Assembly: GCA_949361645.1 (NCBI GenBank)
Contig: OX442431.1
Span: forward strand, 7,126,653 to 7,190,652
Direction: 5' to 3'
Source: Spongilla lacustris
Taxonomy: Eukaryota > Porifera > Demospongiae > Spongillida > Spongillidae
DNA length: 64,000 nucleotides
Part shown: in pieces, positions 1 to 64,000 of the stretch
How positions within the stretch are numbered: the stretch's first letter is position 1
Layout: each line of letters starts with the position of its first letter
Notes under the pieces: model-generated
Told to the model about the DNA's origin: nothing
Database searches by the model: none
The model's input: only the letters and a program-made list of their open reading frames with translations
Translations under genes and position numbers: made by a program

Positions 1-2364
1 TTACTAGATGCCCCACGGAGGGTTACTAATGAGTTCAATTTGTGACCACGGTATCAACAAACCTTGCCTGTGTCAACCTGTTGTTGATTTTCTCAAGAGA
101 TAGCTTCCAGGTTTACTTGTATAGCGCTTCGTAATCCGCCCCTTTTCTAATATTACATTTCCTGTGTACGTTATTCCTGCATGCTCACTTTGTAGTCAGA
201 ATAAGCGCTTCAACCTTTGCTTTGGAGGAATTGACACAACCTGAATACCCAACCCAAAGAAGGAAACTTTCACTATACAGTACACTGTTCCTTTAATTTT
301 ACCTCACGTGTTCACTTTCTTGATGATACACAATTGTTCTCTTGGTTACGCACCTTGGTTGGGCATATGACCATGTAACACATCCGGCTGAAAGGACCGG
401 AGTAGGTATGCATTAATAAATATGTACCTGTAATATCTGCAGTCTCACTGCAAGGTTCTGGAAGGGAGGATTATTGTTATCTCAGTCCCACCATACCATG
501 ATAACTTATCTTAGTTTTGTCATTGAGCACCCATTTTCTACTATGCGAGGATGAAAAGCATGACACAACAAAAAGGTATAGAGGTGTGTGGAGTGATGGT
601 CTTCTTTATGCTCACACAATCACACATATGCAACATTTCGATGGGTATGGTGATTTGGTATGACAAGTGTGTATGGTACTATATAAATTGTAGCTGCAGC
701 ATTACATGTCAAAAACGGGCCACCAGAAAAAATGCTTTATATTTAGGACAGCTTTGCCAACCATTCATACGGAGAACACAGATCAATTGCGTTCAGGCCT
801 CTGGCTCATTGAGGCAGATGGACGTTGCAGACAAATGTCTGTGGAGTACGATCAGGTTAGGCTGGCTGCCACGGGGATCTAAGCTACATGTAATGCTGCT
901 TCTTTGCATGTGTAGGAACCATACACACTTGTACCACATTGAAGTAGTACAGTACATGTATGCACACATTTAGCCATATTGTATACTACGCATGCATGAC
1001 ATTCAAATGTACGATCATAAATCGCGAGGGCTGTTGCTTACTTACCCCCATACTGGCTGTAACGAGGCCCTTACCCTCTTGGCTTCATAGTGTCTCATGC
1101 ATCTAACCGCGTGTAGGCAAAGCCACGAACACGTTGCTGTGCATGTACGTAGCTCTGAGGTCATATTGTCCTAAGGCGACCACGTGCACTACAGTGTGAA
1201 AACAATCATTCACTTACCTCATAGTTTCACACGTATGCTTACATTTGAATGTCATGCATGCGTAGTATACAATATGGCTAAATGTGTGCATACATGTACT
1301 GTACTGCTTTAGATTAGTCGATGTACACGTAGAGCTATGCACAAGTGTGTATGGTTCCTACACATGCAAAGAAGCAGCATTACATGTAGCTTAGATCCCC
1401 GTGGCAGCCAGCCTGACCTGATCGTACTCCACAGACATTTGTCCGCAACGTCCATCTGCCTCAATGAGCCAGTGACCTGAACGCAATTGATCTGTGTTCT
1501 CCGTATGAATGGTTGGCAAAGCTGTCCTAAATATAAAGCATTTTTTCTGGTGGCCCGTTTCGACATGTGATGCTGCAGCTACAATTTGTATGGTACCATA
1601 CACACTTGTCATACCAAATCACCATACCCATCGAAATGTTGCATATGTGTGATTGTGTGAGCATAAAGAAGACCATCACTCCACACACCTCTATACCTTT
1701 TTGTTGTGTCATGCTTTTCATCCTCGCATAGTAGAAAATGGGTGCTCAATGACAAAACTAAGATAAGTTATCATGGTATGGTGGGACTGAGATAACAATA
1801 ATCCTCCCTTCCAGAACCTTGCAGTGAGACTGCAGATATTACAGGTACATATTTATTAATGCATACCTACTCCGGTCCTTTCAGCCGGATGTGTTACATG
1901 GTCATATGCCCAACCAAGGTGCGTAACCAAGAGAACAATTGTGTATCATCAAGAAAGTGAACACGTGAGGTAAAATTAAAGGAACAGTGTACTGTATAGT
2001 GAAAGTTTCCTTCTTTGGGTTGGGTATTCAGGTTGTGTCAATTCCTCCAAAGCAAAGGTTGAAGCGCTTATTCTGACTACAAAGTGAGCATGCAGGAATA
2101 ACGTACACAGGAAATGTAATATTAGAAAAGGGGCGGATTACGAAGCGCTATACAAGTAAACCTGGAAGCTATCTCTTGAGAAAATCAACAACAGGTTGAC
2201 ACAGGCAAGGTTTGTTGATACCGTGGTCACAAATTGAATCTCATTAGTAACCCTCCGTGGGGCATCTAGTAAAAACTAACAGTTTACTCGAGGTTGCAAT
2301 GAATGTTGCGTATTTTCTCCAAGAGCGAGGTGTGAAAAATCTCCGTGTGTGAGTCGGTACTGTA
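1..2364. mobile_element. Foldback (palindromic) element A, left end outside window
   Basis: The left arm (about 1-1240) is the reverse complement of the right arm (about 1241-2364). Base 1 corresponds to base 4121 of element B, so roughly 91 bp of the outer left end lie outside the window. The right end reads GTGTGAGTCGGTACTGTA, the same end as element B. The TACAGT-type terminus and a TA at the edge resemble Tc1/mariner ends (inference). No transposase ORF is seen; the short ORFs in the arms are mirrored in all arms and look like shadows. Compared with element B, the central part equivalent to 5384-5810 is missing. Confidence 0.85.
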
Positions 2365-2916
2365 AAGCCAATCTGATTTAGGCAGCCTTTACACCATTAT
2401 TCATTGATACCGATTGCATAACACGCCACTATTCATTGACGTATTGCATAATACGCCTGTACAAAAACTGCGGGTTTGGCACCCGACCTTCCGCCAATAC
2501 GCGAAGGTCGGGCTACGCCCAACTACTACTGACCTATCTGTTTTTCCCGCTCGTTTGTCCGACAGTGTAGGCAGGCACTGCCAGGCAGAAGGACCTCGCG
2601 CTTCCAGTTGGCAAAGAAACAAATAAGACTTACATCAAAACAACATAAAGGCTCCAATAACTGCTAGCTTTCAGAAGCAGATATACACCCAAGCAACGTG
2701 TGACTGTCACGCGAAAAATTCAATTAAAATCACTAATTGCGCATGCTCGCAATCCGATTGGAACGTTCAGATTTGAACGCCACTGGCCACGATTTTGCCG
2801 AGAAATTCTCCAGACCCTGTAGCGGTGATGTAATCCACCCGCTGCTGTGGTGTGGGTCTGGGTACGAGACTACTCTATAGTATGATAAATAACAAAGAGT
2901 ATGGTAGTTGCGATGA
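2365..2916. other. Spacer between foldback element A and the receptor gene
   Basis: No gene is recognised. About 2805-2869 matches a small inverted-repeat element also found at 59456-59535; both share the core GTAGCGGTGATGTAATC and the end GTGGGTCTGGG followed by ACGAGA. Here the left terminus is degraded. Confidence 0.5.
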
Positions 2917-3894
2917 TTAAACAAATGCACTAGTACTTGTTGAAACGGAACTCGTGTACAAAGAATTGTCTGGGGACGAGGCCCTCGGCCTGCAGCGCGC
3001 TACTCGCCGAATGTCCGAGTGCAAAAAAAGCGACACGAGGAGGAAGATGGACGACACTTGTACAAGGGCCACGAAGATGGCGTCGCTGTCACTTGATACA
3101 CCGGGATGTTGCGACAGGACGATGATAATACGGACAACAAAGATCGTACATAACGCAGCAGGGTACAGTATCAATGGGAGGATCTCCCTCATAGTCTTGT
3201 ACAGATGGTTGGTCAGTAGCGAGGCCTTGTTGACTAATATCACGCGCACGCTCGCAGCGGCGAGCAGACCGAGGCTAATTGTGGTAGCCAAGATGGTGGG
3301 AATTATACCGACTGCCAATCGCATGACTGATCCGAGTGTGCTAGGGTCGCCGGAGATCCAACAGGTGGTTCCAAGCAACCCGTAAGAATTCCCGATAAAC
3401 GGTTCCCACGTGAACAAGAGAGGCACCAACATAATGATCAGAACTCCCTTAGCCTCCAGTCTGCTTTGCTGTAACCGTTTCGTGGTCGTGACGAACACGA
3501 AAACGTACATTGAAGTCCAGAAGACCACCGATACGTTGAGACATCCGCAGTACTGGGCCACGGCTCCTACCCACACACACGCTAAGTCCCAGCGTTCTTT
3601 GAGTGCAACGGGACTGGTGTCAGGTTGGTTAAGATTCACTGGTAGTACCTCCAGCCCTATCGCTATGGCGTACAGTAGTCCCGCGATCGCTAGGTACATT
3701 TTAAGCCGGTGGATGAATTGGCTGTAACTCTTCGTAGCCACGATCAGGATGATGGTGGCTGCGTTGACGAGAATGGCTACTATTGCGGACGTTAAGTAGA
3801 TAGCGACATATCTTTTCGCCTCTCCAACCGTGAGGGTAGAATTGCTGTTGCTCCCATTCACTGCGCATGCATGACCAGTTCGGTGAGACAACAA
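2917..3894 (-). CDS. Single-exon seven-transmembrane receptor (GPCR-like, cAMP-receptor/secretin-like style)
   Basis: The ORF encodes 325 residues with seven hydrophobic segments: about 29-52, 63-86, 106-132, 149-168, 188-213, 236-259 and 272-294. The N-terminus has N-glycosylation sequons (NGS, NST). The second extracellular loop has the TTCW motif typical of class B/adhesion and cAMP-receptor-like families, and the tail is Ser/Thr-rich. The expected role is a plasma-membrane receptor coupling to G proteins; the ligand cannot be told. There is no intron, unlike the other animal genes here. It sits alone between two foldback elements (1-2364 and 4029-6932). The tail overlaps a GTCCCCAG-type sequence resembling a local short transposon end, so the last residues could be transposon-derived. 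It could also be an orphan receptor with no close mammalian orthologue. Confidence 0.75.
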   Translation of the reverse strand: MLSHRTGHACAVNGSNSNSTLTVGEAKRYVAIYLTSAIVAILVNAATIILIVATKSYSQFIHRLKMYLAIAGLLYAIAIGLEVLPVNLNQPDTSPVALKERWDLACVWVGAVAQYCGCLNVSVVFWTSMYVFVFVTTTKRLQQSRLEAKGVLIIMLVPLLFTWEPFIGNSYGLLGTTCWISGDPSTLGSVMRLAVGIIPTILATTISLGLLAAASVRVILVNKASLLTNHLYKTMREILPLILYPAALCTIFVVRIIIVLSQHPGVSSDSDAIFVALVQVSSIFLLVSLFLHSDIRRVARCRPRASSPDNSLYTSSVSTSTSAFV

Positions 3895-4028
3895 TTCATG
3901 CGAATTAAGACCACACTCACCGTTCCAAAAGAGAGAGAGAGAGAGCCAAGAACCATCAGGTAGGTTCGTGATTCGCGTAGGCCGGACGGCAGTATAACGT
4001 TTTGCTGGGGGAGTGGCTTACCCCCACG
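3895..4028. promoter_or_regulatory. Upstream region of receptor gene (putative)
   Basis: 134 bp separate the receptor start codon from the terminal repeat of foldback element B. It includes a short (GA)n tract near 3930-3943. Any proximal promoter must lie here or inside the element; no TATA box is evident. Confidence 0.2.
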
Positions 4029-6932
4029 TACAGTACCGACTCACACATGGAGACTTTTCACACCTCGCTCTTGGAGAAAATACGCAACATTCATTGCAAC
4101 CTCGAGTAAACTGTTAGTTTTTACTAGATGCCCCACGGAGGGTTACTAATGAGTTCAATTTGTGACCACGGTATCAACAAACCTTGCCTGTGTCAACCTG
4201 TTGTTGATTTTCTCAAGAGATAGTTTCCAGGTTTACTTGTATAGCGCTTCGTAATCCGCCCCTTTTCTAATATTACATTTCCTGTGTACGTTATTCCTGC
4301 ATGCTCACTTTGTAGTCAGAATAAGCGCTTCAACCTTTGCTTTGGAGGAATTGACACAACCTGAATACCCAACCCAAAGAAGGAAACTTTCACTATACAG
4401 TACACTGTTCCTTTAATTTTACCTCACGTGTTCACTTTCTTGATGATACACAATTGTTCTCTTGGTTACGCACCTTGGTTGGGCATATGACCATGTAACA
4501 CATCCGGCTGAAAGGACCGGAGTAGGTATGCATTAATAAATATGTACCTGTAATATCTGCAGTCTCACTGCAAGGTTCTGGAAGGGAGGATTATTGTTAT
4601 CTCAGTCCCACCATACCATGATAACTTATCTTAGTTTTGTCATTGAGCACCCATTTTCTACTATGCGAGGATGAAAAGCATGACACAACAAAAAGGTATA
4701 GAGGTGTGTGGAGTGATGGTCTTCTTTATGCTCACACAATCACACATATGCAACATTTCGATGGGTATGGTGATTTGGTATGACAAGTGTGTATGGTACC
4801 ATACAAATTGTAGCTGCAGCATCACATGTCGAAACGGGCCACCAGAAAAAATGCTTTATATTTAGGACAGCTTTGCCAACCATTCATACGGAGAACACAG
4901 ATCAATTGCGTTCAGGTCACTGGCTCATTGAGGCAGATGGACGTTGCGGACAAATGTCTGTGGAGTACGATCAGGTCAGGCTGGCTGCCACGGGGATCTA
5001 AGCTACATGTAATGCTGCTTCTTTGCATGTGTAGGAACCATACACACTTGTGCATAGCTCTACGTGTACATCGACTAATCTAAAGCAGTACAGTACATGT
5101 ATGCACACATTTAGCCATATTGTATACTACGCATGCATGACATTCAAATGTACGATCATAAATCGCGAGGGCTGTTGCTTACTTACCCCCATACTGGCTG
5201 TAACGAGGCCCTTACCCTCTTGGCTTCATAGTGTCCCATGCATCTAACCGCGTGTAGGCAAAGCCACGAACACGTTGCTGTGCATGTACGTAGCTCTGAG
5301 GTCATATTGTCCTAAGGCGACCACGTGCACTACAGTGTGAAAACAATCATTCACTTGCCTCATAGTTTCACACGTATGCTTACAAAGTGAGGCTACTGTA
5401 CGCAGTGCGATGTAGATGATAGACTGCCTGTGTACTTTCGGCCGCTATAAATTCCAATTGAAGTGCTCATTCATTAGAATCGTGGAACTTGGAAGCACAT
5501 TCTAATGAATGAGCACTTTTATAGCGGCCAAAAGTATACAGGCAGTCTGTCATCTACATCGCAGTAGCCTCACTTTGTAAGCATACGTGTGAAACTATGA
5601 GGTAAGTGAATGATTGTTTTCACACTGTAGTGCACGTGGTCGCCTTAGGACAATATGACCTCAGAGCTACGTACATGCACAGCAACGTGTTCGTGGCTTT
5701 GCCTACACGCGGTTAGATGCATGAGACACTATGAAGCCAAGAGGATAAGGGCCTCGTTACAGCCAGTATGGGGGTAAGTAAGCAACAGCCCTCGCGATTT
5801 ATGATCGTACATTTGAATGTCATGCATGCATAGTATACAATATGGCTAAATGTGTGCATACATGTACTGTACTGCTTTAGATTAGTCGATGTACACGTAG
5901 AGCTATGCACAAGTGTGTATGGTTCCTACACATACAAAGAAGCAGCATTACATGTAGCTTAGATCCCCGTGGCAGCCAGCCTGACCTGATCGTACTCCAC
6001 AGACATTTGTCCGCAACGTCCATCTGCCTCAATGAGCCAGAGACCTGAACGCAATTGATCTGTGTTCTCTGTATGAATGGTTGGCAAAGCTGTCCTAAAT
6101 ATAAAGCATTTTTTCTGGTGGCCCGTTTCGACATGTGATGCTGCAGCTACAATTTGTATGGTACCATACACACTTGTCATACCAAATCACCATACCCATC
6201 GAAATGTTGCATATGTGTGATTGTGTGAGCATAAAGAAGACCATCACTCCACACACCTCTATACCTTTTTGTTGTGTCATGCTTTTCATCCTCGCATAGT
6301 AGAAAATGGGTGCTCAATGACAAAACTAAGATAAGTTATCATGGTATGGTGGGACTGAGATAACAATAATCCTCCCTTCCAGAACCTTGCAGTGAGACTG
6401 CAGATATTACAGGTACATATCTATTAATGCATACCTACTCCGGTCCTTTCAGCCGGATGTGTTACATGGTCATATGCCCAACCAAGGTGCGTAACCAAGA
6501 GAACAATTGTGTATCATCAAGAAAGTGAACACGTGAGGTAAAATTAAAGGAACAGTGTACTGTATAGTGAAAGTTTCCTTCTTTGGGTTGGGTATTCAGG
6601 TTGTGTCAATTCCTTCAAAGCAAAGGTTGAAGCGCTTGTTCTGACTACAAAGTGAGCATGCAGGAATAACGTACACAGGAAATGTAATATTAGAAAAGGG
6701 GCGGATTACGAAGCGCTATACAAGTAAACCTGGAAACTATCTCTTGAGAAAATCAACAACAGGTTGACACAGGCAAGGTTTGTTGATACCGTGGTCACAA
6801 ATTGAATCTCATTAGTAACCCTCCGTGGGGCATCTAGTAAAAACTAACAGTTTACTCGAGGTTGCAATGAATGTTGCGTATTTTCTCCAAGAGCGAGGTG
6901 TGAAAAGTCTCCATGTGTGAGTCGGTACTGTA
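4029..6932. mobile_element. Foldback (palindromic) element B, complete, about 2.9 kb
   Basis: The left arm 4029-5489 is the near-perfect reverse complement of the right arm to 6932. The unpaired loop near 5490-5507 is only about 18 bp. Both ends read TACAGTACCGACTCACAC, beginning and ending in TA, which suits a TA-target (Tc1/mariner-like) element. No coding region longer than shadow ORFs is present, so it would be non-autonomous. Mismatches between arms are few and scattered. Confidence 0.88.
5384..5580. repeat. Centre of palindrome B (hairpin apex)
   Basis: Left-arm sequence containing TGAGGCTACTGTACG and CATTCATTAGAAT is mirrored around 5490-5507. The left arm carries a few extra bases compared with the right arm, so the apex is slightly imperfect. 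This segment is absent from element A. Confidence 0.7.
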
Positions 6933-8134
6933 TCTTTTTCTCGCGGTACAATGAATAAATTATCATGTGCTAGTCATGTGATAGGCGCCGCAGAAGAGGG
7001 GCGTTACGTATGGCTTCTGAAGTTGACAAGCCTGCAGTTACCAGCATTGCTTTAGCACTATTAAACTATGAACCTTGGAATACTACCTGCACCATATCAC
7101 AGCAGATGGCAGTATATGTAGAATAAGACACTTTCATCTGCTAATCACATCCAATCTTGAAAGCAATTTCTTTTAAACAGTTAACGGAAGGTGAGGGGAT
7201 CCCTAAACAAAGTAGTAGTGGAGGAAAGGAGGTATTAGTAGTGAAGGAACAAATTATAGTGCTCAAACCATAATGCCCTTACAATGGCTCCAAAAAGACC
7301 ACCGTGATATTTAATGCCCGCCTGACACGCCTTTCATAAAACTGCTCTGGATCACCAGCTACCAATATTGGTTTATCAGGATCAACCTAAGCACAGCACA
7401 CACACCCCCAGCTGCACATGTCATACCAAGAATCTTCATCACAACTATCCTCACAGGATTCAAAGCCCTCATCTCTTGACTGTTCAAAGATACTCATACA
7501 CCAGGCTAATTCATCAAAGCCAGTAGCAAAGGCATCAGGATTGGGGTTAATAGATGGAGAAGGAAGTGAAGGAGGGGAAGGGCCAAAGAAGAGAAGGGGG
7601 GAAGAGGAAAAGGAGAGGGGATTGAGAAGGGAAGGGAGGAGAGGAGAAGAGAGAAGAGAAGGGGAGAGGAGAGAGGAGGGAAAGGAAAAGAGAAGGGGAG
7701 AGGAGGGGAAGGAGAAGCAAGCACAGGTAACATAGATAAGCAGTACACCCCTTGGCAACATATCCGTGGGACATGCATAGTGCACACAAACATACACATA
7801 CACCCACCAGCTTGCCTCTTTTCCATCTCCACCTACTAGGAAAAGCTCACATCTGGCAGATACACACATTTGAATGAATGCAACATACCTTCCTCAGAGC
7901 ATGTCAATTAAGAACAAAGCTGTCCTGTAGGCTACCGTACGGGCAGAGCAAATTTAAAATCATTAATTATTCACGCACATAGTATATGTTGTGGGCGTTA
8001 TTCGTTTCCTGCTATCTCGCGGACGACTCGCAAGAACGCATGCACACGATATACGGGTCCCTTGCGCCGTTGCGCGTGAATAAAACTTGCCAGTTGGACA
8101 TATTGCACCCAAACGGTATACATTACAAACACTC
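6933..8134. other. Gene-poor region with a purine-rich tract
   Basis: No gene is recognised. 7560-7720 is a strongly purine-rich (G/A) tract on the plus strand. The minus-strand frame just beside it (about 7418-7553) reads as an acidic Cys/Asp/Glu-rich peptide (for example SRDEGFESCEDSCDEDSWYD). That could be an exon, but I see no convincing upstream splice acceptor. Confidence 0.3.
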
Positions 8135-8389
8135 CTACCTCATAGGATTTCTTTTCCTGTGTCTGTTTATCCTTGAGATATCTCTCTTGGCCTTTTTTTT
8201 TGCCTTTTGTTTGGAGGCTAAAATCATGATCAGTTCTCGATTTTGACCGTAGTAGGCCTTCGACTCTAGCTCCTTCTTACTTTCCGGATCAAGCCAGTAT
8301 AGGGCCTCCTTGCTGCCCTTCTTACTCCCAGGATCGGCTTTGTCGCAAGTCTTCTTTTTTTTTTTTATGCGCTTCTTGAAAACTGGCAC
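8135..8389 (-). CDS. Lys-rich hypothetical protein or terminal exon, 84 residues
   Basis: I do not recognise this ORF. It is dominated by Lys/Arg clusters (KKRIKKKKK near the start, KQKAKKKAKRD and RHRKRN near the end), which could be nuclear-localisation or nucleic-acid-binding segments. The biased composition and a run of T/A at 8350-8367 mean it may be chance. The start is the first ATG; the real 5' end could lie in an upstream exon. No neighbouring gene explains it. Confidence 0.22.
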   Translation of the reverse strand: MPVFKKRIKKKKKTCDKADPGSKKGSKEALYWLDPESKKELESKAYYGQNRELIMILASKQKAKKKAKRDISRINRHRKRNPMR

Positions 8390-8765
8390 GCTCCTCGCAC
8401 GGCTGTTTGCGGCTGGACACTATATAGGTTGATAATTAGACAATACGGTATACGCCCCAAAAGCTGTAATGTTCGTACCTCATTAACAAAGTCGTTTTTA
8501 GCGAGCCATATACCACACATGCTGTAAGTTGTTCCGTTGAAACAAATAGCTCCCGCACACACCCTACCAATCTAGTCAACAAAGTTATCAACGCGCAAGA
8601 GCACTTCATTTGACTAATAGTTATGCGCAGGCCGTTTTTACGCGCATGTAACTTTGGAGGGTCTACTTCCAGCTCGTTGTACGGCCGAACCAACCCACTA
8701 AACAGGTCGGTAAGCAAGAACACTCAACAACACACCTGGGAGAGCATATATATGATGTTCAGAAC

Positions 8766-9757
8766 TAGCCACCTTTTTTTTTTACCACTAAACCGGGCAT
8801 CAGTATTTTATGAATAATTGGTGTGGAGCACCACATGCCGAAAGGCAAAGAGCGTTGCAGTGTGTAGCTGGTTCTTGGTGGAGGCTAGGGAAATAAAATC
8901 AAGGAGTTCATATACCTGCCAAGAGTTTGCAGGTCATTTGTACACTGTCTTTGCTATTAACACCAGCAATGACAGATCTAGCAGAGAACATCTTGTGCTG
9001 GAAGCACAATATCAGCAGCACACCATTTACAAGTATAGTCCCTTTTAATTTTGAAGCAGCTACAATGTCTCATAATCCTGAGGGGTTTACAGCTCCTGTG
9101 TAGGGCACTGATGTGCAAGGTTAAAGGTGTTCAGTTGCAGTGGGGTTATATGTTCATGCTACTTCATAGACACTCCACTACCTGCAACACAGCTAAAGGC
9201 AGCACCACAACTGATCCACACACTTATTAATGAGATAGCACCTGAGTGTATGAAGGATATTAAGTATGGCGCACACCAGTGCAATAAAGCCTGAAGTGAG
9301 ATGACATCTTGTCTGCCCCAAAGGTTGGCATTAACATGCTTTCAGCTAATTAAAATTCACTGTTTTTTTATTAGTTTTTTTGTTTTGTTTTTTTATGAGA
9401 CCTTACATTTATGCCATATCACCCAGGCCTACCAGGACAGCAAGTTGCAGAACAGAAAAACGTGCCACGGGCAAGGAAATTAAAGTGCTTTGGCCTCCTG
9501 CATGGGAAAACAGCTGGAGCCGAATCCATACATGCCAGGTTCAAAGGACGCACCATTCAACAGACGTACCATGGCCCCCTTATTCAGTACCAGACAAAGT
9601 TTAGCAATTGGTAGAGCATCTACCCTCCGTGGCTCCACAAAATGTGGCAGCGACCCTCCTCCCAACTGGACCCAAGCGAATTCAGCAATGACCATATCGC
9701 TTTTCACGCGTAACTTTGGTACTACATATCACTAACCAAAAAAAAGGTGGCTATTAG
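8766..9757. mobile_element. Possible small DNA transposon with 16-bp terminal inverted repeats
   Basis: TAGCCACCTTTTTTTT at 8766 is mirrored by AAAAAAAAGGTGGCTA ending at 9757. A TA could be the duplicated target. The interior has only short ORFs and no recognised transposase. The T/A runs make the match less decisive than the other elements here. Confidence 0.35.
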
Positions 9758-11765
9758 CACATACCATTATCAGCTTGTACCTTCTAGCTACTTCAAGATT
9801 CAGCTTTGATTTCGACTTTCTATGGGTTGGTTACGTAGATAACTCACTTCCAACAGGAGAGGTACATCGCGGGTTACCCGCTTTTACGAGCTATAACGCA
9901 GAGTGGCAACGAACCTGTAGCATGAGGTAAGCACTGTAAATAGAAAAACGATGCTGGCTTTATTTCGTGGTTTCAAACGGCGACAATAACCAATCTGTTT
10001 TGTGCTGGCTCACGTTTTTGTTCTGCTATGTGGTTGCCATGGGCGTTGCTAAGGCACGACGTAATCATTTCAATATTCCGGATAAATAACCTAGTGTCCA
10101 CAAAATGTATGGCCGCAAACAACCGTGCCTCACATTCATTATCTTGCGACTCGTCAGCACAACCAGTACTGTCATCCTTTAACTTGGCAATCTTCTTAGC
10201 ACGATTCCTTTCTCTTTAAAAGAAAACAAACCAGGCACGTCTATGAAGCATTTGGGAGAAACGTGACTAAAATAACGTCTTCAACCAAAAGCAATCGTAA
10301 CTTTTATGTCTTCCCCGGGCCGATAAACTCTGTTGTGGGTTTATATTGCTAACCAAACTAAGTTGTACATGTAAAGATCAAAATTGTGTCAAGCATCACT
10401 TCCCTTATGAAAATAATAAAATAAATCCAACTCGGCAGTAAGTTTCAAACTTGTTGGTTCTAGTGCTTCCGCATAACCGCTAACATTATGCTTCAATCCT
10501 GGTATAGGTAAACATGCACAACAGCTATTCACCCGAGGCGCTCTTGTCCTTCCAGGAAATACAGACATTTACAGACAATTCAACAGATGGGCCGGTTAAC
10601 GTTCTCATGGATTTCTGTGTGTACACCATTGCTGTGGGACATTTAATATATACTATATAGTTTGTCATGTCCAGTCCCCAAAATGGTCGTCGTCGTCAAG
10701 AGTTACTGTTAGGATCCCAGGACTGAACGGTTTTACGAATGGCAATAGTACCAATCACTTCAAAATATATCCATATGTTATCCCGAAAGGTATATCACAT
10801 CGAGAATGAAACTACAGCGCCAATATTTAGCATGCAGCACACACTTTATAAAATAGTGCATGCTGAGAAATGTGTCTAAATTAATATAGGCTTATGCCCT
10901 TATTTCCATGCTTTTTACACTACCAGCCCTTTTAATGCCACCAACTTTCTCGTAGAGAATGTTCTTTACTTACTTGTTACAATACTAGAACCCATGCAGG
11001 CCTAGAATACAAAATCAATTTAAAACATACCCACCCCTTCATATGATAGCTGAACAGGTTTCTTGGTGAGACAACTGAAGCCAATTTCATGAACAACTTG
11101 CAAACGGATAGATGATTAAGCCAAGCAATGATTGGCTAACTGAAGTGGGTTTGTCCATAGGGGGCAGGAGCATAGAAGGCAGAGTTCAAGAAATCAAGTA
11201 GTTGCATGGGATGGGCAACCAAACTACTTTCTTCCATATGATCACCGGCTGTCAGTCTCTTCTTCCTGCACATAGTCTCCCAGGCATTACTCCATGCACT
11301 CATATAGTTCCTTGAGTCTTTTCACTTATTTACTTCAGTTATCTTACAGTCCTCATATTTTTCCCCCCGAAGTTTGAAATGCACCTAACAGCCTTGGCAG
11401 GCTGTCCAAATATACACTACACAGGTTTGAATTAGCTCATTAAATTTCCTAACATTCCAAGGTTTCCATGGCATCCATCACGTTGTAATAAAAGAAAGTG
11501 ATGCCTCGATGGACACTGAATAACTTCTGAAAGAATACCATCTCCATAACAAATAGTTTGCCAGAGACTCTTAGAAGCTATTGCTACAGTAATAGGTAGA
11601 GAATGACATTTCCTTGAATACATTGCTCTTATACCAATCATACTATTTTCAACCAGCTTTTAAAAAAATGATACTATTATAATCATGGTACAACCAAAGT
11701 GGGGCTGGAAAAAAAACAGTATATGCCCAATGGAGTCCATGGACACAAATGGTTCAAAAAATAAT
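9758..11765. other. Region without recognised genes
   Basis: AT-rich intergenic sequence; only short unconvincing ORFs on either strand. It contains the 3' flank of Gss-like copy 1, which does not resemble the 3' flanks of copies 2 and 3. Confidence 0.4.
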
Positions 11766-13775
11766 TTAAAAGCAAATGCAACTAGATCTATTTCTAGCAG
11801 ATATCAATGACTCATTTGGTAAAGGGATTGGATCAGGAACAAAGTCTTTTGGAAGGTGTTTCCATCCTCTAATACTTCCATCTACTTCCTGAATGAAGTA
11901 TGTACCCTTAGCTTTGTCATACTCCACATTCAACTGACGTGCCCAGTTCTGACCACGTGGCCAGTAGGTGTCATCCACATTCTGTTCTGCTACTCTTACC
12001 CATTCATCAGACACATCCACCACAATAGCAATGTGGCCTGTATGGCGAAATTTGCCACCTTTGTTCCAGATCAGAACAGCACCAGGTACAGGGCGCTCAG
12101 TAGATCCATTTGGAATGTTTGTCCAAGGAACCATTTCTTCGTCCTTCACCCTTATCGCATATGGCATGTCGAATACATCATAGGCCATACCAACATCACT
12201 GAATGTCACACCTGTAGCATGAATCAACCAGCGCCGGGCAAACTCCACACACTGATATCGCAATCCATAGTACAATTCACCATCCTGATGACGAAAGTGA
12301 AGGCCTACACGAGCAGTTCTATAGAGGGAGGAGTAGGCGGGGATTCCTCCAGGTGCATATCCCATAATGGCTCCAAAGGGCGCTCGCTGCCCAGCCAGGG
12401 TATCAGGTCCAATGCCATCCATCTCTTCAACAGTCTCCATGGGCATAACTTCATTCTCTGCAGTGGAATTCTTGTGATGGTGAGGATTGATAATTTCATC
12501 TGTGGGAAGGGCAGTGGCTGAACTATCATCAACAACACGCAGTGCTATGGAAAAAGAGTCAAAATTCAATATTGGACTCTTATCTACCCTCAACACAGTC
12601 CCTGCATAGTGTCCAGCCACACTGAATGTATTCACCTGAACATAATCCCCATCAATCATGGGCAATTTGCACAGTTCCTGGTACACAAATTGATTTTTTT
12701 TGAATCTTCCATCTGTAGATTCAACCACTTCAGGCTCAGCACTTGTAACAGGATTATGTAATACTATGTTTTCACCACCTCTTCCATTCACAGGTTTTGC
12801 TACATACCCTGTTTTCTTTAGCCTGTCGGTCACCTCCCAGGAGGAGTGCAAAAGGTTTGGGTGGTCAGGAAACATCTCCCACAGCACTGGAAGGATGGCC
12901 TTGTTTGCAGGGATGGCTGACCACCATGGTTCAAAAACAATCACATCCTCATGGAGGCAAACGTCTACAACACGAACTTTGCTGGAGCATCTAAGATGCT
13001 CTCCATTCCATTGTGAGAGCAGTGTGGTGTAGGACCATGTCTTCCAGACATATTTTACCAACTTCTTCTCATCATCCAAGATGTGCCCATTTTCATCAAA
13101 GGTGAAGTCATCCACATTTGAAACACATTTTCCAACAAAGCCTGCCTTCTGAGCGGCATGCATCATGTACATGGCATGGTACCTTTCCTCACCTACATTA
13201 TCATGTAGAAAGTGAACAAGAGTACCTTTGGGCAGATTGAGAAGGTGCCAAGCATTCACAAGCCTCTCCTCACAGCCAATACCTCCATCCACACCCACAC
13301 CTCCAATACCCACAGCCTTCGACCATGCATCCTGAACAAGCCCACACTCCATCAGGCAGGAAGCACTGTCAGCATTGTATTCTAAGCATTTAATGCCGTG
13401 CTCTGGTGTGATGGAAAGGTCAAAACGACCAGAGATAACTTTGTCACTAGTAAAGAAGGAAGCCAGAGCCCTGGGCCAGTACTGGGAGGGGAACCCAAAG
13501 GCAGGCCACAGTTCGGGGGTCTTACACACGTGCTCAGTTGCCTTGACAAACATTGAATGCAACTCTGTGGTAGCCTTGCACAGGGCTGCATGTGTAGATG
13601 ATGGAATCTGTACATAAGAGGCAGTTCTCCACTCAAGAGAGGAACCATTCAAATCAAAAAACACCTTCACATAAGGTACACTTGTGTCCATCCAGTCATG
13701 TTTCTTGCTGTGATCTGGTGGAAGTGTCACACTGGCCCGCACCAATGGAGCTATCTTGGTACTTTCTTTACTCAT
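11766..13775 (-). CDS. Glutathionylspermidine synthetase-amidase, domain-permuted, copy 1
   Basis: 669 residues in one uninterrupted ORF. Residues about 1-405 match the glutathionylspermidine synthetase (ATP-grasp-like) domain: GRFD at R117/D119, EYNADSASC with E132 and N134, the VWKTW and VFEPWW blocks, and R396 in the VLRVDKS block. These correspond to E. coli Gss R316, D318, E330, N332 and R598. After a linker, residues about 463-650 match the CHAP amidase: APFGAIMGYAPGG, then Cys509 (YQCVEFARRW), His581 (TGHIAIVV) and Glu597 (AEQN). The expected reactions are ATP-dependent joining of glutathione to spermidine and the reverse hydrolysis, in the cytosol. The domain order is reversed relative to E. 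coli. A splice-acceptor-like TTTCTGACAG lies 13 bp before the ATG, suggesting a 5'-UTR intron. The C-terminal tail differs from the other copies and ends in a Cys-rich stretch. Confidence 0.92.
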   Translation of the reverse strand: MSKESTKIAPLVRASVTLPPDHSKKHDWMDTSVPYVKVFFDLNGSSLEWRTASYVQIPSSTHAALCKATTELHSMFVKATEHVCKTPELWPAFGFPSQYWPRALASFFTSDKVISGRFDLSITPEHGIKCLEYNADSASCLMECGLVQDAWSKAVGIGGVGVDGGIGCEERLVNAWHLLNLPKGTLVHFLHDNVGEERYHAMYMMHAAQKAGFVGKCVSNVDDFTFDENGHILDDEKKLVKYVWKTWSYTTLLSQWNGEHLRCSSKVRVVDVCLHEDVIVFEPWWSAIPANKAILPVLWEMFPDHPNLLHSSWEVTDRLKKTGYVAKPVNGRGGENIVLHNPVTSAEPEVVESTDGRFKKNQFVYQELCKLPMIDGDYVQVNTFSVAGHYAGTVLRVDKSPILNFDSFSIALRVVDDSSATALPTDEIINPHHHKNSTAENEVMPMETVEEMDGIGPDTLAGQRAPFGAIMGYAPGGIPAYSSLYRTARVGLHFRHQDGELYYGLRYQCVEFARRWLIHATGVTFSDVGMAYDVFDMPYAIRVKDEEMVPWTNIPNGSTERPVPGAVLIWNKGGKFRHTGHIAIVVDVSDEWVRVAEQNVDDTYWPRGQNWARQLNVEYDKAKGTYFIQEVDGSIRGWKHLPKDFVPDPIPLPNESLISARNRSSCICF

Positions 13776-14083
13776 TACACTGATGTGCCTGTCAGAAATG
13801 AATGTTAAAAAAAAGAAAACTAATGAACAACCTTAATCCCCTGATGTCCTACACATACATGTAGGGCGCAACTTAAAATGCAAACCCGTATGAACAGAGA
13901 ATGAACTACATGTAAAAATTGGTTATACTGGAGAAATGGTCTTTTATTAAAAAAAATAAAAAAAAGAAAGAAAGAAAAAAAAAAACACTGTATAAAAAGA
14001 CAATAGGTAACTCAGCATGACCCCTGTGCTGGGAAGCACAGGGTATTTTTCTATGAAAAAAAAACCCAAACAAAAAACAGAAA

Positions 14084-14150
14084 AACTGGAGACATTGCAG
14101 TGCCTTGGTATTGTGGTAGAAGAACTGGAGACATTGCAGTGCCTTGGTGG
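14084..14150. repeat. 39-bp minisatellite, fewer than two copies (X1 allele)
   Basis: The unit begins GAACTGGAGACATTGCAGTG. The same locus in X2 (21845-22302) has nearly 12 copies. Confidence 0.85.
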
Positions 14151-14742
14151 ACTGCTCCGCCATCAAGTAGGGCGGCACCTTATTAGAGGAAACTGCCATT
14201 TCTTCATCAATGTACATGTGGATGAGCTGTTGCATCTTGCTGCTATGGTGACGTACATGTGGATGAGCTATTATTCAAAGTGTGATGTTAACAGTGGTTT
14301 TACAAAGAGTGCAAGCTGATGAATGAAACAGCATCAACTTTGGCGATGGGAATGAATGTCATAGTTTGTCTGGTGCTGCACTCACCAATGACCACACCAA
14401 CTGCCAACAGCACAAGACTACTCTCTATTGAGTCCACAATTGACAGCGAGCATCCACGCAGTTAATGCAGCAACGGGTTCTGGTTCTGCATGGGAGTGCC
14501 ACAGCCAGCAATGCACAGCTGCACTACTGTATGGAGATGCAGCATTCCTCACAAGGTATAATTTGGTTATCAGCAAGAACTTTGCCAATCATTGCAAGAG
14601 GGAGCACATAATATTCATGTTTTTCCATGAAGACAGAAAGCCACAGGGAACAAAACAGAAGTGGGGGCAGTAACTTTAGCACGGATCATCATGAACACTT
14701 TCAAGCTAGGTTCGGCTGAAAACTTCATCATAGCAGCACGAG

Positions 14743-14990
14743 GCAACAGCTCATCCACGTCAGTCACCATAGCAACAAGAAGCAACAGCTCATCCATGTC
14801 AGTCACCATAGCAACAAGAGGCAACAGGTCATCCACGTGTCTGTCACCATAGTAGCAAGAGGCAACAGTTCATCCGTGTGTCCGTCACCATAGCAGCAAG
14901 AGGCAACAGCTCATCCATGTGTCCGTCACCATAGCAGTAAGAGGCAACAGCTCATCCATGTGTCCATCACCATAGCATCAAGAGGTACAC
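14743..14990. repeat. 39-41 bp minisatellite (GCAACAGCTCATCC type)
   Basis: About six units built on GCAACAGCTCATCCATGT with a CACCATAGCA core. Units are 39 bp, or 41 bp where a GT dinucleotide is inserted. The homologous array is at about 22895-23063. Confidence 0.8.
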
Positions 14991-15631
14991 CATTTTTCCT
15001 TAATAGGGTGACACTCGTACCATTTCCTGACAGGATGCATTGATCCATGTGGGATGTAGACACATGATGTTTCAGTGGATCACAGCTCTCGGTAACAAAA
15101 TAACAATTCTTGATCTTGCATGTTAGTGACATGTACTGATCCAAAATTTGAATCTTAATGCACCAATACTCTAGTGTAAGGAGTTTAATTATTCTTAATA
15201 GCTATTCTCCATCACATTTAGCATGAAAAAACCTTACAAAATTGAAGCTATGCATGGTATTGCTTCAAGTACCAACAAAAGATTAGAACAACGTGCAAGA
15301 AGAAGGGAGTAGTAAGGCAGGCAGGTCTTTGGCGCTTTGCAAAGACAAATGTATATAATGTTTATTGTAGAGTTGGAAGGTGCTGGCTCGACAAGTGCAA
15401 TAGATTTGTCAGTCGCCTGTTTTGGATAGATGGAATGAATAGACCCATGTAGATCTAGATGACCTGGCGCCTTGGAGGCCCAGGCAAGGCTAGACATGTG
15501 CAAGGGGGCAGGAGCACCTTACCAATATATTAAATTACATGCATGTAGGTGCAACCTAGCTGGATCTATGTATGCTAGTATATACCGGTACACATGTAGC
15601 GTCTAATAATGTAGCACAGCCTCAAAGTTCA

Positions 15632-15876
15632 CAGTGGCGGATCCCTCAGGTGTGCGCAGTCCTCTCGGGCCCGATTAACTAAGTAAAGTCACCGAATTAT
15701 ATCATCATACGTGAGCTACACAGGCCGTAGCTATAGGGGAGATTGCCCAGGCCCGTAGGCAGGGGAGATATCAATCATTTATCGTATCATGCCTGAAACG
15801 GACAGCACCCCCCCCCCCCCCCGTATCAGTCCCGCTGCGCGCCACCCCCTTGTTGAAATCCTGGATCCGTCACTGG
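15632..15876. mobile_element. MITE with CAGTGGCGGATCC ends and GTTCA target duplication
   Basis: The left end CAGTGGCGGATCC and right end GGATCCGTCACTG are inverted repeats. A 5-bp direct repeat, GTTCA, flanks the element. It is absent from the homologous position in X2. A poly-C tract lies near its right end. Confidence 0.75.
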
Positions 15877-16542
15877 TTCAGGCTATTGTGCTTGTGGGTG
15901 TTTAAAATCCATTGGGCTATTCGTACACCCCTATGGATGACAGTGTCAAAGGGGGGAATAAAATTATGAAGCTTGACCTGCGGTTAAGAATAACGGTGGA
16001 TGGTATAAGCGATGTCAATGTAGGTGTGACCGCCACAACATCCGCCCTGCTGGTTAGAGAGTACATGTAGGGACTATCGTTACTTTATGTATTTACCTTC
16101 TCTACCAATTGGGTTCACAGTGCCATCTTTTATTTTTAATTCCTGGTCCTAAGTACGTGCTCGTATGGATCGATATCCACAACAGCATGCGACATATGAT
16201 TGTACTGAAGTGATCGCTAACCTGTGAACGTTTCGGGGTTCTTTGTGTACATCACAGTCCCCAGGCCAAAAAAATAACCACACCCTCTATTTTATCACAC
16301 CTTTTGTAGGGCGTCATCAGTGCGCAGATTAGGGGGGGGGGGGGAGAAATCGTACTTCCAGCCCTGGGTTTACCCTGGGTTTGTTCGATGAATCGTCGAT
16401 CCCGACCAGGTTGATAGGTTTTTAACAAAATTCACACTTGCCTTTCTCACCCTCAATGCCTGGGATCGTCGAACAAAACCCACGCTGGGAATACGATTTT
16501 TTTCCCTGTGCGCGCGAAGTTGAAGCTCAACAGACAACAGTC

Positions 16543-17232
16543 AGTGGCGTAGGAGCATGGCCGCTGCACTTTTCCATTAACAACAAAAGAATAATAATAT
16601 GATACAAGCGCGCATGTATCAATTTAATTAGCTGAGCAATTTGCTGCTAGCTAGTTAATTACATTAAAATCGATCGCGAGACGCTAGCTTAAGCTAGCTA
16701 GCTTATATTATACCCGGCTTCAAAAGCAAAACTTTGGTATTAACCGATTAATTCCTGTAGACGCAAATAGGCGTCAAATAGGTGTTTACTGTTACCAAGG
16801 TATTTTGGGTGAGGTGACCACAAACCAATGAAAAAATTATACCAATTTGAAGTTCTTCAGGATCCGGAACATGGCTTCAGTGGGTGTCGTTAGATTATCC
16901 CTTCCTGCCACACAAATTTTTTTTTTTTACTGTACGTAGTTTACAACTGCTACCACAAGTGGCCTTGGCTACACTATAGCTGTTTTGTACTACATGCACA
17001 GAGGCAAGGTCTCAAAACTAACTTTCTGATAGTCTTTGCGTAGTTTTTGGAGTTTATTTGTGGACCCAGACCCCTATGGGGGGGGGGGGGGGGGGGGGGG
17101 GGGGCTTCCAGCGCTCCCCCATACCCCTTGGCTGGGCAGCAGGGGTGCCCCCCTCCCGCACCCTCCCCGGGGAGGCGGGGGAACCACCGTTATTGGCCGC
17201 TGCACTTTATATTCCCTTCCTACGCCGCTGCA
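16543..17232. mobile_element. Non-autonomous DNA transposon with CAGYGGCGTAGGA ends
   Basis: The left end CAGTGGCGTAGGA and the right end (reverse complement CAGCGGCGTAGGA) are inverted repeats. The X2 homologue has a continuous empty site near 24572. The interior includes a roughly 30-base poly-G run (about 17076-17104) and no transposase. The target duplication is imperfect (ACAGT on both sides, offset by one base). Confidence 0.7.
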
Positions 17233-19536
17233 CAGTACTGCTGCTACTCAGCTCAGAGCCACACTGCCTTCCAATCTTCTACTAGCGATGGACCTACATG
17301 TAAAGGAGCATACAGCTGGCTTACCGTGCTCCCTATAGAAGAGTATGGGTTTACCGGTTTACCCTTCACAAGACTGCCTTCCGAGATGCATTAGCTCTTA
17401 GGTATGGCTGGTTACCTGCCAACACGCCCACCATCTGAGTGTGGTGCTGCCTTCTCTGTTGAGCATGCACTGTCATGTCCAAAAGGTGGTTTCCCTTCCA
17501 TCAGGCACAATGAGATCAGCACCTGTACAGCTTATCATTTGTCAAATTTGCCACAATGTTTCAGTTGAGTCTCTTCTACAACCCATCACAGGTGAGGTTT
17601 CACGTCTGCCTCAGCCACTTCCAGGATGGTGCTAGACTTGATGTAGCTGATGGATTCTGGGGGAGTCGTTTTGAGAGGGAATTCTTTGACGTAAAGGTTT
17701 TCATGCCCCCTCAAATAGACGACCTCAACTATCTGCCTGTTACCATTCTCATGCAAAAAAGCGCGCCTATGAGCAAAGGATCCTAGAAGTTGAGCATGCA
17801 TCCTTCACCCCACTCATCTTCTCTGCCACTGGAGGCTTAGGAAGTGAGACCACAGTGGTTTACAAACGTATCACTGCCCAGCCGGCTATCAGCAAAGTGG
17901 GACCACACATATAGTTCAACCATGGCTTGGACTTTCCTTCTCCCTCCTATGCTCCTCCATCATGTGCATCAGAGGGGCCCGATCATCTATGGGCCATGCC
18001 TTCAACCACTCTCCTGCTGACCTGCATTATTGCAAAGGTTGCACAGGTCTCATTCCTTCCTTAGCTTACATGTATTGCCTACCAGTGCACATATATTTCA
18101 ATGTTTAACCCACTGATTCCATATATACATCATGTGTATTGGTACTTAAGATCCAATTGGATAAAAGGTTTATATCTTTGACACTTGTCACCACTGAAGG
18201 CTACTGTTAGCGGCTATGCGTAAGTACTAGAGCACAATGCAGGAACTTTAACTTTACTAATATGCTTGATACAAATTCTCATTACACACCCAATGGATAC
18301 CATTGAGATTTGATCAGAAATACTATTTATATATTTTTAAATGTATCAAATATAGGCACATATATGAATATGGATAATGCATATTTGGAACTGTGGCCGT
18401 CATTGATACATTAATAAGGTATACAGTGATAGTCATCCAATCAGAGATTCTATCCCTTGCTTGAATTGTTTCACAGATGCTGTGACCAGATACTATGAAA
18501 ATGCGTAAATATAATAGGCAGCAACATTATGGTGGTCATGGGGTGGTGTTGGTGATTATATGACAACGAGTTCCCTGTGTGGTAGCCGCCATTACTGCCA
18601 TTGCAGCTTCCAGCTGTGGCTGTTTGTTTGCTTGTGATTGCACGATAGTAGGTGCTTTCTGTTTGCAGGTCTAATGAGTCCACAACTCCGGGGGAGGTAC
18701 TGTAGCAGCATATAGCACAAATGAACTGGTGATAAATTGTTCATGTTCGTAAGCAGAAGTATTGGGATAATACATCCCTTCATCCCAAATGTACACATTC
18801 TGCACACCATGGACTTGTTTACTTGCTGCCTTCTTTAACGAGTCAGTGTCTGCTCACCTTGGCAATCCCATTTGTAAACCACACATATATGTGGCACCGG
18901 GACAGCTACCCATGGGCATTGCAGACCTGGTACGCATTATCACCATGCAGCTATTAATAACATTCATCCACAGAGCTTTCAATGCAGCACATGTTGAACC
19001 CCTCAGGTTTAGACTGGTCAGATGGGATGCACCCTGATGGTGTTAAAATCAAGTTAATTATGTGAGGCCACCTGTACCAATACTTTTAATTAGCACATTC
19101 TTACTATTGCTAAATCCACCCTTATTGCTGCTATAGCTGATGACAAAAGATCCAAAAATGACCATTAAAAAAACCACAGCCATATTTCTCAATTGCAATT
19201 GAGATATATATGGTGTTTGTGGCCCCAAAAAACACACACTTCATTAGTGCATGAGATTGCCTCCCAATAGATCTAGTCTACCTTTGGTACCAGTTTCATT
19301 TGCCATTCAGACAACCTCAATTTTGGGGAGCGCACCACATATGAATTAGTAACACTGATCGTTTCAACTACTTGTAATTTTGTCTTGTACAAAACATTAC
19401 AAAAAATAATAAATTATGGTAGTAATATGTGTACAACTTGGATGATCCTAAATAAACAACACAAATGCATGTATGCAATAAAAGTGGATGTGAAAAACTG
19501 TATTTATAATGACATGAAATACATGTCCCAAGCCTA

Positions 19537-21543
19537 TCACAGTGGTTTCGATGAATCTTTTGGCAAAGACACTGGATCATGGACAAAATCTTTTGGAAGG
19601 TGTTTCCATCCTCTCACACTTCCATCTACTTCCTGAATGAAGTATGTACCCTTAGCTTTGTCATACTCCACAGCCAACTGACGTGCCCAGTTCTGACCAC
19701 GTGGCCAGTAGGTGTCATCCACATTCTGTTCTGCTACTCTTACCCATTCATCAGACACATCCACCACAATAGCAACGTGACCTGTCCAGTGAAATTCACC
19801 TCCTTCATTCCAGATCAGAACAGCACCAGGCACAGGGCGCTCAGTAGATCCATTTGGAATGTTTGTCCAAGGAACCTTTTCATCATCCTTCACTTTTATT
19901 GCATATGGCATGTCAAATATGTTATATGCCATATCAACTTCACCAAATGTCACACCTGTAGCATGGATCAGCCAGCGTCGAGCAAACTCCACACACTGAT
20001 ATCGGAATCCATAAAAAATTTTGCCCACCTGATGACGAAACTGTACACGCGATGTATACACAGTTCTATCTGCAGTGTCATAGTCACAAGAGTAGGCGAG
20101 GATTCCACCAGGTGCATATCCCATAATGGCACCAAAGGGTGCTGGCTGTCCAGCCAGGGTATCAGGTCCAGTGCCATCCGTCTCTTCAACAGTCTCCATG
20201 GGCACAACCTTTTCAGGCTCTTTCTCGGGAATGTACCTCCTGTGATGGTAAGGATTGACTATTTCATCTGTGGGAAGGGGAGTGCCTGAACCATCATCAA
20301 CAACACGCAGTGCTATGGAAAAAGAGTCAAAATTCAAGATTGGACTCTTATCTACCCTCAACACAGTCCCTGCATAGTGTCCAGCCACACTGAATGTATT
20401 CACCTGAACATACTCCCCATCAATCATGGGCAATTTGCATAGTTCCTGGTACACAAATTGATTATTTTTGAATCTTCCATCTGTAGATTCAACCACTTCA
20501 GGCTCAGCACTTGTAACAGGATTATGTAATACTATGTTTTCACCACCTCTTCCATTCACAGGTTTTGCTACATACCCTGTTTTCTTTAGCCTGTCGGTCA
20601 CCTCCCAGGAGGAGTGCAAAAGGTTTGGGTGGTCAGGAAACATCTCACTCAGCACTGGAAGGATGGCCTTGTTTGCAGGGATGGCTGACCACCATGGTTC
20701 AAAAACAATCACATCCTCATGGAGGCAAACGTCTACAACACGAACTTTGCCGGAGCGTCTAAGATGCTCTCCATTCCATTGTGAGAGCAGTGTGGTGTAG
20801 GACCATGTCTTCCAGACATATTTTACCAACTTCTTCTCATCATCCAAGATGTGCCCATTTTCATCAAAGGTGAAGTCATCCACATTTGAAACACATTTTC
20901 CAACAAAGCCTGCCTTCTGAGCGGCATGCATCATGTACATGGCATGGTACCTTTCCTCACCTACATTATCATGTAGAAAGTGAACAAGAGTACCTTTGGG
21001 CAGATTGAGAAGGTGCCAAGCATTCACAAGCCTCTCCTCACAGCCAATACCTCCATCCACACCCACACCTCCAATACCCACAGCCTTCGACCATGCATCC
21101 TGAACAAGCCCACACTCCATCAGGCAGGAAGCACTGTCAGCATTGTATTCTAAGCATTTAATGCCGTGCTCTGGTGTGATGGAAAGGTCAAAACGACCAG
21201 AGATAACTTTGTCACTAGTAAAGAAGGAAGCCAGAGCCCTGGGCCAGTACTGGGAGGGGAACCCAAAGGCAGGCCACAGTTCGGGGGTCTTACACACGTG
21301 CTCAGTTGCCTTGACAAACATTGAATGCAACTCTGTGGTAGCCTTGCACAGGGCTGCATGTGTAGATGATGGAATCTGTACATAAGAGGCAGTTCTCCAC
21401 TCAAGAGAGGAACCATTCAAATCAAAAAACACCTTCACATAAGGTACACTTGTGTCCATCCAGTCATGTTTCTTGCTGTGATCTGGTGGAAGTGTCACAC
21501 TGGCCCGCACCAATGGAGCTATCTTGGTACTTTCTTTACTCAT
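19537..21543 (-). CDS. Glutathionylspermidine synthetase-amidase, domain-permuted, copy 2 (chimeric)
   Basis: 668 residues, single ORF. The synthetase domain is almost identical to copy 1, including the GRFD and EYNADSASC blocks. The linker and CHAP domain match copy 3 instead, for example the SCDYDTADRTVYTSRVQF segment and the YHHRRYIPEKEPEK linker. The switch lies just after the SFSIALRVVDD block, near 20295-20310. The amidase triad is C517, H589 and E605. Its 5' flank matches copy 1's 5' flank and its 3' flank matches copy 3's 3' flank, so gene and flanks show the same mosaic. The same acceptor-like TTTCTGACAG precedes the ATG. The expected activity is as for copy 1; nothing in the sequence suggests it is inactive. 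Confidence 0.92.
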   Translation of the reverse strand: MSKESTKIAPLVRASVTLPPDHSKKHDWMDTSVPYVKVFFDLNGSSLEWRTASYVQIPSSTHAALCKATTELHSMFVKATEHVCKTPELWPAFGFPSQYWPRALASFFTSDKVISGRFDLSITPEHGIKCLEYNADSASCLMECGLVQDAWSKAVGIGGVGVDGGIGCEERLVNAWHLLNLPKGTLVHFLHDNVGEERYHAMYMMHAAQKAGFVGKCVSNVDDFTFDENGHILDDEKKLVKYVWKTWSYTTLLSQWNGEHLRRSGKVRVVDVCLHEDVIVFEPWWSAIPANKAILPVLSEMFPDHPNLLHSSWEVTDRLKKTGYVAKPVNGRGGENIVLHNPVTSAEPEVVESTDGRFKNNQFVYQELCKLPMIDGEYVQVNTFSVAGHYAGTVLRVDKSPILNFDSFSIALRVVDDGSGTPLPTDEIVNPYHHRRYIPEKEPEKVVPMETVEETDGTGPDTLAGQPAPFGAIMGYAPGGILAYSCDYDTADRTVYTSRVQFRHQVGKIFYGFRYQCVEFARRWLIHATGVTFGEVDMAYNIFDMPYAIKVKDDEKVPWTNIPNGSTERPVPGAVLIWNEGGEFHWTGHVAIVVDVSDEWVRVAEQNVDDTYWPRGQNWARQLAVEYDKAKGTYFIQEVDGSVRGWKHLPKDFVHDPVSLPKDSSKPL

Positions 21544-21844
21544 TACACTGATGTGCCTGTCAGAAATGAATGTTAAAAAAAAGAAAACTAATGAACAACC
21601 TTAATCCCCTGATGTCCTACACATACATGTAGGGCGCAATATAAAATGCAAACCCATATGAACAGAGAATGAACTACATGTAAAAATTGGTTATACTGGA
21701 GAAATGGTCTTTTATTCAAAAAAAAAAAAAAGAAAGAATGAAAAAAAAACACTATAAAAAGACAATAGGTAACTCAGCATGACCCTAGTGCTGGGAAGCA
21801 CAGGGTATTTTTCTATGAAAAAAAAACCCCAAACAAAAAACAGA

Positions 21845-22302
21845 AAAACTGGAGACATTGCAGTGCCTTGGTATTGTGGTAGAAGAACTGGAGACATTGC
21901 AGTGCATTGGTATTGTGGTAGAAGAACTGGAGACATTGCAGTGCCTTGGTATTGTGGTAGAAGAACTGGAGACATTGCAGTGCCTTGGTATTGTGGTAGA
22001 AGAACTGGAGACATTGCAGTGCCTTGGTATTGTGGTAGAAGAACTGGAGACATTGCAGTGCCTTGGTATTGTGGTAGAAGAACTGGAGACATTGCAGTGC
22101 CTTGGTATTGTGGTAGAAGAACTGGAGACATTGCAGTGTCTTGGTATTGTGGTAGAAGAACTGGAGACATTGCAGTGCCTTGGTATTGTGATAGAAGAAC
22201 TGGAGACATTGCAGTGCCTTGGTATTGTGGTAGAAGAATTGGAGACATTGCAGTGCCTTGGTATTGTGGTAGAAGAACTGGAGACATTGCAGTGCCTTGG
22301 TG
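21845..22302. repeat. 39-bp minisatellite, about 12 copies (X2 allele)
   Basis: Tandem 39-bp units with few substitutions. Because 39 is 13 codons, several frames on both strands stay open across it. These ORFs are repeat artefacts (repeated GDIAVPWYCGRRT and similar), not genes. Confidence 0.93.
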
Positions 22303-22894
22303 GACTGCTCCGCCATCAAGTAGGGCGGCACCTTATTAGAGGAAACTGCCATTTCTTCATCGATGTACATGTGGATGAGCTGTTGCATCTTGCTGCTATG
22401 GTGACGTACATGTGGATGAGCTATTATTCAAGTGTGATGTTAACAGTGGTTTTACAAAGAGTGCAAGCTGATGAATGAAACAGCATCAACTTTGGCGATG
22501 GGAATGAATGTCATAGTTTGTCTGGTGCTGCACTCACCAATGACCACACCAACTGCCAACAGCACAAGACTACTCTCTATTGAGTCCACAATTGACAGCG
22601 AGCATCCACGCAGTTAATGCAGCAACGGGTTCTGGTTCTGCATGGGAGTGCCACAGCCAGCAATGCACAGCTGCACTACTGTATGGAGATGCAGCATTCC
22701 TCACAAGGTATAATTTGGTTATCAGCAAGAACTTTGCCAATCATTGCAAGAGGGAGCACATAATATTCATGTTTTTCCATGAAGACAGAAAGCCACAGGG
22801 AACAAAACAGAAGTGGGGGCATAACTTCAGCACGGATGAGTCATCATGAACACTTCCAAGCTAGGTTTGGCTGAAAATGTCATCATAGCAGCAA

Positions 22895-23063
22895 GAGGCA
22901 ACAGCTTATCCATGTCAGTCACCATAGCAACAAGAAGCAACAGCTCATCCATGTCAGTCATCGTAGCAACAAGAGGCAACAGCTCATCCACATGTCGGTC
23001 ACCATGGCAGCAAGTGGCAACAACTCATCCATGTGTCGGTCACCATAGCAGCAAGAGGCATAC
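22895..23063. repeat. 39-41 bp minisatellite, homologue of 14743-14990
   Basis: About four units of the GCAACAGCTCATCC type, fewer than in X1. Confidence 0.7.
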
Positions 23064-23760
23064 AATTTTTCCTCACTCATACCATTTCCTGACAGGATGT
23101 ATTGATCCATGTGGGATGTAGATACATGGATCACAGTTCTCGGTAACAAAGAAACAACTCTTGATCTTGCATGTTAGTGACATGCGCTGATTCAAAATTT
23201 GAATCTTAATGCACCAATACTCTAGTGTAAGGAGTTTAAATAGCTATTCTACATCACATTTAGCATGAAAAAAACCTTACGAAATTGAAGCTATGCATAG
23301 TATTGCTTCAAGTACCAACAAAAGATTAGAACAACGTGCAAGAAGAAGGGAGTAGTAAGGCAGGTCTTTGGCGCTAAATGTATATAATTTTAATGTTTAT
23401 TGTAGAGTTGGAAGGTGCTGGCTTGACAAGCATAATAGATTTGTCAGCCGCATGTTTTGGATAGCTATATGCCTCAATATCTAAAAATAGAATGAATAAA
23501 CCCAGTAAAGTACATGTAGATCTAGATGACCTGGTGCCTTGGAGGCCCAGGCAAGGCTAGACATGTGCAAGAGATCAGATAAGTGGCTAGGAGCAATCCA
23601 TTGGACTATTCGTACACCCCTATGGCTAATATATGGATGCAGAATGACTATAAATAGTGTCAAGGGGGGGGGGGGGGGGGGGGGGGGGGGAGTTGACTTG
23701 TGCTGGGGTAGCTAGGAATAAAATTATGCAGCTTGACCTGAGGTTAAGAATATAGCAATA

Positions 23761-24042
23761 CAGGGGCGTACGCAGGATTTTATAAAGGGGGGTTACGGCA
23801 GCGCGGTTATATAAAACGACACAGGAATGAAAGACCTATAATGCGGGCCAAATACGAGCGGGAGACCCTTGCGTTTCGCAACATACGAGCGGAGTTAAGG
23901 TCCCTCCCACGGTGCCATTCAATTTATCCTTCGCTACTGGTTACATATTTACCTTGCGCACATATTTAATAAAATAAAAAAGTTCCGAGCCAAAAGGGGG
24001 GTTCACCCGAACCCCCCCCCCCCCCTCCCGCGTACGCCCCTG
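23761..24042. mobile_element. MITE with CAGGGGCGTACGC ends and CAATA target duplication
   Basis: The left end CAGGGGCGTACGC and right end GCGTACGCCCCTG are inverted repeats, with a 5-bp direct repeat CAATA on both sides (23756-23760 and 24043-24047). It is absent from X1, so it inserted after the duplication or was lost from X1. A poly-C run sits near the right end. Confidence 0.82.
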
Positions 24043-27000
24043 CAATATAAGCAAGCGATGTCAATGTAGGTGTGACCGCCACAACATCCGCCCTGCTGGT
24101 TAGAGAACTTACACGTACATGTAGGGACTACCGTTACTTTATGTATTTTGTGACAGTAATTCCTGGTCCTAAGCACGTGCTCGTATGGATATCCACAACA
24201 GCATGCGACATACTCAACTGTACGGAAGTGGTCGCTAACCTGTAAACGTTTCGGGGTTCTTTGTGTTCACCTGAAGGTTCCCAGGCCAAAAAATAACCAC
24301 ACCCTCTATTTTATCACAGCGTCATCAGTGCGTAAATTAGCTTTATTTGGATAGCAGGGGAAAAAATATCGTATTTCCAGCCCTGGGTTTACCCTGGGTT
24401 TTGTTCGACGAATCGTCGTCAATCCCAGGTTGATAGGTTTTTAACAAAAATAATATTAATTCACAGTCGGTTGATTTAGTCATTATCAACCTGGGTCAGG
24501 GATCGTCGAACAAACCCATGCTGGGAATACGACCATTTTCTCCTGTGCGCGCGCGAAGTTGAAGCTCAACAAACACAGTACTGCTGCCACTCAGCTCAGA
24601 GCCACACTGCCGTCCAATCTCCTGCTAGTGATGGACCTACATGTACCGTGCTCCCTATAGAAGAGTATGGGTTTACCCTTCACAAGACCGCCTTCCGAGA
24701 TGTACTAGGTTTTAGGTATGGCTGGTTACCTGCCAACACGCCCACCATCTGAGTGTGGTGCTGCCTTCTCTGTTGAGCATGTACTGTCTTCTCTGTTGAG
24801 CATGTACTGTCATGTCCAAAACGTGGCTTCCCTTCCATCAGGCACAATGAGATTAGCGCAAATTTGCCACAATGTTTCTTCTACATCCCATCACAGGTGA
24901 GGTTTTGACCTCTGCCTCAGCCAACTTCCAGGATGGTGCTCGACTTGATGTAGCTGATGGATTCTGGGGGGAGTCGTTTTGAGAGGGCATTCTTTGACGT
25001 AAAGGTTTTCAACCCGTATGCTCCCTTAAATAGATGACCCTATCTGCATGTTACCGTACCCACGAGGCCTCAAAGAAACGAGCCTATGAGCGAAGGATCC
25101 TCGAAGTTGAGCATGCCTCCTTCACCCCACTCATCTTCTCTGCCGCTGGAGGCTTAGGAAGTGAGGCCACAGTGGTTTACAAACGTATTGCTGCCCAACT
25201 ATCAGCAAAGTGGGACCACACATGTAGTTCAACCATGGATTGGATTCGTTGTAATCTTTCCTTCTCCCTCCTACGCTCCTCCATCATGTGCATCAGAGGG
25301 GCCCGATCATTTATGGGCCGCCTTCAACCACTCTCCTGCTGACCTGCATGATTGCAAAGGCTGCACAGGTCTCATTCCTTCCTTAGCTTACCTGTATTGC
25401 CTGCCAGTGCACATATATTTCAATGTTTTTAACCCAATACATCTGATCATGTGTATTGGTACTTTAAAGGAATTTGGATAGAGCCAGTGAATACCTACAA
25501 TGTAGTACTGAGCCTCAGAAAGCTCAGACAACAGAATAATGCACACTCCACCCTTAAAAAAACGTTTATCCTACTTCTTTATCCAATACATTAAAAGATC
25601 CAATTCGATAAGAGTTTAATTATAGCTTTGACACTTGTCACCACTGAAGGCTACTGTTAGCGGCTATGCGAAAGTAGGAACTTTAACTTTACTAATATGC
25701 TTGATACAAATTCACATTACACACCGAATAAATTTGATCAGGAATACTATTTATATATTTTTTTAATGTATCAAATATAGGCACATAATCCCTATATAGG
25801 ACCGACTACATCGGTCCCATTCCCAACCCAGGTAGCTGTAGGTGCAGGACTGGGGACCCACACATGAGGATGTCATTAAGGGATAATATATGAACATGCA
25901 TATTTGGAGCTGTGCCTATCATTGATACATTAATATGGTATATCTATAGTGATGGTCATCCAATCAGAGATTCTATCCCTTGCTTGAAATGTTTCACAGA
26001 TCCTATAGCCAGATACTATAAATATAATAGGCAGCAAATATGGAATTGACATTATGGTGGTCATGGGGTGGTGTTGGTGATTATATGATGATGAGTTCCC
26101 TGTGTGGTAGCCGCCATTACTGCCATTGCAGCTTCCAGCTGTGGCTGTTTGTTTGCTTGTGGTTGCACAATAGTAGGTGCTTTCTGTTTGCAGGTCTAAT
26201 GAGTCCACAACTCCGGGGGAGGTACTGTAGCAGCATATAGCACAAATGAACTGGTGATAAATTGTTCATGTTCGTAAGCAGAAGTATTGGGATAATACAT
26301 CCCTTCTTCACAACTGTACACATTCTGCTCACCTTGGACTTGTTTACTTGCTGCCTCCTTTAATGAGTCAGTAGCTTGGCTCAGGTCTTCTCACCTTGGC
26401 AATCTCATTTGTAAACCCCACATTTAAGTGAAGTATATGTGGCACCAGGACAGCTACCCATGGGCAATGCAGACCTGGTACATCACCATGCTGCCATTAA
26501 TAACATTCATCCACAGAGCTTTCAATGCAGCACATGTTGAACCCCTCAGGTTTAGACTGGTCAGATGGGATGCACCCTGATGGTGTTAAAATCAAGTTAA
26601 TCATGTGAGGCCAACTGTACCAATATTACTATTGCTAAATCCACCCTTATTGCTGCTAGACGTCTATAGCTGATGACAAAAGATCCAAAAATGACCATTA
26701 AAAAAACCACAGCCATATTTCTCAATTGCAATTGAGATATATATGGTGTTTGTGGCCCCAAAAAACACACACTTCTTTAGTGCATGAGATTGACTCCCAA
26801 TAGATCTAGTCTACCTTTGGTACCAGTTTCATTTGCAATTAAGGCAACTTCAATTTTGGGGAGCGCACCACATATGGATTAGTAACGCTGATCTTTTCAA
26901 CTACTTGTAATTTTGTCTTGTACAAAAAATAAATTATGGTAGTAATATGTGTACAACTTGGATGATCCTAAATAAACAACACAAATGCATGTATACAATA

Positions 27001-27056
27001 AAAGTGGATGTGAAAAACTGTATTTATAATGACATGAAATACATGTCCCAAGCCTA

Positions 27057-29078
27057 TCACAGTGGTTTCGTTGAATCTTTTGGCAAGGGCACTGGATCAC
27101 GGACAAAATCTTTTGGAAGGTGTTTCCATCCTCTCACACTTCCATCTACTTCCTGAATGAAGTATGTGCCCTTAGCTTTGTCATACTCCACAGCCAACTG
27201 ACGTGCCCAGTTCTGACAACGTGGCCAGTAGGCGTCATCCACATTCTGTTCTGCTACTCTTACCCATTCATCAGACACATCCACCACAATAGCAACGTGA
27301 CCTGTCCGGCGAAATTCACCTCCTTCATTCCAGATCAGAACAGCACCAGGCACGGGGCGCTCAGTAGATCCATTTGGAATGTTTGTCCAAGGAACCTTTT
27401 CATCATCCTTCACTTTTATTGCATATGGCATGTCAAATATGTTATATGCCATATCAACTTCACCAAATGTCACACCTGTAGCATGGATCAGCCAGCGTCG
27501 AGCAAACTCCACACACTGATATCGGAATCCATAAAAAATTTTGCCCACCTGATGACGAAACTGTACACGCGATGTATACACAGTTCTATCTGCAGTGTCA
27601 TAGTCGCAAGAGTAGGCGGGGATTCCTCCAGGTGCATATCCCATAATGGCACCAAAGGGTGCTGGATGTCCAGCCAAGGTATCAGGTCCAGTGCCATCCA
27701 TCTCTTCAACAGTCTCCATGGGCACAACCTTTTCAGGCTCTTTCTCGGGAATGTACCTCCTGTGATGGTAAGGATTGACTATTTCATCTGTGGGAAGGGG
27801 AGTGCCTGAACCATCATCAACAACACGTAGTGCTATGACAAAAGATTCCAGATTCATGATTAGACTTTTGTCTGCCCTCAGCACAGTCCCTGCATAGTGT
27901 CCAGCCACACTGAATGTATTCACTTGAACATAATCCCCATCAATCATGGGCAATTTGCACAGTTCCTGGTACACATATTGATTATTTTTGAATCTTCCAT
28001 CTGTAGATTCAACCACTTCAGGCTCAGCACTTGTAACAGGATTATGCAATACTATGTTTTCACCACATCTTCCATTCACAGGTTTTGCCACATACCCTGT
28101 TTTTTTTAGCCTGTCGGTCACCTCCCAGGAGGAGTGCAAAAGGTTTGGGTGGTCAGGAAACATCTCACTCAGCACTGGAAGGATGGCCTTGTTTGCAGGG
28201 ATGGCTGACCACCATGGTTCAAAAACAATCACATCCTCATGGAGGCAAACGTCTACAACACGAACTTTGCCAGAGCGTCTAAGATGCTCTCCATTCCATT
28301 GTGAGAGCAGTGTGGTGTAGGACCATGTCTTCCAGATATATTTTACCAACTTCTTCTCATCATCCAAGATGTGCCCATTTTCATCAAAGGTGAAGTCATC
28401 CACATTTGAAACACATTTTCCAACAAAGCCTGCCTTCTGAGCGGCATGCATCATGTACAAGGTGTGGTACCTTTCCTCACCTACATTATCATGTAGAAAG
28501 TGAACAAGAGTACCTTTGGGAAGGTTGAGAAGGTGCCAAGCATTCACAAGCCTCTCCTCACAGCCAATACCTCCATCCACACCCACACCTCCAATACCCA
28601 CAGCCTTCGACCATGCATCCTGGACAAGCCCACACTCCATCAGGCAGGAAGCACTGTCAGCATTGTATTCTAAGCATTTAATGCCGTGCTCTGGTGTGAT
28701 GGAAAAGTCAAAACGACCAGAGATAACTTTGTCACCACTAAAAAAGGAAGTCAGAGCCTTGCGCCAGTACTGGGAGGGGAACCCAAAGGCAGGCCACAGT
28801 TCGGGGGTCTTACACACGTGCTCAGTTGCCTTGACAAACATTGAATGCAACTCTGTGGTAGCTTTGCACAGGGCTGCATGTGTAGATGATGGAATCTGTA
28901 GGTAGGTGGTAGTTTTCTGGTCGGGAGAGTTGACCAGATTGGAGCCATATTGATCAAAAAACACCTTCACATAAGGCAGACTGTGGTTCATCCAGTCATG
29001 TTTGTTGCTGTGCTCTGGTGGAAGTGTCACACTGGCCTGCACCAATGGAGCTATCTTGGAACTTTCTCTACTCATCAT
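27057..29078 (-). CDS. Glutathionylspermidine synthetase-amidase, domain-permuted, copy 3
   Basis: The ORF is open to 29141, but I place the start at the MM pair (29078 or 29075), which aligns with the ATG of copies 1 and 2. An acceptor-like TTTATTAG lies about 20 bp upstream, so the more distal frame is probably 5'-UTR intron. The synthetase block is complete (GRFD, EYNADSASC, VLRADKS). The glycine loop reads GRCGEN here, as in E. coli GRCG, while the other copies read GRGG. The amidase Cys is at about 521 counted from 29075, with the His and Glu at the usual 72 and 16 residue spacing. The N-terminal segment has an extra stretch (NLVNSPDQK) shared in pattern with copy 4 and the pseudogene. 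The PRCQNWAR segment reads PRGQNWAR in the other copies. Confidence 0.92.
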   Translation of the reverse strand: MMSRESSKIAPLVQASVTLPPEHSNKHDWMNHSLPYVKVFFDQYGSNLVNSPDQKTTTYLQIPSSTHAALCKATTELHSMFVKATEHVCKTPELWPAFGFPSQYWRKALTSFFSGDKVISGRFDFSITPEHGIKCLEYNADSASCLMECGLVQDAWSKAVGIGGVGVDGGIGCEERLVNAWHLLNLPKGTLVHFLHDNVGEERYHTLYMMHAAQKAGFVGKCVSNVDDFTFDENGHILDDEKKLVKYIWKTWSYTTLLSQWNGEHLRRSGKVRVVDVCLHEDVIVFEPWWSAIPANKAILPVLSEMFPDHPNLLHSSWEVTDRLKKTGYVAKPVNGRCGENIVLHNPVTSAEPEVVESTDGRFKNNQYVYQELCKLPMIDGDYVQVNTFSVAGHYAGTVLRADKSLIMNLESFVIALRVVDDGSGTPLPTDEIVNPYHHRRYIPEKEPEKVVPMETVEEMDGTGPDTLAGHPAPFGAIMGYAPGGIPAYSCDYDTADRTVYTSRVQFRHQVGKIFYGFRYQCVEFARRWLIHATGVTFGEVDMAYNIFDMPYAIKVKDDEKVPWTNIPNGSTERPVPGAVLIWNEGGEFRRTGHVAIVVDVSDEWVRVAEQNVDDAYWPRCQNWARQLAVEYDKAKGTYFIQEVDGSVRGWKHLPKDFVRDPVPLPKDSTKPL

Positions 29079-29165
29079 ACTGAAGGAACGAAGTATCCCT
29101 AATAAATATTGAAAGTCAATTGTTAAAAAGAAATGATACAAAGATTATTTTAGTAGGTGTGCGTG

Positions 29166-29196
<31 letters not shown>
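29166..29196. repeat. (TG)n microsatellite
   Basis: Uninterrupted TG dinucleotides about 60 bp beyond the upstream ORF limit of copy 3. Confidence 0.95.
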
Positions 29197-29198
<2 letters not shown>

Positions 29199-29585
29199 GG
29201 AGTGCGCATAACTATAGGTTTGTACAAATTTATGGACACTTTACTGCATAACTTCCTCATTGTGTTATACACCACTAAGGAAGATCAGATCAGATCATCA
29301 GGTTTATATATCCAAAGTCAGTTTTGATATATGGCTTTAACATTATTTGAAATTATTAAGTCCTTATGATGATTTGAGGGCTTAATGTAAGAGTTGTTTG
29401 TGAAGAATTTCAACAAGGAAACCAGACCTAACTCTCCTTATATGTAATTACCAGATGGAATGTGATTTTCAAAGTTCAAGTTAACATTTGCATTACACTA
29501 TCTTGGCACTTTAAATTGAATTTTGCATCAGGGGAACATGATCTAAAATAGTAAATCACAATGATGATAGAGGGCATTAAGGCCT

Positions 29586-30730
29586 ATGAACCTTAGGGCC
29601 CTGGATAGTGCATCTCTTGGTCCTGTCAGAGCCCCATCATCCAGATACCAGCAGTTCTGCAAGAGTCAGTGTTTAGTCAATTTGACAATGATGTTCTTTA
29701 CTGCTTTGAATAATCTGCAGCAATTGAGCTTACACTTCCAGCCGCTAAGCAGGCTACACTTAACCTGAGCCACGGAGGTCTTGGTCTGCATTCACTTCAT
29801 CGCCACGCACACATCTTATCTCTAACCACGTCAGTGCCTTCAGGCAATTGCTCTGTGACTTCAGAGGACCACCTTCTTGCTGCGGTCAATACTTACAATG
29901 CCATGGTCAGTCAGCCAGATGCCATCTCAGTTGAAAGTGTACTTGATCACCAGCATATACTATCCTCTCACATTAAAAAAGCTGACTTCATTTCCCTTTT
30001 ATCAGATGCAAATAGTATACTGTGACAAAGGCCAGGTTGCTGGCTATTTCTGCACCTCAAGGCTCAAAGTGCAGCCTTCACCAAAACTAGTTCTTGCATT
30101 GGTACATAATGAAGCACAGGTCTGGTGGCTTGGCCTTCCTTTGACACCTGATGGCACTCCATGCCCATTTTGTCATCATCATAACATGGATGCTTGGGGA
30201 CATCACATCACAATATGGATGCTTGGGGACATCACATTAGTACATGTCATTCTGGGGGTGATGTAATAATCAGACACAACCAGTTCAGAGACTGCTCTGC
30301 CACTAGGCATGCCTTTCCCCACAAATTGAGAAAGGAAGTGGCATTCTTCCTAAAGACCAATCCAGACCAGCAAGACATCCTAGTGCCAAACTGGTCCCTC
30401 TCATGCCCAGCTGCATTTGACATAAAGGTCATCAATCCACTGAATTAGCAAATTTTTCCCCTGTGGCCATGCAGCTGATTCTAGAAATGATAAGGCATGT
30501 GCCCTAAGAGAATGGAATGCATCCCTTTGGTTGTGGAAGTGTTTGGAGGATGGGGCAATGAAGCCATCAATGTATTTTCAACCCTGTCCAAAATAGGTGG
30601 CCACCCAGCTATGTTGACCTCTAAATGAGGTTATGTCAACCATCTACAGCCACCTCACCCTCATGAGGCAGAATGCCAGGACAATTTTGGCCAGATGTGT
30701 CCCTCCAACCACATCTTGTGAATTATAGTT
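29586..30730 (+). mobile_element. Decayed retroelement 3' part (reverse transcriptase tail with endonuclease-like domain)
   Basis: Frames broken by stops carry a recognisable series: LSHGGLGLHSLHRHAH, then the linker DHQHILSSHIKKADF, then RHNQFRD, then DILVPNWSLSCPAAFD, then a degraded tail (AINVFSTLSKIGGHP). This is the C-terminal region of a retroelement family common in marine invertebrates, whose RHxxxRD ... PADxLVPNW ... AFD block resembles a restriction-like endonuclease. The family assignment is from memory of such proteins. Many stops and frameshifts show it is dead. Confidence 0.6.
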
Positions 30731-31514
30731 GTAGTGCTTCTTATATATAATTATATATTAAGATCGAGGGGGGGGGGGTAAAAAAAAAGGTTATACACAC
30801 TAAATTCTTAAAATCAAGGGCCAGGTCAGCCCCCCTCCCTCCGCCTTCTAACACGCCTACTTTTCGACCACGCCCCTTAAATCATTATGTAATTGACAAT
30901 TGACCACACCTACAATGAGACGGATATTACAAATTGCCGCATTGCCAAGTAGGCTTCATAGCAGGTTGCTGTTGTATATGTTGCCAATTCATTGCTTGCA
31001 GCTGCATGGAGACGCTGTTTCGCTTGTACCTTAGAATATCGCAATATTCAGTCTCTTGTGTTGCGCCCCATCTATAAAAAAAGGTTTCGTGGTACTCCAA
31101 CAAGATTTTGAAGAACGGCACGCATTATCGTTCATGACTCGGTGTCTAAACAAGAGCAGGTGTGGCTTGCTCACGTGACTGTGACCATACTAGTAGTGAC
31201 GTGAGCTCTTAACAGCATACATGTCACTTAGTAACATGTGTATTCGTGGCTTACTAGCGTTAGTATAGTCTTTATCTTTACATTGCCTTGCAACGCTTTG
31301 ATTGTTGTACATCGCTCACAGCGGTATATGAAGGCAACACCCATGATGAACACTACAAACAATATGATTCCATCATTCTACAGTGCTGTAGTGCGAGCCA
31401 AAGTGCATAAAAAAAATTTCAGAAAAGTGATGAATTTTTTTCACAAATTCCTTTTTGGCAAAGACCCCCCCCCTCCCCCCTCAACTTTGATACTCATAAC
31501 TTTTTTTTACCTAG

Positions 31515-31545
<31 letters not shown>

Positions 31546-31739
31546 TGAAAATAATAATAGCATATTCGTGATGCTCTCAATGAGCTCTTCAAAGTTGGGG
31601 GATGGTGTCTTTCACTTTGTTTTTTGCACCCCCCTCCCCCCATCCCTCGATTAAATTTTCTTCAAAATTTAAACATTGCATACACTTACATATAAAAGTA
31701 ACAATTGATGACTGCCTTGCAATCATTGCTTTGACATTG
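30731..31739. other. Intergenic region with dispersed repeat and poly-C tracts
   Basis: No gene is recognised. 31095-31140 resembles the sequence just right of the assembly gap at 47337-47385 (TCCAACARGATTTT, then CGTTCATGA). A C-run lies at about 31517-31545. Confidence 0.4.
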
Positions 31740-31749
31740 TGCCTCTGGA

Positions 31750-32064
31750 GAGCAAAGGCATAGTCTGGTGTGTTGGAAAAGTCAAAACGACCAGTACGAA
31801 CCCAAAGGCAGGCCACAGTTCGGGGGTCCTACACACATGCTCAGTAGCCTTGACTACTCTGTCGTAGCCTTGCACAGGGCTGCATGTGTAGATGGTAGGT
31901 AGGTGGTCGTTTTCTGGTCAGGAGAATTGACCAGATATCAAAAAACATCTTTACATAAGGCAGATTTCTGTCCATCCAGTTGTGTATGCAATGTCACTGT
32001 GATCTAGTGAAAGTGTCCCACTGCCATGCACCAATGGAGCTATCTTGGCACTTTCTCTACTCAT
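31750..32064 (-). pseudogene. Broken fifth copy of the Gss-like gene (N-terminal fragment)
   Basis: The reverse strand starts ATGAGTAGAGAAAGTGCCAA and reads MSRESAKIAPLVH, then matches the copies' N-terminus through the KTTTYL, CKAT and TPELWPAFGF segments. It contains frameshifts and an internal deletion from the GFPSQYW region to the GRFDF block, then ends. It covers only the first roughly 130 residues of the intact genes. It lies between copies 3 and 4 in the same orientation. Confidence 0.85.
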
Positions 32065-32627
32065 TGTACTGTAACAGCGAATAATCAGTTGCTAAGAGAA
32101 TTTGAAAGCTCCCTTTGTCCTACTCATCCTTCCAATCACAAATATGTATACTGAAGAAGGGGAAAAGAAATAACTTGTAGCTGAATGCATACTCTGAGCC
32201 TAGCAGCCATTGGCATACAAGCACCATACCTTCAGCTCACAATGTCTGCCAATAATGTTGTACTGTTAGCTGCAATACAACACAACACTATATAAACTAT
32301 TTTTTGCAGGCCACACTACAGTTCTAACTGAGGTGAATTCTTGGCACTTATGCAGTTTCCCCCCCCCCCCCCCCCCCCCCACTTTAATTATTGCGTTTAC
32401 GTAATTATTTTTAAAATGTATGCGTGTGGTACTCTTTATGTAAGAGGGAGGGGTACCCCCTTCCTCACCCTCCCCACTAAATAACGGACGTAACCAACAC
32501 TCCATGAAATGCATACAATACATAGTCGGATTGCTACGACCCTCCCCAATTAAAAAAGGTGAAGGGGGGGGGGGGGGTTCAATAGACATGCGCCTTCCTT
32601 GGAAAGGTTGTATTTCACTCGGTGGAA

Positions 32628-32657
32628 CCATAGATTAATAACGCTATTAATCTATGG
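32628..32657. repeat. Perfect short palindrome (13-bp stem, 4-bp loop)
   Basis: CCATAGATTAATA, loop ACGC, TATTAATCTATGG. The palindrome is itself bordered by a direct repeat GGTGGAAC. It could be the footprint of a small element or a hairpin-mediated rearrangement. Confidence 0.8.
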
Positions 32658-33979
32658 TGGAACATGTACAAGCTGTGTAAACAGATCCGGTTTAGTCCCA
32701 GCACGCACGTGTGAAACGCCCCTTTCTTTTCTTTCATTTTTTTTCTTTTCTTTTTTTAAATACGGAGCAAAAGTAGGCCAAAAGTTTGTACTTAATGGGG
32801 CCTTTTACTAGCTATGTTAAAGTATATGAGAAAACCACGTACATACGATCAACGTTTGGCCATCAACCAGTTAGTTACTCAACAGGATTAAGTAAAAACA
32901 AAAACTCACTGCGAAGCGCGAACATTGATCGTTTTCAGGCTCTTCTAAATTTCTCTTCTCCCAGAAGGATAAGTACCAGTTTGGGCACAAACACTGAAAC
33001 AGCTGCTATTCAAAAGCAAGACCGACGCCCAAAAGCAGCCCTTTAGGTAAAATAAACCGTGCGGTGACGTACTTCACATGACGTAATTTAATAACGCTTG
33101 AAGTAACGTACGTAGTTATTAATTCGAAAAGCAGAAAGTTTCATACGGGTATACGGCTCCCATGCTCCTTGCATGCTGGCGGACAAACTTGCTGATAAAT
33201 GGAAAAGAATATATTATGAAGTTGCAGGATAGATACGAGCTAGGCTGTCCTTTAGAGCCACCAATGTATGTCTTCGAGGATCCCGAACCAAGTGGAGAAG
33301 CGGGACAGGATTTGATGATGGAGCTGGACTACCAGAACTTACATGTACATATTGAGACGTGTGTGTGTGGGGGGGGGGGGGGTGGGTGTGTGCCTGCAAA
33401 CGGTGTGTCAGTGTGTGCACTTAATAATAGTTAGTCCTTCTTTTGTTCACATTTCATATGTATTATGTACCTTCTGGGTAGGGCTGGAAGAGGCCAGAGC
33501 AGAATTAACTGAGATGGCATTGGGAAGTGAGACCCGGGAGTTAAATGCCACTACTGCCGGCTGAAGATGGATACTGTCAGCACTGCCAAAGCCGGAGGAT
33601 GGTAGGGATGCAATGAAAGCAGCAGCAGCGTGAAGTGAGACAGAGCAAAGGCCTAGACCACCAAATTTCAGTCCGAGCTATGCCTGGTACCATGCTCCGG
33701 TGGGAACTTAAATTCAATTACACAGGGTAGAGCTATGTAATGTATAGCAGCTATATCTATTAGCTGCAGCAGTGCAGCTACAAACAAATAGACACTGACG
33801 ACACATGTGCACACATACGTCATAACAGGATAGCTGCTGCTAGCCTGCTACATGCCATGTAACTGATAGATGACCAGAAAACTTTGTTATGAGGGGATCA
33901 TGCATAGCAATAGTGATGTATGAGTATACAATATATTGACAGCAAGTCATATCAACTATCAGCATAGCTAAGGCATTGA
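32658..33979. other. Intergenic region upstream of copy 4's 3' end
   Basis: No gene is recognised with confidence. A short plus-strand frame around 33180-33345 (PMYVFEDPEPSGEAG and neighbours) looks somewhat protein-like, but it has no clear partner exons. A G-run sits at 33369-33381. Confidence 0.3.
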
Positions 33980-35968
33980 TCATTCTCTTGGCAGAGGCAC
34001 TGGATCAGAAGCAAAGTCTTTTGGAAGGTGTTTCCATCCTTTGATACTTCCATCTACTTCCTGAATGAAGTATGTGCCCTTAGCTTTGTCATACTCCACA
34101 GCCAACTGACGTGCCCAGTTCTGACCACGTGGCCAGTAGGCGTCATCCACATTCTGTTCTGCTACTCTTACCCATTCATCAGACGCATCCACCACAATAG
34201 CAACGTGACCTGTCCAGTGAAATTCACCTCCTTCATTCCAGATCAGAACAGCACCAGGCACAGGGCGCTCAGTAGATCCATTTGGAATGTTTGTCCAAGG
34301 AACCTTTTCTTTGTCCTTCACCCTTATCGCATACAGCATGTCAAATATCTCGTAGGCCATACCAACTTCATCAAATGTCACACCTGTAGTATGAATCAAC
34401 CAGCGTCGGGCAAACTCCACACACTGATATCGGTACCCATAGTAAAGCTGGCCCACCTGATGATTAAAGTGTACATCAGATGTGTACATGGTTTTATCTG
34501 CAGTGTCATAATCTGAAGAGTAGGCGGGGATTCCTCCAGGTGCATATCCCATAATGGCACCAAAGGGTGCTGGCCGTCCAGCCAGGGTATCAGGTCCAGT
34601 GCCATCCATCTCTTCAACAGTCTCCATGGGCACAACCTTTTCAGGCTCTTTCTCAGAAATGTACCTCCTGTGATGGTAAGGATTGACTATTTCATCTGTG
34701 GGAAGGGGAGTGCCTGAACCATCATCAACAACACGCACTGGTATGACAGAAGACTTCAGATTCATGATTGGACTTTTGTCTACCCTCAGCACAGTCCCTG
34801 CATAGTGTCCAGCCACACTGAATGCATTCACCTGAACATACTCCCCATCAATCATGGGCAATTTGCACAGTTCCTGGTACATATAGTGATTCTTTTTGAA
34901 TCTTTCATCTGTAGATTCAACCACTTCAGGCTCAGTAGTTGTAACAGGATTATGCAATACTATGTTTCTCCCACCTCTTCCATTCACAGGTTTTGCCACA
35001 TAACCTGTTTTCTTTAGCCTGTCAGTCACCTCCCAGGAGGAGTGCAAAAGGTTTGGGTGGTCAGGAAACATCTCGCACAGCACTGGAAGGATGGCCTTGT
35101 TTGCAGGGATGGCTGACCACCATGGTTCAAAAACAATCACATCCTCACTGAGGCAAACATCTACCACACGAACTTTACCAGAGCGTCTAAGATGCTCTCC
35201 ATTCCATTGTGAGAGCAGTGTGGTGAAGGACCACGTCTTCCAGACATATTTTACCAATTTCTTCTCATCATCCAAGATGTGCCCATTTTCATCAAAGGTG
35301 AAGTTGTCCACATTTGAAACACATTTTCCAACAAAGCCTGCCTTCTGAGCGGCATGCATCATGTACATGGCATGGTACATTTCCTCACCTACATTATCAT
35401 GTAGAAAGTGAACAAGAGTACCTTTGGGCAGATTGAGAAGGTGCCAAGCATTCACAAGCCTCTCCTCACAGCCAATACCTCCATCCACACCCACATCTCC
35501 AATACCCACAGCCTTCGACCATGCATCCTGGACAAGCCCACACTCCATCAGGCAGGAAGCACTGTCAGCATTGTATTCTAAGCATTTAATGCCGTGCTCT
35601 GGTGTGATAGAAAAGTCGAAACAACCAGAGATAACTTTGTCACCAGTAAAAAATGAAGCCAGAGCCCTGGGCCAGTACTGGGAGGGGAACCCAAAGGCAG
35701 GCCACAGTTCGGGGGTCTTACACACGTGCTCAGTTGCCTTGACAAACATTGAATGCAACTCTGTAGTAGCCTTGCACAGGGCTGCATGTGTAGACGATGG
35801 AATCTGTACATAGGAGGTAGTTTTCTGGTAAGAAGAGTTGGACAAATTGGAGCCATACAGGTCAGAAAACATCTTTACATAAGGCAGACTTCTGTCCATT
35901 GAGTTGGTATGATGTGGTATCAAATAGGCCTGCATCAATGGAGCTATCTTGTTACTTTCTTCACTCAT
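33980..35968 (-). CDS. Glutathionylspermidine synthetase-amidase, domain-permuted, copy 4 (synthetase Arg lost)
   Basis: 662 residues, single ORF. The catalytic arginine of the synthetase GRFD motif is Cys116 here (ISGCFDF); the other three copies keep Arg at this site, equivalent to E. coli R316. EYNADSASC and the later Arg (VLRVDKS) remain. The amidase triad is intact: Cys516, then His and Glu at spacing 72 and 16. The N-terminus is shorter and divergent. Upstream, an acceptor-like TTTTTTTCCAG is followed by an in-frame hydrophobic stretch (TGLLVVLTTLFFFAA) that reaches the ATG without a stop. If an upstream exon supplies a start, copy 4 would carry a signal peptide or anchor. It may therefore act mainly as an amidase, possibly in another compartment (inference). 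Confidence 0.9.
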   Translation of the reverse strand: MSEESNKIAPLMQAYLIPHHTNSMDRSLPYVKMFSDLYGSNLSNSSYQKTTSYVQIPSSTHAALCKATTELHSMFVKATEHVCKTPELWPAFGFPSQYWPRALASFFTGDKVISGCFDFSITPEHGIKCLEYNADSASCLMECGLVQDAWSKAVGIGDVGVDGGIGCEERLVNAWHLLNLPKGTLVHFLHDNVGEEMYHAMYMMHAAQKAGFVGKCVSNVDNFTFDENGHILDDEKKLVKYVWKTWSFTTLLSQWNGEHLRRSGKVRVVDVCLSEDVIVFEPWWSAIPANKAILPVLCEMFPDHPNLLHSSWEVTDRLKKTGYVAKPVNGRGGRNIVLHNPVTTTEPEVVESTDERFKKNHYMYQELCKLPMIDGEYVQVNAFSVAGHYAGTVLRVDKSPIMNLKSSVIPVRVVDDGSGTPLPTDEIVNPYHHRRYISEKEPEKVVPMETVEEMDGTGPDTLAGRPAPFGAIMGYAPGGIPAYSSDYDTADKTMYTSDVHFNHQVGQLYYGYRYQCVEFARRWLIHTTGVTFDEVGMAYEIFDMLYAIRVKDKEKVPWTNIPNGSTERPVPGAVLIWNEGGEFHWTGHVAIVVDASDEWVRVAEQNVDDAYWPRGQNWARQLAVEYDKAKGTYFIQEVDGSIKGWKHLPKDFASDPVPLPRE

Positions 35969-36387
35969 TGCAGCAAAGAAAAAAAGGGTCGTTAATACAA
36001 CTAGAAGTCCAGTTACCTGGAAAAAAAGAAAGAAATTAACATATGGTTAGAAATTTCTAGGTTGCATGATGCAAGTGTAGACATGACCTAAATTAAGTTG
36101 CAAGGACAACGTGTCAACTACACACTAAATGTCATGAATACAATGGCACTAGCTCCTTTGTTGTAGTTGTCCCATCCTCCTAAAACTATCTCTGGCAGTG
36201 CATCATGACCATATGGAAGTTAAGAGTATCTACATTACATCTGAACACACTTAGTTCCATGATGCTGAAATGGAAACAAAACATAGTAAATAGCATTGCT
36301 ATATGAGCATCCCAATACCCTCCTCCATGGTAGATGAGGTTTGCACTACATTTATGACCATAACAAAGCATTATACAAATACATGTG
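35969..36387. promoter_or_regulatory. 5' region of copy 4 with candidate splice acceptor
   Basis: On the reverse strand a polypyrimidine tract and TTTTTTTCCAG lie about 50 bp before the ATG. This suggests that a further 5' exon exists upstream; that exon was not identified. Confidence 0.4.
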
Positions 36388-36756
36388 CAGGGCTGTAGCC
36401 AGGGGGGTTCGATGGGGTAGAACGACCCCCTCCCCCCCCCCCCTCCCCCCCTCCCCCCCCCCCCCCCCCCCCTGTATTGAAGGTCACTCGTGACCATAAG
36501 ATTTAATTGAACGTGCGGGGCTCCCACTATTCGAATCGGTCCGGACAACAACCACACACTTTTTCAATTGGCTGAAAGTGGATAGCACCCCCCCCCCCTC
36601 CCTCCCGCGGGCCCCCCCATTGGTTGAATTGGCTGAATCCAGACAGCCCCCCCCCCCCCCCCCGTTTTCCCATTTATTTGGTCTCTCACTCACGCATATC
36701 CAACCCCCCCCCCCCCCCCCCCCCCCCCCCCTTTTGAAAGTCTGGCTACGGCCCTG
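36388..36756. mobile_element. MITE with CAGGGCTGTAGCCAG ends and ATGTG target duplication
   Basis: The left end CAGGGCTGTAGCCAG and right end CTGGCTACGGCCCTG are near-perfect inverted repeats, flanked by ATGTG on both sides (36383-36387 and 36757-36761). The interior holds several poly-C runs and no ORF of note. Confidence 0.85.
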
Positions 36757-36761
36757 ATGTG

Positions 36762-38432
36762 AAGGAAATACATCACCTGAAGGCATGACCTGACATGACC
36801 TGACAAATACATCATGTGACCTGACAAAATACTTATCATGTGAAGGCATGACCTGATGTCATTAGTGTTGTTTGTATCTTGTGCTGGGATGAGAAGCAGA
36901 ACCGCAATGCATGTCACATGTGGTCAGAGAAGACTATTTTTGGTAAGTATGCCTTTAGCTAGTTCCACTTGCAACCTCTTTTTACGCTCAAAATGTTTGG
37001 GTTATTGGAGTTATACTGACATGTATTGGAGCCGCGTAATTATGAAATGGACAGACAATGACCATGTAATGCGGGGGTGAATTACATGTACCGGTATTAG
37101 TAATGACCGCTTTCGTACGCGGTCACCTTGTTGCACTCTTTCAGTGCGAGGAAAGTGAAGTGATTATGATGCAGTAAATTACAGCGCAACCGTCTTTTTT
37201 ATTATTTTTTTGGACGCAAACTACAGCAACGAGGGGTTAGTGACCGTGGGGCCCGGCTTAATTGTTTGTACAAGCCGGCGGTCAATAAAAGCGTGTGGAG
37301 TCACCACCACTCGCCAGCCTACAAAAAGCGTCACGTCCAGTCTTATGCTAGAGGGAAGGTTTAAATCGACCTCTTGTAAACATGTGAAGCTGTTATTAAG
37401 CTAATTTACTTACATGTAGCATCCTGTGAGTCGGTGACGTACTGGAGATGAGACAACAAAAACCACACCCACCAGCTGCTTGTGATGTTATTGAATTACG
37501 TCATACATTGCAAGAGGCATATTACAAGTACGCATGGCCTTGATAGTTTTTTTGCCATGGTTATGTATAGCCTCCGGTTCCAGACGTTACGCTGCGCATG
37601 ATGCAAGTGACTAGGTCTGGGACCGAGCATAATATTTTTAAGCAAGTAAAAGAGAACTGCACAGCATAGCACTAGTCAACCTGCGTTGCTCAGCATGTTT
37701 GCTGTTGTCAAGGTCTTGCATTGCAATACATTGCCAGGAGTGCAGTCAGTATGACACTGAGTATGATTGTAACCCCACACTGTTCTATACATCCCTACAT
37801 ATGTGTTATGTTGCATCATCCCCATATTGCCATATATATATGTCCCTCTAGCAAATGTTTCGTCCCTGTACACACACCAGTGACGTCACTGTGCACATGC
37901 TCCTGTGCACATGTGTTCCTGTACACACGTGCACCTGCGTGTCCCTAGGAACATGCATGCGTAGCTGACAGATAAAATAACCACAGCCTAAGCAAATCCA
38001 ACCATAGTTCAGTTTCCAATGTCAGTAGTGAGGGCACAGCATATATTACTGCATGCACACTTATAATGCTACGTTCAATTGGAAACTGTGCTTCTTGGAA
38101 CCCGCTAAGCTTAGAGGTCCAAAGAGACATGTTGTGTAATGATATAGGGTAGTGTCGCACTGCACGTGGAGTATTCTACTTTTAAGATCTTAACAATTGA
38201 CAATTATCACACTTTTTCAGCCCACCGTTTTTTTTTTCCCCCGACGGATATATATGCCTGATGCCAATACTGTCCTAATATACGTTACAGATTGCAGCTT
38301 TTACGAGAATATCATGCAGAAATAAGTTTCACATGTCAGTTTCGAAGGCACAAATGAAATCATGCATCATAATACTGATAAACAGTTGTGTATTGCGGCG
38401 CGGTATAGCGGTTGTGTTCGTTACTTAATTAC
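36762..38432. other. Region without recognised genes
   Basis: 36765-36855 carries short degenerate repeats of GACCTGACATGACCTGACA type. The rest is unremarkable; ORFs are short and unsupported. Confidence 0.4.
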
Positions 38433-38518
38433 CTTGAATCAGCCCTCTGAAGAATGAAGCACTCCAGGTATACAGAAGGCAAAGTTTCACCACCAGCTTG
38501 TTGAACCGCGGAGCAGAA
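38433..38518 (-). CDS. Orphan exon, unrecognised gene
   Basis: The reverse strand shows an acceptor-like GGCTACAG, an open 86-nt stretch (QQAGGETLPSVYLECFILQR) and a donor AG/GTAATT. I do not recognise the peptide. It may belong with the exon at 39483-39658 on the same strand, but no continuous gene can be assembled. Confidence 0.3.
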
Positions 38519-38823
38519 CTGTAGCCTGCGATATAATAATAATATACGTAGTGTGTTTATTATATTACTCGAAGTCCGGCCACGTGGTAGTTTATAATTA
38601 GACGTTTGCCGTTTCTAGCCTACGCAAAAAAGAAAAGTGCGCAATAGGTACCTCTTCATGATCACCGACACATGCACAGTTGGTTGCTTAACAGTCAGTG
38701 AATTTCAGCACAAGGCATTGCTTGTTCGTTCAGACTTCAGCTCGTGCATGCCTAACGGGCGGTAGATACAGCCGGGATTTTATGTTAGGGGGGTCATATC
38801 GACTCATATGCATATTGGGGGAA

Positions 38824-38825
<2 letters not shown>

Positions 38826-38857
<32 letters not shown>
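38826..38857. repeat. Poly-G run
   Basis: About 30 consecutive G following GGGGGAAG. No terminal inverted repeats were found around it. Confidence 0.9.
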
Positions 38858-38858
<1 letters not shown>

Positions 38859-39482
38859 GCGTGCTCCCTCCAAACCAGCAAGGAGGTCTGCGGAAGCTCC
38901 AAATCCAGTACCACCTAGCACTTCGAAGGCATTTGAAAGCCATTCCCGGCAGTTTATAATTACCGCTGCACTATCCCTATTTTATTACTGATTGGCTATA
39001 GATTTCAAGATTAAACAAACTATATCATGCGAACTCCAACTATCCATGAAAATCACTGACACTACACTTATGAGTGCACTGATGCTTGTCCGGCCAGTAG
39101 TATTATAAATTATAAACTGTTTAATTTTAAATACTATGGTACTGGAAATATATACCCTCACACCAATCATTTATCACAACATCAGATACTGAACCAGGAC
39201 TTTTAAAAATAGATTTTAATCAAGGTTAGTATCTTAATTGAATGAATGCGTTTTCAAAGAAAACAAAGCCTACTAGAAAGGAGAACTAGTGATATGGACC
39301 TACAACATCTTAAACATTACAGATGAAGCAGTCGTGCCTCAAGCAAAATATAATAAGAGGGGAAAGGAATATTTCAAGTGGTGGACCACACACAACTTGC
39401 TGTTCATAAACAAATTGTGTTATAACTTGAAATTTGAAAATTATACAATAGTATACATAAACCCAACACAACACACACATAC

Positions 39483-39658
39483 CTGTTAGGGATACTATGA
39501 GCAGGCCAGGATAGCACATGTCTGGGCTCTCAATGCCAACTATGTAGCTTAGCCAACGCCTTAGAGGCATCTGCACAGATGGAAGCCACTTGTGAAAAGG
39601 CCCTTGATGTCTTAGGTCTCCATCTCCACTGCTAGGAGTATAGATTGTCAGCCCAACT
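39483..39658 (-). CDS. Orphan exon with good splice sites, unrecognised gene
   Basis: The reverse strand reads acceptor TTTAATAG, then an open frame (GPFHKWLPSVQMPLRRWLSY, then ESPDMCYPGLLIVSLT), then donor ACAG/GTATGTG. The hydrophobic C-terminal half could be part of a membrane segment. I do not recognise the family. A decayed copy of the same exon lies at about 40728-40868. Confidence 0.4.
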
Positions 39659-39849
39659 CTATTAAACAATGACAAAGAAATGCAGAGTCTAAGTAGAGTT
39701 TGCTATTAATTAAGGTGATAAGGTTACTTGTTTTTTATGGAACAAGCCAAATCCATCTTCAAAATATGTCCTCATCCCTGCAATTGTGCAAAGTGCTCAA
39801 ACAAACATTTATGAACAATATTCAATGTACATTGCAATAAATTATATTC

Positions 39850-40570
39850 TCATTATGCCTCCATATTGGCATCACCCAAGCAGCAGAGAGCACTCTCCCA
39901 GAAGATAGAGGATCGTCAATTCTCATCAGTTACTTTTTGAGGCATCTACACCTGTAGACAGTGCCCGTCTTCATCAGCTCCACATGCTTCAACTTGGCTC
40001 CATCTTGACCCCAATGAGTTGCAGCCAGCAGTCAAATGGTGGTTAGGGGTAGATACTGCCAGAGAAACCTTGTGCTCCTTGTGCCCAGATACAGCACTTG
40101 ATCACTGCCACTTGCAAGCGTGGTGGTGATGTGGTCTCTCGCCACAATCGCCTGAGAGATCTGGTACTGGAATTCTGCCGCCGTGCCCACCAAGTGGTGA
40201 GGGTGGAGAAAGGCAGAGGTCTCACACCTAATCACAGCCATACTCGCCCAGCTGACATACTTGCATTTGATTGGGACAGATGAAGGCATGTGGCCTTTGA
40301 TGTGGCCGTCACATCCCTCTTGTCTGTCTCCATTCTTCCTGAGGCAAGCATGTCAGTGGGGGGCAGCAGCACTTTGAGGCAGAGGTGCGAAAACACAGAG
40401 CCAATGACCCCAAGTTCTCTGAGCTGGGGTGGGTTTGTGTCCCACTCGCCATGGAGACATATGGTCACTGGGGCAAAGAAGCTCGCATCCTGCATTGCCA
40501 CCACTTCTTCCTGTTTTGGCTGAAATACATGTATATGGCAGGCAAAACTTATCTGGGTAGATGTTTACCC
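39850..40570 (+). mobile_element. Decayed retroelement 3' part, same family as 29586-30730
   Basis: The frame with a CCHC-like segment and CKRGGDVVSRHNRLRDLVLE, then HTRPADILAFDWDR, then AFDVAVTSLLS, then SELGWVCVPLAMETYG, is the characteristic tail of the family. Stops and frameshifts interrupt it (for example after FDWDR). The 5' part with the polymerase core is not present. Confidence 0.65.
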
Positions 40571-40727
40571 ACCAAGGACAATTTAGTATTTTAGGTGGTG
40601 TGTGCATGGATGTGTACTTTGTATTGATGTTGTTTCCAGTGTTGTTAAAAATGTATTATCCTGCAAAAAAATATATTATAAATACAATGTACATATGTAA
40701 ACGAACAAGTAACACATGCATATAGCT

Positions 40728-40868
40728 CAGTTTCTTGTTGAGGGGATGAGGGCTAGGATAGCTCATGTGTCAATACCAGACTGAGGTGGCCACTTAGCTC
40801 AGCCAACACTTTCAACTCAGGTTAATTAGCACAGATGGCTAGACATGAGGCGACTGGTGAAAAGGCCA
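40728..40868 (-). pseudogene. Decayed duplicate of the exon at 39483-39658
   Basis: It shares the pattern around AGGATAGC, CTTAGC and GCACAGATGG, and the end GTGAAAAGGCC, with 39483-39658, but has stops and indels. The two copies are about 1.25 kb apart with the retroelement remnant between them. Confidence 0.45.
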
Positions 40869-41191
40869 AACCAATAAGTAAAAAAAACAATAATAGTTCT
40901 TATGTGAGTCATTTACAATACAGAAGAAAATCCTTTAATTAATAAAAAGTCCAATTTGATACTGAATGCATGTTTACATTTAATTTCATTAAGCTACCTG
41001 TTTCTGACAGGACACCAGTCAAAAATGTGTGCACACAAAACAAATATGTTATTTGCAGCCACACTAAATATCATTTTAAAATTGGTGCACTTTTGTGCTT
41101 ACCATTTATGAGTATTGTACACAGTGTTCTTGAGTCTGGAGCACAGAGTGAAGATAGAAGAGGTACCTTAATCCACTCATCACTTCAGTAG

Positions 41192-41288
41192 ATGGCCAAC
41201 TTCTTCACCATGAAGCAGCTAGAACACTTCATCGATCACATAGCTACAGCTCTTTCATTTAAGTGGGAAAAAGCCTACTCTTTGACAG
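41192..41288 (+). CDS. Possible first coding exon of the following unrecognised gene
   Basis: It begins ATGGCCAACTTC, encodes MANFFTMKQLEHFIDHIATA and continues to a donor ACAG/GTAGCT. It looks coding, but its phase does not join directly to the exon at 41806, so another exon would be needed. Confidence 0.3.
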
Positions 41289-41805
41289 GTAGCTATACAT
41301 GTCGATGAGAGTCAGATTCTGTCAGAGCTGTAAGGATCGAGTGGTCTGGGCTTTGATGCAACTCTGCATGACCACATTTTTCTTGTGGCATTAGTCATAG
41401 CCTAGCTTTAATTTACACAACCAGTTCTACACACTTGTGAATCTCTCGTGATAATATGATCTCGGGCGTTACGGTTGTGATATTACAGACGTAGCAGGGG
41501 TGATGGAATTCAGACCGTATATATCAGGTGTGAATCACCTGGAGTCGATCGTGGAATTGTTTATCCATTGTTAATTACAATTAACTTGAATTCACAACGA
41601 ATACACGGCTGGGTAACCGCTCGCGTAAAGCATGTTTGATCACGTGACCACGATTGCAATTGTTCGAGAAAGTTAAAGAGCGCCCTTCAAGCTTGAATTG
41701 GAGTTCAGAAGCGTCTTCTGCAAGCGGCTCGTCACGATGCCTTCAGTATATCATAATAGGTGAAGAAACCAGCACAGCCGTATTGTCACACGGCCACATG
41801 TGCAG

Positions 41806-43143
41806 CCAACCGATTGTGGTTCAGCCAGTTCGCCTGTTGCATGTCCTGATGCTGATAATTCAGATATTGGCCCGGCCCCAGAGGATGAACTCGAAGCCTG
41901 CTTTTGTAGGTAGGCCTAGCCGTCTTCTTTATGACAATCCTCGTTAGCAGAAATATGTAATCAGCTCTGAGCACCAGCGGTGATGTATTGCAGGACTTAC
42001 ACAGTAAGCGCCACTCTTATATTGAAACTGCACTTACCCAATTGTCCTTTTCATGTCAAGGTTGATGTCCAGTGCATTTGCAATCTCAGCTAGGACCAAG
42101 CCAGATACTCTAGCTCATACCATCTCTGCCAACTAAGAAGGAGCAGAAGGAGCAGCAGGCACAGAACTTTAGGAGCAAGTTGCAAACCAAACTGAATGCT
42201 TGAGCTAGCTGTGGATGCACATCAGTAAGTGGTTGGTTTACACAATGCAGTTTCATTGACATTTTGCGGTCTTGCACACTCTAGTTCTGGGCCCAAACAA
42301 GTATCTACTTTGTTCCCTGCATGATGGTCCACAGCTATGCAAGTAAGTTTTGGCACTCATTTCCACATCTCCTTTCTCTGGCTTTGCATTGCGTCTTAAC
42401 ACCTACTAATGAAACTGAAGTGTGGGTGTGGTGGGCTCTTTAAAAGGTATGTTACTCATTGATACGTGTGCCTGAATGCATATCTATACAGGTGTATTCA
42501 AGCTTGTGTGTTGTAAGCGATTTACACCGAACAAGGTTGAAGTCTGTGTGTCTTGCGAGCTGTGGTGGATAAACCAAGTTAAGGAGAAGTTCAGATTCCA
42601 TCTCCTTCCTTCACTGCTTCAGTTTGGTCGAGCATCAGGGCTCAACACTGAAAGGTAATGGTGTGATCAGGTCTTGTAACATATATGCCAATACACTTGC
42701 TCCTACATGTAGCAAAGACACATATGGATTTTTCTGTCATTTAAATCAATCAGAAATGAAGTGAGTATTGATTTTTCTCATTTTGTGTATTTTAATAATG
42801 TCTCCTCATCAGGTGTGCTGATGGTGTGATGCAGGTATATCAGTCATCAGAGGTTCAGGATTTCCTGACAGGAACGCCATCTACATGTGATAAAGCCATC
42901 TATTGTCACGGGCACTTCGTAAGGTGATCAGTCAATTTTTTTTAACACTGTGCTGGTACATTATGCTAATGCTCTGCAACCCTAGATCAGTGTACGTAGG
43001 CCAACTCAGTTGGGATCTGTATTGCTTCAAACACAGGAACTTGGGGAGATGTCTATCACCACTCCGATAGATGAACATGTTCATTGCAGGCTGCTTCTCC
43101 CTCCCACTGCAAGCTTGTGTCACCTGGGGCAAAGCAACAGTGA
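41806..43143 (+). CDS. Unrecognised Cys-rich multi-exon gene
   Basis: Four exons chain in consistent phase: 41806-41909, 41994-42060, 42491-42654 and 42813-42918. A probable terminal exon begins at 43090 and stops at 43143. The peptide is rich in Cys (EACFC, PNCPFHVK, KLVCCKRF, EVCVSCELWW, STCDKAIYCHGH), suggesting a disulfide-bonded or zinc-binding fold. I see no signal peptide because the true start is not identified; 41192-41288 may be an upstream exon. I do not recognise a family. Splice sites are canonical, but the exon chain was built by eye and the last junction is uncertain. Confidence 0.4.
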
Positions 43144-43989
43144 CAGCAGAACTTAATGTCGGTTACTTTGTGCTCTACGTAGACAGAGTTGCATGGATCT
43201 CCAGTAAGTCCACCAAATAGTGTGTCCTTTATTACATGTATAGTGCTATAATAGATTTATGGAGTTAGGATCTTACTGAGCTGCTTCGAAAGTGAAAGCA
43301 CCCGCTACTGTATGGTACACCATATGGATCCTCACATGGCAACCCGTGCAACAGCCATTGTTTGGACTGTTTCAGTGGTACAATCAGTGCACCTCAACGT
43401 GTGTTGTGGATTCTCTGCTACCAGGATGAAACGACAGAGAGTAACTGAAAACACATTGCGTTTGAAACATGTCTGTGTATTGTTATAACGTTTACTGCAT
43501 TGCAAATAATATTTTTTTAAAAATGATTTTAAAGCGAAGAATAAAAAAACATTAGATGCGCGCTAAATAAGGATTACGGTATAGCTTTGAATTTCACGGG
43601 TGATTCATCAGCTATTTCACACATGAATCAGGTGCGGTTGATAATGATTCACCCGTGATATTTTAAGAGACGTATTAGCACAGCTGCTCCCGAAAACTTG
43701 TGATTCACCCGCGTACTAGTAGAGACGCTACGCAAGCGTTAACGTCTGTGATTCATTGTTAAAAAGCTGGCCGTGTAGAGACTGACATTTTCTTTTGCTG
43801 GGGACAATATTTTTCTACCCTCTCCCCAACCCCGGCCCAGCCATATGGCAGGCTACACGAGAATTGTGGTTGTATCCTCCATCGCTGTGGAAATACATGT
43901 ACTATAGGAAGGGAGTCGAGTATATATAAACTTGTACTTCGTCGTGACCTTTTACGGAATGTATACGCCTGTTGAACGATTGTGACAAC

Positions 43990-52337
<8,348 letters not shown>

Positions 52338-52504
52338 TCATCGCATTGTCTGTTGTTGTGTATTGTATATATATTTATATATTTTGCGTGCAAAAAGTAC
52401 TGTTCTTAGCCCCACCCCCTCCACATTCCCACGGCTTTTAGTTATGTAATTGACTGTGTAAAAATTATTCCAGGAATCTGCAGCTTGTTGAAGAAGTGTT
52501 GCAA

Positions 52505-55500
52505 TCACTGTAACTTGTAAGTACCAGATATTGTCTGTCTCTTGTCCTTAAGCCACTGCCTCCATAACAGCATGGTCTTCAGCTCTGTGCCTCCTGTGTG
52601 TGGGTGTGTGTGTGGTGTATGTAGGTGTGTGTGGTGTGTATGTATGTGTTTATTGTGTGTATGTGTGTGTTGTGTGTGTGTGGTGTGTGTAGTGTGTTTG
52701 GAATGTGCATGTATGAGTGATGTGGGCATGTAGTACCATATGTATGTATTCATATCATTACACACACAGACACACACACACACACACACAAAGCCACATA
52801 CCAATACAAACGTTTGGTACCAGACGGTGTCTAGCTGTCCACACTTGAATGCTTAGCGTGCAGTGGGTTAGTTTGTAAAAGGACACTTGGAACAACAGGC
52901 TCTATGTGTCATTGCCATGGTAACAGTGAAGGAGTCATATCTACTTTCCCCTTCTCGCCCTACCTCGCTCTCATTGAAGGCTAGATGGAGGGAGGATTGA
53001 ATGACCCTAGTCTTCTGCTTCTGTTTGAGTTCTCCATCATCTAGATAACTGGCAGTGAGAGTGTGGGGGTGTGGCAATCAATAATGCTTAATTGTTTACA
53101 TTTCAAAAAAACATGGTATACATGTATTAAAAGAATAGAATATCTAAACTAGCCAATCATCCATATAATCCTCACACTAGCACTTCCACATTAGCACTCC
53201 TCACAGCACACAGCAATCCTCAATCCTCCATACTAATAGTCCTTACCACACCAGCACTCTTATACTGCAATTCTCCGTACAAAGTCCTCAACTAGCACTC
53301 TACATCAGCACTCCACACTAGCACTACACCAGCACTCCTCTACACTAGCACTACACCAGCACTCCTCTACACTAGCACTCCTCCAGCTCCAACAAATATC
53401 ATGGTATCATACCATTTAACATAGCAATTAGCTGGGCCAGCAGAGCCTGCAGGAAGGTTGTAGGTTGCCTCAGTAATATTGACAGTAAGGATCTCCTTGT
53501 CCGTAGAATAGGAGAAGGAACAAGCCACCTCCCCCTTACTGGCTACGCCCCCCTCCTGTGTACCCTGGTAGATTGCATCAGGTACCTGGAGGGGAGGAGG
53601 GGAGGAAGGGAGGAAGTCAGAAAAGGTGTTTGGGTGAGGTGTGAGCTGATGACTAGCAGTCACTAACACTTGAGCCTTGGTCCAGGATCTTCCTTAGGCT
53701 TACGACCTTATTTGGTATTGCTTCCCACATCCCAACCTTGCAAGCACCAAGCAAGTCATCTGATGAGCTTGTGTCCTTGTTCATCACCACCACACTGTGA
53801 GGGTGTTTAGTGAGGGTGTGTGTGAATGTAAGGGTGCATGTGAGAGACCATACATGTAAGTTGTAGGGGGAAATCCACAAATGTGTGGGTAGGTGTGACC
53901 ACAAACACATACTAATGTTCTAATGTGTATTAGTAGTAAACACTTGCCCCAGTGACGTATAATCCATCAGTTGTTGTGTCATGTCTGTGAAAGTGAAGCT
54001 TTGGTTAAACTCTGGGTTCAGACACTGGTAAATTGTTTCTGTTTCAAATCTCTGCATCTGATGGAGAGATAAAATTCAATCCTAAAAGTGGCTTGATTGT
54101 ATTACGTGCGCACTGATTTTGAATCAGGAATCAATCTCAGGATGACGTAGGGGTCAGAGAGTCCCTTGCTGTGTACGGAGCACAGACCCTGTGAATATAA
54201 AATGAAGACAGTATGTACCCAAGGAAATGGCATATGGAAAGGGATAGAGTCACTTATAGGTGGCTGATCATAGGAATTACAAGTGCTTTACATTTTCACA
54301 CTGGTTTGGAAGGGGAGGGGAGGAGGGCATGGAAGGGTTGGTGAGTACCTTGCATCTGAGGACGGTCACGACAAGCTGCATGGCCGCTGGTAGGTACTCT
54401 ACTGTTAGCTCAATGGATCCAAAGAGGCCTGTTGGGGGACCATCGTGGTAATATTAAAATTATGCACTATATCTATATTCTAATTCCCACTGTCACCCCT
54501 CCTCATCATACCACCTCACCACTCCTCATCATACCACCTCACCACTCCTCATCATACCACCTCACCACTCCTCATCATACCACCTCACCACTCCTCATCA
54601 TACCACCTCACCACTCCTCATCATACCACCTCCCCTCCTCATCATACCACCTCACCACTCCTCATCATACCACCTCACCACTCCTCATCATACCACCTCA
54701 CCACTCCTCATCATACCACCTCACCACTCCTCATCATACCACCTCACCACTCCTCATCATACCACCTCCACTCCTCATCATACCACCTCACCACTCCTCA
54801 TCATACCACCTCACCACTCCTCATCATACCACCTCACCACTCCTCATCATACCACCTCACCACTCCTCATCATACCACCTCACCACTCCTCATCATACCA
54901 CCTCACCACTCCTCATCATACCACCTCCACTCCTCATCATACCACCTCACCCCTCCTCATCATACCACCTCACCACTCCTCATCATACCACCTCCCCTCC
55001 TCATCATACCACCTCCCCTCCTCATCATACCACCTCACCACTCCTCATCATACCACCTCACCACTCCTCATCATACCACCTCCACTCCTCATCATACCAC
55101 CTCACCACTCCTCATCATACCACCTCCACTCCTCATCATACCACCTCACCCCTCCTCATCATACCACCTCACCACTCCTCATCATACCACCTCCCCTCCT
55201 CATCATACCACCTCCCCTCCTCATCATACCACCTCACCACTCCTCATCATACCACCTCACCACTCCTCATCATACCACCTCACCACTCCTCATCATACCA
55301 CCTCACCACTCCTCATCATACCACCTCACCACTCCTCATCATACCACCTCACCACTCCTCATCATACCACCTCCCCTCCTCATCATACCACCTCACCACT
55401 CCTCATCATACCACCTCACCACTCCTCATCATACCACCTCACCACTCCTCATCATACCACCTCACCACTCCTCATCATACCACCTCACCACTCCTCATCA

Positions 55501-58339
55501 TACCACCTCCACTCCTCATCATACCACCTCACCACTCCTCATCATACCACCTCACCACTCCTCATCATACCACCTCACCACTCCTCATCATACCACCTCA
55601 CCACTCCTCATCATACCACCTCACCACTCCTCATCATACCACCTCACCACTCCTCATCATACCACCTCCACTCCTCATCATACCACCTCACCCCTCCTCA
55701 TCATACCACCTCACCACTCCTCATCATACCACCTCCCCTCCTCATCATACCACCTCCCCTCCTCATCATACCACCTCACCACTCCTCATCATACCACCTC
55801 ACCACTCCTCATCATACCACCTCCACTCCTCATCATACCACCTCACCACTCCTCATCATACCACCTCCACTCCTCATCATACCACCTCACCCCTCCTCAT
55901 CATACCACCTCACCACTCCTCATCATACCACCTCCCCTCCTCATCATACCACCTCCCCTCCTCATCATACCACCTCACCACTCCTCATCATACCACCTCA
56001 CCACTCCTCATCATACCACCTCCACTCCTCATCATACCACCTCACCACTCCTCATCATACCACCTCACCACTCCTCATCATACCACCTCACCACTCCTCA
56101 TCATACCACCTCACCACTCCTCATCATACCACCTCCACTCCTCATCATACCACCTCACCACTCCTCATCATACCACCTCACCACTCCTCATCATACCACC
56201 TCACCACTCCTCATCATACCACCTCACCACTCCTCATCATACCACCTCACCACTCCTCATCATACCACCTCACCACTCCTCATCATACCACCTACTCTTT
56301 CATCACACTCTTTCATCATACCATCATCTGGTACATCTCTGTTCAGAATGAAGCGAGGCATTGACTGGGAATATACCACTCTTTTGTCCTTCCGTCTGTT
56401 AAAGTGTTGGATTGGGGTTGATGGGGTACTAGAGGGTTGGGCCAGGGTGGGAGGGGCACCAGAGAGTTGGGCCAGGGTGGGAGGGACACCAGAGGGTTGG
56501 GCCAGGGTAGGTGTGGCACTCAAAAGTTGATCAGTAGTATCAACCATGTGGCTTGCATCAGAGGGAGCGCTGGTTGGACTAAAGCCTTGTTCATTGCAGG
56601 TCACATCAAGCCGTTCTGACACTCCGGCCTCCTCAATAGCTTCAGTCTTCTGTATTGCTCCCTCCTCCCCAGTCCTCTCTAGTGCTCCCTCTTCCCCAGT
56701 CCTCTCTAGTGCTCCCTCCTCCTCCTCCTCCCCAGATGACAATGCTGGTGACACACTGGCTGACTGAGGTCCAGAGGATGACTCCATTAGGGAATTTGGT
56801 AGGTGGGGCCTTTGGAAACGCCGTCTCGCATTGGAACGTCTCCACATGAAGCCAACAGGGGCTCCACTGGACGCAGCCCTTGGCCTCCCAAGTAGGTCAA
56901 CACTGTCTGTTGGTACATCTGCACCAGCGATGCCCTGGTCCCCATCCCTCTCAGGATGGCTGCAATGCTGATCGGGTGTGATGACTTCTGGCAAGCACTG
57001 ATGCTCCCCTGCCACCATTCCAACGTACCCTGGCCTGCCTTGCCCTAAGTCCCCAAGCTGTGCCACAGTGTCACCCTGTAAGCCTGTCTTTGTGGCTACG
57101 GGTGCTTGTAAGCCTGTCTTTGTGGCTACCGACTGACTGGAATTCACTAATGAACCTTGATCACTGCAGCTGGGGTGCCTAATTCCTTGGAAGAGTTCCG
57201 GGGGAGAAGCCACTTCACTGCACAATGACCTGCTGCATTCCTCTATCTTCAGATGTATAACCAGGATGTGCATGTGTGTATATGTGTGTGTGTGTGTGGG
57301 GGGGGATGGGTACATGTGTGTGTGTGTGGGGATGGGCACATGTGTGCGTGTGTGGGGATGGGTACATGTGTGTGGGGATGGGTACATGTGTGTGGGGATG
57401 GGTACATGTGTGTGGGGATGGGCACATGTGTGTGGGGATGAGTACATGTGTGTGGGGATGGGCACATGTGTGGGCGTATATGGAGGACGTAATTTGAACT
57501 AAATTAGCAATGCACTTGTATGCTGAAGTGATTGTATTGAATGTGTATGTGTGTTTGTGTGTGAGGGTGTGTGTGTTTGTGTGTGTAGTGCATGTGTGTG
57601 TAGTGCATGTGTGTGTGTGCATGTGTGTGTGTGAGGGTTTACCTGTGGCCATTTTACATCACCATTTGTTAACCATGCTCCACTTTTTAACCACACCTAA
57701 TAGGGGTAGTAAGATGTGGTGATAGGATGTGTGGGTGGGAGGGAACACACAAGCTGGGGACGAGAGCGACCCACCTCCTGCATTGCATAACAACGTCTGC
57801 ACAGCTTTCCCACTGTGCAACAGATGCCTACTCTCTGTGAGGGATCGGAAAATTTTGTTTAAACGCTGTTTTTTTTAGAACACACACCGAGCTGAGATCT
57901 GATCTGACCTTCTCGCATCGCGGGCAGTCATAACTGCCGGCGGTCGCATTCGCAGATAGAATTGCGCCGCACGCCACACACTGCAGTATTCCGTCGCCGG
58001 TAGCTTTGGGCACAGCGCTCCACAGCTTCCTGAAGCGTAGCGCGAGATAGACTCGGTTGGGTTTGAACTATCTTCTTTGTATATACCTCTAACCTGATTC
58101 GTGCCTGTTCTTCGCGCTCAAATGCCTCCGCTCTAGTTACGACTCTTTTAATAACTTCTATCTCGGCCTGTGACAGCTGGTTCGGCCCATTTCGAACCTT
58201 GCGACCTGTTAAAGTGCTCCAGCCGATATCCGCCCTGTGTATTTAATTATTAACAGCGTCACAAGGATAAGCAGTTCAATGCTCACCTTGCCAGCTCTCC
58301 GTCCGGGGGGCACCATGCTTGCGCCACAACTGCTATCAT
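52505..58339 (-). CDS. RPH3A: Rabphilin-like Rab effector (RabBD zinc finger, C2A, C2B)
   Basis: Fourteen exons join in continuous phase: 58339-58287, 58231-58094, 58029-57909, 57834-57775, 57696-57643, 57246-56322, 54428-54349, 54188-54114, 54057-53957, 53794-53668, 53585-53413, 53048-52964, 52901-52802 and 52593-52505. They give 726 residues, close to vertebrate rabphilin (about 690). Residues 1-142 are the Rab-binding domain: CPPDGELA, GWSTLTG, the helix with EREEQARIR, CVAC, CPRC, CRRC, and SGAWL, the Rab-contact motif. 143-450 is a Ser/Pro/Glu-rich linker. C2A is about 451-578 and C2B about 592-726. Expected role: binds a Rab (Rab3/27/8 type) on vesicles and docks them at membranes. Several Ca2+-ligand Asp are missing in C2A and all appear missing in C2B. 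Exon limits were read by eye. Confidence 0.88.
52600..52795. repeat. (TG)n/(CA)n-rich intron of rabphilin
   Basis: Interrupted TG units at 52600-52690 and CA units at 52762-52790, between the last two exons. Confidence 0.85.
54497..56290. repeat. 23-bp satellite (about 1.8 kb) in a rabphilin intron
   Basis: Units of CCTCACCACTCCTCATCATA plus three bases, mixed with 21-bp variants. The order of variants repeats at about 741 bp (marker CACCCCTCCTC at 54948 and 55689, and at about 55147 and 55888), giving a higher-order duplication. The 639-residue ORF across it is an artefact. Confidence 0.95.
57285..57475. repeat. 20-bp TG-rich minisatellite in a rabphilin intron
   Basis: Units of GTGTGGGGATGGGTACATGT with GGGCACA variants, preceded by (TG)n. 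Confidence 0.9.
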
Positions 58340-58839
58340 CGCATACTTCAATGTTTATACGCAATCTAATGTGTTTTCCGGCGTTTTGATTTTGTATTTA
58401 AAAATAAATAATAAATATTAGCCTATCATATAATACTCACTCATGATCGTGATCAGTGGGAGAGATGTAAATTGTATGTGTAAAACGTGCTGCAATTTAT
58501 TAGTCGCTCCACTTCGAGCGAAATACTTGATATTCGGGATTAGACATTAGTCGCATGCATTGCAATCTCTCCCCAATGGAATTCTTGCTAACTATGACGT
58601 TGTATACTGCGGTAACCGTATACATGCATGTATATCTTCATCTCGGCTCAAGGTTACGGATGGGCTCGACCAAATCATGTTGCAGAAATCACGTGACAGA
58701 TTTATGTTGATGTGCAAAAAGCATGTAGTGTTCTCAAAGTATGAGCTCTAGCTGGTGCTATATGCCGTATATGGCATTCCGCATTCCCCGTCCTCCGATC
58801 CGCGACCCGACCTCCGCCTGCATCATTAAAAACTAACCC
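58340..58839. promoter_or_regulatory. Upstream region of rabphilin (putative)
   Basis: No gene is recognised. The region is AT-rich next to the start codon, with no obvious TATA box at a fixed distance. It would contain the rabphilin promoter on the reverse strand. Confidence 0.25.
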
Positions 58840-59070
58840 TTAACCCGGCCGCGCCGCCGCAAATGTAATTAGTACTAGTAAACTATCTATGACCTGTTTG
58901 TCCATCGCGCGCGCGCGTAATGTTTTAACGTGTTGATTGACGTCGCGCGGGTCTTCTTTATAACTTGCGTCACTATGTATGTTGCAAACCTGCACCGCGT
59001 GAGCCAAATACCACACTGGCCCTACTTTGCTCGTTCCCGTCCGGTTATTAATTATCTCGTACCCAGACAT
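58840..59070 (-). CDS. Hypothetical 76-residue protein or first exon
   Basis: I do not recognise it. The frame starts MSGYEIINNRTGTSKVGPVW and continues with QVCNIHSDASYKEDPRDVNQ, which is protein-like in composition. It ends in a GC-rich stretch near 58845. A splice donor could shorten it. It lies upstream of rabphilin on the same strand, without repeats. Confidence 0.3.
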   Translation of the reverse strand: MSGYEIINNRTGTSKVGPVWYLAHAVQVCNIHSDASYKEDPRDVNQHVKTLRARAMDKQVIDSLLVLITFAAARPG

Positions 59071-59455
59071 GATAAACTATTATTACCTTGATTACATGTA
59101 GAACGAGGTAGACAACTGTGTAAGTGAGTTTTGTACAAGAACTAAGCTAACTGCCAACACAGTATCCATTGTGGCCTCCTATTCGTACCAAATGACATTT
59201 AAAAGTGTATCCAAAGCGGCTCTTAGTTGTCTAGGAAAAAAGTGTCCTCGCAACGCTTCGCGACCGAATTTGAAAAGCACAAAACCGCATCGCTTTGAAA
59301 GCATACAGGTAAGTGTCCCTGATAGGTATAAGGCAGACAACAACGCCAAATGTCTATGCGATATATCTAAAACTATGCTTTTCTAGACAATTGGGGCTCT
59401 CCGACTAGTTTTTTAGGAAGTTGCCTTCGACAATTTAATTAGCCTTCACTTCTAA
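59071..59455. other. Region without recognised genes
   Basis: A short plus-strand ORF (59171-59386) has no recognised features. Confidence 0.3.
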
Positions 59456-59535
59456 TCTCGTCCCCAGCCTGATGTGCATCGCGTAGCGGTGATGTAATCA
59501 ATCCGCTGTTGCCGTATGTGGGTCTGGGGACGAGA
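59456..59535. mobile_element. 80-bp MITE with TCTCGTCCCCAG ends
   Basis: Perfect 12-bp inverted ends (TCTCGTCCCCAG and CTGGGGACGAGA). The core GTAGCGGTGATGTAATC is shared with 2805-2869. Confidence 0.75.
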
Positions 59536-60790
59536 CTACCTATCAGTTCAGGTAGGGCCTTAAAACCCCAAGTTTTTTTTCCCTTTGGGACAGTTAGTGG
59601 GATGATTATTGGCAAGGATTTTTATCCATAGGTGCCTTGTGCTAAGGCTGTACGTTGCAATTGATGAATAAAAGCATAGGGACTTTCGGTTTACACATTA
59701 TGAATCCTTGCTACTTCCTAGTGCAACTGTTAAATGTTTGTCCCAAAGTTTGGCTGGAGCAATTGTTTAATTGGAATTAGCATGCAAACCAAAAGCCCAT
59801 ATGCCCCTACTCATCAATGTGCAGAGGTAGGACAAGTCATAAACCTCTACACCATGCACCTATGGGTAAACAATGCCGGCCAATAGTAAGATTTCAAACT
59901 TAATTTGTCCCAAAGTTATAAGAATTGGCGTTTCTTCATGAAAAGAAGCTCCAGGTAGTCAACTTACTTTGTGTAGATTTCAATACAGAGTACCTCCAAG
60001 CCAACGTATTATTTATCAGTTATGAAAACAACATCCTTTATAACTAAAGCTCTTACCTAGCCTCTTGATAAATTAAGGTAATTGCTTCACCAGAGCTTCC
60101 ATCATTTCGAGCTAGCTAGTACATGCATCATGACTTCCTGATAAAGTCTTTCCCTTCCCCCCCCCCCCCCCCCCCCCCCCCCCCCACCGCTGCCCCCTTC
60201 CCATATCAGCTGAACTTAAGCAACATGTAAATCGTTCAGAAAGATCATAGCAAAAGAAGAAAAAAAAGAATGTTAACTAGTTTTGCACATATTACAGTGT
60301 ATTGTTATTTAAACAACACAAATGTTTAATAAACTGAGGTATGATGTATAGGTCAACGAACTGAAACTTTGGTACCGGGGCCTGCCCTTGGAAGAAATGC
60401 TTTGGCATTTGAGCGGACAAGGGATAAGTTCCGTCTGCTGTAGATGCTATCAAGAGTGGTAGATATGGTGGAGTTAGCCTGGACTGAGAGGCAGGTGAGA
60501 TGCTAGTGCATTAAAAAAAAAAAAAACAAAACGTATCTTGATTTCCAATTGAATTGTCGCCTACATTCTGATACAGAATGATAACATTTTGTACCATGTA
60601 AACATCCTGTACCAGAATGGAAGTGAAAAATCAATTGGAATTGATTCAACCCCGGGCCCCCTCTAGTTTATTTTAAAAACCATAATTTTTACTTTTAAAA
60701 AATTATGACTTTAATTAAAAAACAAAACATGATCATGTCCGCAAAAGTTTTATAACACATCAGCACACTATAATAAAAGCCAACTCCTTA
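59536..60790. other. Intergenic region downstream of the second RabBD gene
   Basis: No gene is recognised. It includes a C-run at 60157-60185, and imperfect inverted sequences around 60540-60640 (TTGATTTCCAATTGAATTG opposite ATCAATTGGAATTGA) that could be another small palindromic element. Confidence 0.4.
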
Positions 60791-63511
60791 TCACATGTCA
60801 TCACTAGCAGGTGATGCATTGTCATGTGACCCAGGGTGTCTCCTAGGCAACGGGGAACTGGCAGGCGAGACCTCGGAAATCACCCTGGAACGAGGGCGTG
60901 GTCCCAGCTCTGGGTCATCATCACTCTTCCTACCCCTTCTGGACACCACCTGCCGTCGCTTCCACTGGTGCCTCTGTCTGTTCTGGGTCCCTCTCCCTTC
61001 TCCTTCATCTCCCTGTGGTGTATCGTCTGTTCCGGGATCTTGCAGGGCAGCCTGTGATGTCCCTACTTCTTCTCCCTCCTGAACTGGGGGCTCTGAATGC
61101 AAGGTCACTGAGAGGGGCACATCGACAACAGCCTCCACGTGAGTACATTCAGCAGTTAGCTGCTTGTGTGCTCCACCCACACCACCCCTGTCATCACCAC
61201 CACCGGCGTCAACATGGCCCTCACTGCTCCCAGTGAGTCGCTGATTCATTCTGTCCTCCTCCTCCTCCTCCCCAGCACTGCCACCCTTAACGCTCAGCCT
61301 GTCTGGAGATGTTCTGTGAGATGACTGGATCACCCTTCTTCTCATCTTCTTTTGCATGGAGGGTGTGTGTTGCGACGTTGTTGACTCGTCATGTGAAGGA
61401 CTGCTGCCTCCTGATGGGGTATCTTGTGATAGTGAACCTTGTGGGGTGGAGCCTCGCAGTGGGGTAATAGTGCTCTCATCCTTGTCTGTTTTGTTGGCCT
61501 GAAGTTCCATGTTCTTGTCAGATGGCTGCTGACCAACCACGATATTTCCAAGTTCTATTGGCTTCTCGGACTCGATTTTCACCTTTCTAAACTCCTCATC
61601 CAAACCCAACTGGTACCCAAGTGTGGCACCTGCGCCTGAGGCAGCCTGGGGACTCGGTGTGATGATTTTCACCTTTCTAAACTCCTCACCCAAGCCCACC
61701 TGGGACCCTTCCAATCCAAGTGCGACACCTGCATCTGAGGTGGTCTGGGGACTTGGTGCAATGATTTTAACCTTTCTGAACTCGTTGTCGTCTGCCTTTG
61801 GGCCACTAGTGACCTCACTTCCTGTTGACAGCAGCTTGGGCCCAGGCCCACTAGCAGATTGCACAGTTCTTACTTTCTTAAATTCATCATCGGATCCTAC
61901 ACCACTAGTAGCTATGCCCCCTCCAGTGGAAACCGTGTCATCTTTCTCTCCCGCTGAAATCATGGTAGGTTGGAGGCGGGGCTTCGTTCTCTTGAAGTCC
62001 CCATCATCTTCCTGCTCGCTGGGCCTGGCACTGGCCTGCCGTTCAGGGGGCCCTGCAAGGTGAGGCATGTCGTCAGCCCTCCCAGAATCAGATCCTGAGG
62101 CTTCCAATGTACCCAGCTGGTCAATATTCCTGGTGCGCTGCATCACCCTGGGTCTCCCGCTGATCACCTTGCTGCGTCGGTGAAGGCGTTGTGACCCATC
62201 CTCCCCCTCATCAAGATCTAAGATGTCTTCATGGGACAGAGAGCCATGAAGCCTGCTTGGGGTGCCCGAGGATGGATCAGGATTGCCCGCCGGGGATGGA
62301 TTAGGACTGTTTCCATGAAGCCTGCTTGGGGTGCCCGGGGATGGATCAGGACTGTTTCCTGCTGGCAAACTGGCAACTGCAGAAGTGCCTGACTCTACCC
62401 CAGGCTCGTGCCTAGCAACACCTGTCGTCAAGGCTGCTGCAGGCAGATGTGCATTAGAACAAATGGGACTGCCTTCCGTGAGGTCCACTGAGCTGCGAGG
62501 GACATCAGCAGACCTGGGAGCATCGATGACAATCTGGGGGGTGCTCGCTCTGGATTGCCTGCTGTAAGACAGTGGGTGGGTCTCTCCCTGCTGTGCAATG
62601 CCCAGTCTTGTCACGCTGCCACCAACACTACCATCCCCACCATCTTCATCTCCTGGAGACTCTGTGTGTGTCCAGCTCTCATGTCGGGGCGAGCGGCTCC
62701 TGTTCTTACGGATGCCTCTTCTTCGACTTAAGCCCTGCGACTCTCCACGCTTGCGGCCGTACGGTGGGTACGATCCTCCAAAATTCAACCCCTCCTGGCT
62801 GGATTTCACAGACACTCTTAGGTTGGAGTGCAAGCCGACGTAGCTCTGATCATCCTCTTCCTTGTCTTCACCGAGGGTATCATGGGGCGATATTGGAGAG
62901 GAAGTGTCTCGGGCTGCATTAGGGTTAAAAAGAAAAAGCAGTTACCTTAAAACTACTGTTGTGTGGTGCTGTGATCAGCTTACCTCGCTTATCTATTGGG
63001 TGAAGCAATGCCTGACAGCAGCAAATGGGAAGGAAATAAAAGTACGCATGAATGTGTACCGTTGTGAGGTGTACCATGAGGGAGTGTTGGAGTATGCATT
63101 TATGCCCATATTTGGGTGCAGGCACTCATAACCACTCTTGTACATGTACATGCGCACACTTACCATTTGTATCTTCTCCAATTCATCTTTCGAAACCATG
63201 ACAATTGGTGGCAAAGAGCCGTTCATCAACCATGCCCCGCTTTTCTTAAATAGCTGATAATGTGTGTTACGGTGCATTCATTCACACAGGGTTGCGTTGT
63301 GAGTATATGTCATAAGGATTGATTGTGCGATAAAAGAACAGGAAGAAGGATGCGAAAAAGAGGAAAGGATGCGAAAAAATGAGGAAAGGATGACAGGTTC
63401 AGATTGTGAGGTCACCGCAAGCTACCTCTTTGCTATCATAGCATAGCCTGCAAAGGATCATGATTTCCCCAGAAGGTTTCTTGTAGTCTGCCTTGCAACG
63501 AGAACACACCG

Positions 63512-63559
<48 letters not shown>

Positions 63560-64000
63560 GTGTGTTGTGTGTGTGTGTGTGTTGTGTATGTGTGTTGTGT
63601 ATGTGTTGTGTGTGTGTGTGTGTGTGTGTGATTGTGTTATTCATGTGCATACAAATGTGTGAACACTCTTAAACAAACTTCCCACCGTGGCAAACCAAAC
63701 CAAGGATTGTAATGTTAATAATCCTTGACCAAACCAACTCACATTTGTGCATTCCTGACATATGTGTAGCTGTATCGTGACAAGCGATTTGGGCACCTTG
63801 AAGTCATAGCCACATATGATGCACGAAGTGTCCCCGTCTCCACGGGCATTGGAGCATAGCTGCTCATACTGGAGGTTCAGCAGCCTTACATGTAGTTGGG
63901 GAAGTTTTAAAAAGCGGTCACGTAACGCGCGTATATCCCCTTCCAGCTTATCGTAAATAAAAAAAGGGAAGTGAACGTACCCGATTCTAATCTGCTCCTT
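60791..64000 (-). CDS. Rab-binding-domain (FYVE-related zinc finger) effector without C2 domains, 5' end outside window
   Basis: Exons on the reverse strand are 64000-63743 (possibly with a small intron near 63980-63890), 63512-63426, 63253-63164, a 28-nt micro-exon at 63011-62984, and 62913-60791 (stop). From 63743 on the phases agree throughout. The zinc finger shows four Cys pairs (CIIC, CQEC, CSRC, CRLC), then KKSGAWLMNG, the Rab-contact motif of rabphilin/Noc2/Slp proteins. The last exon encodes about 706 residues, rich in Ser, Pro, Gly and acidic residues and probably disordered. It includes five spaced motifs of (D/E)(D/E)FRKVKI type and RRR/KR clusters. No C2 domain follows; the frame ends SPASDDM. 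It is a tandem paralogue of the neighbouring rabphilin, probably a vesicle Rab effector. The N-terminus lies beyond the window edge. Confidence 0.78.
63515..63632. repeat. (TG)n-rich intron sequence
   Basis: TG dinucleotides with TTGTG interruptions end at the acceptor of the 63512 exon. Confidence 0.93.

What the first reader, a model, noticed from the sequence alone, without database searches (positions are those of the whole stretch)
11766..35968. Glutathionylspermidine synthetase-amidase with reversed domain order in an animal genome
All four intact copies read synthetase first (about 1-405), then CHAP amidase (about 463-650). In E. coli Gss and in trypanosomatid TryS the amidase comes first. 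The CHAP part begins APFGAIMGYAPGG, like the very N-terminus of E. coli Gss, so the swap is at clean domain borders. Glutathionylspermidine metabolism is known mainly from bacteria and kinetoplastids; a permuted bifunctional enzyme in a metazoan points to an undescribed thiol-polyamine pathway.
Basis: partly seen in the sequence, partly recalled or inferred. Interest (0 to 1): 0.88.

Follow-up and report, generated by a model that had tools for sequence, protein, structure and literature searches.

The report
Domain-swapped glutathionylspermidine enzyme gene array
Four neighbouring genes in this apparently eukaryotic genome encode a fused protein, predicted to join glutathione to spermidine and split them again, whose two halves sit in the opposite order from the known E. 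coli and Leishmania enzymes; thirteen unnamed database proteins carry the same swap, which likely arose once.

Summary

Among 222 proteins classified, 17 have the swap: these four, five close and eight distant relatives. Trees of each half group them together; the same lineage holds synthetase-only proteins and P0151, which keeps the usual order. This fits one permutation within a distinct, probably eukaryotic, Gss lineage, though clade support is moderate. Glutathionylspermidine/trypanothione synthetase transcripts in an animal were already reported (bdelloid rotifer, PMC3499245), so "undescribed pathway" is too strong. I found no report of the swapped order in eight open-access text searches, three of them poorly aimed. 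No activity has been measured, and my calls do not show that the genome is an animal's.

The parts
11766..13775 (-). copy 1 (P0001, 669 aa): synthetase then amidase, amidase triad Cys509/His581/Glu597
19537..21543 (-). copy 2 (P0002, 668 aa): synthetase then amidase; mosaic, its synthetase nearest copy 1 and its amidase nearest copy 3
27057..29075 (-). copy 3 (P0007, 672 aa from the Met at 29075; P0003 is the same ORF from an upstream TTG)
33980..35968 (-). copy 4 (P0004, 662 aa): open frame, but Cys116 in place of the Arg aligned with Gss Arg316
20269..21468 (-). synthetase (ATP-grasp) domain of copy 2, residues 26-425
   Evidence: nucleotide borders computed from residue numbers
20164..20268 (-). 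linker of copy 2, residues 426-460; pLDDT under 50 from 429 to 461
19594..20163 (-). CHAP amidase domain of copy 2, residues 461-650; Cys517, His589, Glu605
31727..32064 (-). truncated, eroded fifth copy (5' end of the synthetase part only)
   Evidence: tblastn, 38% over 97 residues and a second overlapping piece in another frame

Best explanation
The four genes encode the two halves of a glutathionylspermidine synthetase/amidase fused in swapped order: an N-terminal ATP-grasp synthetase predicted to make glutathionylspermidine from glutathione, spermidine and ATP, and a C-terminal CHAP amidase that would likely hydrolyse it back. Shown by sequence: order, domain borders, the amidase Cys-His-Glu in all four copies, most synthetase residues compared, and the same fused frame in 13 other proteins. 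Inferred: the swap likely arose once, inside a probably eukaryotic Gss lineage whose ancestor had the usual amidase-synthetase order, by tandem duplication of the gene and loss of the outer domains, so that the synthetase's own C-terminal tail became the linker to the amidase. Inferred: because the Leishmania TryS tail (residues 634-652) plugs its amidase channel, turning that tail into a tether probably changes how synthesis and hydrolysis are balanced. Inferred: in this genome tandem copies are reassorted by unequal crossing over or gene conversion, and copy 4 (Cys for Arg316) has probably lost synthetase activity while keeping the amidase.
Against: No activity, transcript or metabolite was measured. 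One of four acidic residues of the Gss polyamine pocket named in PMC6272389 (Asp389) is Val in all four copies, so another polyamine is possible; one of the 22 amidase-first outgroup rows (P0022) also has Val there. Gss Ser337, given a catalytic role in that review, is Ala in P0009 and P0151, Thr in P0010 and Asn in P0150, so not every member need be an active synthetase. Support for a single permuted clade is moderate in the synthetase tree (94/84, not starred), and in the amidase tree P0151 falls among the permuted rows (87/83 for its join with P0016/P0018/P0020); one clade is not rejected (p-AU 0.365). The synthetase of P0151 is only 37% identical to copy 2, no more than E. coli's 39% (289 against 263 bits). 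Only the best 120 of 1949, 1873 and 256 hits were listed in the three searches. The other permuted proteins carry no organism names; that they are eukaryotic is inference. In the model part of the amidase (490-513) is also under pLDDT 50. dN/dS of the copy 1 / copy 2 synthetase pair is 1.28, on very few changes.
Confidence: 0.72

Rival explanations
1. The swapped order arose by fusion of a free-standing synthetase gene with a newly acquired amidase gene from elsewhere, not by permutation of one bifunctional gene.
For: Free-standing synthetases exist in the same lineage (P0029, P0033, P0061, P0065, P0067, P0072), and five of these six end in a tail like the start of the linker.
Confidence: 0.2
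2. The protein is a permuted Gss relative that has changed substrate: another polyamine, or another acid-amine ligation, with the amidase cleaving that product.
Against: Glu391, Glu392, Ser337 and the other ATP-grasp residues compared, apart from positions 539 and 610, are kept in copies 1-3; Z to Gss is clearly higher than to YgiC/YjfC (51 against 38-43); an amidase of the Gsp type is retained.
Confidence: 0.2
3. It makes trypanothione (two glutathiones per spermidine), like TryS.
Against: Both halves of copy 1 score better against E. coli Gss than against TryS, the amidase clearly so (145.0 against 84.5 bits; synthetase 270.5 against 265.5). No tool here tests the second ligation.
Confidence: 0.12
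4. Contamination or assembly artefact: bacterial or symbiont genes.
For: The genes have no intron inside the coding frame, and my calls name no host organism.
Against: The four bifunctional prokaryotic loci fetched were all amidase-first; the window has long spacers, microsatellite-like arrays and large inverted repeats, a tandem array of diverged copies with a decayed fifth one, and pyrimidine tracts with AG before the start codons (read by eye).
Confidence: 0.03

Closest known systems
E. coli bifunctional glutathionylspermidine synthetase/amidase (Gss/GspSA, b2988; PDB 2io7)
   Different: Domain order reversed; about 35-residue linker between synthetase C-terminus and amidase N-terminus; Val in place of Asp389
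Trypanothione synthetase-amidase of trypanosomatids (L. major, PDB 2vob/2vps)
   Different: Amidase first; its free C-terminal tail plugs the amidase channel (PMC6272389, passages), whereas here that end continues into the amidase; amidase match weaker (84.5 bits)
P0151, unnamed 748-aa protein of the same lineage
   Same: Amidase 54% and synthetase 37% identical to copy 2; groups with the permuted proteins in both trees
   Different: Ordinary amidase-first order; an insert in the ATP-grasp part
Glutathionylspermidine/trypanothione synthetase transcripts of the bdelloid rotifer A. ricciae (PMC3499245, passages)
   Same: Thiol-polyamine synthesis genes in an animal
   Different: Reported there as derived from a trypanosome relative; domain order not stated in the passages seen

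Membership tests
Bifunctional glutathionylspermidine synthetase/amidase (Gss) | GSP_synth ATP-grasp domain with its catalytic residues | tested here: met
   PF03738 at E 1.8e-64 to 3.1e-61 in 4 of 4; 17, 17, 18 and 16 of 19 compared positions kept in copies 1-4, copy 4 lacking Arg316
Bifunctional glutathionylspermidine synthetase/amidase (Gss) | CHAP amidase with Cys59/His131/Glu147 | tested here: met
   4 of 4 copies. Cys59 named in PMC6272389; His131 and Glu147 recalled
Bifunctional glutathionylspermidine synthetase/amidase (Gss) | Amidase N-terminal to synthetase | tested here: not met
   Order reversed; NCBIfam NF007801 matched at 562.6 and 561.5 bits, below its cut-off of 882, in the 2 of 4 copies tested
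Bifunctional glutathionylspermidine synthetase/amidase (Gss) | Forms and hydrolyses glutathionylspermidine | not testable with these tools
   needs an enzyme assay
Trypanothione synthetase (TryS) | Adds a second glutathione to glutathionylspermidine | not testable with these tools
   needs an enzyme assay
Trypanothione synthetase (TryS) | Amidase first, free C-terminal tail over the amidase channel | tested here: not met
   synthetase C-terminus continues into the amidase

The most novel reading that the evidence does not exclude
A single ancient domain permutation founded a third branch of glutathionylspermidine enzymes, spread over diverse eukaryotes including an animal lineage with an expanding gene array, in which the amidase hangs on the synthetase's former autoinhibitory tail; branch members have then split the two jobs, some keeping only the amidase chemistry (copy 4 and P0150, both with Cys for Arg316) and others only the synthetase (P0018, P0020 with Gly for the catalytic Cys).
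Probability: 0.45. Interest if true: 0.68.

Novelty: new variant of a known kind. Interest (0 to 1): 0.52.

Why it matters
Gss and TryS are standard examples of opposing activities on one chain, and the synthetase tail is held to block the amidase channel in TryS. A natural permutation gives a direct test of how far that control depends on chain order. It also points to glutathionylspermidine chemistry in eukaryotes outside the kinetoplastids, in proteins that NCBI's Gss model does not name at its cut-off.

Tried and rejected
Prokaryotic origin of the swap: one scan of the prokaryote genome collection with the permuted alignment gave five loci; four are bifunctional and amidase-first, one matched only the amidase. 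The scan used two peptide patterns, so distant cases could be missed. A scan of viral contigs gave no relative among 21 pattern matches.

Naming the genome: eight identical requests to search the window's own genome did not complete (not completed).

RanBP2-like zinc finger at the N-terminus of P0150: read by eye; Pfam did not list it at E 0.01, so I do not use it as evidence.

A codon-score scan for other exons gave one long low-complexity ORF at 60854-62941, repeat-derived frames and short stretches.

Papers: eight searches of open-access full text. Searches (10 of 10 listed; 18 of 18; 4 of 4; none found) were listed in full; one search listed 30 of 61. Searches were poorly aimed: they asked for any two terms, and their listings (25, 3 and 5 papers) hold no paper with 'glutathionylspermidine'. 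Nothing listed reported a synthetase-first enzyme or glutathionylspermidine in sponges by its title, abstract start or counts; I opened passages of seven papers only. Supplements were not read, and most subscription papers are not held. The E. coli Gss and Leishmania TryS structure papers were not held.
Full report
OBSERVATION. Four minus-strand ORFs (11766-13775, 19537-21543, 27057-29141, 33980-35968) each run without interruption from a glutathionylspermidine synthetase domain into a CHAP amidase. The third starts from the Met at 29075 as a 672-aa protein (P0007). NCBIfam's Gss model, tried on copies 1 and 4, matches at 562.6 and 561.5 bits in two stretches, under its cut-off of 882, as expected for a protein with its halves exchanged. 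Against the PDB, copy 1 residues 27-407 align with E. coli Gss 225-609 and 462-644 with 7-194; the Leishmania TryS matches come in the same swapped order. The start-to-start spacing of one repeat family within the genes is 7744, 7520 and 6908 bases (D6).

BORDERS. E. coli Gss ends in ...EPLIVVKK. In copies 2-4 the chain continues from the matching place (...RVVDDGSGTPLPTDEIVNP...) through a linker to PAPFGAI; E. coli Gss has APFGTLL at residue 10. Five of six free-standing synthetases of the same lineage end with a similar tail (DDGTGTPLPNEEIEF in P0033; similar in P0061, P0065, P0067, P0072; P0029 differs), so the start of the linker looks like the natural end of such a synthetase.

ACTIVE SITES. 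All four copies keep the equivalents of amidase Cys59, His131 and Glu147. Of 19 synthetase positions compared with E. coli Gss, copies 1 and 2 keep 17 (not 539 and 610), copy 3 keeps 18 (not 610) and copy 4 keeps 16 (not 316, 539 and 610; it has Cys for Arg316). Cys59, Ser337, Asp387, Asp389, Glu391 and Glu392 are named in PMC6272389 (section 4); the other sites and their roles are recalled. Asp389, one of four acidic residues of the polyamine pocket, is Val in all four copies, Ile or Glu in the five close relatives P0008-P0012, and Asp, Asn or Glu in the eight distant permuted proteins; Val also occurs in one of the 22 amidase-first outgroup rows (P0022). This leaves room for a different polyamine. 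Not all relatives keep Ser337: Ala in P0009 and P0151, Thr in P0010, Asn in P0150; P0008 has Lys for Arg538.

HOW WIDE IS THE SWAP. Three protein searches were run, with P0002, with the permuted alignment A1, and with the seven distant permuted proteins A2; they reported 1949, 1873 and 256 hits, of which only the best 120 each are listed. I classified domain order in 222 proteins: all retrieved ones and the window copies plus E. coli Gss, after dropping P0003 (same ORF as P0007) and the two unrelated window ORFs P0005 and P0006. Result: 197 amidase-first, 17 synthetase-first, 8 synthetase only. The 17 are the four window copies, five close relatives (79-83% identical to copy 2 over 97-100% of it; P0008-P0012, source tag 'ena') and eight distant ones (source tags 'jgi' or 'lgn'): P0014-P0020, 48-54% identical to copy 2, and P0150, 45% identical to P0015. 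P0013 is a synthetase-only relative on a contig of the same length as P0011's (117,996 bases). An earlier count on 125 proteins gave 98 amidase-first, 17 synthetase-first (counting P0003 as well as P0007), 8 synthetase only and 2 neither. Several distant contigs are not much longer than the gene (2042-2453 bases for P0016-P0020), which would fit transcripts; this, and that they are eukaryotic, is inference. A scan of prokaryotic genomes gave four bifunctional relatives, all amidase-first.

TREES. Synthetase tree, 48 rows, careful method: the 17 permuted, 7 synthetase-only and P0151 are one side of a 100/100 branch; inside it the permuted rows plus P0013 form a clade at 94/84 (bootstrap/SH-aLRT, not starred), beside a group of six synthetase-only rows plus P0151 at 96/84. 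Amidase tree, 40 rows: the 17 permuted plus P0151 are one side at 100/100; P0151 falls among them, joined with P0016, P0018 and P0020 at 87/83, and holding the 17 together without it is not rejected (lnL 2.60 lower, p-AU 0.365). Earlier trees without P0150 and P0151 gave the 16 permuted amidases as one side at 100/100 (59 rows) and the 16 permuted plus 7 synthetase-only rows as one side at 99 (67 rows, quick method). Long end branches (P0042, P0150, P0151, P0016) were flagged by the tool. P0151 is amidase-first, with an amidase 54% and a synthetase 37% identical to copy 2, against 43% and 39% for E. coli Gss: the amidase is clearly nearer, the synthetase nearer by score (289 against 263 bits) but not by identity. 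As the 22 bifunctional outgroup rows and P0151 are amidase-first, the simplest reading is that amidase-first is ancestral and the swap happened once within this lineage. Tandem duplication followed by loss of the first amidase and the last synthetase is a usual route to such a change; it is inferred, not shown.

DECAY OF ONE HALF. P0018 and P0020 have Gly for the catalytic Cys of the amidase, with the compared synthetase residues kept apart from Ser for Thr441 and Ile for Cys539. P0150 has lost several synthetase residues (Cys for Arg316, Lys for Glu330, Gly for Ser335, Asn for Ser337, Val for Lys533, among others) with the amidase triad kept. Copy 4 of the window also has Cys for Arg316. The halves seem able to lose function separately; this is inference from residues.

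THE ARRAY. Between copies, dN/dS over the whole frame is 0.44-0.50 (Nei-Gojobori), so the proteins are under constraint. Copies 1 and 2 are 99.1% identical in the synthetase but 87.4% in the amidase, while copies 2 and 3 are 95.1% and 98.1%: copy 2 is a mosaic with a change near the linker, as unequal crossing over or gene conversion would give. The copy 1 / copy 2 synthetase pair alone has dN/dS 1.28, on very few changes. A fifth, truncated and eroded copy lies at about 31727-32064. Upstream of the start codons lie pyrimidine tracts followed by AG, which could be 5' UTR intron ends; read by eye, not tested.

KNOWN OR NEW. E. coli Gss is described as N-terminal amidase and C-terminal synthetase (PMC6272389, section 4); the TryS chain in the PDB has the same order. 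Eukaryotic homologues are known in kinetoplastids, Euglena, Stentor, Plasmodiophora and oomycetes (PMC7052976, passages; PMC2248709, passages; PMC8234872, passages), and foreign synthetase transcripts in a bdelloid rotifer (PMC3499245, passages). Viral glutathionylspermidine synthetase homologues are mentioned in PMC9992855 (passages), and PMC10318531 places the Gss and TryS amidases among CHAP proteins, with no swapped order in the passages seen. Eight searches of the open library (three of them poorly aimed, see Tried and rejected) listed no report of the reversed order. I therefore rate it a new variant of a known kind: it works like Gss by most residues and both folds compared, but fails the defining order.

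LIMITS. No activity, expression or metabolite data; no organism names; own-genome search unanswered.

Noticed in passing
31727-32064 (-): Truncated and eroded fifth copy of the 5' part of the gene between copies 3 and 4.
   Followed up: partly
21764-22379: 39-base tandem repeat in the duplicated block upstream of copy 2; the matching block upstream of copy 1 (14079-14905) has little of it.
   Followed up: no
1-6806: Large, 98-100% complementary inverted repeats (up to 1245 bases per arm) nested with direct repeats, around a 7TM-like ORF at 2917-3894 (-); possible recent duplication-inversion or assembly fold-back.
   Followed up: no
44934-47120, 48185-49500, 54357-56300: Long microsatellite-like arrays with spacings of 8/12, 21, 19 and 23 bases that make spurious long ORFs in several frames.
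   Followed up: no
57931-64000 (-): Possible multi-exon gene with weak FYVE_2 (E 0.016) and rabphilin-3A (E 0.66) matches and a long low-complexity ORF at 60791-62833.
   Followed up: partly
17622-17699 and 24890-24979 (+): Two stretches reading QDGARLDVADGFWG, which I recall from retroelement proteins of marine invertebrates; no Pfam match at E 0.01 for the ORF that holds the first.
   Followed up: no
11766-11810 (-), C-terminus of copy 1: Copy 1 ends in a different tail (SSCICF) from copies 2 and 3 (KPL) and copy 4 (LPRE); by eye like a CaaX box.
   Followed up: no
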